Positions 1 through 64,000 of a DNA stretch of 64,000 bases are shown piece by piece. Each line of letters begins with the position of its first letter. Positions within the stretch are counted from its first letter, which is position 1. Under the pieces are notes generated by a model. That model made no database searches. It was given only the letters and a program-made list of their open reading frames with translations, and had not been told where the DNA came from. Source of the DNA: an uncultured Lachnospiraceae bacterium (GTDB taxonomy: Bacteria > Bacillota > Clostridia > Lachnospirales > Lachnospiraceae). The stretch lies in NCBI GenBank assembly GCA_947567595.1, contig CANOMQ010000014.1:1-64000 (forward strand). The letters are read 5' to 3'. Position numbers and translations under genes: made by a program.

Positions 1-77
1 AGATAGTTGCGGGCGAGAACACAAAATTTGATATTGAAATTTCTATTCAGGAGGGGGAATTTAAGGAGTTAGGTTAA
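1..77 (+). CDS. C-terminal end of an unknown protein (cut by window edge)
   Basis: An open frame enters from the left edge and stops at TAA 75-77, giving only the last 24 residues, rich in acidic residues and ending in KELG. There is too little to assign a family. It is the only plus-strand coding signal on this side of the window, and its stop lies about 70 bp before a recombinase scrap. Confidence 0.35.
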   Translation, partial: IVAGENTKFDIEISIQEGEFKELG

Positions 78-147
78 ATATTAGAATAACTGTCAACTAT
101 TACCACAATCACAACTGAATAAGTAACATAGCGTCAGAGCGTATAGA

Positions 148-255
148 AAAGTGCCCTAGCGGACAAGGAACAGTTATCTTCCATTGAGCAGTTTGCGGAG
201 CAGATAAGCGGTTATGCAGGAATAACAGAACTCAATTCAACAGAGGTAGCGCAAA
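148..255 (+). pseudogene. Serine-recombinase C-terminal remnant
   Basis: The plus-strand frame reads a short helical stretch containing SIEQFAEQISGYAGITELN. This resembles the C-terminal helix region of large serine recombinases (the DUF4368-type tail, which normally continues to an 'LIDKI' motif). The characteristic continuation is missing: the frame runs straight into the antisense of the LuxR-type gene. No start codon or catalytic domain is present. I read it as the eroded end of a mobile-element recombinase. The match is by eye over about 35 residues, so confidence is moderate to low. Confidence 0.4.
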
Positions 256-260
256 CTGCA

Positions 261-902
261 CTACCCCTTTTTCACGTTCTTCCCATCAAGCGCCATCAGC
301 ACCAGCTCCTCGCGCCTGCCGACGCCTGTCTTTTCAAAAATATTGGAAATATGCTTTTTTACTGTCGCCTCGGAAATAAACAGTGCCTGCGCAATCTCTC
401 CGTTTGACTTCCCTTCCGCAATCAGCCCTGCAATCTCAAGCTCACGCTTTGTCAGTCCAAACGCACGAAGCCGCGCCGTCAAATCCAACTCCTCCTGCGA
501 AGCCGCGTCCTTTGGCATATCCTGCGCCTGCACTGCTGCCGTTTCCTCATATTTTCCCGAAAAAATAATCTGAAAGCAAAACCCGTACAGCAGTGGACGA
601 AAGCTTTTCGCAACGTCGCTTAGAAGCGTTTTCGCGCCCTCGCTGTTCTGCAGTCCGACAAACAGGAGCAAAAGCGTCTGTATCAGCCCAGCCTCGATTG
701 CCTTTCTGCCAAAGATATAGCAAAGCTCCCCGCGCTCAATGCCCTTCTCATAAAACGGAACCGTCAGGACTGCCGTGCCAAGCACGAACAGAAGAAAAAG
801 CCGGAGGTCAAAAAGCTTTAGCAGATTAAAGTCAAGCGCCGCCGCGAGAATAAGAATGTACAGAATAATCGAAAGGGAAATCTGCCACCTTCTTTTCATC
901 AT
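261..902 (-). CDS. Membrane-anchored LuxR-type transcriptional regulator
   Basis: 213 residues. The N-terminal half (about residues 8-120) is strongly hydrophobic, with about four membrane segments. After a short polar linker, residues about 148-205 form a LuxR/GerE helix-turn-helix with the core LTKRELEIAGLIAEGKSNGEI and the typical ATVKKHISNIFEKTGV recognition region. There is no receiver domain, so any input is probably sensed in or at the membrane. A run of G lies a few bases before the ATG (an ATG ATG pair). The gene starts 13 bp after the stop of the MotA-like gene, so the two are probably co-transcribed and functionally linked. The target genes are unknown. Confidence 0.75.
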   Translation of the reverse strand: MMKRRWQISLSIILYILILAAALDFNLLKLFDLRLFLLFVLGTAVLTVPFYEKGIERGELCYIFGRKAIEAGLIQTLLLLFVGLQNSEGAKTLLSDVAKSFRPLLYGFCFQIIFSGKYEETAAVQAQDMPKDAASQEELDLTARLRAFGLTKRELEIAGLIAEGKSNGEIAQALFISEATVKKHISNIFEKTGVGRREELVLMALDGKNVKKG

Positions 903-915
903 TACCCCCCTACTA

Positions 916-1461
916 CTATTCTGACTGCTTCACACCAGCATCCTCTCGTTCCTGACAAAAAGCCTGCTTTGCACTGCCCACCACCTCGTTATTTTCTTCA
1001 CAAAGTTCATCGAACCGCCTCTTAAGCCTTGCACGAAGCGGCAGCAAAACAATGGATACCATTGACGCGTAGCACAGCGGAATTGAACCGACTGCAATAT
1101 ACTTCATTGCCAGCAGCACGTCCAACTCACCCGCAAAATGCAAAAAAGTATTCATTGTCGGTACTAAAAAGCCAAAAATTCCCGCAGTCCAAAAAGCCTT
1201 CATCGCAAACGACACCGCGTCTATTGCACGCCGAAGTTCCGCCTGCTTCGCTGGCTTTTTCACCTTTGCACCCAGCCGGAACGCATTGTTAAAATCCTTC
1301 ATCACTCCCGCAATAATCATCATCGGAAGTACAAGCAGGGCAAGCGTGATAATCGTCGGCATATCAATAAAGTAGACAATGTTTCCAAGTACGCCGCCCG
1401 TCCAAAAAATCATAAAAACAATGCACAGCACCAAGAACACTAAAATCGATAATAAGTACAT
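916..1461 (-). CDS. MotA/TolQ/ExbB-like membrane protein
   Basis: 181 residues from the ATG at 1461, which sits 7 bp after GGAGGA; an ATG six bases upstream is too close to that site. The order is an N-terminal membrane helix, a FIDMPTIITLALLVLP segment resembling the second helix region of MotA-type stators, a basic cytoplasmic stretch, two more membrane helices (about 90-140) and a charged tail. This matches small MotA-like proteins found next to LuxR-type membrane regulators; it is shorter than true flagellar MotA (about 250-290) and no MotB partner is nearby. A flagellar role is therefore not implied. It may transduce a membrane signal to the LuxR protein encoded just downstream. Confidence 0.6.
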   Translation of the reverse strand: MYLLSILVFLVLCIVFMIFWTGGVLGNIVYFIDMPTIITLALLVLPMMIIAGVMKDFNNAFRLGAKVKKPAKQAELRRAIDAVSFAMKAFWTAGIFGFLVPTMNTFLHFAGELDVLLAMKYIAVGSIPLCYASMVSIVLLPLRARLKRRFDELCEENNEVVGSAKQAFCQEREDAGVKQSE

Positions 1462-1588
1462 AATCATTCCTCCTTTTCACCTTATCATGAAAATTTTTTA
1501 CAAGCTTGTTATCATGATTTTAGCATTCCCATATCGCATATCCCATACCTCTAAAGTCGTATTTTCAGTAGTAATTAAGGGCGTATCC
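1462..1588. other. Short intergenic gap between GH42 and the MotA-like gene
   Basis: 127 bp between the beta-galactosidase stop and the MotA-like start. I see an AT-rich stretch but no clear terminator hairpin with a T-run, so read-through from the beta-galactosidase gene cannot be excluded. Confidence 0.3.
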
Positions 1589-3586
1589 CTATACAACCGC
1601 CTGCTTTTTGCGCTTCACAAACAACTGCACCTCAAATGGTCGCAGGAATTCCTCCCGCTCGCCCTCAAGCATTTCGTAGCGGTCATGCAGATGGTAAACC
1701 TGCTCGTCGTCCGTATGGTTAATCACAAAAAGCCAAATCTTATCCTGCGACTCGCGCGTCATCATCTCCACGCCGTCCGCCGCTGTGCCGAGCGTTGCAA
1801 CCTCGCTGCACCGCTCAAAGTAGGCAAGCAAATCCTCCATCAGTTCCTCGTCCGGCTCTGTTCCGACATACCACGCAATTCCCTCACCGTACGCATTCTC
1901 CGTAATCGCGGGCGACTGCTTGTAAAAGCCCGTCGAATACTCCGCAAGGCACCGCGCACCTTGAAGCTCAATAATATCGCACCACTTCTTGACTACATAC
2001 TCCTTTTTCCCATAAAGCACGCCGCCCGTCGCCTCCAGCAGGCAGTCATACTCCGGTATCGTAATCCCGCAAAGCTCACCAAGCCGCCCCGGAAGCTCCC
2101 TGTCCGTCATGCAGCGGTTCTCGGCGTCCTTCACGCCCGTGCGCATGGTCAGCACCAAATGCCCGCCATTCTCCACATAGTCAAAATAATGCTGCTCCAG
2201 CTCGGGCGTCATCAAAAACTGCAAGGGCGCCACCACAAGCTTATAGTCCGACAAATCGTCCAGCTCCTGCACAAAATCCACAGGGATTTTCTTCTCATAA
2301 AATGCCCTGTAATACTTGTAAAGCTCTTTGACATATGTAAGCCTCGGGTGGTGCGGCTGTATCTGAAAGGCGTAATTCTGACGGAAATTATGCACAATCG
2401 CAACCTCCGGCTTCGGCATACTTCCCGCAAACGCGTCCATATAGCCCGAAAATGTTTCCGTCAAATGCTTTAGCTCCTTGTAAACGCGCCCCGGCTTTCC
2501 GCTGTGCCCCAAAATCCCGTGCCAAAACTGCTCCGTTCCCACCGCGCAGGTGCGCCACCGGAAAAAGACAACCGCGTCCGCGCCGTGCGCCACCGACTGC
2601 ATTGCCCATGCCGACAACTGCCCCGGCTTTGGCTGTCTGCCCATAATCTCCCAGCCCGCCATGCCCGACTGCTGCTCCATAATCCAAAACGGCTGCTTCT
2701 TGTAGCTGCGCACCACGTCATGCGCCGCCGCCGTCTGATATAAAGGCTGCTGCGGTTTTTCATGCCAGTGCCCCGCAGGGTACACATCATTTGACACAAA
2801 GTCCAGCAATGCGCCCAAATCGTAATAATTCACCTTGTCGTCAAAGCACATATAATTGTGCGTAATAAAATGATTTGGACACTTTTCGCGGATAATGTCC
2901 GCCTGCCATTTCGCAAAATCCACAATCAAATCCGAGCAGAAGCACTTCCAGTCCAGCATAGCGGACGGATTTTCGCCCGTCACCGTAATCAATGGCGTGC
3001 GCACCTGCGAAAATTTATTGTAGCCCTGACTCCAAAATGCCGTGCCCCACGCGTCGTTCAGCCGCGCAACCGTGCCGTATTTCTTCAAAAGCCATTTCTG
3101 AAAATGCAGCCTGCACGAATTGCACATACACAAATCCGCATGGGAATTGCCAAGCTCATTGTCTATCTGCCACCCGATAACGCCGGGATTGTCCGCAAAT
3201 TTTTCTGACATTGCTGTCACAAATCGTCTGATATGCTCACGGTATGTTTTGTTTGACTGGCAGCAATGGTGCCTGCCGCCAAAGAACCTGCGCCTGCCAT
3301 CCCTGTCAATCGGCTGGATTTCGGGATTTTTCTCAATAATCCACGCAGGCGGCGCTGCCGTGGGCGTTCCGAGAATGGTCTTAATCCCATATTGGTTGAG
3401 TAAATCCACCGCTTCCTCAAGCCATGCAAAGTTGAAAACGCCCTCCTGCGGCTCCATCTGAAACCAAGAAAATTCCGCCATGCGCACAACCTGCACGCCC
3501 ATTTCCTTCATCAACTGCGCGTCCGTCTCCCACCGCGTCCGCTCCCAATGCTCGGGATAGTAATCTACCCCAAAATGTATGCTCAT
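1589..3586 (-). CDS. Beta-galactosidase, glycoside hydrolase family 42
   Basis: 665 residues, close to the usual 650-700 for the family. It hydrolyses terminal beta-galactosides from plant or milk oligosaccharides in the cytoplasm. The TIM barrel begins with HFGVDYYPEHW; the acid/base Glu is about E144 in WQIDNELG and the nucleophile about E304 in WIMEQQSG. Cysteines near 108-109, 153, 155 and 158 fit the family's structural zinc site. There is no signal peptide. The ATG at 3586 was chosen over an in-frame TTG because the product starts MSIHFG as in homologues, although the ribosome site is weak. A palindromic operator candidate lies just upstream. It is intact, unlike the related GH42 pseudogene at 7.8-9.3 kb. 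Confidence 0.92.
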   Translation of the reverse strand: MSIHFGVDYYPEHWERTRWETDAQLMKEMGVQVVRMAEFSWFQMEPQEGVFNFAWLEEAVDLLNQYGIKTILGTPTAAPPAWIIEKNPEIQPIDRDGRRRFFGGRHHCCQSNKTYREHIRRFVTAMSEKFADNPGVIGWQIDNELGNSHADLCMCNSCRLHFQKWLLKKYGTVARLNDAWGTAFWSQGYNKFSQVRTPLITVTGENPSAMLDWKCFCSDLIVDFAKWQADIIREKCPNHFITHNYMCFDDKVNYYDLGALLDFVSNDVYPAGHWHEKPQQPLYQTAAAHDVVRSYKKQPFWIMEQQSGMAGWEIMGRQPKPGQLSAWAMQSVAHGADAVVFFRWRTCAVGTEQFWHGILGHSGKPGRVYKELKHLTETFSGYMDAFAGSMPKPEVAIVHNFRQNYAFQIQPHHPRLTYVKELYKYYRAFYEKKIPVDFVQELDDLSDYKLVVAPLQFLMTPELEQHYFDYVENGGHLVLTMRTGVKDAENRCMTDRELPGRLGELCGITIPEYDCLLEATGGVLYGKKEYVVKKWCDIIELQGARCLAEYSTGFYKQSPAITENAYGEGIAWYVGTEPDEELMEDLLAYFERCSEVATLGTAADGVEMMTRESQDKIWLFVINHTDDEQVYHLHDRYEMLEGEREEFLRPFEVQLFVKRKKQAVV

Positions 3587-3650
3587 TTCAATTACCAAAT
3601 TCCTTTCTTAACCCATCTCATTCCAAAAATTTGCAAAATCAATCTTTTTG

Positions 3651-3679
3651 TTGACGCTAGTATCATGCATACGAGTCAA
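3651..3679. promoter_or_regulatory. Imperfect palindrome, operator candidate for the GH42 gene
   Basis: A 29-bp near-palindrome with arms TTGAC/GTCAA outside and GTAT/ATAC inside sits about 65 bp upstream of the GH42 start. Its size and symmetry fit a LacI- or GntR-type operator, but no cognate regulator is encoded beside it. Inference from symmetry only. Confidence 0.35.
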
Positions 3680-3701
3680 GTGATTACTTGCAAGCATTCG
3701 A

Positions 3702-3971
3702 CTATGTGAAAAGTGCCAGCAATAATAAAATTACAAGTGCCGCAGCGGCAAAAATCGCAGGCTTAAACCACTTCCACCGCGACGTGTGGGGCACCTTGTC
3801 AAGCACAATATCCATAGCCACAAAAAGCAGGAACAGCCAAAGCGGCAAAAATCCCATCACCGCACCGCGCGCACCCACAATCGTACACGCAAGCAGGCTG
3901 ATACCCGCCCCCGCAAACGCAATCAGCGCCGCCGGATAAATCCTATTGCGCAAGGTATTTTTTAATTTCAT
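3702..3971 (-). CDS. Small membrane protein of unknown function
   Basis: 89 residues with three hydrophobic stretches (about 12-32, 36-55, 69-88) separated by short polar turns; the basic N-terminus suggests it faces the cytoplasm. Its ATG follows a strong AGGAGG seven bases upstream, and its first 29 bp overlap the end of the alpha/beta hydrolase gene, so translation is probably coupled. I do not recognise a family. Confidence 0.65.
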   Translation of the reverse strand: MKLKNTLRNRIYPAALIAFAGAGISLLACTIVGARGAVMGFLPLWLFLLFVAMDIVLDKVPHTSRWKWFKPAIFAAAALVILLLLALFT

Positions 3972-4968
3972 CTAAAACCTCCTGAGTTCCCCAAAAATCA
4001 TTGTGCCCAATGTCATCAATTGTCACAAAATTGCAGCCTTTTTTATATTTCTCAAACAAACGTACGGAGCTTTCGTAGGGCACCTCCTCGTCCGCCTTTG
4101 ACGCCAAGACCAACGGCTTTACATCGACCTTTTCCGCATATTTCACTGATTTCATCTTAAAGCTCACAAGCGCCTTCAACGGTCCGTGGAAAATGTTCAC
4201 ATATCCGTTGTACAAATCATAACCGTCCGCATACGGCGCCATTAAAATCAAGCCCGCAGGCTGCCGCTCGCTTGCCACGTAGTTTGCCACGCCCGTCCCG
4301 ATACTGTAGCCCATCAGGACAATGCGGCTCACGTCCTCCCGGTTCATCAGGCTGTCATACACGGCCAGCCCCATCTCCTGAAAGCTCTTTTCGGAAGCCG
4401 TGCCCTCGCTGTGCCCGTAGCCCGGGTAGTCCACATATGCAAAATGATAACCGTCAAAAACAGAGCGCAGCGTTTCGTCCTCCATCAGCGCAAGCACTCT
4501 GCTTGCCGCGTCCTCGTTGTTTCCGCCAAAATAAAGTACCGTCGGCGCACTCCCTCCGGTATTGTGCAGAAACCACCCATGCAGCGTGCCGTTCTCCGTC
4601 TCAAACTGCAGCTCCTCAACCCTTCCGTCCGCCGTATACGCGCTCAGACGGTTCTCCGCACGCTCGTTGTGCACGGACGTAAACAGCATGACTGGGGCAA
4701 ATGCGCAGATTGTGACAGCCAAAAAGGCAATGAGTGCAAACAAAAGAAACAGCTCGTTTGCCAAAAATTTCTTTTTTATTCCCAGCTTTTCAATCACAAT
4801 GTCAAACACGATTTTAAACACGAACAAAACGACCGCCGCGCCAAAAACGGATAAGCCAAGCGTCCGCACATGCGCATTGCCCGAAAAGATGAGCCAAAGC
4901 AGCGTCACCGTCACACTTGCCGCAAGTCCGGTAAACGCGGATTTTTTTAATTTTTTCAGATTTTCCAT
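3943..4968 (-). CDS. Membrane-anchored alpha/beta hydrolase
   Basis: 341 residues. Three N-terminal membrane helices (about 12-28, 36-58, 72-98) precede an alpha/beta-hydrolase domain. The nucleophile elbow is GYSIGTG with Ser222; the likely acid is Asp293 in SKADEEVP and the base His322 in GHND. The oxyanion region YFGGNNED and the VDYPGYGHSEG strand are as in BAAT/abhydrolase-type serine hydrolases. The N-terminal anchor places the catalytic domain at the membrane surface. The substrate (ester or peptide) cannot be told. It begins 12 bp after the mtnN stop and overlaps the small membrane gene, forming a three-gene unit. Confidence 0.8.
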   Translation of the reverse strand: MENLKKLKKSAFTGLAASVTVTLLWLIFSGNAHVRTLGLSVFGAAVVLFVFKIVFDIVIEKLGIKKKFLANELFLLFALIAFLAVTICAFAPVMLFTSVHNERAENRLSAYTADGRVEELQFETENGTLHGWFLHNTGGSAPTVLYFGGNNEDAASRVLALMEDETLRSVFDGYHFAYVDYPGYGHSEGTASEKSFQEMGLAVYDSLMNREDVSRIVLMGYSIGTGVANYVASERQPAGLILMAPYADGYDLYNGYVNIFHGPLKALVSFKMKSVKYAEKVDVKPLVLASKADEEVPYESSVRLFEKYKKGCNFVTIDDIGHNDFWGTQEVLDEIKKYLAQ

Positions 4969-4980
4969 AAAGGTGTCCCT

Positions 4981-5679
4981 CTAAATTCTCGTGACCAAAT
5001 TCTCAACCAGCTTCGCGCAATGTGCCGCCGCCGCGCGCTCAAACTCGGGATAATCCATGTGCGCGCTGCCGTCCGCCTTGTCAGAAATGGCGCGCAGAAC
5101 CACGTAAGGGATTTTATTCAAAAACGCCGCGTGCGCAATTGCCGCGCCTTCCATTTCTGCGCAGGAGCCGGAAAAGAGCTTGATAAGCCTGTCCTTTGTG
5201 TCCCCGTCCGAAATGAACTGGTCGCCGCTCACCACGCGTCCCTCATATACGCCAATCTCGGGGTTGACCTCGGCGCAGACTGCCTTCGCCAGCTCCACAA
5301 GCGTCCTGTCCGCCTTGAAAAACGACGTTTCCATCTGCGGGATAATGCCCGGCTCGTAGCCAAGTCCGCTCACGTCCATATCATGCTCGCACGCGTCCGT
5401 CGATACAACGATGTCGCCAATGTTGATTTCCGCGCGCAGCGAACCTGCAACGCCTGTGTTAATCACTGCGTCCACGTTAAATAAATCCGCCAAAATCTGC
5501 ACGCACATTCCCGCGTTCACCTTGCCGATACCGCACTGCACGATTACCACGTCCTTGCCGTTTAACGTACCCTCGTGGAATTTCATGCCTGCTTTTTCGA
5601 CGACGTTTTTGACCTCTGCCTTTGATTTTAATTCCGCAACCTCAAGCTCCATTGCTCCGATAATTCCGATTTTGTTCAT
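4981..5679 (-). CDS. mtnN: 5'-methylthioadenosine/S-adenosylhomocysteine nucleosidase
   Basis: 232 residues. It cleaves the adenine from S-adenosylhomocysteine and methylthioadenosine, making S-ribosylhomocysteine for LuxS, whose gene lies 0.5 kb upstream. The IGAMELEVAEL start holds the catalytic glutamate (about E13), VINTGVAGSL is the nucleoside-binding region, and RAISDKADG near residue 199 holds the general-acid aspartate. The ATG at 5679 matches the family start; the open frame extends 22 codons further without support. A GGAA/AAGG-type site lies upstream. Confidence 0.93.
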   Translation of the reverse strand: MNKIGIIGAMELEVAELKSKAEVKNVVEKAGMKFHEGTLNGKDVVIVQCGIGKVNAGMCVQILADLFNVDAVINTGVAGSLRAEINIGDIVVSTDACEHDMDVSGLGYEPGIIPQMETSFFKADRTLVELAKAVCAEVNPEIGVYEGRVVSGDQFISDGDTKDRLIKLFSGSCAEMEGAAIAHAAFLNKIPYVVLRAISDKADGSAHMDYPEFERAAAAHCAKLVENLVTRI

Positions 5680-5751
5680 TTTAATGACCTTATTCCTTTC
5701 GTTTATTCTATTGTTTCCTTTTTCAAATCCAATATCCGTTATCAAGCCTGC

Positions 5752-5844
5752 CTACACCTTTGCTTGGTAATTCTCTAGCTGATGAAAGATACCAACCACA
5801 CTTACAATATCTGCGTTTATCTTAAAAACAACGATATAATCCAT
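5752..5844 (-). pseudogene. RelE-type toxin, C-terminal remnant
   Basis: A 30-residue frame reading DYIVVFKINADIVSVVGIFH and ending in NYQAKV. This is the typical last two beta strands and tail of a RelE/ParE-family toxin. Roughly the first 70 residues that a complete toxin would have are absent, and the frame overlaps the 3' end of the antitoxin gene in another phase. An internal deletion has probably joined the antitoxin's end to the toxin's tail, leaving no active toxin. Confidence 0.65.
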
Positions 5845-6085
5845 CTGTTTCTGCCAAAGCTGCTCTTGCGTCTTTTGTCTGACCGTTTTCCATTTGGTTT
5901 TCCGATATTTCTATATCCCGATACATAGAAGACTGCCGCATGGTATTTTCAAATATTTCCATACTCATGATTACCATATCGCCATATCCGTTTTTTGTAA
6001 TATAAATCGGTTCGTTTGTCTTATGGCATAAGTCGGATATTTCCGAAGTATTTTTTAAATCTTTAATAGGTATAATATGTGGCAT
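5822..6085 (-). CDS. Phd/YefM-type antitoxin, toxin partner deleted
   Basis: 87 residues from the ATG at 6085, nine bases after AGGAG. The first 55 residues are the Phd/YefM fold: IIPIKDLKNTSEISDLCHKT followed by NEPIYITKNGYGDMVIMS, which binds the operator DNA. The C-terminal toxin-neutralising tail ends in a stretch (ETDGLYRCF) that looks like a wrong-frame reading of toxin sequence. It would normally neutralise a RelE-family toxin, but only a toxin tail remains downstream. It may persist as an orphan DNA-binding antitoxin. It sits between luxS and mtnN. Confidence 0.7.
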   Translation of the reverse strand: MPHIIPIKDLKNTSEISDLCHKTNEPIYITKNGYGDMVIMSMEIFENTMRQSSMYRDIEISENQMENGQTKDARAALAETDGLYRCF

Positions 6086-6205
6086 TTTCAATTTCTCCTT
6101 TCTATGGATTAATTATACCATAATTATCCCTTTTCTCAATCAAATTATTCCTGCAGTACACTCATATATTCCGCAATGCGCTTAAAAAGCCGTTGTCCCA
6201 CATAC

Positions 6206-6685
6206 CTAGTTCGGGTAGGCTAACCTGTCTTCTTTAATATCATAAAGCACATTCTCCAAATACCGCTTCGCAAGGAAATTTGCCATCCCCAAATTCATAT
6301 CCAGATAATTCCCGCAGTCCTTCGGGCTTGCTCCCGGTACTTCGTCCTTAAAGTCGCGGATAAACTCATACATTTCAATCATCAGCGGCACAATATCCTT
6401 CGACTCATAATCCCCCGCAAGCAGCAAATAAAATCCCGTCCGGCACCCCATCGGTCCAAAGTAAATCGTCTTTTCCCCGAACTCTTTGTGGTTGCGCAGA
6501 AACGTCGCCGCCAAATGCTCAATCGTATGCACCTCCGCCGTGTTCATTACCGGCTCTTCGTTGGGTGAGGTCATGCGAAGGTCAAACGTCGTGACTGTGT
6601 TGTCGCCCACCTTGTCCTTCCTTGAAACATAAACCCCCGGCTGCAATTTGATGTGGTCAATTGTAAAACTCGTTATTTTTTCCAT
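6206..6685 (-). CDS. luxS: S-ribosylhomocysteine lyase
   Basis: 159 residues, the usual length. LuxS splits S-ribosylhomocysteine to homocysteine and DPD, the precursor of autoinducer-2, in the activated methyl cycle. The metal ligands are HTIEH (His53, His57) and Cys124 in PKDCGN; the catalytic Cys81 is in MGCRTGF. The ATG at 6685 follows GGAGG; an open frame continues upstream but is not LuxS. The 49-bp gap to the upstream 135-residue gene suggests that both are read from the hairpin-leader promoter at 7.2-7.3 kb. Its substrate is supplied by mtnN, two genes away. Confidence 0.96.
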   Translation of the reverse strand: MEKITSFTIDHIKLQPGVYVSRKDKVGDNTVTTFDLRMTSPNEEPVMNTAEVHTIEHLAATFLRNHKEFGEKTIYFGPMGCRTGFYLLLAGDYESKDIVPLMIEMYEFIRDFKDEVPGASPKDCGNYLDMNLGMANFLAKRYLENVLYDIKEDRLAYPN

Positions 6686-6734
6686 GATATATAATCCTCC
6701 TTTTATTTTTCCGTTCAAAATGTTCCAATCACGA

Positions 6735-7142
6735 TTAATCGTACTCCGCTTCCTCCCATTGTAACTCGGGATACAGTTTTCCGGTTTTCGCAAAATAAAG
6801 CACACATTCTGCGGCAATGTCCAAATCATCAAGCGCGTTCCGCTTGCAAACAGGCGTTTGACCGCCAATGCTGACAGGTGCGTCTTCCCGGGAAGTCTCA
6901 TATTTGGGATTGACCGGCTGGTACATATGCGCCTCGCCGTCCTCGTCCCATGTGTTGAAGGACAAGGAAACCCAGTCGTCCTCCATATACACGGCAAGAA
7001 AGTCCTCCTCCCCATACTCGTCCAAAGCAAGCCATGCCTCGCCGCAGTAATGGTTGCGGATTTCGTCAGCCAGTTGGTTGACCGCCTCCTGCGTGACAGG
7101 ATTGCCTTCCTCATTTAAAAACCGGATTGCAAGTTCTTCCAT
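6735..7142 (-). CDS. Acidic cytoplasmic protein of unknown function
   Basis: 135 residues, strongly acidic, with no signal or membrane segment. It begins MEELAIRFLNEEGNPVT and carries an alternating hydrophobic pattern (DFLAVYMEDDWVSLSF) that suggests a beta-sheet core; no catalytic motif is evident. Something like a small Imm-type or SUKH-like binding fold is possible but not supported. It has a perfect AGGAGG eight bases before the ATG and lies directly behind the structured leader, upstream of luxS. Confidence 0.6.
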   Translation of the reverse strand: MEELAIRFLNEEGNPVTQEAVNQLADEIRNHYCGEAWLALDEYGEEDFLAVYMEDDWVSLSFNTWDEDGEAHMYQPVNPKYETSREDAPVSIGGQTPVCKRNALDDLDIAAECVLYFAKTGKLYPELQWEEAEYD

Positions 7143-7300
7143 GTGAAATACCTCCTTCTATATAGAAATGGCGGGAAATACTTCCCGCCTACAATAATCC
7201 AAAGAGCTGCCGCCCCAACCAAAGCTGTACTGCATTACAGCTTCTATTCAATTCATATTATACGGTACGTGTACATAACTTGCAAGCATTTTTTCCACAA
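7143..7300 (-). promoter_or_regulatory. Promoter plus three-hairpin leader, copy A
   Basis: On the minus strand a near-consensus sigma-70 promoter has TTGCAA at 7280-7285, a 17-bp spacer and TATAAT at 7257-7262. The transcript leader then has three stems: AGCTGTA/TACAGCT, TGGTT/GATTA, and GGCGGGAA/TTCCCGCC, followed by AGGAGG and the start of the 135-residue gene. Copy B at 17.6 kb has the same layout, and its differences keep each stem paired (see findings). I see no coding sequence here. Confidence 0.75.
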
Positions 7301-7357
7301 CTTACAACTACACGATTTGCAGCAACCGATTTACAACTACCCGTTCTTAGCCGCCGC

Positions 7358-7560
7358 TCATTCCGTCCTGATTTCAACCGCCGCACTCCCCCGAATATCC
7401 TCCGCCGAGCTTGCCGCCGAAACAACCCACGCACCATTCTTCACGCGCCAAGCCCTTTGTTCCATATCATAATGACAAAAATCCCGCCGTGTCAAGTAAA
7501 AGGAAACCGTCTTCGTCTCCCCCGCTTCCAAGAAAACCTTCTCAAACTCGGATAACGCCC
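7358..7560 (-). pseudogene. GH3 beta-glucosidase, C-terminal fragment
   Basis: A frame ending at TGA 7358-7360 reads LSEFEKVFLEAGETKTVSF, then LTRRDFCHYDMEQRAW, and ends in DIRGSAAVEIRTE. This is the classic fibronectin-III-like C-terminal domain of GH3 beta-glucosidases. Only about the last 67 residues of a roughly 700-800 residue enzyme remain, with no start. It abuts a GH31 N-terminal fragment in another frame, so the two genes were joined by a large deletion. Confidence 0.75.
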
Positions 7561-7744
7561 TCCATCGGCGTCGTTATCTCAAGCGTCAGATTAACGCCGC
7601 CAAGCGTGTCGCCCCTTGTCCCGATATGATGTGTCGGTGCGCAAAGCGTCACCTTAACTGTCCCTATTTTTGTAAAATAAACCTCCGCAGGCGAAAAGCA
7701 GGCGCACCCCTCCTTTTGCAGCAGCAACCGTTATTAAATTTCAT
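7548..7744 (-). pseudogene. GH31 alpha-xylosidase/glucosidase, N-terminal fragment
   Basis: An ATG at 7744 starts MKFNNG and then shifts frame by one base to LLQKEGCACFSPAEVYF, continuing to HIGTRGDTLGGVNLTLEI and PMEGVIRV. That is the N-terminal beta domain of YicI-like GH31 alpha-xylosidases. The frameshift lies in a GCTGCTGC run near 7727-7731. About 65 residues of some 680-770 remain. The fragment ends at the junction with the GH3 fragment at about 7550-7560. Confidence 0.7.
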
Positions 7745-7772
7745 CGCTTCGTTCTCCTTCCTACTCAAAATT

Positions 7773-9264
7773 TTAATTCGAAACTGCACTCTCCAAAATC
7801 AAAACCCCCCTGCCCTGTAGCGTCAAAACGCCCGCAGAAACCGCGTTCCCCGTAATCACGTCAATTGCGGAAAAATCCACCGTAAGCTCTACCGCGTCCT
7901 CATTGTGGTTCAGCACAAACAGCCACCGTTTCCCGTCCTTTTCCCGACACGTCACCTCCACGCCCTTTGGCGCATTCAGCAATGGAAAAACGCCCGCCTC
8001 ATCGCAAATATCCTTCAAAAATGCCCGGTAAAATGCCCCGCTTGACGCCGTCGCCACATAGTACGCAAGCCCGTCTACAAACGTATGTTTTGTAAGCACG
8101 GGCATACCACGGTAAAAGTCCGCCGCATAACCGCCCTCGTCCATCTGCTGCGCGCCCTCCAAATGGAGCAAATCGCACAAAAGCGTCGCCGGATACTGCG
8201 TTCCATTGTATGTAAAGCCGTTTGCACCACCCTGCGGCAGCGCGTCCTCCTCCTCAACCCAAATGCCCAAAATGTCCCGCAGCTTTCCGGGATAGCCGCC
8301 CAGCACCACAAGGTCGTTTTCCTGCACATAGCCGCTGAAAAAGGTTGTCAGAAACCTTCCGCCATTTTTCACAAACGTACGTACTTTTTCGTCCGTATCG
8401 CCCTTTACCATATAAAACACAGGCGCATGACATTCGGACGCTTGAGCGCGTTGTACGGCTGCCAGTTCTGACAGCTTGGCGTCTGTTCCATCAATGCAAA
8501 CGGCTCCTGCGCGCCAGTCCCGCGCATTAAATCATGTGGCATGGCAATTTTTGTGTAATTGTCCCCGTTCGCCGGATAATTATCCCACGACACAAAATCC
8601 ATTTCCTTTGCCCACTTGAAATAGTCCAGCGGCTTGTAAAAGCCCATCAGGTTTGTCGTGACCGCCGCGTTTGGTATTACCGCCTTTATCGCGTCACGCT
8701 CCAGCACATAGCAGGAAAGGATTGCGTCGGACATAAAACGCCGATAGTCAATCGAAATCCCTTGGAACATCGTGCGCTCCCCGTCGAAATGTTCACTGCG
8801 CAAGTCCGGCAGAACAATCTCGTCCCATTCATAAAACGTGTGTCCCCAAAATGTCGTATTCCATGCCGTATTCAGGGCGTCAAGATTGTGATATTTTTCA
8901 CGAAGCCATGTGCGGAACGCCTTTTCGCAGTTCTCACAATAGCACTCCCCACCAAACTCGTTTGAAATGTGCCACGCGACGATATTGTCATATCCCTTGT
9001 ACCGCTCGGCAAGCTTTTTTGCCAAAAGCGGCGCGTACTTCCGATAGGTCGGGCTGTTCGGGCAGGAATTGTGCCTGCCGCCAAATTTGTGTTTGCGTCC
9101 CTCGTAATCCACGCGCAGAATGTCGGGGTATTTTTTCGCCATCCATGCAGGGTGCGCGCCAGTCGAGGCCGCCATACAGACCTTTAATCCGTTCTCACGC
9201 ACACTGCTCCGGGTTGTAATCGCCGCCGTACGCGATTTGTTCCAGCTTTTCATATGGTAGCATT
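7773..9264 (-). pseudogene. Second GH42 beta-galactosidase, inactivated by deletions
   Basis: Pieces of a GH42 enzyme are in the right order but broken. The original start (ATG 9264 after GGAGG) gives MLPYEKLEQIAYGGDYNPEQ, then a deletion and stop. From about 9205 to 8425 the barrel runs from ENGLKVCMAASTGAHPAW through the acid/base region HISNEFGGECYCENC to the nucleophile region ALMEQTPSCQNWQPYN. A deletion then shifts the frame at VMRL/FYMVKGD (about 8410). The last 215 residues (trimerisation and C-terminal domains) run to 7773. About 80 residues near the N-terminus and over 100 in the middle are missing. It is divergent from the intact GH42 at 1.6-3.6 kb, so it is not a recent duplicate. 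Confidence 0.85.
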
Positions 9265-9418
9265 CCGTTTTCCCTCCATTTATCATTTTTGCTCTTTTTT
9301 TACTCCCTTTTCGGAAAAGTGTTTCCAATGTATCAATTTTGAAGTATCAGTATATTTCTACACAAATTATAAATCTTCAATAACATAACAGTTCTATAAA
9401 CTGGAAGTTACTTACTTC

Positions 9419-9742
9419 TTATACTGTAATCCAATATCTTTTCATTTTGCGTCCATCAACGTCTATGCTTTTCTCAAAAACTCCACCATTCGCAATTATT
9501 ACTTTTTCACTTGCTGCACTCTCAATATTACAAGTGATAAAAAGTTTTTCTATTCCCATTGACTTTGCATTTTGTATATTCAGCCGAAGCATTTCCTTTG
9601 CATAACCTTTGCCGCGTTCAGAAGGACGCACTGAATACTCACAATGCCCTCCCCACGTTCCGAGAATAGGATGATTTATATGATGACGCAAATCTATCAC
9701 ACCTACAACTTTATCATCTCTCTTGCGTACAGCTAAGTACAT
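9419..9742 (-). pseudogene. GNAT acetyltransferase, N-terminally truncated
   Basis: 107 residues covering the core and C-terminus of a GNAT N-acetyltransferase. The acetyl-CoA loop is SVRPSERGKGYAKEML and the following strand GIEKLFITCNIES. Relatives are about 165-175 residues and start some 60 residues earlier; here the coding sequence ends abruptly at YLAVRK and runs into the broken response regulator. The first ATG (9742) has no ribosome site. Probably inactive. Confidence 0.65.
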
Positions 9743-9761
9743 ATGAGAAAACGGTCTGATT

Positions 9762-10258
9762 TATGTATTGGTTGCGGACGATGAGCCGTTAATCCGTCAA
9801 GGGCTGCGCGCCACCATAGGCTGGAGCGCGCTTGGCTTTCATATCTGCGGAGAGGCGGGCAGCGGGGAAGAAACGCTTGAAAAAATCAATTCCCTTCAGC
9901 TTGACTTGGTCGTGCTTGATATCCGTATGCCCCGTATGTATGGCACGGAGCTGATGAAGCTGGCAAGACAGGGCGGCTACGAAGGATATTTTATCATTTT
10001 GTCCGGCTATTCGGATTTTCAATATGCGCAGGACGCACTGCGCTTTGGCGCTTTAACTACACGGAGCTTGGGCTGTCCTCTTATATTTATCAGGTCGTAA
10101 TCTACGAAAGCTATACGCCCTACTACAGCCTTTACAGCTTTGCCGATATGCTGCTTGCCGCGGGAAATGGCGCAAGGCTTTTTGAGGAGATTACAATTGA
10201 CAACCGCAACGTCATTATTTTAAAGGGAAATGACGCAATCGCGCGCTTCAACCGCTGA
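9762..10258 (+). pseudogene. YesN-type response regulator, start lost and internally deleted
   Basis: The frame opens mid-gene as YVLVADDEPLIRQGLRATIGW, lacking a proper start. It carries a receiver domain with the DD pair, phospho-acceptor in LVVLDIRMP, and signature ILSGYSDFQYAQDALRFGA. It then jumps frame within CGCTTTGGCGCTTTAAC to RFNYTELGLSSYIYQVV and runs to a stop at 10258. The direct CGCTTT repeat at the joint suggests deletion between short homologies. The phospho-relay lysine region and the AraC DNA-binding domain are missing. Such regulators normally control sugar ABC transporters, matching the binding-protein remnant next to it. Confidence 0.7.
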
Positions 10259-10300
10259 TTAGAGCATTACAAAAAGCTTCAGTCTTAGGGTTCTTTCCCG

Positions 10301-11850
10301 TTAAAAAAATTCTAACCACATTCTAACCATTCTTGTCAACAAGTGGTTAGAAAGACGGTCTACCGCCAATACCTGCTCATAGCCAAGCCCAAGCACCGTT
10401 GTCTTCATCTCCTCAAACAGGCTGGCAAACTCCGCCTCGTCCTGTGCAAAAGCCATTTTCCATGAATACTCGACAATAATCTGCTTGCACTGCTCCTTAA
10501 TCGTCGTGATGTCCGTGGACGCCTCCGGCACTGCGTAATTCGTGCCCGCAAGAACAAGCATTTTATTCTCCTTCGACAACAGGTCAATCGTGTTTAACGC
10601 GCCGTCGTAATGCTGCGACCAGTCCTTTGACAGCTCCGTTGCCGTCTTTTCAGCGTAATCCTCCCACTTTAGATAATTGTAGCAGACACCCGTTTTCGGG
10701 TCATTTTCCACAAGCCCCACACTCTTATAGTTCAGCCGGCTCTGACCGTCAATCCATGAGCCGCCGCCCCACTCGTCCGGAATGTTCAAATCCTTCTTAT
10801 TTTCCACAAATGCCTCCACGCCAAAATCCGTGAAAACAGGCTTTCCGTCCTGAAGCTCCCACGTAAGCCCCTCCGGACCACAAGCGTAATTTTGGACAAT
10901 CCCCTGTAGCCTGACGCCCTCCGGCGAATACAGCCAGTCAACAAATTCGGCGACGCGCTCCGGCTGCTTCGTCTTGCTGCCAATCATAATGCCAAGCGCC
11001 ATTTTGCCATACGGCATACAGCCATATTCCAAGCACTGCATATCGTCAATCACTGCCGTCGCAAAGCCCTTGCCCTCCGCAGTATGCTCCACCGTGTTGT
11101 ACTGACCTGCCCCAAGCCACGGCCAAAGCGAATATAAGATTTTTCCATTTTTAAACTTTGTCTGTACCGTACCAAATTCCTGCGTCGTTGACTCGGGGTC
11201 TACCAAGCCCCTTTGGTTTGCGTCAAAGAAAAATTTCAGGGCTTTTACATAAATACCATCGTCATCAATCACGCTCTGAATATCCGTCCCGTCCACCTTT
11301 GCCATACAAAAGCCAATCTGCTGATAACCATAAAGCCCCTTGATGCCGTCCGTATTCTGCATGACCTCGCCGTCCCAGTCCTTAAACAGGGAAAGTGCGT
11401 AAATATTCGTCACTGCCCTCCGTCTCCCTCGCCGAAGCCTGCATTTTTTCCAACGTATCCAGCAAATCGTCTGTATTCTTCATCTGAGGATACCCTACCG
11501 CCCCATACACGTCCCACCGAAGGGAAGGCGCTACCGTCGGCTCAAGCGCGTCACACGGCGTCGTTGCCGAAAGCTCGGAAACCTCACTCGGAACTGCCCA
11601 AATACCGTCCACCTCCGCAAGCCTGCTCGCCTCCTCGATAGCCGTCATGTACCGCGACAAATTCGGACAGTTGTCCATATATGGCGTCATATCCAGCACC
11701 AGCTCCGCCGCCACCAAATCCTTCAGACGGTTGCCGTCAAGCTGCGTGATGATAATATCGCCCAAATCGCCGTTTGCGGAACGCGTCTGAAACAGCGTGT
11801 CGCCGCCGCCCGCAACATTCGGCGCAAGCGAATTTCTGAGTTTTTTTCTT
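10301..11850 (-). pseudogene. Sugar ABC transporter substrate-binding protein, broken
   Basis: Two frames make up a family-1-like extracellular solute-binding protein of the large (about 550-residue) YesO/LplA type. The N-terminal piece (about 11848-11385) reads GDIIITQLDGNRLKDLVAA and DMTPYMDNCPNLSRYM. A frameshift near 11395-11413 leads into the remaining 370 residues, from IYALSLFKDWDGEVMQNTDG through PEGVRLQGIVQNYACGPEGL to YEQVLAVD. The signal peptide and lipobox are gone, and the last residues run into unrelated sequence. It would have delivered oligosaccharides to an ABC permease that is no longer here. Confidence 0.8.
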
Positions 11851-11955
11851 TGCTAGTAAAAACGTACCATTGATTGTGTTCACCAGCCACCCTTCAATTT
11901 CGTGTAGGTTTCATTCGTGGATTTTATTTTTGGGGAAGATGTGGGATTTTCGGCG

Positions 11956-12921
11956 TCAAAAATTTTCTTCCATTTCTTTTAAAATAGGCTCAATCTGGCA
12001 AAGCATATTATCCATAGCGCTAAATAATGCACTTTTCGCAGTACCAAGCTCGTTTGCCTTATCAATATAGCCAGTCACCTCATGGTACTGCTGCTGGTTG
12101 TTCATAAAGGTCTGATTTACTTTTTCAAAATCATTTTCGGAGGTCATGATGGCTTCTCCGATTCGCGCCTGCACCTCCGTAGCTCCGTCTGCCACAGTGA
12201 TAATCCTGCCAAACACATCATATGTGGCGTCTACCTCCATGAGGCTTTTACCCAAAGCATCCTTTGAGGTGCTGATACTGTTATTTAACTTTTCGGTACT
12301 GGTTTCCACATCATTTATACTGGCGTTTACCGTACCTGCCAAAACCTTAATCCCTTCCGCCAGCTTCCTTACTTCCTCCGCCACGACGGAAAAGCCTTTA
12401 CCTTGTTCTCCGGCTCTGGCTGCTTCAATAGAAGCGTTCAGGGCAAGCATATTGGTCTGATTTGCAACGGACACGATTTTCTCCATGCATTGTTTGATAT
12501 TCTGTACGGCTGTTTGAAAATCAAAAAAGGTTTCCTGTATTTCATCAAAATATTTCTGTACATTGCTTGAGCTTTCCTTTAAGCCGTCTACCTGCTGCTG
12601 TGCAATTTTTACGGACTCATCAATGTTTTGTTTTACAGTTCCAAACTGTCCTGAAATCTCTCCTACATGAAGGAAACGGTCTTGAAACGCATCAAGCTGT
12701 TCCTTCATCATGTTTTCTCTTTCGAGTACATTATCGAAAGAACTCCCAATCTTGCCCAGACCCTGCAAGGAATCAATCTCCTTTAAGAGAATCTGTTGGC
12801 GATAGGCTTCTATGCTGTGTACTGTATGGATGATAGGATAATAGTCCGGCTTTTTTACGGATGTCATCGTCTGTGTTGTAACGGCTTTTCCTGCTTTTGT
12901 TTTCCAATTTAGCATTGTCAT
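11956..12921 (-). CDS. Soluble methyl-accepting chemotaxis protein
   Basis: 321 residues without a transmembrane segment, so it is a cytoplasmic receptor. About residues 90-320 are coiled coil, with the MCP hairpin tip [20 protein letters not shown] then [13 protein letters not shown] at residues about 160-195. It signals to CheA/CheW. The N-terminal about 60 residues are a short unknown module rather than a PAS or Cache sensor. It begins 14 bp after the FIST gene, which implies that the FIST protein supplies the sensing. The ATG at 12921 follows AAGGAG. Confidence 0.88.
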
Positions 12922-12935
12922 ACGCTCCTTTTCTG

Positions 12936-13997
12936 CTATTCAAATACGACGCAGGTCATGGTCTGGTTTAGGAACTGGTCGTTATAATGTTCACCATAAC
13001 CAAATAATCCCGCATGGTTTCCAAGTGTACTCATCATGTCCAAATATTGCTGCAGCTCGCCATTTTGCTGGAAATACAGGTAACGGAACAGGCAGTTTAT
13101 GGAAAAGACTGCCGATATATGGGAAAAATCCTGTCTGATCTGCGCAATCGTTTCTCCCACGATCCGGAAAGTATCCTTGGCTTCGAGGATTGTCAGGACA
13201 TCTGAATCATTAACAGCCCGGAAGCAGGAAAGCGCATTCCCAACAGGTTTCTTAACAGAAACAATGCCTGTATCATTTCCGCTAATCTTGCCAAAAGGAT
13301 TTTTAAACGTCTGGCTTTCTATTTCCTTCTCATCAATCTGTAATATTTCCGTATATACCTGTTTTGCCGGTCTGCCATTCAATTCTCCGATGATATAATC
13401 GTTTTTCTTCGTTTTGGAAGCAATCAGCCTGTAATCCCCGCATGGCTGATATATGTTTTCTTTATATATTTTTATTTTTCCGGTATTATTTTTGAGTACT
13501 GCATAAGCTGATGCATCCTCATAGATCCTTCCATTTGCAGACACTTTTCCGACATCGCCGGTGCCGCCTACCAAAGCGACTTTTTTTATTTGTAACACAC
13601 TGTACATGGTAGTCAGAACACAGGCGTCATTTCCCGTACAGAAATTGATGCATACCGTATTTTGTGAAGACGGCTTCACCGTTTCCAAATCCTTCTGCAG
13701 CCGCCGTATATATTTTACAGGCATGGTGGACACCTGTTCGAATACATTAGCAGCCGCCGTAATACCATCTGTGTAGGCAACGACCATGACACCCTTTTCT
13801 ACTACCGTCCTGTCATATCCCATATTGATGCATCCGATGCTGGGCACTCCGGGAAAGGCAGCTTCAAGCTGTGCCACATGTTCCTCAAACTGATCTGCAT
13901 TTGACATTAAAACAAGAAGTTCCGGTGCAGATATCTTTCCTCCTTTGAGGGCTTCCTGCAAATCTCCCCTTTTACTCAACCCAATAAGTTGCTTCAT
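12936..13997 (-). CDS. FIST-domain sensor protein
   Basis: 353 residues from ATG 13997, chosen because AAGGGG lies eight bases upstream and the product starts [17 protein letters not shown]. The FIST N domain (about 15-185) includes [11 protein letters not shown] and [16 protein letters not shown] with the [11 protein letters not shown] loop. The FIST C domain (about 200-345) ends with [20 protein letters not shown] and [22 protein letters not shown] domains are predicted to bind small ligands such as amino acids and are coupled to signalling proteins. Here the partner is the MCP immediately downstream. Cytoplasmic; no signal peptide. Confidence 0.85.
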
Positions 13998-14081
13998 AGT
14001 TACATCCCCTTTCGCCTTGCTCAGGCAATCTTTCCCGAGCATATAATTTATGTCATATGGATTTTAGCAAAAAAACAAATG

Positions 14082-14140
14082 AAAAAAATACTCTTGGTAC
14101 AATTTATCATTTTAAAGGGATAAATTACGCCAAGAGCATT
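14082..14140 (-). terminator. Rho-independent terminator of the lipoprotein gene
   Basis: CTCTTGG and CCAAGAG arms enclose an inner AATTTATC/GATAAATT stem, and a run of seven T follows on the minus strand. It lies after the lipoprotein gene and before the FIST gene, so the FIST-MCP pair probably has its own promoter. Confidence 0.75.
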
Positions 14141-14174
14141 TTATACAAACTTTCTCTCAAAATTCAAAAGTATA

Positions 14175-15104
14175 CTAAGCATCTTTTCGATATTCAAAGA
14201 CAATCCATTTCTCATTCATATAAATTTCGATTGTATTCTCCTCGCTTCCATACTGATACCCAAAGCCCGCTCCGAAATTGGACTGATTGTTTTCTGTCGG
14301 GGTTTGCGTCCCGTCCACGGTTGAGGTTATCTGACCGTCCATGTTGCCGCAGCGCGCTTCAAGAGCACTTTCCTTTCCGGTATCATAATAGAGCTTATCA
14401 TTCACCATCACCATCGGGATTTTGTCCCACATGGTATCCGTGTTTGCCTGCTCTATCAGAGTAATCGCATACACTTCCCCTAGCTGCGCCGGATACGTTT
14501 CCATAATGCTGCCATTGTAATGAACTTCAATCACATCGCCTGCTTGAAAATCCGTACCTTCTATATTTGGCAGGGTGATTTGGTCGGCGGAATTTAATTC
14601 CGAAGAACCCTCGACAGGCTCTACCAAAACAGACTGCTTTGAACACTCTAATACGGTTGCCTGAAAAGTTACCGTAACAGGCGGATTTTGTTCAGACAGC
14701 GCAAACAACTCTGTTATTTTTTCTTCCAGTGACGATTTTGGTATATAAATGCCTTGATACGGCTGCTCCACATATTCCGTCCCGTTATCCTTGTAGTAAA
14801 AAAGCGTTGTTGTGTTGTCAGCACAATTTAAGGAGATTGTAATATAATCTTGATTTACAGGCGTATCGGTTATGGACTCCCTGTTGGACAATTTCATGTC
14901 TGACAAAATAGCATAAAGCGCGTCAATATACGCTGTTGCTTCCTCCTCTGTGTTTGGCGAAAATGCCGTCTTTTCGCCGTCAGAAACACCGATTGATATA
15001 ATGTCCTCCTGTTCCGGCAAATAAACCGGATTTGTGGTTTTCCCGCAAGCCGCAAAGATGCATATCATCAGTACCGCCACAAGTATTACTTTGCACTTTT
15101 CCAT
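14175..15104 (-). CDS. Lipoprotein of unknown function
   Basis: 309 residues. A signal peptide with lipobox IFAAC puts the mature lipid-anchored Cys at about residue 20, so it sits on the outer face of the membrane. Residues about 55-135 are one globular region, and about 145-215 (VTVTFQATVLECSKQSVLVE to VIEVHYNGSI) form a small beta-barrel resembling the DUF3221-type domain. The C-terminal part ends NEKWIVFEYRKDA. The function is unknown. It has its own terminator and an unclear promoter in the 140-bp gap to the MATE gene. Confidence 0.75.
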   Translation of the reverse strand: MEKCKVILVAVLMICIFAACGKTTNPVYLPEQEDIISIGVSDGEKTAFSPNTEEEATAYIDALYAILSDMKLSNRESITDTPVNQDYITISLNCADNTTTLFYYKDNGTEYVEQPYQGIYIPKSSLEEKITELFALSEQNPPVTVTFQATVLECSKQSVLVEPVEGSSELNSADQITLPNIEGTDFQAGDVIEVHYNGSIMETYPAQLGEVYAITLIEQANTDTMWDKIPMVMVNDKLYYDTGKESALEARCGNMDGQITSTVDGTQTPTENNQSNFGAGFGYQYGSEENTIEIYMNEKWIVFEYRKDA

Positions 15105-15243
15105 TTTAAAGTTACACCCCTTTCACAACCAACCATTCTATAAAACCACAACACATCAAGCCATGCAAAAACCGCTTCATGGTGGACTTCCTCTACACGT
15201 TCTTACGTGGCTTACAAGCCATAATTTGCAGCGTTGTGCAAAG

Positions 15244-16575
15244 TCATGAGCGAAACTGTAGTCGGTAAATTCTCTTAAAATAGATCATTTCCACAATCGC
15301 CGTAATGCTCCACGAGAAAATATAGAGCAAATACAACGACGGTATCGTCCGAAAATAGGCAAACACCGTGTAAACCCACACTACACGGAAAACGCACGAA
15401 CCCATAATCACAATCACGGTCGGCACAACGCTCTTGCCAAGCCCGCGAGAAGCCGCAATCGCATTGTCCATAAACGCCGAAAACGCGTAAGAAACACCCA
15501 TAATCACAAGCCGTTTCATTCCCGCGTCAATCACTGCGGTTTCTGGCGTAAACAGCCCCAAAAACTGCCGCCCGCACAGCTCTAACGCAAGCCCGATGAC
15601 CGCTCCCGCACCAAACGAATACGCAAGCGTAATCCGGTATGTTTTCCGCACGCGTTCCTTGTTGTGCGCCCCGTAATTTTGCCCGATGAAGCTGCTGCAC
15701 GCCGTGTAAAACGCCGCCATCACATCATACACCAGTCCGTCCGCATTCGCCGCCGCAGAGTTTCCCGCCACCATCGTCGCGTCAAACGTATTCACGCCAA
15801 ACTGGATAAATAAATTCGCAATCTGAAATATCCCATATTGCACCGCGGAAGGAAATCCAATTGTCAAAATCGCGGACGCTTTGCTCCCGTTCAGACGCAG
15901 CTTTGAAAAACAAAGCCCATACACTTCCCTACTGCGAAACAGCGAACCTAAAATCAAAGCCGCCGAAAGATACTGCGAAATCACGCTCGCAAGCGCAACG
16001 CCCGCCACGTCCAGTCCGCACACAATCACAAAAAACAGGTTCAGGATAATATTGACCACACCCGCCGCCGTCAGATAATACAACGGCTTTTTCGTGTTCC
16101 CAACCGCGCTGAACACCGCGTTGCCATAGTTGTAAATCGCAAGCGCAGGCATTCCAAGAAAATAAATCCGCAGATACAGCGACGCTCCCGCAATCAGTTC
16201 GTCCTTCGTGTGTAATAGCCGCAGAATATCCTGCGCAAACAGCAGCCCCGCCGCCATAATGACAAGCCCCGTAATCAGGCAGATTAGAACCGCCGTATGC
16301 GTCGCGTCCTCCACGTCCTTGGGCTTTTTCGCCCCCAAATACCGCGCAATCAGGACATTCACGCCGCCCGCCATGCCAATCAGAAAGCCCGTAAACAGCG
16401 TGACAAGCGTCGTCGTAGAGCCGACCGCACCCAATGCAACCGAACCCGCAAACTGCCCGACAACCGCAATGTCCGCCATATTAAATAACACCTGTAATAC
16501 ATTAGAAATCATCAAAGGGAGACTGAATATAAAAATCTGCTTCCAAAGATTTCCCTTTGTCAAATCCTGCTCCAT
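15244..16575 (-). CDS. MATE-family efflux transporter
   Basis: 443 residues with about twelve membrane helices in two homologous halves, as usual for the family. The N-terminal part PLMISNVLQVLFNMADIAVV and the second-half GFPSAVQYGIFQIANLFIQF are typical. MATE proteins export cationic drugs or metabolites using a sodium or proton gradient. It is the nearest dedicated exporter to the biosynthetic cluster, but a 35-bp gap behind the hydroxyacid dehydrogenase and its base composition link it to the left-hand genes. The substrate is unknown. Confidence 0.9.
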   Translation of the reverse strand: MEQDLTKGNLWKQIFIFSLPLMISNVLQVLFNMADIAVVGQFAGSVALGAVGSTTTLVTLFTGFLIGMAGGVNVLIARYLGAKKPKDVEDATHTAVLICLITGLVIMAAGLLFAQDILRLLHTKDELIAGASLYLRIYFLGMPALAIYNYGNAVFSAVGNTKKPLYYLTAAGVVNIILNLFFVIVCGLDVAGVALASVISQYLSAALILGSLFRSREVYGLCFSKLRLNGSKASAILTIGFPSAVQYGIFQIANLFIQFGVNTFDATMVAGNSAAANADGLVYDVMAAFYTACSSFIGQNYGAHNKERVRKTYRITLAYSFGAGAVIGLALELCGRQFLGLFTPETAVIDAGMKRLVIMGVSYAFSAFMDNAIAASRGLGKSVVPTVIVIMGSCVFRVVWVYTVFAYFRTIPSLYLLYIFSWSITAIVEMIYFKRIYRLQFRS

Positions 16576-16609
16576 TTTAACTATGTATCCTCTTGTAATT
16601 TAAATCTTT

Positions 16610-17566
16610 CTAAATAACAATATTTCGTTCTTTGCCGTCCAAAAAGCTTTTGATATTCTGATAAACCTCTTTCGCGCAGCGCTCCCTTGCCTCGTGACTG
16701 CCCCATGCCATATGCGGCGTAATCAGAAGCTTCGTGCTGTCCTTAATTTTGCCAAGCGGATTGTCCGCCGCAATCGGCTCTTTCACCAACACATCTAAAC
16801 CCGCAGCCGCAATCGTTCCATTCACAAGCGCGTCGTAAAGCGCCTGTTCGTCAACAACAGGACCGCGCGCGACATTAATCAGTATTGCCGTGTTTTTCAT
16901 TTTCGCAAGCGCCTGCGCATTGATAATATTCTGCGTCCTGTCCGTCAGCGGGCAGTGCAATGACAAAATATCGCTGTCCGCAAGCAGCGTATCAAAATCC
17001 ACACGCTCATAATCCGTCGTGGTATTGTTTCCCGACGCCGAATAGTAAATCACGCGGCACCCAAATACCTTTGCAATTTCCGCAACCTTCCTGCCGATAT
17101 TCCCAAGCCCGATAATGCCCCAAGTCTTTCCCTCAAGCTCCGTAAAAAACGGCTCAAAGCATGTGAAAATCGGACACTTTTCATAGTCCCCATTTTTGAC
17201 ATATGTATCATAAACCGGCAGCTTTTCCAACAAATAAAGCGCCATCGCAAACGTGTGCTGCGCCACGATTGGCGTGGAATACCCCACAACGTTTGTCACG
17301 CGGATACCATGCGCCTTGCAGAAATCAAGGTCAACATTGTTGTAGCCTGTCGCGGTTTCGCAGATGAGCTTTAAGTTATTCGCACCGTTCAGCGTTGTCG
17401 CATTGAGCGGCGCTTTGTTTGCAATAATAATGTCCGCGTCCGCCACGCGCTGCGCGACCTCGTCTGTTGTGGTGTTTTCGTAGTAAACCGCTTCCCCGAA
17501 ATCGTTGTAAAATGAAATGTCCAAATCCGTTCCTAAACTGTTCTTTTCTAAGATTACTAATTTCAT
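16610..17566 (-). CDS. D-isomer-specific 2-hydroxyacid dehydrogenase
   Basis: 318 residues from ATG 17566, seven bases after AAGGAG. It interconverts a 2-keto acid and a D-2-hydroxy acid with NAD(H); the exact substrate (glycerate, lactate and similar) is open. The Rossmann loop is GLGNIGRKVAEIAKVFGC (about 150-170). The catalytic Arg is in INVARGPVVDEQAL, the Glu in LVKEPIAADNP and the His in TPHMAWGS. It stands behind copy B of the structured leader, the same leader as the luxS unit, suggesting shared control. The MATE gene follows closely. Confidence 0.9.
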   Translation of the reverse strand: MKLVILEKNSLGTDLDISFYNDFGEAVYYENTTTDEVAQRVADADIIIANKAPLNATTLNGANNLKLICETATGYNNVDLDFCKAHGIRVTNVVGYSTPIVAQHTFAMALYLLEKLPVYDTYVKNGDYEKCPIFTCFEPFFTELEGKTWGIIGLGNIGRKVAEIAKVFGCRVIYYSASGNNTTTDYERVDFDTLLADSDILSLHCPLTDRTQNIINAQALAKMKNTAILINVARGPVVDEQALYDALVNGTIAAAGLDVLVKEPIAADNPLGKIKDSTKLLITPHMAWGSHEARERCAKEVYQNIKSFLDGKERNIVI

Positions 17567-17737
17567 GGTTTGCTCCTTTACATTCATATTCCCCTATACC
17601 AGAAATGGCGGGAAATTCCTCCCGCCTTCGGTGGTCCAAAGAGCTGTCGCTCAGACCAGAACTGCAATGCATTACAGCTTCTATTCTACCCATATTATAC
17701 GGTACCTATATATAACTTGCAAGCACTTTTTCCTTTA
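17567..17737 (-). promoter_or_regulatory. Promoter plus three-hairpin leader, copy B
   Basis: Minus-strand promoter TTGCAA (17717-17722), 17-bp spacer, TATAAT (17694-17699). The leader stems are AGCTGTA/TGCAGTT, TGGTC/GACCA and GGCGGGA/TTCCCGCC, then a short AT-rich stretch and AAGGAG before the dehydrogenase start. About 85 leader positions align with copy A at 7.1-7.3 kb, with changes that keep the stems paired. I see no open reading frame of note inside it. Confidence 0.75.
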
Positions 17738-18072
17738 TTTATGTATATTGAAAATCGAGTAGAAATAATTGTCAAACATCTAATTAAAGGGATAAATTAT
17801 GATGCAAGAACTTCCGGGAACTTACAAATTTAAAATATAATATGGTAAAAAATAGCGAAATATATTATACTGTATATAGCTTTACTATTAGGCAGAAAAG
17901 CCGATGAAATCATCAATAAATAACCAGTTATAATTTCTAAAATCTTATAAATGGCAAACGAATCAGGTAAGAAACCTTGGAGAAGCCACAAAAGTCAAAG
18001 AACTTCCCTACACAGCGAAAGAAAAAGAATTGGCAGGTAGTCGGAAGGGATGAAAAAAGAAAGGGAACTTCC
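17738..18072 (+). other. Gene-free stretch before the U32 pair
   Basis: AT-rich, with no recognisable gene. A 13-codon frame at 17799-17840 (MMQELPGTYKFKI) follows AAAGGG with good spacing and could be a leader peptide or a scrap. The TATACTGTATA near 17870 may belong to the promoter of the U32 genes. Nothing else recognised. Confidence 0.3.
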
Positions 18073-18930
18073 ATGACCACTTATGAAATGAGAATTGATC
18101 GGTTAAATTTTAATACTGATATAAATTATGACAACATTCAAGCATTCAGTATCGGACACGAAAGCTGTATCCTTAAATTTTTCAAAGTAATCCGAAATAA
18201 TGAGTTGCTTAAGTTTATTGACAAAGAAAAAAATCTAGGGAAACAAATTCGTATCATTACTCCTTTTATTCCTGAAAGGCATTTGGCTGAAATAAAGGAT
18301 GTGTTGGCAGAAATCAATAACATAAAATGTTTCCATAACAGTGTAATCATTGTGAACGATTTGGGACTGATGCACTATATACACAAAATGAATGAGAACC
18401 GTCAATTGTGTTTGGGAAGAAATCTTTTAGCTTGCTTTGATTATGCACCATGGGGACATAGGATATACGAATCAGAAGACTTACACATACAAAAAGCAGT
18501 ATCCCAAGTAAGCTTATATGATGATGAAAAAATGGATTTTTTTAAAAAATATAATGTTACGGAAACAGAAGCAGATGTGACAAAAAGAACGGTAAAAAGC
18601 CTAAAAGAAATACAAAAATCCGGATTCAGAGTAAATATTTATAAATCTTCCTTTACATACGGCTTGCAGAGAAGTTGTTATATCAAGAGATATAACATAG
18701 ATCAGGGCTGCAGCGGAATGGAATGTGAATACTCAGAAAAACTAGATTTAGACGAACTGTGGTGCGGGGCGGAATTTTATAAAGAACAGGAAAACATCAA
18801 TTTTCCCTCCCCTTTGTATATACGGGGAAACCAAATCTATGGAAGAGCTCATGACATACCATGTGACTGGGCAGACAGCATTATTATAAGCCCAGAGCAA
18901 AATAATACTTACAAAGGAGCAGATATATGA
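18073..18930 (+). CDS. Divergent U32-family protein (UbiV-like partner)
   Basis: 285 residues from ATG 18073, behind AAAGGGAA; an upstream in-frame ATG (17977) lacks support and adds a lysine-rich unlikely tail. The region VIIVNDLGLMHYIHKMNENR and GRNLLACFDYAPWGH parallels the barrel strands of UbiV-type U32 proteins. Cysteines near the C-terminal third (RSCYIK, QGCSGMEC) could ligate an iron-sulfur cluster. It overlaps the start of the canonical U32 gene by four bases, so the two products probably form a complex like UbiU-UbiV. The family call is by pattern, not a search. Confidence 0.55.
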   Translation: MTTYEMRIDRLNFNTDINYDNIQAFSIGHESCILKFFKVIRNNELLKFIDKEKNLGKQIRIITPFIPERHLAEIKDVLAEINNIKCFHNSVIIVNDLGLMHYIHKMNENRQLCLGRNLLACFDYAPWGHRIYESEDLHIQKAVSQVSLYDDEKMDFFKKYNVTETEADVTKRTVKSLKEIQKSGFRVNIYKSSFTYGLQRSCYIKRYNIDQGCSGMECEYSEKLDLDELWCGAEFYKEQENINFPSPLYIRGNQIYGRAHDIPCDWADSIIISPEQNNTYKGADI

Positions 18931-19853
18931 AACTAAAAGTTCCAGTAAACTCTTATGAAGCATCAGTAAAACAAATTGAGGCAGGGGCGGATGAGATTTA
19001 TATGGGATTAGAAGATTTTCATTTCAACAGAATGTCCTATTCTGCCAGAGCCCAAATCGCCAGCTCCGGAGTTCACGCCAACTTAACGGAAGCAGATTTT
19101 GCAAAAAGCGTGCAATTTGCCCATTCTAAAAATGTCACGGTGAATTTTACCGCCAACTGTCAGCACATAACCAAAAGCGAGGGGGATTTTTATCGAAAAA
19201 ACTTCTTGGAATATGTCCGCCGTGGTATCTCCCTGGGTGCAGATGCAGTGATCGTGGCCGATATTGGAAATCTCATCGCTTTAAGGAAGAATGGGATAGA
19301 CACGCCTGTTATAGCAGGAAGTTATTTAAATTGTTTTAACAGCGAAACAGTCGCTTTGCTGAAAGACTTGGGAGTGTTCCGGATATGTATTCCCGATCAA
19401 GTAACCTTTAACGAAATAAAATCAATAAAAAAAAACACCTGTTTGGAAATAGAGATTTTTGTCGGGTACGGATGTTCTAATTTGGCAGGTATGTGTAGAT
19501 TTTACCATAACAGTGGAGAACAAATTCATGTAGGTGTGCCCTGCCGAGCCAAATTCATACGAAATAATGAGGAATCGGTCAGTATTATGGATGCCTGCCC
19601 AGATTGTGCAATCTGCAGTATTCCTAAATTATATGATTTAGGAATTGACAGTCTGAAGCTGATTGGCAGGGAAATGAATATTGAAGAAATCGTAAATATA
19701 ACAAAGATGTATAAATCAGCTATACAGCAATACGCAATGGAAGGAAGGTTTGACCGGAAAGAAATTATTTCATCCATTTCATGGTGGGAAAATGAAATGT
19801 GTTGTGAAAGATGCAAATACGAAGACACATGCTTACTGCGCTCTTATATTTAA
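18927..19853 (+). CDS. U32-family protein (UbiU/TrhP-like)
   Basis: 308 residues. The N-terminal barrel starts MKLKVPVNSYEASVKQIEAG then ADEIYMGLEDF as in U32 'peptidases'. Cys183-x6-Cys190-x15-Cys206 and the nearby CPDCAIC match the iron-sulfur cluster spacing of UbiU/RlhA/TrhP, and DSLKLIGREM is the usual closing motif. A further CCERCKYEDTC lies at the C-terminus. Known members of this family carry out O2-independent hydroxylation using prephenate-derived oxygen, or modify RNA. Placed tail-to-tail with the biosynthetic operon, it may hydroxylate the product anaerobically; that is inference. Confidence 0.75.
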   Translation: MKLKVPVNSYEASVKQIEAGADEIYMGLEDFHFNRMSYSARAQIASSGVHANLTEADFAKSVQFAHSKNVTVNFTANCQHITKSEGDFYRKNFLEYVRRGISLGADAVIVADIGNLIALRKNGIDTPVIAGSYLNCFNSETVALLKDLGVFRICIPDQVTFNEIKSIKKNTCLEIEIFVGYGCSNLAGMCRFYHNSGEQIHVGVPCRAKFIRNNEESVSIMDACPDCAICSIPKLYDLGIDSLKLIGREMNIEEIVNITKMYKSAIQQYAMEGRFDRKEIISSISWWENEMCCERCKYEDTCLLRSYI

Positions 19854-19931
19854 ACAATGATGAATAGGCGGCATTGGGTACAATTACACGGTGGGCAATA
19901 TTTTCTCCGATGCAGCCCATTTCATACATTT

Positions 19932-22187
19932 TTACAATCTTTCCCGTAGATAACAACCTGTAAGAGAATCTTCGCATTTCAGAATATTTTCAACAGTTCC
20001 CTGAAATACTACCTTTCCCCCATTTTTCCCTCCCTCTGGTCCCATATCTATAATCCAGTCGGCTTGGGCAATCACATCTAAGTTGTGTTCGATGACAATA
20101 ACTGTATTATGTAACTTTACCAGTAATTTCAGGACATTTATAATTTTTTCGGTATCCTTTGGATGCAATCCTCGTGTAGGTTCGTCAAAAATGTACATAT
20201 TTCCTCTTTGGGAAAGCTTTTGGGAAAGCTTAAGCCGTTGACCCTCTCCGCCAGAAAGCGTATTCAGGGGTTGGCCTAAAGTGATATATTCAAGTCCGAT
20301 ACGCTCCAGTATTTCCAAGCTCTTTACTATATCCTCCTCATTCTCGAAGAACTTCAAAGCCTCTGATACCGTCATTTCCAATACTTCAGAAATATTTTTC
20401 CCATAATATTTGAACTTTAGTACATTTTCCCTATACCGCCTGCCACCACAAACATCACAAATATTTCTCACATTGCCCAAATAATGCATATCCGTCTCAA
20501 TATACCCTTTTCCATTGCATTCCGGACAACTTCCCTCACTATTAAAAGAAAACAAAGAGGGACTCTGTCCTGTATGCCGCGCATACAGAACCCTTATCAG
20601 GTCAAACACCTCACTATACGTAGCGATATTTCCCCTAGAAGTTGATCCAATCTGGCTCTGATCCATGACAACTGCTTTTGGCGTATTTGCACAGATATAA
20701 GTTGACAGAGAAGTCTTTCCCGATCCAGATACTCCCGTAAGAACTGTTATGGCATTTTCCGGTATCCTGACAGATTCTCCATTAATATTGTGAATATGTA
20801 TATTATCATACTTCCGAAATTCTGCCTTTTCCTCATTAAACTGTATTTTAGCAGCTATTGTATTCCTGTTATTAAATACAGTGAACAGGCTGGAAGATTC
20901 ATTTCTCCCTATTTCTTCCGGCGTTCCTGCAACTACCAGTTTTCCTCCGTTTACTCCTGCACCGGGCCCGATATCAAGAATGTAATCAGCGTGTTTTAAA
21001 ATGTAGGGATCATGTTCAATGACAATTACTGTATTTCCCCTCTCCACAATCTTTCCTAAGCTCTCCGAAAGCTTACGCACATCGCGCTCATGAAGCCCTG
21101 CTGTAGGCTCGTCCAAAATATATGTAATATCTGTCAAAGAAGATACCAGTTGCTTCGCCAGCTTCAATTTCTGTGCTTCTCCACCGGACACGGATGAAAT
21201 AGAGCGGTTTAAATTCAGATAACCTATTCCCAGCCCCTGAATACTCTCAACCTGCTTTATTATGATAGGGAAAAGCATCTGTGCCGCAGGGCTGCTATTG
21301 TCGAGCTGTGCCAGCAGTCCGGGGATTTCAGAAAGTTCACATTCCACAAAATCCTTCATTGTAAAACAGCCTCCAAGCTTTACGTTTCTTGGCTTTTCCG
21401 ATAATCTCACGCCACCACACTCCGGACAGACCCCATCTGAAAAAAACTGACTGTCATAATCTGCAGCACTCAACCCCCGCTCGTCTTTTTTTCTCTTGAT
21501 CAGACGTTTTACAATCCCCTCATACGAAAAGGATTGCGCAACCTTTGCCCCCTTACTTTGAATCGAAACTGCATCACTGAAAAGAAGCCTGTTCATCTCC
21601 TCCTCTGTAAAATCGCACAGCTTTTTATCCATATCATAAAATTCACTTGCCTGTATTATATTCCAGTATCTGGAACCAACCTTCCATGTCTTATGTTGTA
21701 TCGCTCCCTCATTAAGCGATTTGCTCATATCCAGGAGATTGTTTTTATTGACCGTCATCGCCGTACCAAGACCGCCACAGACGGGACATGCGCCTGCAGG
21801 CGTGTTAAAGGAAAAATCCCCTGCGCTCAACATAGAATCACCCAGCCTAGAAAACAGAAGCCGCAAATGGGTATAAAGCTCTGTATACGTTCCTACCGTG
21901 GATTTCGGATTCCCTGTAAACATTCCTTGATTAATGGAAATACAAGACGTGAGACCCTCAATTCTGTCAAAATCCGCTGTTTCATAACGAGGCAAAATTC
22001 GCCTCGCATAGGAACTCAACGAATCCAGATACTGCCTCTGGGACTCGTTAAAAAGAATATCATATATCAGCGTGGATTTTCCTGATCCAGATACACCCGA
22101 GACAGCTGTTAATTTATGTTTCTGTATTGCAACATCAATATTTTTTAGATTGTTTTCCCGTGCTCCCCAAATTTTTATTTCTGACAT
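19932..22187 (-). CDS. Short UvrA-like ABC protein (DrrC-type self-resistance candidate)
   Basis: 751 residues against about 940-960 for repair UvrA. Two ABC ATPase halves are present: Walker A GVSGSGKSTLIYD (about 30-42) and signature SVSGGEAQKLKL (about 335), then GVSGSGKTSLS and LSGGEGQRLKL. Zinc modules CPVCGG, CPECGG, CPECNGKGY and CDVCGG are kept. About 190 residues are missing, mostly from the first half where UvrA binds UvrB. Proteins of this size, such as DrrC of the daunorubicin cluster, protect producers of DNA-binding drugs. It is the last gene of the operon, 38 bp after the KAS-like gene, with AGGAGG before its ATG. Confidence 0.85.
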   Translation of the reverse strand: MSEIKIWGARENNLKNIDVAIQKHKLTAVSGVSGSGKSTLIYDILFNESQRQYLDSLSSYARRILPRYETADFDRIEGLTSCISINQGMFTGNPKSTVGTYTELYTHLRLLFSRLGDSMLSAGDFSFNTPAGACPVCGGLGTAMTVNKNNLLDMSKSLNEGAIQHKTWKVGSRYWNIIQASEFYDMDKKLCDFTEEEMNRLLFSDAVSIQSKGAKVAQSFSYEGIVKRLIKRKKDERGLSAADYDSQFFSDGVCPECGGVRLSEKPRNVKLGGCFTMKDFVECELSEIPGLLAQLDNSSPAAQMLFPIIIKQVESIQGLGIGYLNLNRSISSVSGGEAQKLKLAKQLVSSLTDITYILDEPTAGLHERDVRKLSESLGKIVERGNTVIVIEHDPYILKHADYILDIGPGAGVNGGKLVVAGTPEEIGRNESSSLFTVFNNRNTIAAKIQFNEEKAEFRKYDNIHIHNINGESVRIPENAITVLTGVSGSGKTSLSTYICANTPKAVVMDQSQIGSTSRGNIATYSEVFDLIRVLYARHTGQSPSLFSFNSEGSCPECNGKGYIETDMHYLGNVRNICDVCGGRRYRENVLKFKYYGKNISEVLEMTVSEALKFFENEEDIVKSLEILERIGLEYITLGQPLNTLSGGEGQRLKLSQKLSQRGNMYIFDEPTRGLHPKDTEKIINVLKLLVKLHNTVIVIEHNLDVIAQADWIIDMGPEGGKNGGKVVFQGTVENILKCEDSLTGCYLRERL

Positions 22188-22225
22188 TGTCCTATTTCCT
22201 CCTGTTTCGTCTCTGTGCCTTACAA

Positions 22226-23104
22226 TTAAAACCGCCTTTTAATCAATGTACATCCCTGTGTTCCACCAAATCCCGGATTAATCAACATGGCTGTTTGCCC
22301 CGGAAGGATCACATTTCTTTCACACCAGTAAAAATAATGATAAAAACTATCCTGTGAGCTCAAATGCCCTGTATTACAGATATTGGCATCCAAAAAGGTT
22401 TCACGCGGAATCTTGGTCAATATGGCAAGTGCATCCCAAAATTCCCTGTTTGACGTATGGGTGACATAATAATCCGTCTTTTCCAAACCAGCCTTCTCCA
22501 GACAGTTTTCCATGGCTCTACGCATCAGGGAAAGGTTCACGCCGCGAAAGGCAGAAATATCCGATTCGCTGGAATTTTCCCCACTAGAAGCAAGAATAGT
22601 AGAAGATACATATCCCGAAAGAATCTGATGCTCTCCTTCTCCCTTCGCGATCAACAGCGCAACTACGCCGTCTCCCATAATCGTTCCGAAAAAGATACGT
22701 TCCTGATCAGAGTATGCCTTGTCAGCGCCAATTACCAATACAGAATGATACACCTCCTTCTCTACAAGCAAAGAGGCTATTTCTACTCCTTTGTGCATAA
22801 TGGCACAGGGCATACCACTCAGATAAAATGTAGGCACATCTTTCCAACCAGTATCCGTTTCCTGTCCATCCCTGCGGATAAAAGGCAGGGAATGTGTAAT
22901 CAATATACAGTCTGGCTTTTTCGTTATCTGCCCGCAGACATCCCGAATCATTTCCTGAAGCATCCTTTGATTATCTGTGGGAATCCTGTCAAGACCAATT
23001 TTTCTCATGTGTCTGACCTCTTCTTCCGAATGGCCTGTGGCAATTTCTTCAACGCTTCGGACTTCTCTTCCCAGTTCCCAGGCAAACTCCTTAATAACTA
23101 CCAT
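22226..23104 (-). CDS. 3-oxoacyl-ACP synthase III-like condensing enzyme
   Basis: 292 residues with a thiolase fold. The likely catalytic triad is Cys100 in LSGMPCAIMHKG, His216 in VTHTSNREF and Asn244 in CNTGHLSS, matching the Cys-His-Asn of FabH/KAS III. It would join an activated acyl or aminoacyl unit to another acyl group carried on the pathway's acyl carrier protein. It is shorter than FabH (about 320) and replaces the PHQAN motif by THTSN, so the substrate is probably not acetyl-CoA. It overlaps the previous gene by 14 bp. Confidence 0.8.
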   Translation of the reverse strand: MVVIKEFAWELGREVRSVEEIATGHSEEEVRHMRKIGLDRIPTDNQRMLQEMIRDVCGQITKKPDCILITHSLPFIRRDGQETDTGWKDVPTFYLSGMPCAIMHKGVEIASLLVEKEVYHSVLVIGADKAYSDQERIFFGTIMGDGVVALLIAKGEGEHQILSGYVSSTILASSGENSSESDISAFRGVNLSLMRRAMENCLEKAGLEKTDYYVTHTSNREFWDALAILTKIPRETFLDANICNTGHLSSQDSFYHYFYWCERNVILPGQTAMLINPGFGGTQGCTLIKRRF

Positions 23105-24044
23105 AATTAATCCATTCCTCCCAGTTCAAAGTAATACGATCCTCTGTCTCAGCCAGTCTATTAAAAAGATACTGAGACACAGTACCGCCATAACTCAATT
23201 CTCCCCTCAAAGTTCCTGCCGTTTCTATAAATCGGTTAACTTCTCCAATAATATACGGACTGACAGTAGCCACTTGATGATGCTCTGTTTCCTGAAGAAG
23301 CTTTAAAAGCATAATTTTCCTCTGTATCAGGTAATCCACATCATAGACAAGAGATATATGTCTTTTGGCAGATATGTTTTGGACCAGCTCCCCACATCTT
23401 TGAAATGCCCTGTATCCCTGTCCGTTTTCCCGAGCATCCCTCAAATTAATATGTGCTGTTTCCAGTGTATACCTGATCCGGGAGTCTCTGCTTTCCGCAG
23501 TTTCAGATACATTTACATTAATTACTGCGCGAGCAGTAAATCTGCCACAGGCCTCGGGAATATTCTGTACCGACAACATATTTATGATCTTTTCCGGAGT
23601 CAAAAGTAATCCGGGTACCCCCTCCGAATCAATCAGACGCCATAAATCCTTACTCTCCCTAATACAGGCAATATAATGATCTGCACATCTGTACTGCTGC
23701 GACAGAGGCAAATAAACCAATCCGACCATACTGACCGGACCAAGCACCACTCTGTCAATATACGGATCTCTCAACAGTTCCGCAATCGCTTCCTTTGTGA
23801 CTCCGTCTACTCTCTTCATCTGAAGTCCCCACAGGGGAGCCGCTTTATCAACTCCATAATGAAAGTCCCGGAAAACAGAGAGCATCCGGGTGCCAAAATA
23901 ATCCAAGCCCTCACAACTTACCCCAAACGAAGCTCCAGTGCTGTTTTCCAATGGAATCAGGGTATCATAACACAAATTCGCCGCATAAACCAATGCATAA
24001 GAACCGCATACGATCCAACTTCCGCTATATGTTGTATAATTCAT
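23091..24044 (-). CDS. BtrH-like protein with C39-type catalytic triad
   Basis: 317 residues. The start GSWIVCGSYALVYAANLCY carries Cys13. The segment RVVLGPVSMVGLVYLP, then CADHYIACI with His123 and WRLIDSEGVPGLLLTPE with Asp139, follows the Cys-His-Asp order of C39-like cysteine proteins, including the BtrH acyltransferase of butirosin synthesis. The remainder (about 160-317) is helical. It may transfer the ACP-bound acyl group to an amine or release it. The first 20 bases overlap the ligase gene. Similarity was judged by eye, so the family call is provisional. Confidence 0.55.
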   Translation of the reverse strand: MNYTTYSGSWIVCGSYALVYAANLCYDTLIPLENSTGASFGVSCEGLDYFGTRMLSVFRDFHYGVDKAAPLWGLQMKRVDGVTKEAIAELLRDPYIDRVVLGPVSMVGLVYLPLSQQYRCADHYIACIRESKDLWRLIDSEGVPGLLLTPEKIINMLSVQNIPEACGRFTARAVINVNVSETAESRDSRIRYTLETAHINLRDARENGQGYRAFQRCGELVQNISAKRHISLVYDVDYLIQRKIMLLKLLQETEHHQVATVSPYIIGEVNRFIETAGTLRGELSYGGTVSQYLFNRLAETEDRITLNWEEWINYGSY

Positions 24045-25461
24045 TTTCTTCCAAAATTCCTCTCAGCCTTTCATCATCTATTTTTCCGTTGACATTCAGC
24101 GGAAATGCATCCTTTATACAGTAAAATGCGTGAGGTCTTTGGTATTGCGGCAGGCTTAGGGCAGCCTGCCTAAGCTTTATCTGCAGATATCCGGCATCCT
24201 GTTGGCTGTTTACGCAAACAATAATTCTATCACCCTCCATCTCTGACGGAATTCCAATAATACGCAGCTCGTCCACTATCCCTTTAAGACGTTCTATCAG
24301 ATATTCTTCTAGCTCTGCGCATCCGATGCGGTATCCGCTAACCTTTAAAATTCTCTTTTTCCTACCACAGAAGTAAAGAAACCCTTCCTTGTCGATTCTA
24401 AAATAATCTCCCGTCCGAAGATTCCTTCTCCCGTCCCCATCCTCGAAAAAAACGTTCCCTGTTTCCTGAGCATTCCAATATCCCTCCATTACATTGGGTC
24501 CTCTCACTACCAGTTCTCCTATGCCATTTTCTGTTATCCGTTCCAAATAAACTTCCGTCCCTGTCAGTGGTGTACCACAAGAACCCTCCCATACCTTGTC
24601 CCATCGACCTTCAGGCATAATGGATACTCTCTTGCACTCAGTCAGTCCATACATGGGAAATACAAATATATGCGGAAACAGATTATGAATACGCCGGATC
24701 AACTCCACAGGGAAATCATCCCCTGTAGAACAGATATACCGCAGTTCTGGAAGCTCTACCCGCTGCAGAAGACCTGTTTTCAGCATCATGTTCAGCATTG
24801 TAGGCATAGCCGGAAAAGCAGTGATGTGCCCCTTTTTCAGCCATGCTGGTATCTGCTGCATCATAGGTTGATGAAGCAAAACCAATCTAGCCCCGGATTG
24901 TAGCGCCAAGAACAACTGATACAGTCCGTAATCGAAGGAAAGTGGCAAAACACACAGGATGCGGTCATCTGGCCCATTGTGCAGACGTTCATTAATCGCA
25001 TTCAAGCAGAATAAAACCTGTTTACAGGACGCCATAACGCCCTTGGGGCGTCCCGTTGAACCAGAAGTATACAATATGTATATCAATTCATCCTCTTCCT
25101 TCAGGGACTTATCTGGCTTCCACAGCTCACGTAGCTTATTACCGAAGCGTTCATGATCAATGAGCATGGACGCCCGGGAATCCTCCGCCAAATAGTTTAA
25201 TTGTTCCTCTGTTGCCGCCTCCGGAAGAGGAATGAAGCAGACATGGAGATAAATGCATGCCAAGAGTTCCACGACTGTTCTGATTGTATTATCATTTCTG
25301 ATTACTATGCGCATTCCGGCTTTCACACCCATCTCCATTATCTGATCTGCCAGTTCCCGCACTTTTGCATCCAGTTCCCCATATGTCATTTCTTCTTTCC
25401 CATCCGACAGTATTATACTGTCAGAAAAAACATGCTTTCCGACTAGTTCCCTGTAAAGCAT
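24025..25461 (-). CDS. Stand-alone adenylating acyl/amino-acid ligase
   Basis: 478 residues of the ANL (AMP-binding) superfamily. The phosphate loop is YTSGSTGRPKGV (about 131-142); FPMYGLTECKRVS is the A5 region, LRTGDYFRIDKEGFLYFCGR the A7-A8 hinge, and NVNGKID near 463 holds the catalytic Lys. It would activate a carboxylic acid as an adenylate and load it on the carrier protein encoded in the same operon. The overall pattern is like the acyl-CoA/ACP ligases of exosortase-linked and BtrJ-like systems more than a modular NRPS domain. The substrate is not predictable by eye. Confidence 0.85.
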   Translation of the reverse strand: MLYRELVGKHVFSDSIILSDGKEEMTYGELDAKVRELADQIMEMGVKAGMRIVIRNDNTIRTVVELLACIYLHVCFIPLPEAATEEQLNYLAEDSRASMLIDHERFGNKLRELWKPDKSLKEEDELIYILYTSGSTGRPKGVMASCKQVLFCLNAINERLHNGPDDRILCVLPLSFDYGLYQLFLALQSGARLVLLHQPMMQQIPAWLKKGHITAFPAMPTMLNMMLKTGLLQRVELPELRYICSTGDDFPVELIRRIHNLFPHIFVFPMYGLTECKRVSIMPEGRWDKVWEGSCGTPLTGTEVYLERITENGIGELVVRGPNVMEGYWNAQETGNVFFEDGDGRRNLRTGDYFRIDKEGFLYFCGRKKRILKVSGYRIGCAELEEYLIERLKGIVDELRIIGIPSEMEGDRIIVCVNSQQDAGYLQIKLRQAALSLPQYQRPHAFYCIKDAFPLNVNGKIDDERLRGILEENELYNI

Positions 25462-25466
25462 ACCGC

Positions 25467-26330
25467 CTACCGCCTTTCCATCCGGGACAACAACACACGG
25501 TTTTTCGTTTTCGCTGATCTCTCCACTGTATTCCTAATCGCACACACTGTCTCACAGCTTAGACCAGTGGTTTCTGTTATTTCTTTATCTGGGCGTTTCT
25601 CCGAGAGCATTTCCAAACAGGTATCCACTTTGAACTGCGTTAATTCGGCTTTCAGCTCCATAACCTTCTCGCACTCCTGATCGGAAAAGACCTTTCCCCC
25701 AGAAACCGGACCTCCATTATATAACCAGAATGCCAAATCCTCCAAGTCCTCCTCTCCTTCCCAAAAACCAGCCGACGGCTCCTGCTCAATCACCTCCCGG
25801 CGGGTACCCAATAAACCCGCCAGAATCCTTACCTCAGATTTGTACAGATGCGCAATGGGTTTAAAATGCCCTAGATTATCACCAAAAGGCATATAAAATC
25901 CTAGCTGTATCTCACTCAGGTTCGAGTTAGCTGCCACCAAAAATCCTTTGTCCTGATATGTGGAAAGAAAAGCTGACCTCAATGAACAGTTTGCCCTTGC
26001 CGGATCCAAAAGGCTGTCTGGCTGAAATCCCACATCAGGATCTCCCTTTTGCAAAGTCCGTATGAGCTGTACATTCATCTCTCCGGGACAAATAACCGCC
26101 GGAGAAACTCCGAGGTCAGCACCCAAATTTTTTACGTTCTTTAGGAATTTCCTGTCCATATGTGTCTGCTCCACTGTAAAAAGATGTATCCCATTCTTAC
26201 CAAGTACTCTGTGGCAAAGCCTTGCTACAACATCCGAATCAAGACCTCCCGATACAGGGATAACCACCTTTTCCTCCTCTTGTACATATTCCCGAATAAA
26301 TTTCTCAATGCGAATCAGCTCATATGTCAT
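25467..26330 (-). CDS. NadE-like ATP-dependent amide synthase (PP-loop)
   Basis: 287 residues with the PP-loop IPVSGGLDSDVVARLC (about 24-39) and NAD-synthetase-like motifs ANSNLSEIQLGFYMPFGDNL and FKPIAHLYKSEVRILA. NAD synthase adenylates a carboxylate and turns it into an amide. The helical C-terminus (about 190-287) ends in a small HTH-like segment rather than the usual NadE end. Its place between the ligase and a thiolase-like gene argues for a pathway role, amidating or coupling an intermediate, instead of housekeeping NAD synthesis. It overlaps the upstream gene by 11 bp. Confidence 0.75.
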   Translation of the reverse strand: MTYELIRIEKFIREYVQEEEKVVIPVSGGLDSDVVARLCHRVLGKNGIHLFTVEQTHMDRKFLKNVKNLGADLGVSPAVICPGEMNVQLIRTLQKGDPDVGFQPDSLLDPARANCSLRSAFLSTYQDKGFLVAANSNLSEIQLGFYMPFGDNLGHFKPIAHLYKSEVRILAGLLGTRREVIEQEPSAGFWEGEEDLEDLAFWLYNGGPVSGGKVFSDQECEKVMELKAELTQFKVDTCLEMLSEKRPDKEITETTGLSCETVCAIRNTVERSAKTKNRVLLSRMERR

Positions 26331-27129
26331 ATCTTCTTGTGTCTTTATCTCTTTCTCCCTCCCTTCCCAATACCCGGTAATAGACTAAACCATAGCTATC
26401 ACCTGATCTGTGAATTACCATTACATTCATGGATTCCGCATTCTCCATGAACTTACAAAGGTATATCAAAGGCTCTGTAAGTCCATGACCTCTGCATGTG
26501 ATGCAATCACCATTTTCAGAAATATCATCTGGTTTTTCTTGCGCAATAATAATCCTGCCCTTGAAATTTGTTATTGCCATTTGTACCTCATCCGCAGTCA
26601 GGTGTATCCTGTAATCCGTGATCCATATACCTTTTGAATCGTTAATCTTTTCACAGGGATACAGGGCAAAGGCACAGGCAATATTTTCCTTCTCTGCGTA
26701 AAGACTATGTCCTAGCTCTGCAAGTAGCATAATGGCACAATTCCCTTCGCTGATGTCAAGTCCTACTATCTGTAATCCCATGAGCCATGCCATATTTCCC
26801 ATTCCCCTGATATTAACCGGGCTGATATCCATAATTCCTGCCTTTTTCAGAATAGCATATTCTGGAGCGGTCTGTTCTGCCTCTTCACTGGTTCTTATAT
26901 CATAAAACCGGGTCACGTCATTTTTATGTCCCTCCCACACTTCCCTAACAAGAGGAGCAACAAAATCACAACTGTATGTAACTTCTCCAGCGTCCCCTAT
27001 ATACACCTCTGCCTGCGCTTCCTCCAAGCCATATAGTTTTCTGAACATGGTTTTATAGAAAGGATGTACAAAAGGATTTAAGGAAATCACAGATTCTCTC
27101 CTCCAAACAGGAGTCACTATTTTATACAT
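26320..27129 (-). CDS. Probable thiolase-fold protein without active cysteine
   Basis: 269 residues, not confidently recognised. GMGNMAWLMGLQIVGLDISE resembles the helix region that follows the active site of thiolase-fold enzymes, and the end VMVIHRSGDSYGLVYYRVLG resembles their last strands. The nucleophile position has no Cys. It could be a non-catalytic partner of the KAS III-like enzyme, like a chain-length factor. An alternative is an unrelated alpha/beta protein. It lies one base from the radical SAM gene and overlaps the NadE-like gene. Confidence 0.4.
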   Translation of the reverse strand: MYKIVTPVWRRESVISLNPFVHPFYKTMFRKLYGLEEAQAEVYIGDAGEVTYSCDFVAPLVREVWEGHKNDVTRFYDIRTSEEAEQTAPEYAILKKAGIMDISPVNIRGMGNMAWLMGLQIVGLDISEGNCAIMLLAELGHSLYAEKENIACAFALYPCEKINDSKGIWITDYRIHLTADEVQMAITNFKGRIIIAQEKPDDISENGDCITCRGHGLTEPLIYLCKFMENAESMNVMVIHRSGDSYGLVYYRVLGREGERDKDTRRYDI

Positions 27130-27130
27130 A

Positions 27131-28297
27131 TTAATTCAACCTTTCGTTTAACTTAATAAGATCTTTATCCATATAACTTATTTCCTGTTCAACAATCTCC
27201 CCGGGAATTCCAAATTTTTCTCCAAAGCTTCTATAAATTCCGGCAATTTTACCCATATCTACATAACCCGGCTGTGAATTTATCTTTTCTTTCCAGGCAT
27301 CCCTGCACCCACAGGATAAGGAACTCAATTTTCCCCTTGCCTCTACTCCTGGATAATTTTTATATCCATCCAAAAGCTTTAATATTTCCTCCCTGCAAAT
27401 ATCACAGGTATCTGGAGACGACAGTATCTTTTTTTTGTCATCATAATAATTTCGATACCATGAAATATGTACCTGCCTCAACATTTCCTTTGGAAGCATT
27501 TCCAACACATGGATAAGCGCCCACAGTGAACAGCACAGGTACTCTCCTTGTTCCCAAAGATACTCACACAAAGTTCCCGGTTTTACATGATAGGGAAAAA
27601 GCACAACCGTATCAAATCCCATACGAAACGCTGTTTTTACTGAATCGAAGGCAGTAATAATACTCACTCGCTCATTTAAAAAAGGAATTCCGATACCTAT
27701 ATTGGCGCAGGCATACATGTCTGAGTCATGAATAATCCTCACTGCCTGTTCTAACTCCTCCATATTCATATTTTTATTTACACAATTTCTCAATATCCAA
27801 TCGTCACAGGTTTCCACACCAATTTCAATAAAAATCCTGTTGGCATGGATATGCTCCTTTATTAACTTAAGCTTCTCAGCCGCAACTGTATCCGCCCTGG
27901 TTTCAATCAGAAAATCATTTGTATTAACAGATTCCAGCAATTTCAGAATTTCAATAAACAATTCCTGTGGAACTTCCTGGTCATCCAACATACTGCCTGA
28001 TGGAGTTACAATCAACTCCTGAAGATTCCCCGGCAATTTCCTAATCTGCCCACCGAGCTCCTGCAAAATCTCTTCAGGATTGACATAATGTCCTTTCCCA
28101 TAATTGCACATGGTACACCCGCCGTTTCTATCATGGGAACACCCCAGCGTCATAAACCATACTTCACTGAATACCTTGTCCTGAACTTTCTCATACCGCA
28201 CCGATATTCTAGGATTTTCCGGTAATGGTTTCCGGTTCATATAAATTTTTTGCATAACGCTGTGCAAAACCAGATTAACCTTTCTTTTTCTATTCAT
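27131..28297 (-). CDS. Radical SAM enzyme, Elp3/RaSEA-like (1)
   Basis: 388 residues from ATG 28297, eight to nine bases after GGAG; an ATG eight codons earlier lacks a site. The iron-sulfur motif is C53-x7-C61-x2-C64 (GCSHDRNGGCTMCNYG), the spacing of archaeosine-synthase (RaSEA) and Elp3-like proteins rather than the usual CxxxCxxC. A barrel follows with IETRADTV and FIEIGVETCDDWIL. A cysteine-rich C-terminus (CDICREE, SCGCRD) may hold a second metal site. It probably makes a carbon-centred radical on an amino-acid-derived intermediate. Its start overlaps the carrier-protein stop by four bases. Confidence 0.8.
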   Translation of the reverse strand: MNRKRKVNLVLHSVMQKIYMNRKPLPENPRISVRYEKVQDKVFSEVWFMTLGCSHDRNGGCTMCNYGKGHYVNPEEILQELGGQIRKLPGNLQELIVTPSGSMLDDQEVPQELFIEILKLLESVNTNDFLIETRADTVAAEKLKLIKEHIHANRIFIEIGVETCDDWILRNCVNKNMNMEELEQAVRIIHDSDMYACANIGIGIPFLNERVSIITAFDSVKTAFRMGFDTVVLFPYHVKPGTLCEYLWEQGEYLCCSLWALIHVLEMLPKEMLRQVHISWYRNYYDDKKKILSSPDTCDICREEILKLLDGYKNYPGVEARGKLSSLSCGCRDAWKEKINSQPGYVDMGKIAGIYRSFGEKFGIPGEIVEQEISYMDKDLIKLNERLN

Positions 28298-28539
28298 TCT
28301 TTCTTCTCCAAAAAAGCGCATAAATCGCCAAATGTTGCAAATATCTTTTCAAAATCATCTTCTATCGGATCAAAGGTAAAGCGGAACTCTTCTTCGATTT
28401 CCACCTGAAGCATAACCATTTTCAGAGAATCCAACTCCAAACCAGCTCTCAGACTGGTTTCCAAATCTAAAGATTCAACTGGGGCAGCAATTACTTTATT
28501 CAGACATTTTAACACTCGTTTTTCTAACTCTGTACTCAT
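28294..28539 (-). CDS. Acyl/peptidyl carrier protein
   Basis: 81 residues, the right size for a free-standing carrier protein. The four-helix pattern has the phosphopantetheine attachment site at Ser38 in GLELDSLKMVMLQVEIEEEF (L-D-S-L). It would hold the growing intermediate as a thioester for the ligase, decarboxylase, KAS-like and radical SAM enzymes around it. It is acidic, as expected. The ATG at 28539 was chosen to match carrier length; the frame has two earlier ATGs. No 4'-phosphopantetheinyl transferase is encoded in the window, so a chromosomal one must serve. Confidence 0.88.
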   Translation of the reverse strand: MSTELEKRVLKCLNKVIAAPVESLDLETSLRAGLELDSLKMVMLQVEIEEEFRFTFDPIEDDFEKIFATFGDLCAFLEKKE

Positions 28540-28573
28540 ATATTTTATCATTCCTTTCCAATGCACAAAAAAA

Positions 28574-29761
28574 TTATAAATGTTGGTTCATATTAAAAGG
28601 ATAACTGGCGATATGACTTCTCATTATTGTCATCGTATTCCTTGACTCCTTAACAACCATCGGCAGATCTCTGCTCAGGAAAAAATTAGTTCCTTCTGTG
28701 ACACAATAGGCTCCGGCGTTAAGAAAGATAAGACGTTCACCCGGCTCCTTTTCAGGCAGATTTGCTGAACGTACCAAAACGTCATTAGATGTACATAATG
28801 CACCACATATTGTTGCTTCTCTGTTTTTGTCCATCCTGCTATTTTTCCCGGCATAGATAAAAGGGCTGAACTGTCCTTTTATCTGACCATCATACTGCAA
28901 ATGATGAATTCCCCCGTCTACAATGTAATATGTCCTCCCATTATTTACTTTTTTATCCACAATTTCAGTAATATAGACTCCTGTATCTGCAGTCAGCAGT
29001 CGTCCGCACTCCAAAGTAATCTGAAATTGTTCTGACAATACCTGCAGTCGATCGAATAAATAGGAAAGGCAGGACGCATACTCCGCCGGATTATGATTTT
29101 GAAACTGTGGCACACCCAGCCCTGGTCCATATTCTATTTCCAAAAAATTTCCCCGAGCTTTTTCCGCAACAGATTCTAGCAGGGTAATATCCTCTTCCAC
29201 ATCCTTAATTCGTCTTTTTTGGGTTCCAGAATAATAATGAATTCCCCTGAAGCGAAGGGAAGGAAATCTGTTCTGATGTTTTAAAATATCAACGACCACA
29301 TCAGGTTCCATCCCAAATTGATTCCCGCTACTAATCCGCAGAAGAATATCCGCTCCAGACCTGACGGCAGAGGCATATTTATCTGCCCAAATCAGTTGCC
29401 CTATGGACTCTATGGATATCCTTCGGGGGTGGGATTCTACCAGTTCTTTCAGCTCCTTATCACTTTTGTAAATTCCTCCAACAATTATCCTGTCTAAGGA
29501 AATCCCCTGTCTTTTGCATAATTCCCATTCTCCCGGAGAACAAACCTCGACATAATCCGCGTATTGCGCAGCGCTGGCAGCATACCACGGATTGGATTTT
29601 ACCGAAAAGCAGACCGTGTATCTTACTCCTGCTTGTTTTTTTAAACATATCACATTATCCCGCAGCCTGTCTTCATGAAACAGAAAAAACGGTGTATCTA
29701 TGTGACTACTTTCCCTTAAAATACGATTCATCTCCTCTGAAGTCCATTCTGTTTCAAACAT
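28574..29761 (-). CDS. PLP-dependent amino-acid decarboxylase (DapDC/BtrK type)
   Basis: 395 residues, fold type III. Lys55 in CFSVKSNPWY binds PLP; the barrel motifs GIHYYSGTQ, EIEYGPGLGVP and LECGRLLTADTGVY follow, and GALCTSNDVL holds the active-site Cys. This is the lineage of diaminopimelate, ornithine and BtrK decarboxylases; BtrK acts on glutamyl bound to a carrier protein. The neighbouring carrier protein and ligase make an aminoacyl-carrier substrate plausible. It begins close behind the unknown 291-residue gene with an 8-bp overlap. Confidence 0.88.
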   Translation of the reverse strand: MFETEWTSEEMNRILRESSHIDTPFFLFHEDRLRDNVICLKKQAGVRYTVCFSVKSNPWYAASAAQYADYVEVCSPGEWELCKRQGISLDRIIVGGIYKSDKELKELVESHPRRISIESIGQLIWADKYASAVRSGADILLRISSGNQFGMEPDVVVDILKHQNRFPSLRFRGIHYYSGTQKRRIKDVEEDITLLESVAEKARGNFLEIEYGPGLGVPQFQNHNPAEYASCLSYLFDRLQVLSEQFQITLECGRLLTADTGVYITEIVDKKVNNGRTYYIVDGGIHHLQYDGQIKGQFSPFIYAGKNSRMDKNREATICGALCTSNDVLVRSANLPEKEPGERLIFLNAGAYCVTEGTNFFLSRDLPMVVKESRNTMTIMRSHIASYPFNMNQHL

Positions 29762-30629
29762 GGCTGCTCTCCTCTATGTTTTTTATCAATGCCCAAAAAT
29801 CCCTGTCAATCTCGGCAATCTTTTCATATGCACAACTTCCGAAAACCGAACCAATTCTTAAAAGAATTTTGTCCAGCTCATCTATTACAGAACTGGGAAC
29901 TTGTATTTCCTGAACGCAGAATTTGACCACTTTACTTAGCTGAATCTGATAATTCATCAGACCATACCGGACAGACAGACTGGAAATTCTGTCCCACTCT
30001 ATATTAAAAATGTCAGGGCAGCATAAATCTTTTCTCCACTGATTATTCAAAATATCTCTTCTCCACTGCATTCCCTTGTGCAGTATTCTCTTGGCAGGCA
30101 GCCGTTGTATCTGCATTGGCATTTTACCCGTTAATACATAACCCTTTGAATTGAAAGTTTTCTCCATAACCTGTTTCTCTGTCATTTCTATAAAAGGAGC
30201 TCCCGATGAGGAATAGACCAAATGTCTTCCATCACTATGTCTATAAAGCAGGCAAAAGGGTGAAATTCCTTGATAGAATTTATCTCTAACTATTGGAATT
30301 TCCACACCTAGACAGACATCCGCCAGTAAAATAGGCCATTCTAGCTCACATGGCTGTATCTTCCAAACAGACGCTGGAATAATCGTACAAACTTCTTTGA
30401 TTCCAAGGTTGTCGCACAGTTCTTCAAGCGCACACCGAACAGGCTGCGCAGGGGAAAACCATTTTCTGATATCCTCTCCGAAAGAACAGGCAAAACATCG
30501 GAAGCTCATTACATCCGCAGGAATCAAATCATCCACCCCCGCATATTTCATCCACATATTCCATACGTCTTCAAAAGTATCCATACTTTTTCCTATATAT
30601 ACAGGCAAATTTATTTCCTCCATACCCAA
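29754..30629 (-). CDS. Second BtrH-like protein, probably non-catalytic
   Basis: 291 residues, weakly recognised. The middle region WPILLADVCLGVEIP, ISPFCLLYRHSDGRHLVYSS and IEMTEKQVMEK lines up in order and spacing with the GPV, DHY and DSEG/LTPE region of the 317-residue BtrH-like protein encoded in the same operon. The His position is a Ser/Pro context and the Asp is lost, so it probably lacks activity. The C-terminal half is helical. It may be a structural partner. Other interpretations remain open. Confidence 0.4.
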   Translation of the reverse strand: MGMEEINLPVYIGKSMDTFEDVWNMWMKYAGVDDLIPADVMSFRCFACSFGEDIRKWFSPAQPVRCALEELCDNLGIKEVCTIIPASVWKIQPCELEWPILLADVCLGVEIPIVRDKFYQGISPFCLLYRHSDGRHLVYSSSGAPFIEMTEKQVMEKTFNSKGYVLTGKMPMQIQRLPAKRILHKGMQWRRDILNNQWRKDLCCPDIFNIEWDRISSLSVRYGLMNYQIQLSKVVKFCVQEIQVPSSVIDELDKILLRIGSVFGSCAYEKIAEIDRDFWALIKNIEESSHV

Positions 30630-31393
30630 ATCTGGTTACCGGATTCTTCATTCCAAACAGAACCGTCAAATTCCCCCATAAGCGACTCCAAAATAAATCC
30701 AGCTTTTTGCGCAGCGCTCCCGATACATTCTTTGGAATACCATCGAAAACAAAACTGATCTGCCACAGTACCATTGACTTTTATGGTACAGTCCATATAC
30801 TCCTTTTCAAAATTATACAAATAATGGTCTTCTATCCTTACCCTATCGTCGCTATACATTAGAATATCCACGTCTTGGTGCGCTTCCGCCCACATCCTGT
30901 CAAACATATAATGATCCAGTATAAATCCTCCACCATGCTTTAATGCACGGTAAACTCCCTGAAACATTGCATCCAAATCCTTTTCTTTCAAAATATGCCC
31001 CACTGTCCGAAAGGGCAAATACACTGTACCAAATTGTTCGAAGTAATGCAATTTTGTCATATCTGCCTTTTCTAAGCAAAGTGTACCAGGACAACCAGAC
31101 TTTTTTTGGCGACAATATTCTGTAACACAAATATCCAACATTTCACTGCAAATATCCACTCCGATGATTTCCACCGCATAATGATGTACTAACAGGCGGG
31201 CTATCCGTCCGGTTCCCACTCCCAACTCTAAAAACGGACCTTCTCTTTGAGGAAGATAATTCATATAAAACTGTTTGGTCTTTTCATAAAATGGATCCCC
31301 TGTACACCACTTTTCATACAAGCAGGAAATGCCGGCATATGCTGTTTTTCCTGATTCTTTATCCTTTTTTAAATTATCTGAGATATTTTTCAT
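30611..31393 (-). CDS. SAM-dependent methyltransferase
   Basis: 260 residues from ATG 31393, seven bases after GGAGG. A class I Rossmann methyltransferase: motif I FLELGVGTGRIARLL (about 54-68), IIGVDICSEMLDIC as motif II, LCLEKADMTKL as the post-I acidic site, then a partner-specific C-terminal beta region. It transfers a methyl group to O, N or C of a small molecule; the target atom cannot be told. Its start overlaps the O-acetylserine-sulfhydrylase-like gene by 20 bp and its end overlaps the next gene. Confidence 0.85.
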   Translation of the reverse strand: MKNISDNLKKDKESGKTAYAGISCLYEKWCTGDPFYEKTKQFYMNYLPQREGPFLELGVGTGRIARLLVHHYAVEIIGVDICSEMLDICVTEYCRQKKSGCPGTLCLEKADMTKLHYFEQFGTVYLPFRTVGHILKEKDLDAMFQGVYRALKHGGGFILDHYMFDRMWAEAHQDVDILMYSDDRVRIEDHYLYNFEKEYMDCTIKVNGTVADQFCFRWYSKECIGSAAQKAGFILESLMGEFDGSVWNEESGNQIWVWRK

Positions 31394-32270
31394 AGGCGTC
31401 CTCCCCGTCTGGCGCCACCGCCAAGATTGTCGCACCCCTTTCCTTGGCAGCTATGCGTAACGCAGCTGCATATGCCATGCCACTGGAGATTCCTACACCC
31501 AACCCGAAGCTATTTCGAAGATTTTTAGCCAAATCAATGGATTCATTGTCCGTGATCGTATAGCTCTCATCCACAATCCAACTGTTGTTACTAATATTTC
31601 CGGGCTTACCACACAGACCCGTACCCGCATTAATATATGGCGCATCCACCGTTCCGTAAATTGTGGAGCCAAAAGGTTCCACTCCTATCATTTTTACTTT
31701 CTGAGACATTTTTTTCAAATATTTCCCAGTACCAATAATCGTTCCTCCAGAGCCCATGGGACAGATACAATGCGTAATCTTTCCTTCTGTCTGTCTCCAA
31801 ATTTCCGGGCCTGTTGTCATTTCATGAGCCATGATTCCGAAAGGATTATCATACTGATTAATCCAATAATACTGCCCGCTTTCCATCATGTGCCGCGCCC
31901 GTCTGATTCGGGAACTGCGCAAATCGAAGCCTTTCTCCTGCTCTACTTGAAAATATTCAATTCCTGTAGCATCTAAACGCTCTCGTTTTTTCTCCGCGAT
32001 GGATGAATCAATCAGGCATACGAACCTATATCCGCTCTCCTTACAAAAGTACCCCAAAGCATAACCTAAGTTTCCTGAGCTGGATTCTACAATAATCCTT
32101 CCTTTCGCATCCTCCGGCAGATATCTTATCAACCAGTAAGCGGTTCTAGCCTTAATACTCTTTAAGAAATTTTTCATTTCCAGTTTTAAAATAATTCTGT
32201 TACCATTCACCACGGGCAATTCTACTATCGGAGTGTTTCCAATACCGTATTCCCGGAAATCCCTCAGCAT
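31374..32270 (-). CDS. Cysteine-synthase-like PLP enzyme (SbnA/OASS fold)
   Basis: 298 residues, fold type II PLP enzyme. KLEMKNFLKSIKARTAYWL contains the PLP lysine (about Lys40); SSSGNLGYALGYF is the substrate loop and CPMGSGGTIIGTGKYL the phosphate-binding loop. Members make cysteine, or 2,3-diaminopropionate precursors (SbnA), by beta-replacement on O-acetyl- or O-phosphoserine. Within this operon it probably builds an unusual amino-acid unit. Slightly shorter than CysK (about 310). Confidence 0.85.
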   Translation of the reverse strand: MLRDFREYGIGNTPIVELPVVNGNRIILKLEMKNFLKSIKARTAYWLIRYLPEDAKGRIIVESSSGNLGYALGYFCKESGYRFVCLIDSSIAEKKRERLDATGIEYFQVEQEKGFDLRSSRIRRARHMMESGQYYWINQYDNPFGIMAHEMTTGPEIWRQTEGKITHCICPMGSGGTIIGTGKYLKKMSQKVKMIGVEPFGSTIYGTVDAPYINAGTGLCGKPGNISNNSWIVDESYTITDNESIDLAKNLRNSFGLGVGISSGMAYAAALRIAAKERGATILAVAPDGEDAYEKYLR

Positions 32271-32304
32271 AATCCCATTCCCCTTTTTATTCTGTTATCG
32301 TATC

Positions 32305-33240
32305 TCAACACACAATGGATACTGCCGAACAATAATAGCAGCTGTGTTTTAATTCTCCCTGTTTCAATCTGTCTTCCATATGCCCCATACCATTTTTATA
32401 AACATTCAAAATACAATGATTTTCCTCATTATCCCAAGGACAGAGAAAAACAGAACCATCGGCATGGATACTTATTCCGTTTTCCGTGGCAATTTCAGAT
32501 ACCGTCAATCTATTTGATTTCAGTTGGCTCTTGTAGGAAAGTACAGCTTCCCGCCTTGCGGCTGGAAGCATGATCTTTAACTGTAAATCATCCTCCCTAT
32601 TCTCTTTCTTCCACATGACCAGCTTTTCCAAAAAAGAAAAAAACAAAGTATCTTCCACTGTTAACAGATCGCCGTACCGTTCACCTCGCCCCACAGGTTG
32701 AAACTCATACACCTGAAAGCGATGGAAACCTTTGCGCATATAGTATGGCAGTGTCTCATCCAACAAATGTTCTGCATTAAGATTAGTCATGGTCAAGCGC
32801 AACCATACAGGGATTCCACTTTCCATATAGAACAGGGCATTCTTTACAACTTTATCCAACGTAATACCACGTACAGTGCGCTGTTGTTCGTCCGTGTGTC
32901 CTTCCACTGATACCCGTAACGCATGTATTCTGCAAAGCATTTCTATGATTTCCGAATCATCAGTACAAATAGTTCCGTTTGTGGTAATAGTTAGACACTG
33001 AAGAATTTCCGTTGGCAGACAATTCATTTGGCGAAGCAAATCCGTCCTAAGAAAAATCTCCCCTCCTTCAAGGTGAATTTCCGCTTCATATTCCGCACAA
33101 AAATATTTTATCAACTCCAACAGGCGACTGCTCTCTGGCATATTACAGATAGGTTTTTCCCCACTTTCATTATAGCAGTGGATACATTTCAGATTGCAAC
33201 TATCATTTGTGTGTAAATGTACTTCTAGCTTATCTCTCAT
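32305..33240 (-). CDS. Radical SAM enzyme with C-terminal cysteine cluster
   Basis: 311 residues. The SAM-cluster motif CNLKCIHCY (Cys15, 19, 22) opens the protein; the IHLEGGEIFLRTDLL and TITTNGT strands follow as in SPASM/twitch family enzymes. The end carries HADGSVFLCPWDNEENHCIL and SCYYCSAVSIVC, enough cysteines for an auxiliary cluster. Such enzymes modify peptides or small amino-acid derivatives. No precursor-peptide recognition domain is evident at the N-terminus, arguing against a standard RiPP role. Start ATG with GAGGG upstream; four bases after the next radical SAM gene. Confidence 0.85.
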   Translation of the reverse strand: MRDKLEVHLHTNDSCNLKCIHCYNESGEKPICNMPESSRLLELIKYFCAEYEAEIHLEGGEIFLRTDLLRQMNCLPTEILQCLTITTNGTICTDDSEIIEMLCRIHALRVSVEGHTDEQQRTVRGITLDKVVKNALFYMESGIPVWLRLTMTNLNAEHLLDETLPYYMRKGFHRFQVYEFQPVGRGERYGDLLTVEDTLFFSFLEKLVMWKKENREDDLQLKIMLPAARREAVLSYKSQLKSNRLTVSEIATENGISIHADGSVFLCPWDNEENHCILNVYKNGMGHMEDRLKQGELKHSCYYCSAVSIVC

Positions 33241-33244
33241 ACTT

Positions 33245-34429
33245 TTATCCCTCGTCTCTCATCCCATATCTTTCTGACAGGAACTGATACGCCCTGTCGA
33301 GACGTTCGGCGAAATGACCCTCTATCCGTTCCCTGCTATATTCTGACACCCAATTTTTCTCAAGCTGCAGCAACCTCGTAATATGCTGCTTTCTTTCTTC
33401 TATACTTTCGCTATCATTATAGGACGCAAGCATCTCATTAAAGCCCATTCTGTCAGTCTCTGGAACATATGGCGGAATCACTCCTGCTTCCCGATGTTCT
33501 CCATACCAGGCAACTCCCACTCTTGGTAAAAGCTCCTCCGGAAGCGCATTTAAAACCTGAATAATCATATTTCCGTCCACAGGGGCATACATTCCCTTTT
33601 CATATAGAAAATAAACAAGCGTATTCGGCTTGATATTGACCGGAAAGAGCATGACATAATCCGCTCCTTCCTGCAAAAGATCACGTATGCTGTCCACTGC
33701 ATCACATATCTGTTCTTCCCTATTCAGAAAAGGCGAACCTACTATAACATTGACAATACTTTTCGCCCCATAGCTGCGAATCCTGTTGAGAATGATTTTC
33801 CTTCCTTTCTCTGACATAGGCTTGTTTAGGCTGTAAAACTGAACATCCTTGTCTGTTGACTCCTGACCTATTTCAAAAAACAGACTTTTTTCGGGAATCA
33901 TCTCTCGCACATGCCGCACCATATTTTCCGAAAGTGTGACCATATGGGTTTCAAGGATAATGTCCTTCACAGGCTGATTATTTAACCATCTGAAAAGATG
34001 TTCCTGTTCCTCCGCCGTCAGTTCCTCCGAATCTAAGCAACTGCCACATGTGTTGACCAAAATCGTATCAATATTTTCGGGAATGGATACATTTTTTTCT
34101 ATTTCTGCAATTAATCCGGGAATTCTCTGTCCAGACCAGTAATTACAAATCGTACATTTGCCTTCCTTGCTGAATCTGCATGCAGGAGTCTGTAGCCATA
34201 ATTGAATAAGACCATTTGTTTCAAAAACCGAAAATGTCTTTGTAGGATCTAAAATCTGTCGGCTTTTCCTAATATATCGCATCACGGAGCCAAGCAGGGC
34301 ATTATCGCCGCCTCTACTTCTCAAAGCATATTTATTATCAAGATATTTTCTCTCTTTATCTGTCAGCAAGCTATGTATTTCCCTCCATTTGAATTTTCTG
34401 CCAATAAATCTGATGTCCGTTTCCTTCAC
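33245..34429 (-). CDS. Radical SAM enzyme, Elp3/RaSEA-like (2)
   Basis: 394 residues starting with GTG at 34429, overlapping the previous stop (ATGTGA), so translation is coupled. The cluster motif is C84-x7-C92-x2-C95 (ACRFSKEGKCTICNYW), the same unusual spacing as the 388-residue radical SAM protein in this operon; both share ETH/ETR and FFEIGQES/FIEIGVET strands and an 'LFPVNIKPNTL' versus 'LFPYHVKPGTL' segment. They are clearly paralogues. An 80-residue N-terminal region is specific to this copy. Two RaSEA-like enzymes in one operon suggest two successive radical steps. Confidence 0.8.
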   Translation of the reverse strand: MKETDIRFIGRKFKWREIHSLLTDKERKYLDNKYALRSRGGDNALLGSVMRYIRKSRQILDPTKTFSVFETNGLIQLWLQTPACRFSKEGKCTICNYWSGQRIPGLIAEIEKNVSIPENIDTILVNTCGSCLDSEELTAEEQEHLFRWLNNQPVKDIILETHMVTLSENMVRHVREMIPEKSLFFEIGQESTDKDVQFYSLNKPMSEKGRKIILNRIRSYGAKSIVNVIVGSPFLNREEQICDAVDSIRDLLQEGADYVMLFPVNIKPNTLVYFLYEKGMYAPVDGNMIIQVLNALPEELLPRVGVAWYGEHREAGVIPPYVPETDRMGFNEMLASYNDSESIEERKQHITRLLQLEKNWVSEYSRERIEGHFAERLDRAYQFLSERYGMRDEG

Positions 34430-35049
34430 ATCCCGTTAGAAATTTTATCAAAAATAATTAGATATACATTCTTCACATCAATCTCATTAATAATGATCCT
34501 GTGTTTTTTGCTGTTTTCTTCAGTCGATATCTCTACCTTTAGTTTCGGGTCATTGGTTCCGTTTACTTCCACTTTATCATATTCCCCGCTCCATTTATGC
34601 CTTAATACCACTACCATAGCCCTACATCCATAGGGATGTTCTGTAATCAATTCGAACTGCTTCATATCAGTTGCATGCGATTTTGGAAACAGATAAATAT
34701 AATCATCCTTTCGGTCTATCAGTATAAACCTTTCCCATTTATATTCTAAAGTTAATTTACTATTGTGGTTTTTTACTACATCCGTATTCAAATTGACATT
34801 CAGATAAGTACAATCATCCTGTTCCCTTTTGAACTGATAACTTGCTTTTGCGTCCTCTTGGCGCACCTTTATCCCCATACTATCTTCGCTCACCCTGTCA
34901 CCACCGCGAATCCCTACATTTATTCCTCTTATACGCTCTTGATCTGCGGTAAAAAATATTTCCCATTGTGCTGATAGATCCAGATATATATCATGTTCCA
35001 TATTGTATTCAAATTTATAATGCCATTTTAGTTTGTCTATCATCATCCT
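34426..35049 (-). CDS. Beta-rich protein of unknown function
   Basis: About 207 residues depending on which of several clustered ATGs is used; I favour MMIDKLKW at about 35046-35049. No signal or membrane segment. Alternating hydrophobic strands (HDIYLDLSAQWEIFF, KLTLEYKWERFILI, KVEVNGTND, HRIIINEIDVKNVYLIIFD) suggest a beta-sandwich. No family recognised. It is the second gene of the operon and ends in an overlap with the radical SAM gene. A binding or immunity role is possible but unsupported. Confidence 0.5.
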   Translation of the reverse strand, partial: RMMIDKLKWHYKFEYNMEHDIYLDLSAQWEIFFTADQERIRGINVGIRGGDRVSEDSMGIKVRQEDAKASYQFKREQDDCTYLNVNLNTDVVKNHNSKLTLEYKWERFILIDRKDDYIYLFPKSHATDMKQFELITEHPYGCRAMVVVLRHKWSGEYDKVEVNGTNDPKLKVEISTEENSKKHRIIINEIDVKNVYLIIFDKISNGM

Positions 35050-35120
35050 ATTTCTTGGTTTATGCACCTGAAAATAAATGATTTCCTCAAAAATATCATA
35101 ATACTCTTTTCCATGAATGG

Positions 35121-35318
35121 TTATTTTTCCATAATTGCCTTGAATTTATGTAATTCAAACCATGTCCTTCCACATATGCATGCGAATAATATCATTCCAA
35201 AAAAATATATATCACAAAACTGCGTTTTATCTATAGACACTAGCTTTCTAATAACATCATATACAGCCGTGGCTACAATAGACACTGCAAAACTTATTAT
35301 GATATCTTTCTTTTTCAT
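35121..35318 (-). CDS. Small two-helix membrane protein
   Basis: 65 residues from ATG 35318 behind GGGAGAG. Two hydrophobic segments (about 5-22 and 37-52) are joined by a polar loop, with a basic N-terminus. A longer in-frame start (35381) lacks a ribosome site. It appears to be the first gene of the biosynthetic operon, 70 bp upstream of the unknown beta-rich gene. No family recognised. Confidence 0.5.
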   Translation of the reverse strand: MKKKDIIISFAVSIVATAVYDVIRKLVSIDKTQFCDIYFFGMILFACICGRTWFELHKFKAIMEK

Positions 35319-35381
35319 TCGTCTCTCCCTTATATATCTTTTAGCAGTTATTAAAATTTTGGTATAAAAAATTTTTATCAT

Positions 35382-35725
35382 ATTAATTGTATCATATAAT
35401 GTAAAAAAACTAAAATATATAATTTAAATTTTAAAACTGTTTTTTCAAAATTCTTGTGTAGTATATTTGTAATATAGAATATTTATTTGAGGAGAATTGG
35501 CTATCCGATACAAAAATAAACAGAACACGGTGCGATCAGCTGACAATTTAACTAATTATGTCTGTTGTGTTAATACTTAATTTGACTTAGCGTTTAATCT
35601 GCTTTGCATTTTTCCGGCGTTTCTTTACAGGATATTTACCCCAATTTATTCCAATTTAAGTTTTTTTATGGTAAAATATAAATGTATTATCTAAACTACC
35701 ATTCAAAAACGAAAGGACGATAACC
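35382..35725. other. Divergent AT-rich intergenic region
   Basis: 344 bp between the biosynthetic operon and the hemerythrin gene, and the likely promoter region of both. On the minus strand TACAAT near 35389-35394 could be a -10 box. On the plus strand a 27-codon frame (35497-35580) begins TTG after GAGGAG and ends NYVCCVNT; see findings. Otherwise nothing recognised. Confidence 0.35.
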
Positions 35726-36547
35726 ATGTTTCAATTTACGGATGACTGTTTAATAGGAATAGAACAAATCGACGAAGAACACCGCACCTTGTTCACACTG
35801 CTGAACAAGGCGGGGACAATGCTTGCCAACGATTTCAACAATGACCGCTACGAGGATTTAAAGGAAATTATTGAAGACCTTGACTACTATGCAGAGCAGC
35901 ATTTTGCGCATGAGGAGGATTACATGGTGCAGATACGCGACCCCGAAATTATCCGGCAGCGCACGCAGCATGCATTTTTCCGTGAAAAAATCCGGGATTA
36001 TGAGTTTGTCAACATTGATAATATTGACGAGCAGCGGCGTGTTTTGACTGAGTTGGTCAACTTTCTTGCGAGATGGCTGTACCGCCATATTCTCGGAAGT
36101 GATGTCCTGATTGGAAAGCTGCCGCCGCTTGAGGAGTGGATGGTGCGCGAAAATCCCTGCGAGTTTACGAACGATTATTTGGTTGGCATTGACTTGATTG
36201 ACAATGAGCACAAGGAGCTTTTCCGCATTGTAGACAGTGCAAATCAATTGATAAAATCATATGACGAAGCTTCCGGCTATGATAAAATTCTTGACATTTT
36301 AAACGAGCTTAAGGAATACACAAAAGAACATTTTTCCGACGAGGAAGAGTATATGGAAGGCATTCATTACGAAGGACTGGAAGCACAGAAACGCGCACAC
36401 GACGCTTTTATTCAAAAGCTTGAAAACATTGATCTTGCGGAAATCGACGAAAACCCGCAGGAGTCCTTGCAGCAGCTTCTGGAGTTTTTGTTAGGATGGC
36501 TTGTCAACCATATTTTATATACGGATAAGAAGATACCGCTTCAATAA
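35726..36547 (+). CDS. Tandem bacteriohemerythrin
   Basis: 273 residues made of two hemerythrin-like four-helix domains. The first has IDEEHRTLF, AEQHFAHEEDYM and WLYRHILGSD (about 15-135); the second has IDNEHKELF, TKEHFSDEEEYM and WLVNHILYTDKKI (about 150-270). Each domain keeps the His/Glu/Asp set that binds a di-iron site and O2. In anaerobes such proteins probably buffer or sense oxygen. Single-domain forms are commoner, so the fused duplication is of interest. Monocistronic, with a strong terminator after it. Confidence 0.9.
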   Translation: MFQFTDDCLIGIEQIDEEHRTLFTLLNKAGTMLANDFNNDRYEDLKEIIEDLDYYAEQHFAHEEDYMVQIRDPEIIRQRTQHAFFREKIRDYEFVNIDNIDEQRRVLTELVNFLARWLYRHILGSDVLIGKLPPLEEWMVRENPCEFTNDYLVGIDLIDNEHKELFRIVDSANQLIKSYDEASGYDKILDILNELKEYTKEHFSDEEEYMEGIHYEGLEAQKRAHDAFIQKLENIDLAEIDENPQESLQQLLEFLLGWLVNHILYTDKKIPLQ

Positions 36548-36570
36548 GTCTCTCTGAAAAATTTTTATAT

Positions 36571-36616
36571 AAAAAGCCCTTGAGCAAAAGAACATAAGCT
36601 GCTCAAGGGCTTTTTT
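36571..36616 (+). terminator. Strong terminator after hemerythrin
   Basis: Arms AAAGCCCTTGAGCA and TGCTCAAGGGCTTT with a 13-base loop, followed by six T on the plus strand. Confidence 0.9.
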
Positions 36617-36639
36617 GACGGTATCTCCTACTTTGCTTT

Positions 36640-37245
36640 AATAAAACTACCTTTCTTATTCTTCTGCTATTTCTCGCCTTATCTTTCTTACAATATACAA
36701 TCAATATTCCAATACAAAATAATAATGAAATAATATATGAAGCCTTCCACAAATTCTTTACTTCATATGAAACGATTAGTTCCCCACAATATCCTTTTTG
36801 TAATTTTATTGTCAGGCGTCCATCCGTTCCCTTTTCCGTGTTAAAGCTTTCTTGAGTTTATATTTAATTCCTGACGATAGGCATCTATAAATGGAACAAT
36901 AAAAAACAAATTTACAACAATAACCATAAACAATGCCTGTAATAATGAAATCAGGTTTTTTATTGTTCTTTTAAAGTGAAGGAAGACAAATAACACAATA
37001 AATAAAATTGACATTTCTATTGTTAATATATGGCTTTCCACAATACCACTTATTCCGATTATTAGCGGCAGTGTATCATCAAAATTTACGTTCTCTTTCT
37101 CAAAATATATTCTGTAAAATCCATATAATACCAATGGAAGAAATGCCATTGCTGTATATTCTCCAACCGCCGTCCTTATATAAATGTTAATGATTCTTAA
37201 ATTTGGAAATGTATCATATGTCGTTTTATACTCTATCCGAACCAT
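36640..37245 (-). pseudogene. YfhO-like polytopic membrane protein, remnant
   Basis: A 134-residue frame (36841-37245) with several hydrophobic helices begins inside a protein (RIINIYIRTAVGEYTAMAFL, LVLYGFYRIYF). Downstream another frame reads GRLTIKLQKGYCGELIVSYE followed by a last membrane helix and a basic tail, a typical C-terminus of YfhO-type proteins (usually over 800 residues). Most of the protein is missing and the pieces are out of frame. The original role, in cell-wall or lipoteichoic-acid glycosylation, is inferred from that resemblance. Confidence 0.5.
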
Positions 37246-37288
37246 ATAAACACCATAGCGTTAAAATTATAAATAAATTTTATAATGT

Positions 37289-37333
37289 AAAAAGCACGGA
37301 ATAACAAAAAATATTGTAATTTCGTGCTTTTTT
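37289..37333 (-). terminator. Terminator after the CPBP gene
   Basis: Arms AAAAAGCACG and CGTGCTTTTTT around an AT-rich loop; T-runs on both strands, so it can end the minus-strand operon and transcripts from the other side. Confidence 0.8.
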
Positions 37334-37354
37334 GCATATACAGTCTGCTCTTAA

Positions 37355-38434
37355 TTATTCACTCTCCTCTTCCACACTGGCAACCACCGGATACTTATGA
37401 ATATGAACCAAACAAATGACCGCCGCAATCACCAGTGGAATACCTGCCAAAATACCCGTCGGCGCAGGTCCGACGAAGAAATTCCCCCCATCAAACGTAA
37501 ACTGCGATGCCTGTGCCATCATAACATTTATCGCGCTATGCGCAAATACCGCCGGAAAAATGCTCCCCGTGCGCAGTGTAAGAAATGCGTAAATAATTCC
37601 CGTAACCATACCAAACAAACACATCGCAATAATGTTTACAACTGGAAATCCGCTGTTCCCTTCGCCATAATAATAACCAATTGACACAAGCGGCGCATAC
37701 CACAGACCTGACGCGAAGCCACTGATAACCATCGCCGGAATGGTACCAACCTTGCGGAACAACTTTGGCAAAAGATATGCCCGAAAACCCCACTCCTCGC
37801 CAAACGCATTGATAAAGTCAAGCACTGCTGCCGTGAAAAATTTCACAAGCAAATCCGCCTTTACGCCTGCTACAATTTCCACGGGAGTAATCTGTGTACC
37901 TGCACCCGCAGCGCTCTCGCCGTAAGACGCCACAAAGTTTGTCATATTCGGATCAAAATTGTCCCGAAATACCAAAAAGTAAATCACCGCTCCCAAAAAT
38001 GTAAGAACAGACATACCGAACCAGCCAAACAGAAACAAAAACCGCTGCTCCGAAAAATTAAACTGAAATCCCGCTTTTACAAGCCCCTCCCTCGTAAACA
38101 GCCTTGTCACCAAAGCCGCCAGCGCAGGCGCAAGCATAATCTGCGAAATCATCTCCGCAGCGTCCTTTACAATCTCCACGTCGCCGCTTCGGTACATCGG
38201 AATAACGCCAAAAATCTCCATAACCCACGGCACGCCAAAACAAAGCGCCAAAAATATCAAAAGCCGTTTTGTCTCCACCTTCTTATCCGTCACCCCGACA
38301 AGCCCCCGCTTATTCGGATTAGCCGCCGCCCTCTCCTTTTGAGGCTCCTGCTTGAATTTTCCCGTAATGTCAAACTGATTAACCGGAATTTCGTTTTCCA
38401 ATGAATTATCATTCTGTTTGTTTTCTTCCGACAT
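37355..38434 (-). CDS. CPBP-family intramembrane metalloprotease
   Basis: 359 residues. A polar 70-residue N-terminal tail precedes about eight membrane helices. The family motif EEWGFRAYLLPKL (Glu-Glu-xxx-Arg) is at about residues 213-225, with the second conserved region VISGFASGLWYAPL and third FAHSAINVMM carrying the His ligands. CPBP (Abi/CAAX) proteases cleave within membranes; bacterial ones are linked to bacteriocin immunity or peptide processing. It begins 19 bp after the ABC exporter, as last gene of the operon starting at 45.3 kb. Confidence 0.85.
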   Translation of the reverse strand: MSEENKQNDNSLENEIPVNQFDITGKFKQEPQKERAAANPNKRGLVGVTDKKVETKRLLIFLALCFGVPWVMEIFGVIPMYRSGDVEIVKDAAEMISQIMLAPALAALVTRLFTREGLVKAGFQFNFSEQRFLFLFGWFGMSVLTFLGAVIYFLVFRDNFDPNMTNFVASYGESAAGAGTQITPVEIVAGVKADLLVKFFTAAVLDFINAFGEEWGFRAYLLPKLFRKVGTIPAMVISGFASGLWYAPLVSIGYYYGEGNSGFPVVNIIAMCLFGMVTGIIYAFLTLRTGSIFPAVFAHSAINVMMAQASQFTFDGGNFFVGPAPTGILAGIPLVIAAVICLVHIHKYPVVASVEEESE

Positions 38435-38453
38435 TGTTTATCTTAATCCTCCA

Positions 38454-40214
38454 TTATTTGATTTCGTTCGCCATTGTATACAGTCCATGATAAATGCCGC
38501 CTTTTTCCATCAGCACATCATGGCTGCCCTCCTCGACAATCCCCGCATCCGTCAGCACCAGTATCCTGTCGGAATTACGTATCGTCGAAAGGCGGTGTGC
38601 AATAGTGAGCGTTGTCCTGCCTTTCGCAAGTGCATTTAAGGACTTTGCCACCGCATACTCACTCTCATTATCCAATGCGGAAGTCGCTTCGTCAAGTATC
38701 AGTATCGGCGGATTTTTCAAAAATACCCTCGCAATACTAATCCGCTGCTTCTGACCGCCCGAAAGCTTCACACCCCGTTCACCGACATACGTGTCATATT
38801 TATCCTTCAGATTTTGAATAAATTCATCTGCTCCGGCACGCTTTGCCGCTGCCATAACCTCCTCGTAGGAAGCCCCCGGCTTACCGTAGGCAATATTATC
38901 ATAAACCGTTCCCGAAAACAGATACACCTCCTGCTGCACAACGCCGATACTCTGCCGCAGACTCTTTAACGTAAGCTTCTTAACATTCTTCCCGTCAAGC
39001 GTGATTTCACCCTTTGACACATCATAAAACCGCGGTATCAGATTGCACAAGGTCGTCTTTCCGCCGCCCGAAGGTCCGACAATCGCAAGCTTTTCACCTG
39101 CATGGATTTCCAAATTCAAATTCGTAAACACCTTGTTATGGTCGTCAGGATATTCAAAGCTCACATCACGGAACACAATCTCACCCTTCGGATTCTCAAT
39201 ATCCTGCGCATCCGGGTCGTCAAAAATTTCAATGTCGGCATCCATAATCTGCAAAAACCGCTCAATTCCAGTGATACCCCTCTGAAACTGCTCCGCAAAT
39301 TCGATAATTCTTCGTATTGTAGCAATCAGCGTTGTCACATACATCACGTACGCAACCATATCTCCGGGGAGAATCCTGCCGTCCATTAGGAAAAAGCCTC
39401 CCCCGAGAATAACCGCCAAATACATAAATCCGTCAAACACTCTCGTCGATGTGCTGAAAATACCCATAATCATATAGGCATGCGTTTTGATTTTCAAAAA
39501 TTCCTGATTGCCATCTTCAAATTTCTGCGCCTCAAGCGCTTCATTTGTGAATGCTTTCACAACCTTTTGCCCCAAAAGGCTGTCCTCAATTTTCGCATTG
39601 AGCTCACCGATTTGGTTGCGCTGCATACTGAACGTTTTGCGCATTTTTTTATTTATCATGCGGCAGACTACCGTCATCACCGGAACAAACACAAAAACAA
39701 TCAGCGTCAGCGCCAAATTAATGCGCGCCAGTATAATAAACGATATGACAATTTTTAATCCTGCAATAAAAAATTCTTCCGGACAATGATGCGCAAATTC
39801 CGTTACATCAAACAAGTCATTTGTAATGCGCCCCATAATCTGTCCTACTTTTGTATTGTTAAAGTAAGTGTTTGAGAGCTGCTGCAAATGCGCATAGGCG
39901 TCACGCCGCATGTCCGTCTCAATTTTTGCGCCCATGACGTGCCCGATATCTGCCATATAAAAATTGGCAACCGCGTCAATAATACGCAAAATAAAATAAA
40001 CAAACGCAAGCCCTGTCACCATGCGCACCGTCAAAAGCGCCACATCCTGAAGGGCTGTGTTTGTAATCATTCTGATAATTAACGGCAGCACGATTTCGCA
40101 AGCCGTCGTCAGTGCCGCACAAAACAAGTCCATATAAAGTGTTTTTCTATATGGCTTAAAATAAGGCAGGAAGCGCTTAATCAGCGCTCCTGTCGTGTAT
40201 TCCCTCTGTTCCAT
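38454..40214 (-). CDS. ABC exporter, fused membrane and ATPase domains
   Basis: 586 residues: six membrane helices (about 20-300), then an ATPase with Walker A GPSGGGKTTLCNLIPRF, signature LSGGQKQRISIARVFL, Walker B ILILDEATSALD and the His switch IAHRLST. This is the homodimeric MsbA/LmrA-like layout exporting lipids, drugs or peptides. There is no C39 peptidase domain. It lies 24 bp after the VWA-like gene and 19 bp before the CPBP protease gene. Confidence 0.92.
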   Translation of the reverse strand: MEQREYTTGALIKRFLPYFKPYRKTLYMDLFCAALTTACEIVLPLIIRMITNTALQDVALLTVRMVTGLAFVYFILRIIDAVANFYMADIGHVMGAKIETDMRRDAYAHLQQLSNTYFNNTKVGQIMGRITNDLFDVTEFAHHCPEEFFIAGLKIVISFIILARINLALTLIVFVFVPVMTVVCRMINKKMRKTFSMQRNQIGELNAKIEDSLLGQKVVKAFTNEALEAQKFEDGNQEFLKIKTHAYMIMGIFSTSTRVFDGFMYLAVILGGGFFLMDGRILPGDMVAYVMYVTTLIATIRRIIEFAEQFQRGITGIERFLQIMDADIEIFDDPDAQDIENPKGEIVFRDVSFEYPDDHNKVFTNLNLEIHAGEKLAIVGPSGGGKTTLCNLIPRFYDVSKGEITLDGKNVKKLTLKSLRQSIGVVQQEVYLFSGTVYDNIAYGKPGASYEEVMAAAKRAGADEFIQNLKDKYDTYVGERGVKLSGGQKQRISIARVFLKNPPILILDEATSALDNESEYAVAKSLNALAKGRTTLTIAHRLSTIRNSDRILVLTDAGIVEEGSHDVLMEKGGIYHGLYTMANEIK

Positions 40215-40238
40215 TTTTCACCTCGCGCTACGGAATAT

Positions 40239-40814
40239 TCATTGTGTAATAAGCTTCATAAACAACTCGCTTCCCGTAACCATTTTGTCCTTCGTGATTA
40301 CTAATAACCGATGTTTCAAAAACGGGTTTAAATTCTCCTTCGCCTTTTGCGCGTCCTTTACCCTGAACTGCTGCCGTTCAAATTCCGCATACGTTTCATT
40401 CAGAAAAAGCAAAACGCATCTGCACCGCGCGCCATAAAGCTTGAGATATTCACAAAGGTCTTCAAAATATGGCGGTTTATCCACATTTTCATCCCCATTT
40501 TCTACATAAAGCTCACCAATTCCTTCAAACGCCTTTCCCATCTGAATAAATGACATTGGTGTCGCTCTTAGGACAATTTTCCCGTTTCCCCAATAAACCA
40601 AATTGCTGCGCACATTCTGAAAAATTTTATCATGTGATTTCAGCGATGTAACGGCATCCTTAATGGACTGGTTCAGTTCCCCGATACCGCCGGATAAATC
40701 CGCCACAAACGCGATTTCAAGCTGCAGCCCTCCCGCCGGAGCGTTGGAGGGCGCGTGCAGTATTTTATCCGTTCGTTTATTTAGTTCAAGCTTTTGTAAC
40801 TGTGTAAGAGCCAT
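40239..40814 (-). CDS. VWA-like cytoplasmic protein
   Basis: 191 residues from ATG 40814 behind GAGG. LEIAFVADLSGGIGELNQS resembles the first strand and metal-ion site of von Willebrand A domains (normally DxSGS), with the Ser-Gly altered. VRSNLVYWGNGKIVLRATP and CRCVLLFLNETY follow as inner strands, and HRLLVITKDKMVTG ends the sheet. No signal peptide. It may act as a protein-binding adaptor. It follows the large GH25 gene by 23 bp. Confidence 0.6.
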   Translation of the reverse strand: MALTQLQKLELNKRTDKILHAPSNAPAGGLQLEIAFVADLSGGIGELNQSIKDAVTSLKSHDKIFQNVRSNLVYWGNGKIVLRATPMSFIQMGKAFEGIGELYVENGDENVDKPPYFEDLCEYLKLYGARCRCVLLFLNETYAEFERQQFRVKDAQKAKENLNPFLKHRLLVITKDKMVTGSELFMKLITQ

Positions 40815-40837
40815 GTTTAACCTCATCCTGACTATAA

Positions 40838-43800
40838 TTAATTATTCCGGTACACGATAAAGCTCTTCTTTGCAAGCGTACCCTGATAATTGCCAATTCC
40901 AGTGATAATCATTGTGGCGGTACCCTTTGACTGTTTCTTATTGGAAAAGTCCGTAAGCCTTGTACTGTTCAAAACACTGACTGTGTAATCCTTGCCCTTA
41001 ACAAGCTGCGTACCGTCAACCGTTACCGTTACCTTCGGCACAATGACTTCTCCCGTATATTTTTGGTTGCTAATTTCACTCACCGTAATTTTGGAAGCAT
41101 TCTTTGCCTGCTTCGGATTAATCGTAAAGGTCTTTTTCATCGTTCCGGAATACTTTCCCTTTCCGGTCACAATCGCCGTGGCAACGCCTGCATTGATATT
41201 ATCCTCATATTTTACCGTAAAATCCTTACCATTCTTTAACGGCATATTTCCAAAGTAAAACTTTACCGTAGGTTTATGCCCCTGCGTATTATACACATAG
41301 CTGTCCTTTGAAAGTTCAATGCGGTATTCATCCGTAAAAGGCTTTCCGACAATTTTAAAGGTAATATTCCTTGAACCGCTGTATCCTCCGATTCCTGTTA
41401 CCTTTACCTTCGCGTTTCCGGCATTTTTGTTGTTTGAAAATTTTACCATGTAATCCTTATTTTCTTCTAATATAACACCCGTATCTATATCCTGCACCTG
41501 AACCTGTGCACCATTAGACTGATTATACTCAATACCGTCATTATACACAAGCTCCAAATCACATTTATTCTTTGAAGAAACCGCAAAACCGCCCACGGTA
41601 ATCGCAATCGCTTTATCCTTCATTTGCTTTTTGGCAATCTTAAACTTGACATCTTCTTTTTTGCTTCTAATCACAAAATTTTTTGCTTCCTCAGTAGCAG
41701 TCATGGCAAAGCCTGCGTTTCCAATATTTGTGTTGTTGTACCAGCCCTCTAATAGAACGCCTTCCATTGCCGCAACGTCAAGCTTCGCACTGCCAAGTTT
41801 AATTTCCATATCCTTTAGCTCAGGACGAATTTCACTACCCGTATAAAGTTGATTTTTAAGCTTCACCTTTACCTTATTTAAATCTGCTGGTGATATTTCA
41901 TAACGGATTTCGGCAGTTCCTTCATAATTTCCCTGAAACGTAACCATCATCGTGTATTTATCCGCATATGCGCGTGTAGCTGCATTATCCGTATTATTCG
42001 CAGAACGATAGGAAACTTTGAAATCCCTGTTTTCCTTTAAAGTTGTTTTTCCGTCTTTTATTTTAAGCTTAGGCTGTTGTTTTTTGCCGTTATATACATA
42101 AAAATATTTATTAAGGCTTACGGTCGTCGTATCATGATAAATCTCTTGTCCGTCTGTTTCCTGAATCATTGTTCCAAGATTTTTGGGACGAATGTCAAAC
42201 GTCTTTACAACCTCGCCCTTATACGCACCTTTTCCCTTTATCACAATTCTTGCGGCGCCTGCGGCTTTGTTGTCCATATAGGAAACCTTGTAATCCGTCC
42301 CCAATAAAAGTTCATTTTCGTTCACTTTATCAACTACCTTTACCCGCGGCGTTACAGCTTTTCCCGTGTAGACAAGGCTTTCGATTTCTGACACGAGTGT
42401 CACTTCTGTCAGCTTATCAGTCAGCTCTTTTTGGTTTTCGGCAATTAGCGTCAGCTTTTTTGTAACCTTTCCACTATATTTTCCGATGCCGGTTACAATC
42501 ACTTTGTATTCCCCCGCAGCGGTTATCTCTGTAAGCTGCGCACCGCGCTTATCCTGATAAAGTACGGTATAATCCACGTCTTTTTTTAACTGTTTTGTAC
42601 CACTTATCACGTAAAGTTCAGGCTGCATTAATGTCTCGCCATCCGTGTATAGATAGCTGTTTTTTAACGATACCATTTTCGAGGAAAGCTTTATTTGTTT
42701 TTCCGTTTTGGGCACAATCGTAAAATATTTTTTCACTTCGCCCGTGTAATTTCGCTTTCCTTTGATTAACACATACGCTTCCGTACCAATATTAATATTA
42801 TTGCCATATTCTACCGTATAATCATTTTTTGAAAGCTTTTCACCGTTTTCCATCACGACGACGCTTGGCTTTAATGCTTTCCCTGTATACGCTATTTCAT
42901 AAGTATCGTAAGAACCGCCAATGCTGACTACTGCGGTCTGCGAGAAGTCCTTACTTAAAATTTGAAAAGTAAGCGGCAGCTCGCCTGCATAGTTGCCTCT
43001 TCCAACAACAGTTACTTTTGCTTCACCTACATTTTTGTTGGCACTATATTTGAGCGTGTAATCGATTCCTTCTATCAGTTTGTAATCAATATTTTTATTT
43101 GTGCCGTTAATTATGACACCTGTGTCAGTTTTTAAATCATATCCGGTAAACGTCACATCAGGAATTTTCTCAAACATTTCCTCCGTGAGCTTCATGCCTG
43201 TAATCGTAAATTCCTTGCGTACCTCTCCGGTGTAATTTCCCATACCTGTGATGATAACAAATCCTGTACCTGCACTGATGTTATCCACATAGCTTACTGT
43301 ATAATCCTTACCTTCTGTGAGTGTTACATTTCCGTTGTTGACTTTTAGCTTAATTCCGGTCTCCTGTGTGATTTCGAATCCCGTATATTCCTGCGGCGCA
43401 ATATCACTTACCATTGCTTCGGAAAGGGTAAGTTGTGTCTTTGTGACAGTCCGCTCCATCCGTCCCTCATACTCACCGATTCCAGTCATAACAAGCTTAT
43501 AGGTTATCTTTTCCTGCTCGTTTTCAATAACAGTCTGCGTCGTTACTGTTACTTCATAATCCTTTCCTTCTATAAGCTCATATTTCCTTCCACTGTCGTA
43601 GATACATAGTGCCTCTTTTATATCGTCAATATAATCTGTTTCCGTATCAATGCTGACGCGGCAGCTTGTAATTTTCCGCTTGTCCTGATACCAAAAATTA
43701 CTGTCCACTCTGCCGGAAATACCATCTACTTTTCCACTTGAAGAATACTGCCAAAATCGATAATCATCGGAATATTTCGTTCTATCACTATAGCGCGCAA

Positions 43801-45106
43801 TCCAGTAATTTGTCTTGCCATAAATAGAGGAGGAGGTCGGCTGCATATCCTTTGTCAGCATTTGATAATTGGCATAAATACCACCGTCAAAGCCTTCGCT
43901 GCGGACGTCCCTTACAAATCTGTCGCAAATATCCTGATGCTTCCTTCTGGAAAGATTTGCCTTCTCAAGCCTTCCCTTTGTATCGCCTGCTGTGTATTCA
44001 TAATCAATCATAATCGGAAGGGATATGTATTTTTTGAGGTCGTTATCCTTTAAAAATTTAATTGTGTAATCCGCTTCCTCTGACGCCTCCGGCTCTGTGA
44101 TTGCCTGTGAGAAAAAGTAAACACCTACTTTTACGCCTGCGTCGTGGGCTTTTTTGATATTGTCTTTTGCGTACTCGTCTCCGTTTATTTTCGCATCGTC
44201 ACCATAACCTCTGTAGCCTACTCTGACAAACGCAAAATAAACGCCTGCTTTTTTCGCTTTTTCCCAGTCGATACTGCCCTGATATTTTGATACATCGATA
44301 CCGTGTCTGACAATTTTATTTGACACGTGGTCTTCGTGTGTGTATGTCTTTTTTGTGAAAGGGCTTACGGTTGTGCCGGAATTATCGGCGTTGAACTGGT
44401 TGAAGCTGCTATCATCCTCCTCGTCGTTGGCTTCGTCATTTTCCAAGAGGTTTTTGTATAGCTCGGGGTCGTACGGATCGTATGTGTGGAGCGTTCCGTT
44501 TTCGTCCGTGTATGCAAAATATCCTTCCTCGTTTAGGTACATGTTGGCATATTTTTCTTTTAGCTTTTGGAGTAATGAATTGAGGTATTCTGTATCGTCA
44601 TTTTCCTGGTTGGTTTCCGGTTCCTCGAGTTGTGTTTCGGTTGGTTCTGTTTCCAGTGTTTCTGGTGTCCCGGTTGATTCTGTTGCTTCCGTTTCTGGTG
44701 CCTCGGTTGATTCTGTTTCCAGTGTTTCGGTTGGTTCTGTTACTTCTGTCTCTGGTGTTTCAGTTGGTTTTTTTTCGCTTGTTTCCGGCGTTTCTGTAGC
44801 CTTTGTCTCTGCTATTTCGCTTGATTCAGTTATTTCAGCAGTATTTGTTTCACCTGTTTTCAGTACTTCAACAGCCTGCGTACTTTCTGTTGTTTCGCTT
44901 ACCTGCGTTGTTCCCGCAGCTTCCGAATTTTCTGACACTTGTGTCACTTTTTTATCAGCAGTCTCCATCTCCTGCTCTTGTGTCCCAGCCTCTGCCGCAT
45001 AAACATATCCCACATTCCCCTGAATAAACGGCATACTTGGCACTGCCATACATAATGATAAATTAATACATAAAAATTTGACAAACCAATTCCTTTTCCT
45101 ATTCAT
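40838..45106 (-). CDS. Secreted GH25 lysozyme with about ten Ig-like repeats
   Basis: 1422 residues. A signal peptide (about 1-38, cut after VYAAEA) is followed by a Thr/Glu/Pro-rich linker (about 60-170). Next comes a GH25 muramidase domain (about 265-470): GIDVSKYQGSIDWEKAK, MIDYEYTAG, and FWQYSSSGKVDGISG. About ten repeats of 75-100 residues follow, each with 'YTG', 'DYTV.Y..N' and 'G.Y.G' and closing 'F.I', an MBG/YDG-like bacterial Ig fold. It would cut peptidoglycan, its own wall or a neighbour's. No LPxTG or membrane anchor is seen at the C-terminus (ends SFIVYRNN). Confidence 0.88.
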   Translation of the reverse strand: MNRKRNWFVKFLCINLSLCMAVPSMPFIQGNVGYVYAAEAGTQEQEMETADKKVTQVSENSEAAGTTQVSETTESTQAVEVLKTGETNTAEITESSEIAETKATETPETSEKKPTETPETEVTEPTETLETESTEAPETEATESTGTPETLETEPTETQLEEPETNQENDDTEYLNSLLQKLKEKYANMYLNEEGYFAYTDENGTLHTYDPYDPELYKNLLENDEANDEEDDSSFNQFNADNSGTTVSPFTKKTYTHEDHVSNKIVRHGIDVSKYQGSIDWEKAKKAGVYFAFVRVGYRGYGDDAKINGDEYAKDNIKKAHDAGVKVGVYFFSQAITEPEASEEADYTIKFLKDNDLKKYISLPIMIDYEYTAGDTKGRLEKANLSRRKHQDICDRFVRDVRSEGFDGGIYANYQMLTKDMQPTSSSIYGKTNYWIARYSDRTKYSDDYRFWQYSSSGKVDGISGRVDSNFWYQDKRKITSCRVSIDTETDYIDDIKEALCIYDSGRKYELIEGKDYEVTVTTQTVIENEQEKITYKLVMTGIGEYEGRMERTVTKTQLTLSEAMVSDIAPQEYTGFEITQETGIKLKVNNGNVTLTEGKDYTVSYVDNISAGTGFVIITGMGNYTGEVRKEFTITGMKLTEEMFEKIPDVTFTGYDLKTDTGVIINGTNKNIDYKLIEGIDYTLKYSANKNVGEAKVTVVGRGNYAGELPLTFQILSKDFSQTAVVSIGGSYDTYEIAYTGKALKPSVVVMENGEKLSKNDYTVEYGNNINIGTEAYVLIKGKRNYTGEVKKYFTIVPKTEKQIKLSSKMVSLKNSYLYTDGETLMQPELYVISGTKQLKKDVDYTVLYQDKRGAQLTEITAAGEYKVIVTGIGKYSGKVTKKLTLIAENQKELTDKLTEVTLVSEIESLVYTGKAVTPRVKVVDKVNENELLLGTDYKVSYMDNKAAGAARIVIKGKGAYKGEVVKTFDIRPKNLGTMIQETDGQEIYHDTTTVSLNKYFYVYNGKKQQPKLKIKDGKTTLKENRDFKVSYRSANNTDNAATRAYADKYTMMVTFQGNYEGTAEIRYEISPADLNKVKVKLKNQLYTGSEIRPELKDMEIKLGSAKLDVAAMEGVLLEGWYNNTNIGNAGFAMTATEEAKNFVIRSKKEDVKFKIAKKQMKDKAIAITVGGFAVSSKNKCDLELVYNDGIEYNQSNGAQVQVQDIDTGVILEENKDYMVKFSNNKNAGNAKVKVTGIGGYSGSRNITFKIVGKPFTDEYRIELSKDSYVYNTQGHKPTVKFYFGNMPLKNGKDFTVKYEDNINAGVATAIVTGKGKYSGTMKKTFTINPKQAKNASKITVSEISNQKYTGEVIVPKVTVTVDGTQLVKGKDYTVSVLNSTRLTDFSNKKQSKGTATMIITGIGNYQGTLAKKSFIVYRNN

Positions 45107-45124
45107 AGCAATCCCCCTTATCTT

Positions 45125-45331
45125 TTAAACCTTCTCCTTATCCTTTTGGTATCTATCCACAATCTTCTCAATACTTTCTCTTGATATTGGATAATGAAAT
45201 TCCTTTATAATCCTGTCAACCGTATATCCGTGGTCAACAAGATGCCTTATCGCGCCCCCATACGCAAAATCCATTGTGAAATTAGATAATGCTTCCTCAA
45301 AATATCCGTGATTTGGTTCTTCCATATCCAC
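45125..45331 (-). CDS. Small conserved acidic protein
   Basis: 68 residues, soluble: FEEALSNFTMDFAYGGAIRH and IIKEFHYPISRESIEKIVDR suggest a compact helical fold. No family name recognised. It starts the operon leading into the GH25 gene 18 bp later. A role in regulation is possible because the C-terminal helices could form an HTH-like unit, but this is not shown. Confidence 0.6.
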   Translation of the reverse strand: MDMEEPNHGYFEEALSNFTMDFAYGGAIRHLVDHGYTVDRIIKEFHYPISRESIEKIVDRYQKDKEKV

Positions 45332-45607
45332 ATCACACCTTTCCTGCCGTTTATGTTTTTAGAACCGTAAACACAATATCCTAAAATATTTCTGCTAATT
45401 ATAACAAGTTTAAAATGTCACTTAAATTATATTTTAATCTAAGAATTATGTCTACCATATTCATAAAAAATTAAGAAATATGGCACGATTATCCTAAATA
45501 ATGGAGTATTTTTCATTCGTCTGCAAGTCAAAAAAGGTGAAAAGTCTTATAATTTTTTCACAAGACTTTTCACCTTTATGATTAATGGTTAGTTATTTCC
45601 TTACTCA
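45332..45607. other. Intergenic region with promoter space and a terminator
   Basis: 276 bp, very AT-rich. It contains the terminator at 45533-45577 and presumably the promoter of the GH25 operon. No gene recognised. Confidence 0.4.
45533..45577 (-). terminator. Terminator after the small membrane gene
   Basis: Arms AAAGGTGAAAAGTCTT and AAGACTTTTCACCTTT with a short loop and a T-run on the minus strand. Confidence 0.85.
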
Positions 45608-45793
45608 TTAATAGCTCGCACCTATTAAAAATATAATTTGTAATACAGCGCAAACTGCTAAGAGTCCCCCCGCTATCCTTACAATCTTCACCCTGGTGGG
45701 ATTTTCAAGTATGGCCGGTTTCAATATTTTTTCCGGTTTCACTGCTGCTATGGCTCCGAATATTCCCAAAACAATTGTAAACAATGCATTCAT
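45608..45793 (-). CDS. Small membrane protein (DUF6199-like?)
   Basis: 61 residues from ATG 45793 behind GAGGAGG. Two membrane helices (about 2-19 and 40-59) with an intervening KPEKILKP segment. The 'P-E-x-x-x-K' then 'R-x-x-G-G' pattern resembles DUF6199-type proteins; this is a loose match. It begins 68 bp after the MgtC-like gene. Confidence 0.55.
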   Translation of the reverse strand: MNALFTIVLGIFGAIAAVKPEKILKPAILENPTRVKIVRIAGGLLAVCAVLQIIFLIGASY

Positions 45794-45861
45794 TCCGTTA
45801 CCCTCCTCTAAAAGTATATTTTCATAAAAATATAACATCAACAACATATTTGGCAATACCT

Positions 45862-46542
45862 TTATATCTCATTAATTGAAACCACACCTTTAATTTCCTG
45901 CAAAGAACGCTGATAATCCTCCCTGTTCTTCCCCCGCGGAATTTTAAAGGTCGTAACAATCTGAAAATGCTGCCCCTTCGCCTTTGGTTTGTCCACGTAA
46001 AACGTGTCCGTAAAACAATGGTCCTGCTTGAGGAACCTTGACACATGGGTTATCGCCTTTCCGTCTTCAACCTCGATATAAAGCGTAATATACCGCGAAT
46101 ACTTGTAAACCCGCTCCTCAATATAGGGCACCAAATGTACGCCGGCAAGCCACAGCGCCGTCAAAACCACAGCGCCGTCAATAAAACCAATTCCCACTGC
46201 AAGCCCGACGCACGCGCACGTCCAAATACTTGCCGCAGAAGTAAGTCCTTTAATCTGATGTCCCGACACAAGAATGGAACCCGCGCCAAGAAAACCAACG
46301 CCGCTGATAACCTGCGCCGCAATCCTTGAAATATCAAGCCGTTCGGGATAAATCTCTTCAAGATACTGCTCCATCAGCATAACCATCGTCGCGCCAAGAC
46401 ACACCGTAATCGTTGTACGCGCACCGCCGCCGCGCCGTTTCGCACCGCGGTCAATCCCGATAATCATACCTATCACCAAAGAAACCACGATTCGAATGAC
46501 AATACTGCCCCATGTCCAACCGGAAAGCATTGTTGTAAACAT
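45862..46542 (-). CDS. MgtC/SapB-family membrane protein
   Basis: 226 residues: about four membrane helices (to residue 140) with the family motifs GMIIGIDRGAKRRGGGARTT, GVGFLGAGSIL and GLTSAASIWTCACVGLAVG, then a cytoplasmic ACT-like domain (about 145-226). MgtC proteins affect magnesium homeostasis and acid or virulence phenotypes; in gut commensals their exact role is unclear. Confidence 0.88.
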   Translation of the reverse strand: MFTTMLSGWTWGSIVIRIVVSLVIGMIIGIDRGAKRRGGGARTTITVCLGATMVMLMEQYLEEIYPERLDISRIAAQVISGVGFLGAGSILVSGHQIKGLTSAASIWTCACVGLAVGIGFIDGAVVLTALWLAGVHLVPYIEERVYKYSRYITLYIEVEDGKAITHVSRFLKQDHCFTDTFYVDKPKAKGQHFQIVTTFKIPRGKNREDYQRSLQEIKGVVSINEI

Positions 46543-46587
46543 TTAATCCCCCATTTCGCCAAAACCTACAAATTTATTTTTTACATA

Positions 46588-46642
46588 AACTCCTATATTC
46601 CCGCCTTTGCGGGCATACAAATCAGGATGCGGGAATTTTTAA
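46588..46642. terminator. Hairpin between dtd and the MgtC-like gene
   Basis: CCCGC/GCGGG stems can form in two alternative ways, and a T-run follows on the plus strand only. It may act as a weak or bidirectional terminator; orientation relative to the flanking minus-strand genes is not ideal. Confidence 0.4.
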
Positions 46643-46644
46643 TT

Positions 46645-47094
46645 TCACATTATTTCCTCGGAATTCAACACAATCGTAAACGGACCGTCATTCACAAGCC
46701 CAACCTTCATATCCGCCCCAAAAATACCATGTTCCACCGTAAAACCCTTCTTTTTCACCTCGCTGATAATATACTCATACATCTCATTCGCAATATCCGG
46801 ATTTCCCGCTTTCGTAAACGACGGACGGTTTCCCTTTTTGCAGTCCGCATACAGCGTAAACTGCGAAACAATCAGAAATTCACCCCCCACATCGGAAGCT
46901 GACAAATTTGTTTTCCCGTCCGCATCATCAAAAATACGCAGCTTCGTCATTTTGTCAATCATTTTATCCGCCGTCTGCTGATTGTCAAAATCCGCCACAC
47001 CGACAAAGACCAAAAGCCCATGTCCGATTTTCCCCACAACTTTATTTTCCACTGTCACATCTGCATGTGTTACTCTTTGTATTACAAATATCAT
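46645..47094 (-). CDS. dtd: D-aminoacyl-tRNA deacylase
   Basis: 149 residues from ATG 47094 (MIFVIQRVTHADVTV), the normal length and start. It hydrolyses D-amino acids from mischarged tRNA. Diagnostic motifs are SQFTLYADCKKGNRPSF (catalytic Ser/Gln loop) and the Gly-cis-Pro loop VNDGPFTIVL. Housekeeping gene; 280-bp promoter region upstream. Confidence 0.94.
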   Translation of the reverse strand: MIFVIQRVTHADVTVENKVVGKIGHGLLVFVGVADFDNQQTADKMIDKMTKLRIFDDADGKTNLSASDVGGEFLIVSQFTLYADCKKGNRPSFTKAGNPDIANEMYEYIISEVKKKGFTVEHGIFGADMKVGLVNDGPFTIVLNSEEIM

Positions 47095-47416
47095 ACATTC
47101 CTGTTTCCTTTTCCTATTTTTAATATAAACAATCAATAAACGCTATTGAAACACTAAGATTAGTATAAATGAAAACAACCTTTAATACAATACTTTCCTT
47201 TTACCCATGAAAATACCCATACGCCATTATATCAGTATATTTCCTCCGCATAGCTGTGTAACGGAAAACAGGCAGAAGCAATGCCGCAAAATGCATTCGT
47301 CCTGCCTGTTAATCCGTTCGTTATAAAATATTCAGCTTCCTGCCATTTGCTTAATTACCGCGCTTACATTGACAAAGGATTAACACATTCAACTCAGCAC
47401 ACGCAAATTGACGCGC
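47095..47416. other. Gap between ptsI and dtd
   Basis: 322 bp. It holds a stem at 47261-47317 and AT-rich sequence near 47150-47240 that probably includes the dtd promoter. No gene recognised. Confidence 0.35.
47261..47317 (-). terminator. Probable terminator of ptsI
   Basis: Arms ACAGGCAG/CTGCCTGT extended by ACGGA/TCCGT, loop about 20 bases. The T-run is short, so it may be leaky. Confidence 0.5.
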
Positions 47417-49051
47417 TCAGATAGAGCGTACCTTCTCCCGTACTTTAAGCACCATCGGCGGCGCCACCGAAAGCTCATCCACGCCCATATTGACAAATTC
47501 CTCGGTAAGCGCCGTATCGGCGCCTAATTCCCCGCAGATGCCTACCCATTTCCCGCACTGATGCGCATTGTCCACCACCATCTTTATCATTCGCAAAATC
47601 GCCTTATGATGCGGATTGTAAAAATCCTCCAGCTTCTGATTCTGCCTGTCAATCGCAAGCGTATACTGCGTTAAATCATTTGTGCCGATGCTGAAAAAGT
47701 CTGTCAGCTCCGCCAGCTCGTCACTGACCATAACTGCTGCCGGTGTTTCTATCATAATACCCTGCTCCGGTATCCTGTAAGGAATTTCATCTCTTTTCAA
47801 CTCCTGCTCCACTTCCCCCACAATCTTCTTAATCTGCCTGATCTCATCAGCGGAAGTAATCATCGGATACATAACTGACAGATTTCCGTAAGCCGCCGCG
47901 CGCAAAAGCGCGCGAAGCTGCGTTTTAAAAATCTCCGGCTGCTTTAAGCAGATACGGATAGCCCTGTAACCCATCGCCGGATTGTCCTCTTTCCCGAGCG
48001 AAAAATAAGCCGCCTGCTTATCCGCGCCAATATCGAGCGTCCGGATAACAACCTTCTTCTGCCCCATCGTCTGAACCACCTGCTTATACGCCTGAAACTG
48101 CTCCTCCTCCGTAGGAAAATTATCACGTCCTAGATACAGAAACTCACTGCGGAACAGCCCAATCCCTCCCGCATCGTTTTCAAGCACATAACCCACATCG
48201 CTGACACTGCCGATATTTGCATAAATATTGATTGTCCTGCCGTCCCTCGTCTCATTCTTCCTGCCCTTCAGCTCCTGTAAAAGACGGGCTTTTTCCTGCT
48301 CGTTCCTGATTTTTTCCTCCGCCTCACTGCACTCTTTCCCTGTCGGCTCAAAAATAACCTCACCCGCCGCACCGTCCACAATCGCCGTCATACCCGTATG
48401 GATTTCATTCAGGTTCAGCGTTACGCCAATCAGCGCCGGAATATTCATCATACGCGCAAGAATTGCCGTATGGGAATTAACAGAACCATGCACCGTCACA
48501 AACGCAAGGATTTTCTTTTTATCCATCTGCACCGTCTCACTTGGGCTTAAATCATCGGCAACTATCACGGAAGGCTCCATTGCCGTAAAATCAATCCCTT
48601 CCTGACCGGAGAGATTACGCACAAGGCGCGCCGAAATATCCTTAACATCAGCCGCACGCGCACGCATATATTCATCCTCCATTCCTGCAAACATTCCCGC
48701 GAAATTATCTCCCGTAATTGCCACCGCATACTCCGCATTCACCATTTCCGTACGGATAATATGGGAAATCGCGTCAAGATAATCGTCGTCCTCAAGCATC
48801 ATCTGATGGACCTCAAAAATTGCGGCATTCGATTCTCCTACTTCCTTAACCGCCTTTTCATAAAGCGCGCCAAGCTGCTGTTTGGCATTTTCCGCCGCAT
48901 CATGCACACGGCTGATTTCGTGTTCCGCGTCCTCAATCTTCGCCCGTCTGATTGGCTCCTGATTGCTGCGCAAAACAAGTACCTTTCCCATCGTAATGCC
49001 GCTGTAGACAGTCTTTCCAAAATATTTCATACCCGAAACCTTCTCTGCCAT
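47417..49051 (-). CDS. ptsI: PTS enzyme I (PEP-protein phosphotransferase)
   Basis: 544 residues. Enzyme I takes phosphate from phosphoenolpyruvate and passes it to HPr for sugar import. The active-site His lies in TVHGSVNSHTAILARMMNIP (about 183); the PEP barrel has FLYLGRDNFPTEEEQ, IRTLDIGADKQ and FSIGTNDLTQYTLAIDRQN, and the end GICGELGAD. It follows fruK by 62 bp. HPr is not encoded in the window. Confidence 0.93.
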   Translation of the reverse strand: MAEKVSGMKYFGKTVYSGITMGKVLVLRSNQEPIRRAKIEDAEHEISRVHDAAENAKQQLGALYEKAVKEVGESNAAIFEVHQMMLEDDDYLDAISHIIRTEMVNAEYAVAITGDNFAGMFAGMEDEYMRARAADVKDISARLVRNLSGQEGIDFTAMEPSVIVADDLSPSETVQMDKKKILAFVTVHGSVNSHTAILARMMNIPALIGVTLNLNEIHTGMTAIVDGAAGEVIFEPTGKECSEAEEKIRNEQEKARLLQELKGRKNETRDGRTINIYANIGSVSDVGYVLENDAGGIGLFRSEFLYLGRDNFPTEEEQFQAYKQVVQTMGQKKVVIRTLDIGADKQAAYFSLGKEDNPAMGYRAIRICLKQPEIFKTQLRALLRAAAYGNLSVMYPMITSADEIRQIKKIVGEVEQELKRDEIPYRIPEQGIMIETPAAVMVSDELAELTDFFSIGTNDLTQYTLAIDRQNQKLEDFYNPHHKAILRMIKMVVDNAHQCGKWVGICGELGADTALTEEFVNMGVDELSVAPPMVLKVREKVRSI

Positions 49052-49113
49052 ATCCTACCTCCCATATAGCTGTCACTTACAGGTTCTCTATAACCCCTTT
49101 CCTATTATCACCG

Positions 49114-50025
49114 TTATTCTTTATCTAAACTATCAAACATCTGTTCTATTTCGTTTTTCGTTGCAAGCAGCTCCGAAAAAGCGCTCGCGCTCCCTGCGGA
49201 AATGCCCATGCGGAATGCATATTCATAATCCTTTTTCTGCGTCCAGCCTGCCAAAAAGCCCGCAACCATAGAATCTCCTGCTCCGACCGCATTGACCAGC
49301 TTTCCCTTCGGCGCCGCAAGCATGTGCACGCCGCCCGTCTCATCTGCCAAAACAGCGCCCTCACCCGCCATAGACACCAGCACGTTTTTTGCACCTTTTT
49401 CCTGAAGCATTTTCGCGTATGGGACAACCTCGTCTCTTGTACGTAATGTGACATTAAAAATTTCGCCCAGCTCATGATTATTTGGTTTTACCAAAAACGG
49501 GTGATACTGCAATACATTTAAAAGCAGCTCCTTCGTCGCGTCTACCACAAACAAAATCCCTTTGTCACAAAGACGCTTCATAATATCACTGTAAATGGAA
49601 TCCGGTAAGGATTTCGGAATACTGCCCGCTAAGACAAGCGCGTCGCCTGCCCCAAGACGTTCCAGCTTCTCAAATAGCGCATTCACGGACTGTTCGTCAA
49701 TCTTAGGACCCATACCGTTAATCTCCGTGCCTTCATAATCCTTCAGCTTGACATTAATACGCGAAATTCCATCCGAAACACGAATAAAATCCGCAAGCAG
49801 TCCCATATTGCAAACTTCCTTTTCAATCTGTTCTCCGGTAAATCCCGCCGTAAAACCAAGCGCCGTATTTTCTATCCCCAAATTCCTTAACACAATAGAA
49901 ACATTGATTCCTTTACCGCCCGCAAAAATCTGCTCCGCGGTGGTGCGGTTCGTCATTCCCATCTGAAAATCATTCATGGATACAATGTAATCCAAAGACG
50001 GATTAAAAGTCACTGTATAAATCAT
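49114..50025 (-). CDS. fruK: 1-phosphofructokinase
   Basis: 303 residues from ATG 50025 (MIYTVTFNPSLDYIV), the family start. PfkB-family kinase making fructose-1,6-bisphosphate from fructose-1-phosphate. Signature motifs are GGKGINVSIVLRNLG, the HXXXX-like KPNNHELGEIF and NAVGAGDSMVAGFLAGW with the catalytic Asp. It is followed by ptsI, but the fructose permease gene fruA is missing from this locus; see the remnant at 50.3 kb. Confidence 0.9.
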   Translation of the reverse strand: MIYTVTFNPSLDYIVSMNDFQMGMTNRTTAEQIFAGGKGINVSIVLRNLGIENTALGFTAGFTGEQIEKEVCNMGLLADFIRVSDGISRINVKLKDYEGTEINGMGPKIDEQSVNALFEKLERLGAGDALVLAGSIPKSLPDSIYSDIMKRLCDKGILFVVDATKELLLNVLQYHPFLVKPNNHELGEIFNVTLRTRDEVVPYAKMLQEKGAKNVLVSMAGEGAVLADETGGVHMLAAPKGKLVNAVGAGDSMVAGFLAGWTQKKDYEYAFRMGISAGSASAFSELLATKNEIEQMFDSLDKE

Positions 50026-50399
50026 TTTAATAACCATTCTCCCTTCTCAGTCTGCAAATTTATTTTTCACACTATTTTCCTCCAAAATGTTCAAACAGCA
50101 TATCCTCTGCCTCGATAAGTTATGGTCTTGCGTTTGAGAACAAGCCGAAGCGGATTGTCGTTACGGATATTAATGACGCTGATAACTGCTATGATACCCG
50201 CCAATGCAGCAGCTCATCGGCTCACCGTAATACGCCTCAAAATAACTCTCCCCGTCATATTCCCAAATACGTTACAAGATGCGCCTGCGGTACGGACTTT
50301 TAGACCAAAATCGCCGAAAGAAATTTACCAAAACGCTGCACCCCATTTTTCATGAATTATCTCCTTACCCGCCGCCCCCGATAAACCAAACTGCTTGTC
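50026..50399 (-). pseudogene. Decayed segment with PTS-permease-like start
   Basis: 374 bp between the DeoR regulator and fruK without an intact gene. A strong AAGGAG site precedes ATG 50353 and the frame MKNGVQRFGKFLSAILV, resembling the N-terminus of mannitol-type PTS IIC permeases (MtlA); it stops after 17 residues. Further scraps such as EYDGESYFEAYYGEPM and EAEDMLFEHFGGK lie in other frames and I cannot assign them. Best read as deleted operon genes. Confidence 0.45.
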
Positions 50400-51161
50400 C
50401 TAAATAATCTGTACTCCGTGCTTTTTACAGTCCTCCCGAAACTCCTCGGAAAGATTATCATCAGAAATAATAATGTCCACATCGCTGAATGTACAGAACG
50501 AATACGTGCTTTTCACGCCGACCTTTGAGGAATCCATCAAAAAGATTTTCTGTTCCGCCTGATGCAGTACCGTACTTTTCAAAACCGCCTCCTCGTCCAT
50601 GCCGCAGTTAAATCCCGTCTGTTCACAATAGCTCGTAACACCCATAAATACCTGGTCAAAATTGATACGTCGTACCTCAGAAACCGTGTGAATACCGCAC
50701 ACACTCATACTGTAACGGTTTATTTTCCCGCCCAAAACATGTATGGAAGGCATTGTCAGCCTGCCAAGCTCCGCCGCGCATGTCAGCGAATTTGTATAAA
50801 TCAGATTAGACTGGTCGGGCATACAGGACGCAAGCATGGTTGTTGTACTTCCAGAATCCAAAAAAATCGTCGTATCCTTTCGTATAAACTGCAGCGCCTT
50901 TTTCGTGATAAGCTGCTTTGCCTCAATATTGCGTACCTGCCTTCGGCTGAGCATATCATCTGTTCCAATCACAACATCAACCGATTTTGCACCCCCGTGT
51001 ACCCGGACAATTCGTTTCGCCTCATCAAGAGCCTTTAAATCCGTGCGCAGTGTCATTTCGGAGATTTTTGGAAATTTTTTCTTCAGCTGTGTAAAGCTGA
51101 TATTTCCGCTCTGATTAACCAAATCCACAATCGTATTCCTGCGCTGTTCCATTGTATCCAT
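50400..51161 (-). CDS. DeoR-family sugar regulator
   Basis: 253 residues from ATG 51161 behind GGGAG. An N-terminal winged helix (TQLKKKFPKISEMTLRTDLK, about 20-45) is followed by a sugar-phosphate-binding domain with FLDSGSTTTMLASCMP and GVTSYCEQTGFNCGMDEEAV. It probably represses the fruK-ptsI unit until fructose-1-phosphate (or a related ester) is present. First gene of that unit. Confidence 0.88.
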   Translation of the reverse strand: MDTMEQRRNTIVDLVNQSGNISFTQLKKKFPKISEMTLRTDLKALDEAKRIVRVHGGAKSVDVVIGTDDMLSRRQVRNIEAKQLITKKALQFIRKDTTIFLDSGSTTTMLASCMPDQSNLIYTNSLTCAAELGRLTMPSIHVLGGKINRYSMSVCGIHTVSEVRRINFDQVFMGVTSYCEQTGFNCGMDEEAVLKSTVLHQAEQKIFLMDSSKVGVKSTYSFCTFSDVDIIISDDNLSEEFREDCKKHGVQII

Positions 51162-51463
51162 ATGCTAACTCCCTGTATCTATGTTTTCCCCGTTATAAAA
51201 TTCATACTTATCCACTCCTCATTGTATCATGTTTTTTGTGTTCTTCAAGCATTTTATTTTTGTTTCAAAAGTTTGTAATGTTATAATAACAGTATAAAAT
51301 GGGGTTATTAACTTTTATTTCAACAATTTTTACACTTTTTTCTTTTATATTGAAAGTTTATTGGCTTTTTTTTAAAATGACTATTATAAGTAACAAAAAA
51401 ATACCGTTTTAAAATAAACTCCATTTTAAAACGATACTTAATTAAGAAACGGTATAACCCCTT
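51162..51463. other. Promoter region of the DeoR gene
   Basis: 302 bp, very AT-rich, with the HAD-gene terminator at its left end and T-rich sequence towards the DeoR start. No gene recognised. Confidence 0.35.
51394..51436 (-). terminator. Terminator of the HAD gene
   Basis: Arms CGTTTTAAAAT and ATTTTAAAACG around AAACTCC, then seven T on the minus strand. Confidence 0.8.
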
Positions 51464-52072
51464 TTACAGCGAAATCATCTCCTCAAGCTCTGCCCAAGCC
51501 TGCTCATAATTCTCAAACAAAATCCCTTTCATGCCAACCTTGCGCGCGCCCTCGACATTCTCCAGCCGGTCATCCAAAAATACGCACTCCTGCGCCTCCA
51601 AATCGTATTGATTCAGAAGATACTCATAAATCTCCCTGTCAGGCTTCACAAGCTTCACATAAGCCGAAACCACCTTCCCATCAACATGCTCCAAAAACGG
51701 AAACCGCCCGCACCTTGTATGCAGCTCAAACATGCTCACCGGATAATTGGACAAAAGATAAACGCGAAATCCCCGTTTCCTCAACGTGTCAATCATGCTT
51801 ACCGCATAATCATACGGCTCCACAAGCCTGTCAATATTGTCCCAAATCCTGTCAAATTCATCGCCATATTCGCTGATTTCCCCGCGGATTTTGGCAATTA
51901 CATCTTTCTCATCAATCACGCCGCGATCAAGCTCAATCCAAAAAGGATTACCAAATACCTTTTCGGCAAACACCTCCTGCAAATCCTTTGGAAATCCCAA
52001 TTCGTCCATTAGCGCACGCCAGCGATAACACACAAGCACATTTCCAACATCAAAAACAACATTTTTTATCAT
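51464..52072 (-). CDS. HAD-superfamily phosphatase
   Basis: 202 residues, HAD subfamily IA with an alpha-helical cap. Motif I is VVFDVGNVLV (the first Asp kept; second replaced by Gly-Asn), motif II LLSNYP, motif III Lys in KLVKPDREIY and motif IV VFLDDRLENV. The DxGN motif is the YihX-like type that acts on sugar phosphates such as glucose-1-phosphate. Its ATG overlaps the stop of the UDP-sugar pyrophosphorylase (ATGA), so coupling is likely and a shared sugar-phosphate role is plausible. Confidence 0.88.
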   Translation of the reverse strand: MIKNVVFDVGNVLVCYRWRALMDELGFPKDLQEVFAEKVFGNPFWIELDRGVIDEKDVIAKIRGEISEYGDEFDRIWDNIDRLVEPYDYAVSMIDTLRKRGFRVYLLSNYPVSMFELHTRCGRFPFLEHVDGKVVSAYVKLVKPDREIYEYLLNQYDLEAQECVFLDDRLENVEGARKVGMKGILFENYEQAWAELEEMISL

Positions 52073-53310
52073 AACGCAACTCCATTCTTCTGCAAAAGCG
52101 CACGCGCACTCTCCACCGAATCAACGCCCGTCTTATTTTTAATCGGCGCAAATTCATAATCGCGCACAACCTCAAACGACAGACAATTATCAAGCAAGTG
52201 AATCATATCAAGCACCAAAAGCTCAAACTTATAACCGTTTGGTGTCTCAGGCTTGATATACTCACCGTCCGCCGTCATGTACGGAATTTTTTTCTCGACC
52301 ACATGTACCGGCATTTTTTCATTCATAATTTGCTCAAGCTTGTCAACGCGGAACAGATAATTCAAAATCACGCCGAAATTATAAGATAAATCACCATTCG
52401 GCTCTCTTGAATTAATAATCTCATCTGTCATTTCATAATACTCTACAATCGAAGGCTTCCCGTCCTCAAGACAAAGCACGCCGACTTTCTCATGCGGGTC
52501 TGCCTTTCTTACCACCTTTGCGCCGCTGACACAGCCTGATTCCAGCGTCGCTCCCACGAATACAGGGTCTGCAATTCGCTGCAAAACATTGTCAACTGCA
52601 AAGATATTCAGCCATTCAACGCCTCTTTCCTTGACATCTTTCAAAACGCCCGTTACCGCCATCGAATAAAACCAGCCGCCGTTTCCGTTGGGTGAAAGCG
52701 AAAGCGAATCAGCAGATTCCATATAAAGCTTTCCGTTAAAATCAACCGAAGGCGCCATCTCCTGCTTAAAAAATTTCACAAACTCCTCCGGATACCCGAA
52801 GTAATTCTTTTCCGCAAAAAAGGAAACCGTCTCCTCATGATTTTTGTCACTCGTCATCACATAAAGCGGCACAAAACAGCCTGCCTTATCTGTCACATCA
52901 AGCAAATTTCTGATAAGACGCTCAAAAATAAACATATCCTTTGTAAGCCCGATATTATACTTACCCTTCGGTCCGTCGGAACCAAGGCGCGTCCCCTGTC
53001 CGCCCGCTAAAAGCACGGCGCCGACCTTACCCGCCTTAATCGCGTCAAGCCCGATTGCCTCATACCGCGCCTTATTTTTCTCTATTTCAGATATTTCCAT
53101 CGCAGAAAGCGGCTCAAGCTTCCCTCGCTCCTGCTTCGGCTCCTCATCACTTGCCGTTTTATGGCATGGTATATCCATGATTGACCAGTCAATCCGTTCC
53201 ACCTGTCCGGCAAGCTTTTTCTTCCCTTCCTCATCTAATTTCTGATACGCCTCAAAAATATGCCCCTGTCCATGTTCCTCCAATACACTTGAAAGTTCCT
53301 TTTCTGTCAT
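52069..53310 (-). CDS. UDP-sugar pyrophosphorylase (UDPGP family)
   Basis: 413 residues. Nucleotide-binding signature VLLAGGQGTRLGSDGPKGKY (about 100-120); substrate loop PNGNGGWFYSM and the EYYEMTDEI and VEKKIPYM regions follow. It makes UDP-glucose or UDP-N-acetylglucosamine from UTP and the sugar-1-phosphate. This eukaryote-like UDPGP family is common in Clostridia and Bacteroidota, distinct from GalU. Operon with the HAD phosphatase. Confidence 0.88.
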   Translation of the reverse strand: MTEKELSSVLEEHGQGHIFEAYQKLDEEGKKKLAGQVERIDWSIMDIPCHKTASDEEPKQERGKLEPLSAMEISEIEKNKARYEAIGLDAIKAGKVGAVLLAGGQGTRLGSDGPKGKYNIGLTKDMFIFERLIRNLLDVTDKAGCFVPLYVMTSDKNHEETVSFFAEKNYFGYPEEFVKFFKQEMAPSVDFNGKLYMESADSLSLSPNGNGGWFYSMAVTGVLKDVKERGVEWLNIFAVDNVLQRIADPVFVGATLESGCVSGAKVVRKADPHEKVGVLCLEDGKPSIVEYYEMTDEIINSREPNGDLSYNFGVILNYLFRVDKLEQIMNEKMPVHVVEKKIPYMTADGEYIKPETPNGYKFELLVLDMIHLLDNCLSFEVVRDYEFAPIKNKTGVDSVESARALLQKNGVAL

Positions 53311-53658
53311 GATTTTATAAATTCCTTTCTATTCATTTTGATACTTTTTATTTCATATTACCAGTTTCCATTCTCTGTTACTTCAGACGCGAAATCGCCA
53401 TTTACAAATATTTTTCCTCCTCATTCGCGAAAATATTATATACCTTTATAGTTGTTTTTTTATTTTCTCATCTAGTATAGCTTATTGTAACCTGCAATGC
53501 AATAGTGCTCTTTTCTTCCTTTTTTGTTTTAAATGGATAGTTCCTATTAATCTTAAATGTCGGAAACCCTTGAATTTCAAGGGTTTCCGACATCCTTTAA
53601 TTTTCGGGCAATTGGACAAAAATTCCTGGAAATGCCTTTATTATAAAGTTCTTAAGCG
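53311..53658. other. Intergenic region with palindrome
   Basis: 348 bp. It holds the palindrome at 53557-53593 and AT-rich sequence that must include the promoter of the UDP-sugar gene. No gene recognised. Confidence 0.4.
53557..53593 (-). terminator. Long perfect inverted repeat, probable adhesin-gene terminator
   Basis: Two 18-bp perfectly matched arms (ATGTCGGAAACCCTTGAA and its complement) around one base. It lies 66 bp beyond the adhesin stop. The T-run after it is poor on both strands, so a terminator role is likely but not certain. Confidence 0.55.
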
Positions 53659-56600
53659 TCAAGGATTAACTTTTTTCGTCACTGTGCCTTTAAAATCTCC
53701 CACTCCTTCCAGCGTAATTTCAACTTTTTTGCCTGCGGGCTTCGGGTCGCCTACAATTTTGTAATCATAATTTTTCACCAGCAAACGCTTTGCATGTTTT
53801 ATATTCAGCTGTTCCGATGTTCCCTTTACCGATGCCTTCTTAATGTCGATCGGTAAAATTTTAAACTCCTTTGTAAGTGAAACGCCGCTGTATGCGCCGA
53901 TTCCCTTTATGATAATTTTGGCTTTTCCCTTGTTTGTTTCCGTATCAGAAGCATGGAGATTATTCACATACCTGACGGTATAGTCTTTCCCAAGCTTGAG
54001 CGTCTTGTTTGTACTGCTGTCAGTCACTGTCACCTTCGGCTTTTGCAGTTTCCCGTTGTACGTTACGCCTTTATCAATCTTCGCCTGATTTTTTATCACA
54101 AACGCCGTGTTCCCTGCGTTTTTGGGCACAATGGTAAATGACTTAATGACTCTCCCGACGTATCCGCCCTTTCCGGTGATGATGACATATGCCGTACCTG
54201 TTTCCTTATTATTCTGATACTTCACCGAGAAATCCTTTTTGCCCAGAGGCGATTCCTGCAGATTGTTCTGCTCATCCCTTGCCCTGATTTCCTTGACAGC
54301 AGGCTTGAGCGGCTTCCCTGTGTACCCGGTGGATTCGTATTCCAAAATCACATCATCCGGACTTGTTATAAAGCCTTTAAAATTCTTTGAAGGCTTTCCG
54401 AATACCGTAATTTTTTCCGTACAAATGCCCGTGTAATTCGAGTCTGAGCCTGCGGTAACCGTCACGGTAAGCGTTCCTTTTGTCACGGAACTTCCCTCAG
54501 CGGCATTCGAAACCGCAAGCGTGTAATCCGTGCCGTATTTAAGCTGTTTCGCGCCGTCGCAGACCTGTATTGGCAGCCTGTCAAGGCTTACGGTATTCCC
54601 CTCAATCATAGCACCGGAAACGATTTTAATCTTGTTTATCGGTTTTTTCGAGATCCTGAATCCCTTCTGTATGCTTCCTTTGTAAGCTCCGTTACCCTCA
54701 ATTACGACAACAGCGTCTCCCGCATTCACGTTATTTCTGTATTTTACCCTGTAATCCACGCCTTCCGTAAGCGATGTCTTTTTGCCGTTTTCATCATATG
54801 CAGTAACCTTGACTGTGGGCGTGTAGGCATTTCCATCATAAACTTTTTCCTTAATATTCGTCGCAATTTCAGCCTTTGCGTCCGTCTTCAAATCCCTGAC
54901 TTTAGCCTCGGCGCTCACAATTATCTCGTTCGGATAATGCCACTCGTCCTCATCACTGTCGCTTTCTTCGCTGCCACCGCTTTCTTCGCTACCGCTGCTC
55001 TCTTCATCGTCAGGTTTTTTATCTCCTGTCAGTTCGCCGTCGGCTGTTATGGTTCCGCCCTGCGGAAGTTTCGTTTTCGTTCCATCGCTTCCCGTAAGAA
55101 TGGTATCCTTCGGCAGCGTGATTTCCCCCTGGGCAGACACGTTAATGGCAGCATTCTCCTGCGCATCAATCCTAAGATCACCGACAACAAGGCACCCACT
55201 CTTAACGGTTCCGGAAGCGCTGGCTGTTCCGCCCTCCGGCAGAGTAATCTTGTCCTTGCGCGCCGGCATTGTCAGTTCCGTATTTGATGGAATCGTTATC
55301 TCGCCAGTTTGGGATACCACAAGCTCCATATTCTTCTGCGGCAGTTTCAGCGTAATATCCACATTCGGCGTGACTTTCGTATTTTTGACCGTTACCGTGC
55401 CGTCCGCCTTGTTCGTGATAACGGTATTCTTTATGCTGACACTCGCCGCCGGCTGCACATGGTACTTCCCTCCTGTAAGCAGAACTGCCCAGCATGGATT
55501 CGGGGTAATGCTATAGCTGTCCACGTCCCTGTCCAGTTTCAGAATATTAAATTTACTGCTTGACGGCATGGAAATTGTTTTCGCGGTGTTTCCTTTCAGC
55601 CAGACAGTGTTGGAGTCTCCCGCCAGTGTGCTTGGCTTCCAACTTGAATCCGTACGGAAGCTACCGCCGATCTCGATTGTCCCTGCACGCAGCATGTTAT
55701 TACTTGTGGACGCATTGATGTCCGTTGTCCATCCAGAATGTGAATCCCAATAGAAGTCCCCTGCCACCTGCATTTTATCCGCAGCATCCGCCATCCGCAG
55801 CGTACAACTACTAGACGTATAAATCGGGTTACCGTTATTATCCAGGTTTTTAAACTTCTTTGCCTCATAATTCCCCCTGATGTCCAGCGTTCCGCCTCGG
55901 AAGGTAATATTACCTCCTATATGCAGCACATTGCCCGGTATCGTCAGCGTATGGCCATTCAGGTTAATGCTTCCATCTGTTCCAAGCGTCTGATACCCCT
56001 CTGGATATTTGCTTTCCGGCAGTATCAGGTACATGTCCTGCTGCAGGGTAAAGCCTTTCATAGCACCTGACCACGTAATGGGATAATAGTCTTTCCCTTC
56101 CGCTTTCTCCGGAAACTCCACGCTGCTGAAATAACTTGAGGACGAAGCGAAATATACTTCCGTCCCTTCCGGATTTTTGAAGACCTCCTTGTGGGAGTCG
56201 CCTTCTAATGTACTTGGCGTCCAAAATGAATCCGTACGGAAGCTACCGCCGATCTCGATTGTCCCTGCACGCAGCATGTTATTACTTGTGGACGCATTGA
56301 TGTCCGTTGTCCATCCAGAATGTGAATCCCAATAGAAGTCCCCTGCCACCTGCATTTTATCCGCAGCATCCGCCATCCGCAGCGTACAACTACTAGACGT
56401 ATAAATCGGGTTACCGTTATTATCCAGGTTTTTAAACTTCTTTGCCTCATAATTCCCCCTGATGTCCAGCGTTCCGCCTCGGAAGGTAATATTACCTCCT
56501 ATATGCAGCACATTGCCCGGTATCGTCAGCGTATGGCCATTCAGGTTAATGCTTCCATCTGTTCCAAGCGTCTGATACCCCTCTGGATATTTGCTTTCCG

Positions 56601-59600
56601 GCAGTATCAGGTACATGTCCTGCTGCAGGGTAAAGCCTTTCATAGCACCTGACCACGTAATGGGATAATAGTCTTTCCCTTCCGCTTTCTCCGGGAACTC
56701 CACGCTGCTGAAATAGCTTGAGGACGACTTGAAATATACTTCCGTCCCTTCCGGATTTTTGAAGACCTCCTTGTGGGAATCGCCTTCCAGTGTGCTTGGC
56801 TTCCAACTTGAAACTGCCCGGAAGCTTCCTCCGATCTCAATTGTCCCTGCACGCAGCATGTTACTACTTGTGGACGCATTGATGTCCGTTGTCCATCCAA
56901 AATATGAATCCCAATAGAAGTCCCCTGCCACCTGCATTTTATCCGACGCATCCGTCATCCGCAGCGTGACATTACCATATGTATAAATCGGGTTACCGTT
57001 ATTATCCAGGTTCTTAAACTGCTTTGCCTCATAATTCCCCCTGATGTCCAGCGTTCCGCCTCGGAAGGTAATATTACCTCCTATATGCAGCACATTGCCC
57101 GGTATCGTCAGCGTATGGCCATTCAGGTTAATGCTTCCATCTGTTCCAAGCGTCTGATACCCCTCTGGATATTTGCTTTCCGGCAGTATCAGGTACATGT
57201 CCTGCTGCAGGGTAAAGCCTTTCATAGCACCTGACCACGTAATGGGATAATAGTCTTTCCCTTCCGCTTTCTCCGGGAACTCCACGCTGCTGAAATAGCT
57301 TGAGGACGACTTGAAATATACTTCCGTCCCTTCCGGATTTTTGAAGACCTCCTTGTGGGAATCGCCTTCCAGCGTACTTGGTTTCCAATTATCATCCGCC
57401 TGGAAATTTCCACCGATCTCGATTGTCCCTGCACGTAGCATGTTATTACTTGTGGACGCATTGATGTCCGTTGTCCATAAACTATTTGAACGCCAGTAGA
57501 AGTCCCCTGATACCTGCATCTTGTCCGTAGCATCCGTCATCCGCAGCGTACCACTACTAGACGTATAGGTCGAGTTCCCGTCATTGTCCACCCCACTTTG
57601 TTTTCTGCAGTAATACTTCCCGAGAATGATCAATGTACCTTTATTAAACCGAATCTGTCCTCCGGTATGGTAGAAATCCCCATATATGGCAAGCGTATGC
57701 CCGTTTAAATCCAAAACACCGCCTGAAAACGTCATGTTCCCATACGTCATCATATCCTCATCAAGGGTTTTTCCGGAACTGATTACCTGATCCGCATAGG
57801 TAAGCTGATGCTTCTTGCTTTTCGCTTCATCCTCCGCAATTTTACTTTCCGACGGCGCGGTAACGGAAGGATATGTAACAAAAGTTTCAAACAATTCCAA
57901 CGCTTCTGAAGCGGTTTGTTTGGCCTGTTCATCTGCCGTTTCCGAACTGCTGATACCGGTATATATCTGTTTTATGGCAGTTTTTCTTGCTTTCTGCTGT
58001 TCCACATATTGTTCCAAACCTTTTACATATAAGTTATAAATCTCGTTGAGCGGAATAGCTTTCGTATTCGTAACCTTTGACAGCCATGACCGCTCGTATT
58101 TCTTATATTCCTCATCCTCATTAAAAATAGGAACATGTACTAAACTTTCAAAAAAAGCGCCTGCAAACTTAAGACTAGATGCATTTATTTCTTCCAGATA
58201 AAATCTCTTTATAATACCCGTACTTTTGGCATAATCATGGATTGTATCCAACATCACCCTGTAAGAATCGCTCAGCAAATATACATAATTGACAAACATC
58301 TCTGCATTTGCATCCGACCTGCTGCTCTTATATCCTTGCCTGCTTCTTTTTACGCCAGATTGTATAATACGGTGCAGTTTACATCTGACATTCGCTATTG
58401 CAGCGTCTTTGATCTTATTGTCAATATTAAAAAGCAAGTTTGACAAATTTATCCCATTATCAAGTCCCCATTTCACGGCCTGAAATTCAGGGTTTATGTT
58501 CCCAAGTTCATCCCATAATAATGATATCGAAATATTGTATCCAAGTGAAGTCCCTTCTCTTATACATATATCCGCCTCTCCTACCAGTTTCTCCTGAAAT
58601 TCATCGCCCTTCAATATATTAATCATTTCCAGGATGGCTTCCTGTATAATTTTCTTTTCAGCTGCTTTCTGGACTGAAGTGCCCTTATAATTTGATGAAA
58701 ATGCAGCATCGACATGGTTATACATATCTTCTAACGCGGTAATCATACTATCATTAATCTGCACTAACTCTCCGACCTTGATGAAATAATCATACATTTC
58801 ATCTCCTGTAGATACTGTACTCTGTGCAGAAGCCAAAATAATCGAAACTTTGACGTCAGATAATTCTTTAAATATTTGATTATGATTTGTTGATATCCAC
58901 TCTCCCATAGGTGCAGCAGCGGCGCCTTTAGCCGAAAGATCTATAAACTTTTGGGTTTCTTCTATAACCTTACTCTCATCACTACCACTTGAAATGTTTT
59001 CCATTACGGTAACAATACTGTCCCCTTCAATCGAATAACTGTTCAGGTCTTTCTCCAATTGAACCTGCTCTGCCAAAATATCCATAAGGGCAGCCTGATA
59101 TAATGTTTTCGGAGACGAATTAAGATTCGGATTCCCATCAGCTAATTCTATCGCTTTCCATAAGGATTCCATATTTTGCCATATATAATTGTCCTGAAGT
59201 TCCCCCGCATAGTAAAAAGCCTCTGGAATGCCCTGCACTTCATCCTTATTGATCCAGCAGGAATCCCTCAAAAACGCATCCGCCATATATTGATTAACGC
59301 TGTCTTTGGACGAACTGTTTTTGGACGATGCCCGCGCTGCAGTCGTACTTTGGGATAATATACCTTCGGACTCTGCTTCTGTTTCGGATTCCGACTCAGT
59401 TTCGGATTCTATTTTTGTCTCAGATTCCGACTCCTCTTCGGATTCTATTTTTGTCCCGGATTCCGATTCCTCTTCGGATTCCATTTTTATCTCGGATTCC
59501 ACTTCGGACTTTATTTTTGTCTCCGCCTCTGTCCCGTCTGCAGCAGACTCTTCAACTGCCTGCGTTTCGTTTCCGTTTCCATTTTCGGCGTCTTCTCCAT

Positions 59601-59826
59601 TTTGCATGCTGTTTTCCGCATCCAAATTCTCGGACGCGGCAGCGCTGCCGAATGTCTCTTCCGATTTTTCCGTCACTTCAATCGACGTGTCTTCATTTTC
59701 GGACGCTTCCCTGCACTCTTTTGCCGTACCCCCGGAAAACTCAGCGGCGTACGCGCTCATATTGGACATCAGTATAGCGCCTGACAATATCACTGCCAAT
59801 ATCCTTTTTCCGATTAATTTAATCAT
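53659..59826 (-). CDS. Giant secreted adhesin with tandem beta-solenoid repeats
   Basis: 2055 residues. Signal peptide about 1-28 (ends AYAAEF). A Glu/Ser-rich low-complexity region follows (about 35-165). A helical region (about 170-680) comes next, then tandem repeats of about 194 residues (about 700-1430) with 'LNGHTLTIPGNVLHIGGNIT' and 'GTEVYF' strands that look like a beta-solenoid. After a shorter strand-rich part and an SGSEESGGSEES linker there are four or five YTG/MBG Ig-like repeats to the end (KGTVTKKVNP). No LPxTG or membrane anchor is seen, so attachment to the wall is unclear. The ATG at 59826 follows AGGAGG. Confidence 0.85.
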   Translation of the reverse strand: MIKLIGKRILAVILSGAILMSNMSAYAAEFSGGTAKECREASENEDTSIEVTEKSEETFGSAAASENLDAENSMQNGEDAENGNGNETQAVEESAADGTEAETKIKSEVESEIKMESEEESESGTKIESEEESESETKIESETESESETEAESEGILSQSTTAARASSKNSSSKDSVNQYMADAFLRDSCWINKDEVQGIPEAFYYAGELQDNYIWQNMESLWKAIELADGNPNLNSSPKTLYQAALMDILAEQVQLEKDLNSYSIEGDSIVTVMENISSGSDESKVIEETQKFIDLSAKGAAAAPMGEWISTNHNQIFKELSDVKVSIILASAQSTVSTGDEMYDYFIKVGELVQINDSMITALEDMYNHVDAAFSSNYKGTSVQKAAEKKIIQEAILEMINILKGDEFQEKLVGEADICIREGTSLGYNISISLLWDELGNINPEFQAVKWGLDNGINLSNLLFNIDNKIKDAAIANVRCKLHRIIQSGVKRSRQGYKSSRSDANAEMFVNYVYLLSDSYRVMLDTIHDYAKSTGIIKRFYLEEINASSLKFAGAFFESLVHVPIFNEDEEYKKYERSWLSKVTNTKAIPLNEIYNLYVKGLEQYVEQQKARKTAIKQIYTGISSSETADEQAKQTASEALELFETFVTYPSVTAPSESKIAEDEAKSKKHQLTYADQVISSGKTLDEDMMTYGNMTFSGGVLDLNGHTLAIYGDFYHTGGQIRFNKGTLIILGKYYCRKQSGVDNDGNSTYTSSSGTLRMTDATDKMQVSGDFYWRSNSLWTTDINASTSNNMLRAGTIEIGGNFQADDNWKPSTLEGDSHKEVFKNPEGTEVYFKSSSSYFSSVEFPEKAEGKDYYPITWSGAMKGFTLQQDMYLILPESKYPEGYQTLGTDGSINLNGHTLTIPGNVLHIGGNITFRGGTLDIRGNYEAKQFKNLDNNGNPIYTYGNVTLRMTDASDKMQVAGDFYWDSYFGWTTDINASTSSNMLRAGTIEIGGSFRAVSSWKPSTLEGDSHKEVFKNPEGTEVYFKSSSSYFSSVEFPEKAEGKDYYPITWSGAMKGFTLQQDMYLILPESKYPEGYQTLGTDGSINLNGHTLTIPGNVLHIGGNITFRGGTLDIRGNYEAKKFKNLDNNGNPIYTSSSCTLRMADAADKMQVAGDFYWDSHSGWTTDINASTSNNMLRAGTIEIGGSFRTDSFWTPSTLEGDSHKEVFKNPEGTEVYFASSSSYFSSVEFPEKAEGKDYYPITWSGAMKGFTLQQDMYLILPESKYPEGYQTLGTDGSINLNGHTLTIPGNVLHIGGNITFRGGTLDIRGNYEAKKFKNLDNNGNPIYTSSSCTLRMADAADKMQVAGDFYWDSHSGWTTDINASTSNNMLRAGTIEIGGSFRTDSSWKPSTLAGDSNTVWLKGNTAKTISMPSSSKFNILKLDRDVDSYSITPNPCWAVLLTGGKYHVQPAASVSIKNTVITNKADGTVTVKNTKVTPNVDITLKLPQKNMELVVSQTGEITIPSNTELTMPARKDKITLPEGGTASASGTVKSGCLVVGDLRIDAQENAAINVSAQGEITLPKDTILTGSDGTKTKLPQGGTITADGELTGDKKPDDEESSGSEESGGSEESDSDEDEWHYPNEIIVSAEAKVRDLKTDAKAEIATNIKEKVYDGNAYTPTVKVTAYDENGKKTSLTEGVDYRVKYRNNVNAGDAVVVIEGNGAYKGSIQKGFRISKKPINKIKIVSGAMIEGNTVSLDRLPIQVCDGAKQLKYGTDYTLAVSNAAEGSSVTKGTLTVTVTAGSDSNYTGICTEKITVFGKPSKNFKGFITSPDDVILEYESTGYTGKPLKPAVKEIRARDEQNNLQESPLGKKDFSVKYQNNKETGTAYVIITGKGGYVGRVIKSFTIVPKNAGNTAFVIKNQAKIDKGVTYNGKLQKPKVTVTDSSTNKTLKLGKDYTVRYVNNLHASDTETNKGKAKIIIKGIGAYSGVSLTKEFKILPIDIKKASVKGTSEQLNIKHAKRLLVKNYDYKIVGDPKPAGKKVEITLEGVGDFKGTVTKKVNP
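55596..57390 (-). repeat. 582-bp tandem repeats inside the adhesin gene
   Basis: Three nearly identical units at a 582-bp step (for example the segment starting about 55630 recurs at about 56212 and 56794), with a more divergent copy edge up to about 57780. Differences cluster in a short window after 'IEIGG' and in the 'NPIYT' region. The length is a multiple of three, so copy-number change would keep the frame. Confidence 0.9.
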
Positions 59827-60235
59827 ACATTTTCCTCCTTGTATGTTTCTGCCATTTCTGATTGTTTACCCATATGGATAATTCCTAAATCCGGCACCTA
59901 AATCCGGCACAAAAGCCAAAATGATCGAAAACCCAATTAGTAACAAAATGACTATATTTATATAATACACCACCCCCCCGTATTATCAACCTTTTTTTAA
60001 TTTTTTAAAATTTTTGAAACCGGAAAAAAATTTGTGCAATTTTTTTAGTTTTGAACTAGCGTTCTAACCTGTCAGATTGCTTGAAAAATAATAAAATATG
60101 AAATATAACAAATTTATTTTCACTCTCATATAGACAAAATTTAAAAAAAATTGTAGAATATATCTGAGCGACATCTAAAAATGGTTTGATGATTACATAT
60201 TCCATTTTACAGATTATTCCAGAGGAGGAACTAAG
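59827..60235. other. Divergent promoter region with 13-bp tandem repeat
   Basis: 409 bp, AT-rich, between the adhesin and cheY starts. It contains a perfect 13-bp tandem repeat (CCTAAATCCGGCA at 59884-59896 and 59897-59909) and a run of C at about 59972-59978. TATAATAC near 59961 may be part of a promoter. No gene recognised. Confidence 0.4.
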
Positions 60236-60598
60236 ATGGCTAAAAATATTTTAATTGTCGATGATGCAGCTTTTATGAGAATGATGATTAAAGACATTTT
60301 GACGAAAAACGGATACAATGTTGCTGCAGAAGCAGAAAATGGAAAAATAGCTGTAGATAAGTACAATGAAACAAAGCCGGATCTTGTACTTATGGACATC
60401 ACAATGCCGGAAATGGACGGAATACAAGCATTAAAGGCAATTAAAGGCAACGATCCGAATGCAACGGTTATCATGTGCTCAGCGATGGGCCAGCAGGCAA
60501 TGGTTATTGAGGCGATCCAATCAGGTGCAAAAGACTTTATCGTAAAACCATTCCAAGCAGAACGTGTTCTCGAAGCACTCAAGAAAGTAATCGGATAA
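60236..60598 (+). CDS. cheY: CheY-type chemotaxis response regulator
   Basis: 120 residues, a lone receiver domain. VDDAAFMRMMIKDILTKNGY holds the acidic pocket, the phospho-acceptor Asp is in LVLMDITMPEMDG (about 54), the Thr/Ser switch in VIMCSAMGQQAM and the Lys in DFIVKPFQ. It binds the flagellar switch when phosphorylated by CheA. AGGAGG lies before the ATG. It stands alone, away from other chemotaxis genes. Confidence 0.92.
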   Translation: MAKNILIVDDAAFMRMMIKDILTKNGYNVAAEAENGKIAVDKYNETKPDLVLMDITMPEMDGIQALKAIKGNDPNATVIMCSAMGQQAMVIEAIQSGAKDFIVKPFQAERVLEALKKVIG

Positions 60599-60620
60599 AA
60601 ATAATTACATACTGCAATTA

Positions 60621-60646
60621 AAAAAGTGCTATAAGCACTTTTTTTG
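60621..60646 (+). terminator. Terminator after cheY
   Basis: Arms AAAAGTGCT and AGCACTTTT with a three-base loop and a seven-T run on the plus strand; also usable from the other side. Confidence 0.85.
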
Positions 60647-60681
60647 TTGTATCTTTCTATAATTCCTTATCATTATAAAGG

Positions 60682-62211
60682 TCATAATAAAGGCGAAGCA
60701 AGCTTCAACATCGCCTGTATCAGCTTATTCTCAAGCGGACGCTTCGACCACCGCATTAAATCCATTGCATCACATTGCTCAATCGTCCGCAAAAAGTCGT
60801 TCTTAATATCATTAACCGCCTCCATCTCGCTGATAAAAACACCGCATTCATAATGCAGATAAAAACTCCTGTAATCCGTGTTAATTGTCCCGCAAATGGC
60901 GCACTCATCATCAACCACAACATTCTTCGCATGAATAAATCCCGGCGTGTACTCATAAATCTGCACACCCGCTTCCATCAGTTTCCCATAATTGGAGACA
61001 TTCACCATATAAACATACCATTTATCATACACCTTCGGCACAATAATCCGCACATCCACGCCACTCTCCGCCGCGCTGGTAAGATCCTCAAGCATTTTCT
61101 GGTCAAGCACAAGATACGGCGTCGTGATGTAAATATAATCCCTCGCCTTGTTAATCATGCGCGTGTAAGCGCCCTCCGTCGGATTGTGGGGATTTCGATG
61201 CGGCCCGCCCATAAATGGCTGCACATACCCCTCCTCCGCCACACTGCCCTGCGGTTTATACTCCTCGTCGTTAATCAAAACCTTCTTATTCGAAATACGC
61301 CACATATCAAGGAAAAAGCACGTAAAACTAAAAACACCCTCTCCATAAAGCCGCACACCGGAGTCTTTCCAATGACCAAACCGCTGTACATAATTCGCAT
61401 ACTCGTCCGCAAGATTAAATCCGCCCGTGTAGGCAATATCCCCGTCTATCACGGTAATTTTCTGATGATTGCGGTAATTAAACGACATTCGTACGATATT
61501 TTTGTGAATGGGATTAAAAATACACATCTTAATCCCGCGCGCCCTCATATCCGTCCGAAAAGCGTGCGTATTAATCCTTAGCGTTCCAAAATCATCAAAC
61601 AGCAGTTTGACCTCCACACCCTCCTTCACCTTCTGCGTAAGGATTTCAAGAATTTCCGACCAAACCTTCCCCTCGGAAACAATGAAATATTCCATAAAAA
61701 TAAACTTTTTTGCGTTCTTTAAATCCGCAACCATATCGGCAATCACTTTTTCGCCCACTTCGTAATAAGTGACCTTCGTATTTTTATAAATCGGAAAACC
61801 TTCCTTGCGCAGATAACGGCTAATCTGAACCTTATTCGGGTGGTCAATCTCCAAATCCTCCGCAACAACCTCATCATTCATAAGCCTGCGCCTTCTTAGC
61901 AGCTCAATTTCCCGAAAATGCTTAAAATAGCGCGAATTTTTACGGCTTCTGCCCCACATGAAGTACAAAAACAAGCCCGCAACCGGAAGGATTAAAATAA
62001 TGATAATCCAGCTCATTTTATAAGACTCCGCATTGTTGACAAGCTCAAAAACAATCACAATGCTGATAAACTCCAAAATAAAATACACTTCCGTCGAATA
62101 CTGGATTAAGTACATGGACAAAAACAACATCAGCCCAATTTGCAGAAAAAAGGCAATTCCGACCGTAAATCCACGTATAATTCCATAATATTTGCTTTTT
62201 ATTATTCCCAT
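60682..62211 (-). CDS. cls: Cardiolipin synthase
   Basis: 509 residues from ATG 62211, chosen because AGGAG is ten bases upstream (the ATG nine bases earlier is too near). Two N-terminal membrane helices are followed by two phospholipase-D motifs: HQKITVIDGDIAYTGG (about 236-251) and HAKNVVVDDECAICGT (about 424-439). It joins two phosphatidylglycerols into cardiolipin. Confidence 0.92.
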   Translation of the reverse strand: MGIIKSKYYGIIRGFTVGIAFFLQIGLMLFLSMYLIQYSTEVYFILEFISIVIVFELVNNAESYKMSWIIIILILPVAGLFLYFMWGRSRKNSRYFKHFREIELLRRRRLMNDEVVAEDLEIDHPNKVQISRYLRKEGFPIYKNTKVTYYEVGEKVIADMVADLKNAKKFIFMEYFIVSEGKVWSEILEILTQKVKEGVEVKLLFDDFGTLRINTHAFRTDMRARGIKMCIFNPIHKNIVRMSFNYRNHQKITVIDGDIAYTGGFNLADEYANYVQRFGHWKDSGVRLYGEGVFSFTCFFLDMWRISNKKVLINDEEYKPQGSVAEEGYVQPFMGGPHRNPHNPTEGAYTRMINKARDYIYITTPYLVLDQKMLEDLTSAAESGVDVRIIVPKVYDKWYVYMVNVSNYGKLMEAGVQIYEYTPGFIHAKNVVVDDECAICGTINTDYRSFYLHYECGVFISEMEAVNDIKNDFLRTIEQCDAMDLMRWSKRPLENKLIQAMLKLASPLL

Positions 62212-62328
62212 TTCGGTCATTCTCCTATAAAATGGTTCATATAGAAATAATGTTTCCCTGTCAAAAAACTACATAAGTTTATAGTAATCCTAAAACCAAA
62301 CAAACGCAACTAAAAAACGAGGACTGAT

Positions 62329-63096
62329 ATGCAAACTGATATACAAACAACAATCGACAAAAAACTCTTTTCCGAAGCGTGTTACGAAATGATTGGAAAA
62401 TTACAGGCACAAAACGGTATCGGAACGCTTCAGGAAAAAACAATCCATAGTGTGTTAAAATATTATTATGCGCCCAATCCTTTATATCATGAAATTAAAA
62501 TCGGAAAATACGTCGCGGACATCTGCGTGGACGGGGAAATTTTTGAGGTACAGACGAGGAATTTCAACGCCATGCGCAACAAGCTGCAATATTTTTTGCA
62601 GGAGCATGACGTCACGATTATCTATCCCGTGGCACATCACAAGTGGATTTCATGGCTAGACATGGAGACAGGCGAGCTTTCGCCCAAACGCAAATCGCCA
62701 AAAACCGGCACGCAGTATCAGATTATACCAGAGCTTTACCGGATAAAAATGTTTATTGGCAATCCGAGACTGCATTTTATTATTTCGCTGATTGATGTGG
62801 AGGAAACGCGTTATTTGAATGGGTGGAGTTACAATAAAAAACGGGGTTCGTCACGAATGGACGGTGTTCCTGTTGATATTTACGATGAAGTGCGGATTGA
62901 TACGATGTCGGATTATCTGAAATTCCTGCCGGAGACATTGCCGGAACAGTTTACGTCCAAGGATTTGGGCAAAGCCGCAAAAATACCACAACAGCGCGCG
63001 GGGACACTACTTAATGTTTTATTGGAAACGGGGGTGGTTGAGAAAATTGGGAAAGATGGGAGGAGTTATTTGTATGTGGTTCGTAGAAATGACTGA
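62329..63096 (+). CDS. Possible PD-(D/E)XK-fold protein with winged-helix tail
   Basis: 255 residues. Residues about 40-105 carry HEIKIGKYVADICVDGE (Glu55, Asp64) and IFEVQTRNFNAM (Glu73-Val-Gln75), which fits the E...D...ExQ layout of the restriction-endonuclease-like fold. The C-terminal 50 residues (FTSKDLGKAAKIPQQRAGTL) look like a winged helix. It may act on DNA, but the role is not known. It has its own promoter region and faces the opposite direction to its neighbours. Confidence 0.6.
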   Translation: MQTDIQTTIDKKLFSEACYEMIGKLQAQNGIGTLQEKTIHSVLKYYYAPNPLYHEIKIGKYVADICVDGEIFEVQTRNFNAMRNKLQYFLQEHDVTIIYPVAHHKWISWLDMETGELSPKRKSPKTGTQYQIIPELYRIKMFIGNPRLHFIISLIDVEETRYLNGWSYNKKRGSSRMDGVPVDIYDEVRIDTMSDYLKFLPETLPEQFTSKDLGKAAKIPQQRAGTLLNVLLETGVVEKIGKDGRSYLYVVRRND

Positions 63097-63110
63097 CAGT
63101 TCATTGTTAT

Positions 63111-63377
63111 TCATGAGTTATTTTTTTCATACATCTTGTCTTTTTCATTTTTCCAATCTGTATCCGTAAAATATTCTTTCATTCTGTCAGAAATATCAAG
63201 CTTTGGCACATTTGGACTTAAAATTACTTTACTAATACAGACTGGAAAACATGTCTGAACCCTACCATTTTCCATATCGTCAATTGCTTCATCTAACAAT
63301 CCAAATAATAAATCCATTGTATTATTGATTACGTCATTCTTATTTAATACTTTTTCAGACAATATCATTTTTTTCAA
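63111..63377 (-). CDS. Short protein of unknown function
   Basis: 88 residues with helix-rich patterns (VINNTMDLLFGLLDEAIDDM) and no family recognised. Convergent with the nuclease-like gene. It could be real or a remnant; no clear ribosome site is seen beyond GAGGAA. Confidence 0.4.
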   Translation of the reverse strand: MKKMILSEKVLNKNDVINNTMDLLFGLLDEAIDDMENGRVQTCFPVCISKVILSPNVPKLDISDRMKEYFTDTDWKNEKDKMYEKNNS

Positions 63378-63478
63378 AATACATTCCTCAAGTAAATTCT
63401 CAAGATAACCGCCAAATGCAAGAACTCCTGCATTTGGCGTACTATATAAACAAAAACAATGTCAAATTTTACAATTTT

Positions 63479-64000
63479 TTAGTGATTTTTAACAGCCGCT
63501 GCAAGTATCTCTGCACAAGTCTCAACCCCAAGCGTAGCTGAATTCAAACTAATCTGGAAAAACTCCTTCGCACCCCACTTATAATTCGTGTGGTTCGTAA
63601 AGAACCCTGACCTGCGCTTATCGACGCGCTTCATTTCCGCCTCAACCTTATCCATCGGAATTTTTTCCTTCGTCCGCGCCCGCTCAAGCCGAAATGCATC
63701 ATCCGCGTAGATAAATACCCGAAGGCAGTCCTCCTTCTCACTCAGAATATGCCCCGCGCAGCGACCGACAAATACACAGCTCTCATTCTCGGCAACATCT
63801 AAAATGACCTGCTTCTCCGCCTGAAAAATCTGCTCTGAAAGAGGTATGTTCTTCTTCTTGCTCAACCCGCCAAGCGCCGTCTGTGACAGGTTAAAAATCG
63901 GATTGGAAGCCGATGTTTCCTCCAAATCTGAAACATAAATTGCAGGCAATTCCAAACGGTTTGCGGTTTCAACCAAAACATCATGGTCATAAAGCTTATA
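63479..64000 (-). CDS. Cytidylate-kinase-like protein (5' end outside window)
   Basis: The last 173 residues of a P-loop kinase of the 'cytidylate kinase-like' family (about 200 residues). YKLYDHDVLVETANRLEL opens the visible part; CVFVGRCAGHIL is the inner strand, FIYADDAFRLERA the lid start and VDKRRSGFFTNHTNYKWG the family motif. The N-terminal P-loop is beyond the edge. The substrate is not certain to be CMP. Confidence 0.8.
   Translation of the reverse strand, partial: YKLYDHDVLVETANRLELPAIYVSDLEETSASNPIFNLSQTALGGLSKKKNIPLSEQIFQAEKQVILDVAENESCVFVGRCAGHILSEKEDCLRVFIYADDAFRLERARTKEKIPMDKVEAEMKRVDKRRSGFFTNHTNYKWGAKEFFQISLNSATLGVETCAEILAAAVKNH

Follow-up and report, generated by a model that had tools for sequence, protein, structure and literature searches.

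Few natural products are known from strict anaerobes, and closthioamide illustrates a biosynthetic logic in anaerobes that is independent of nonribosomal peptide synthetases (NRPS) and may escape standard cluster finders. What might a compact run of carrier, ligase, transferase and radical SAM genes in an uncultured Lachnospiraceae bacterium make, and why does it end in a gene for a UvrA homologue? We analysed this run in a 64,000-nucleotide stretch of contig CANOMQ010000014.1 (the window). We consider it rather probable that the genes form an undescribed, NRPS-independent, carrier-tethered cluster with a dedicated self-protection UvrA. Its product probably acts on DNA, because the UvrA-like protein is of the kind that shields antibiotic producers from compounds that attack DNA.

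Gene content and distribution of the cluster

The region at 17,977-35,381 contains 18 ORFs, including g17 (213 aa) and g18 (86 aa), rather than the 17 counted in a previous reading made from the sequence alone (the sequence-only reading). Sixteen of them (g03 to g18) lie on the minus strand and mostly overlap, the last being g03 (19,932-22,187), which encodes, as that reading stated, a 751-aa UvrA homologue. The plus-strand genes g01 and g02 converge on this run. All the enzymes that had been named were found where they had been placed, except for a "U32 pair", of which only g02 is recognizably a U32 protein.

The active-site residues of the cluster enzymes are conserved. The free acyl/aminoacyl carrier protein g10 (28,294-28,566; PF00550, 4.9e-8) keeps the phosphopantetheine site Ser47 in 12 of 12 alignment rows. 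The AMP-forming ligase g06 (24,025-25,461; PF00501, 1.6e-67; TIGR03098, 1.7e-82, below cut-off), the proposed carrier loader, showed an SFDY-type pocket motif in 10 of 14 rows in a pattern search, the other four being outside this inspection. In the DapDC/BtrK-like PLP decarboxylase g11 (28,574-29,761; PF00278 and PF02784; TIGR03099, 9.4e-49, below cut-off), the PLP lysine Lys55 is present in 11 of 12 rows and the remaining row has a gap; Lys40 of the OASS/SbnA-like PLP beta-replacement enzyme g14 (31,374-32,270; PF00291, 1.1e-55; TIGR03945, 1.8e-55, below cut-off) is present in all seven. The NadE-like PP-loop ATP pyrophosphatase g07 (25,467-26,330; PF02540, 8.7e-30) keeps its SGGxDS motif in 12 of 12 rows. 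NAD synthase activity is possible for g07, since residues 7-200 of its 287 match TIGR00552 with 94.6 bits (cut-off 63.65); the other NadE models score below their cut-offs (for example, NF010587, 114.6 bits against 255). A SAM methyltransferase is encoded by g13 (30,611-31,435; PF13649, 4.4e-13).

Three radical SAM proteins are present. Two are RaSEA-like, g09 (27,131-28,321; CX7CX2C in 15 of 15 rows) and g16 (33,245-34,429; cysteines in 4 of 4 rows), scoring 134.8 and 81.7 bits, respectively, against the archaeosine RaSEA model TIGR01210, both under the curated cut-off of 212.15. The third, g15 (32,305-33,240; PF04055, 1.2e-11; CX3CX2C in 6 of 6 rows), is MoaA-like. The only role that we know of for RaSEA-like enzymes is tRNA archaeosine formation.

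We propose that the acyl-transfer genes form two pairs. The KAS III-like acyl transferase or condensing enzyme g04 (22,226-23,104; PF08541/PF08545) has C100, H216 and H247 in 9 of 9 rows, and the position taken for the FabH asparagine is Asn in four of the nine. Its proposed partner g08 (26,320-27,129), a gene that the sequence-only reading left undescribed, is predicted to have a KAS III/type III PKS fold without the catalytic cysteine. The BtrH/CtaG-type papain-like transferase g05 (23,091-24,044) is predicted to share the fold and the Cys-His-Asp triad (C13-H123-D139) of CtaG from the closthioamide pathway, and it matches CtaG, CcbD and AziU3/U2. Profiles of g05 and g08 gave only chance-level matches to sequences of solved structures. 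PF14399 (BtrH_N) did not match the window protein but matched 3 of 10 homologues with E values no higher than 1, the best being 7.4e-6. The profile of g05 matches that of g12 (29,754-30,629) at 98.2% (E 6e-14), and the window's g12 holds T, P and S at the triad positions of g05; g12 is thus a triad-less paralogue of g05 and may be its non-catalytic partner. The CtaG likeness of g05, the paralogy of g12 and the Cys-less KAS III fold of g08 are new observations here.

The U32-family protein g02 (18,927-19,853; PF01136, 5.7e-29) belongs to the UbiU/TrhP superfamily. Its Fe-S-type cysteines read as a CX6CX15C motif, comparable to one treated in the available text of PMC6747719, making g02 a candidate O2-independent hydroxylase. 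U32 genes likewise lie upstream of the cluster in two other loci (L010 and L097). The gene coupled to g02, g01 (17,977-18,930), encodes a cysteine-bearing protein of 317 aa from a family without a name. It has no Pfam or NCBIfam match, including to U32, and no profile similarity to g02 as a possible Fe-S partner, using a g01 profile of two rows. A 64% identical orthologue in locus L009 begins at the point that corresponds to the ATG at ~18,073, which is therefore probably the true start. At the other end, g17 (34,426-35,067) has no family match and g18 (35,121-35,381) is probably a membrane protein, given its hydrophobic stretches; a search of the other examined loci at E 1e-6 matched neither.

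The gene set recurs in largely the same order in Lachnospiraceae, Vallitalea, Synergistaceae and Marichromatium gracile DSM 203, and also in a Methylococcaceae MAG and Chthoniobacter flavus (Ellin428); much of it is present in other phyla. We counted 15 loci, excluding seven (L023, L025-L029 and L101) that have RaSEA-like genes and few others or are short fragments. Among 194 relatives, the cluster is rare (three genomes). G021 is syntenic with the window over 15 genes with 46-87% identity, and G191 has 14 of the gene families with 19-49% identity. Two close relatives presumably come from mouse-gut collections, as their record names suggest. Scattered homologues that never co-occur had been named as evidence against a real pathway; the genes instead co-occur and are syntenic in distant genomes, and a real, conserved carrier-tethered biosynthetic cluster is thereby supported.

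A near relative, G010, lacks the cluster and is collinear with the window at 35,725-62,407, with one gap of ~6.8 kb (53,351-60,112). A simple insertion between flanks that adjoin in this genome is unsupported, as the left flank (15,277-17,571) sits elsewhere there. Plasmid or phage carriage was rejected: g05 had no plasmid match, and g09 had no phage match and only two distant Streptomyces plasmid matches, one of which was inspected and has unrelated neighbours. Some loci differ in content. No KAS III gene follows g05 in L015; L017 and L020 may still have one, because these contigs end inside g05. An ATP-grasp gene adjoins the L019/L097 cluster.

The UvrA homologue and its link to the cluster

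When g03 is aligned with the UvrA structure 3pih, the step from query residue 118 to 120 corresponds to a jump in the target from position 118 to position 262, and a gap is also visible against two housekeeping UvrAs. By these alignments, g03 lacks the UvrB-binding domain, as does the echinomycin-resistance protein Ecm16. CxxC motifs at 134, 254, 554 and 577 indicate that zinc modules 2 and 3, both on the DNA side, are kept; the ABC motifs are present as well (zinc modules and Ecm16 design as described in the available text of PMC10192343).

In a phylogenetic tree, nine cluster UvrAs, among them L024 on a long branch, group in a clade of their own (94/97). The 12 housekeeping and 15 short paralogous UvrAs make up two further groups, each with 100/100. 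The paralogues comprise nine of ten near-full-length sequences with 39-43% identity (that of G070 was excluded, as were weaker or partial matches), two sequences from G494 and four plasmid sequences. A housekeeping repair gene, which would have spoken against the sequence-only reading, is thus ruled out for g03, and the genome to which the window belongs encodes another UvrA, of 956 aa. That reading had also assigned g03 to the DrrC type. Its size and its architecture without the UvrB-binding domain agree with this, but the cluster UvrAs stand apart from the sampled short UvrAs, including the C-1027 protein, in this tree built without Ecm16 and DrrC. Since they fall outside the short-paralogue clade, a resistance role for them is argued by analogy.

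Of the 15 loci, eight have a UvrA gene within or next to the cluster, as do seven of the nine that show the KAS III gene. It is at the cluster end in the window, L009, L013 and L019, at the start in G191 and inside in L016, L024 and L099, which argues against a single hitch-hiking event. UvrA distances track those of six biosynthetic genes (Mantel r 0.897-0.985 over 7-8 loci, with 0-3 of 2000 permutations as high; L099 and L100 were left out and the Marichromatium UvrA was taken from a separate contig). A chance neighbourhood is rejected because UvrA reappears at more than one place in the operon and its divergence follows that of the pathway, and we regard UvrA as a co-inherited part of the cluster.

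What UvrA does there is a separate matter. A product that does not act on DNA, with the UvrA-like ATPase binding or sensing it or serving in regulation, is a rather unlikely alternative. The separate clade of the cluster UvrAs is consistent with it, and so are the related clusters in which no such UvrA was seen (L015, L017, L020, L022 and L100, the last judged from the locus alone). With L014, a 5-kb fragment, six of the 15 loci show no cluster-clade UvrA. The genomes of L014, L015, L017, L020 and L022 each gave one UvrA match, of housekeeping length. L022 has the KAS III gene, yet lacks a cluster-clade UvrA; however, a gene for the genome-maintenance protein MgsA/RarA overlaps its operon beside OASS, the place of UvrA in Chthoniobacter. 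The fold of g05 is uninformative about the target, as CcbD (a solved structure) and BtrH (a Pfam family) serve ribosome-targeting drugs and the fold family as a whole serves products of differing targets. Against this alternative, g03 retains the ABC motifs and both DNA-side zinc modules. Moreover, the UvrA-like proteins of the clusters tabled in the available part of PMC10192343 accompany DNA-binding products, and the C-1027 enediyne region encodes a UvrA that is close to g03 in length and 40.7% identical to it. A DNA-acting product guarded by UvrA is thus our preferred reading.

In three of the loci without UvrA (L015, L017 and L020), a gene for a pentapeptide-repeat protein of 766-881 aa adjoins g12. 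We rejected it as a second DNA-protection gene that would hint at a target of the gyrase type: hydrophobic stretches occur at the N termini of these proteins, and the three loci group together as a single clade in the core-gene tree (99/98), so that they represent one event and weak evidence. An anti-phage system seems unlikely. A PADLOC scan of 10 cluster proteins matched UvrA (best mad3, 7.1e-73), which looks like ABC-ATPase similarity, and g15 weakly (viperin, 3.5e-12); the other eight had no match.

Proposed pathway and comparison with known systems

We infer the following order of steps. The AMP ligase g06 would activate an amino acid and load it onto g10, and the DapDC-like g11 would decarboxylate the tethered unit; BtrK is known to decarboxylate a carrier-tethered unit. 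The RaSEA-like and MoaA-like radical SAM enzymes, the OASS-like enzyme, the PP-loop ligase, the methyltransferase and the U32 protein would modify this unit. The CtaG/BtrH-type g05 with g12, and g04 with g08, would then transfer carrier-bound acyl groups, joining or releasing units. The product would bind or damage DNA, and g03, without the UvrB-recruiting part, might bind drug-loaded DNA like Ecm16 and clear or shield it by means of ATP. No exporter was seen among the Pfam and NCBIfam matches of the cluster ORFs. For the window's genome, it is plausible that synthesis proceeds without O2; Chthoniobacter and Methylococcaceae, which host related clusters, we take to be aerobic or microaerobic groups.

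One close system is closthioamide biosynthesis in Ruminiclostridium cellulolyticum (cta), where a CtaG-type triad transferase also accompanies a free carrier. However, the available description of the cta pathway names no radical SAM, U32, OASS or UvrA gene. Its thioamide synthetase, CtaC, is a TtcA-like Fe-S enzyme. The window's g07 instead resembles NadE: TtcA is absent from the eight NCBIfam and one Pfam families that g07 matches, and the best models are NAD synthases. The cta pathway also has an ATP-grasp enzyme, CtaD, as a second loader, and CtaF is proposed to act on aspartate; the 30 window ORFs scanned gave no ATP-grasp match and no TtcA or NRPS megasynthase gene among their matches. 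The butirosin cluster (BtrH, BtrI and BtrK) similarly combines a carrier and a DapDC-like decarboxylase, with a BtrH_N-type transferase as a possible third shared part, but our cluster has an AMP ligase in place of the butirosin ligase BtrJ and lacks aminoglycoside genes. To our knowledge, butirosin has no UvrA or RaSEA-like genes. The azinomycin aziridine synthase AziU3/AziU2 is 9% identical to g05; it closes the aziridine by sulfate displacement, according to the available text of PMC12559475, and no sulfotransferase match was found among the cluster ORFs. The Ecm16/DrrC proteins (echinomycin and daunorubicin; also the C-1027 region) resemble g03 in size, in location within a biosynthetic cluster and in the missing UvrB-binding domain and zinc module 1. 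The gene context of g03 is unlike their polyketide or NRPS clusters, and by analogy with them g03 may be protective. In agreement with the sequence-only reading, we found no description of this gene set in listings and abstracts of the open-access literature.

Whether the cluster defines a new class of DNA-targeting products we regard as evenly balanced. Such products would be made by gut and environmental bacteria without polyketide or nonribosomal megasynthases, from single-carrier amino-acid units that are decarboxylated, tailored by RaSEA-like enzymes, joined by paired transferases and guarded by a co-evolved UvrA across phyla. Each transferase pair in this class would combine an active enzyme and a pseudo-enzyme, and tandem RaSEA-like tailoring might give amidine or cyclised nitrogen groups. 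The cluster unites carrier-tethered chemistry with RaSEA-like radical enzymes, and it contains its own hint as to the target. Should the product act on DNA, it would represent a new class of antibiotic or genotoxin from gut-type Lachnospiraceae. The question is open to testing now, because the cluster occurs in M. gracile DSM 203 and C. flavus Ellin428.

Two other functions can be weighed against this pathway. Modification of a nucleic acid or cofactor, with the RaSEA-like enzymes acting as in archaeosine formation and UvrA reading modified DNA, seems improbable. The RaSEA-like proteins share a GGCTMC-type motif with relatives in two archaeal loci (L026 and L028), and g07 is a PP-loop enzyme above the NAD synthase domain cut-off. 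Nevertheless, the RaSEA-like scores are far under the family cut-off, no transglycosylase or ArcS-type match was found among the ORFs (g01, g17 and g18 being matchless altogether), and the rarity of the cluster and its absence from G010 fit such a role poorly, while the carrier, transferase and KAS III set suits product assembly. A metallophore- or polyamine-like pathway with UvrA as a chance neighbour is very improbable: the decarboxylase gene and the sub-cut-off SbnA match of g14 point that way, but the cluster ORFs gave no NIS synthetase or metallophore-uptake match, and the position of UvrA varies while its association and divergence remain linked to the cluster.

Gene content and proposed chemistry

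Positions 17,977–35,381 of the window, in which the sequence-only reading had counted seventeen genes, contain 18 ORFs according to our ORF calling. Sixteen of these lie on the minus strand with intergenic gaps of -62 to +53 bases, and this tight spacing on one strand indicates that they probably form a single operon with the UvrA gene last. The plus-strand genes g01 and g02 converge on this operon. Pfam and NCBIfam scans backed the earlier assignments of the carrier protein, AMP ligase, KAS III-like protein, DapDC/BtrK-like decarboxylase, OASS/SbnA-like enzyme, NadE-like PP-loop protein, methyltransferase and UvrA, as well as three radical SAM proteins (two RaSEA-like and one MoaA-like). The Pfam matches named for the cluster parts are above their cut-offs. 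The NCBIfam matches shown for the cluster proteins are under the curated cut-offs, with the sole exception of the NadE-like g07, which passes the NAD synthase domain model TIGR00552 (94.6 bits; cut-off 63.65), a result that slightly lowers confidence in the probable reading of the cluster as a pathway for a DNA-acting product. Only half of a proposed U32 pair was retained: g02 is a U32 protein, but g01 is not recognisably U32 by Pfam, NCBIfam or profile comparison. Single U32 genes are found ahead of the clusters of genomes G499 and G191 (L097:2391–3497, L010:10549–11655 and L019:1563–2822). The G499 cluster further includes genes for an MFS transporter and for an ATP-grasp protein (L097:3522–4997) with an L-amino-acid-ligase domain match. 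At E 1e-6, g17 and g18 have no match in the other examined loci.

The active-site residues are conserved in the homologues, namely the carrier serine, the PP-loop SGGxDS, the PLP lysines and the radical SAM cysteines. An SFDY-type motif was picked up by pattern search in 10 of the 14 aligned AMP ligases; in adenylation domains the Asp of this motif contacts an amino group. BtrK decarboxylates a carrier-bound amino acid. Taking BtrK as a guide, we infer that the pathway may start from a dicarboxylic or diamino acid bound to the carrier. RaSEA converts a lysine adduct of preQ0 to archaeosine, as described in PMC11298593. The homologues in the cluster might break a comparable C–N bond, and an amidine group in the product would be our guess.

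Conservation and distribution of the cluster

The cluster is conserved yet rare. Counting the window's own genome, three of 194 relatives have a match to the g09 protein (RaSEA-like) at E 1e-20 or better. In the order, 8 of 392 genomes matched the g09 profile at 1e-25, a count that takes in the own genome and weaker paralogues. The KAS III profile at 1e-60 matched only the own genome among 398 of the phylum. A scan of genome contigs gave 18 loci. G021, of the same genus, has 15 cluster genes in kept order (46–87% identity), and 14 of the gene families are present again in G191 (19–49% identity). Outside Bacillota, cluster genes are found in a goat-rumen Synergistaceae MAG, Marichromatium gracile DSM 203, a Methylococcaceae MAG, Chthoniobacter flavus Ellin428 and a 3.6-kb Dojkabacteria fragment. 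The set recurs in other genomes, a check that the sequence-only reading had proposed. G475 and G295 have variant clusters.

In Candidatus Methanodesulfokora (L026:9854–12158) and an Anaerolineae MAG (L025:4084–11146), RaSEA-like genes have DapDC-like decarboxylase genes in their vicinity; the rest of the set is absent around them within the stretches examined. This pairing may be an older two-enzyme unit.

Among the open-access papers listed on UvrA-like self-resistance, closthioamide, U32 gene clusters and gut genotoxins (subscription papers being outside this scope), no title or abstract describes the set. The paper matching UvrA, radical SAM and carrier protein in anaerobes deals, by its abstract, with acetogen genomes. 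Among open-access full texts, none was found linking RaSEA, a carrier protein and a gene cluster. The cluster combines parts of known kinds in a way that is new and conserved.

UvrA as a part of the cluster

UvrA is part of the cluster. In eight of 15 loci counted it lies inside or adjoining the cluster (the window, L009, L013, L016, L018 through L010, L019, L024 and L099), at the end, at the start or within the operon depending on the genome. In Marichromatium (L021) it lies apart from the cluster, on a 3.5-kb contig that also bears an IS1-type transposase. Six loci show no cluster UvrA (L014, L015, L017, L020, L022 and L100, the last judged at the locus only); the genomes of L014, L015, L017 and L020 each have a single UvrA match of housekeeping length. 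Among the nine loci that show the KAS III gene, UvrA is in or beside the cluster in seven, in the same genome in one (L021) and missing from one (L022), whose genome (G502) has a single UvrA match of housekeeping type. In this Methylococcaceae cluster, a gene for an MgsA/RarA-type AAA ATPase (genome maintenance) overlaps the OASS and RaSEA-like genes (L022:9334–10629). In three loci without a cluster UvrA, genes adjoining the cluster encode pentapeptide-repeat proteins of 766–881 aa whose N-terminal parts have hydrophobic stretches (L015:85–2568, L017:2870–5515 and L020:2473–4773).

We examined a tree of 36 UvrA proteins. The nine cluster UvrAs form one clade (support 94/97; 92% of 200 bootstrap trees), in which that of L024 is a long branch, and the 12 housekeeping UvrAs and 15 short paralogues form two further groups (100/100 each). 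Grouping with housekeeping repair proteins, which had been named as evidence against a self-resistance role, is not seen. Six pathway genes show distances that correlate with the UvrA distances across 7–8 loci (Mantel r 0.897–0.985; 0–3 of 2000 permutations as high); for Marichromatium, the UvrA on the separate contig was used. The core-gene tree has the same main grouping as UvrA.

By alignment and motif check, g03 (UvrA) is without the UvrB-binding domain and keeps four CxxC pairs, a design shared by Ecm16 as described in PMC10192343. According to that source, Ecm16 needs its insertion domain to bind DNA and still protects E. coli K12 when UvrB is missing. The C-1027 producer's plasmid encodes a protein 40.7% identical to g03, at a distance of a few genes from that for the enediyne chromoprotein. 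The analogy between g03 and self-resistance UvrAs is one of architecture and context. For the cluster as a whole there is a good but indirect pointer to DNA as the probable target of the product.

Cluster borders and a near relative

A g09 search and a collinearity comparison with the window found no cluster in G010, a near relative of the same genus with flank proteins 97% and 90% identical. G010 is collinear with 35,725–62,407 of the window except for a gap at 53,351–60,112, and collinearity ends at 35,725. Within the stretch absent from G010, a 2055-aa ORF (53659–59826) has tandem repeats at 55608–57590, about 94% identical and offset by 582 bases. A 140-base repeat (83% identical) occurs at 17594–17733, adjoining the left edge of the cluster, and at 7158–7296; the former copy contains a DUF3800-XI RNA match (17611–17658, minus strand). 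This repeat may mark the border of a rearrangement or insertion. Elsewhere in the window, a protein of 1422 aa encoded at 40838–45106 contains a family 25 glycosyl hydrolase domain, and genes for an Rce1-like protein and an ABC transporter are nearby.
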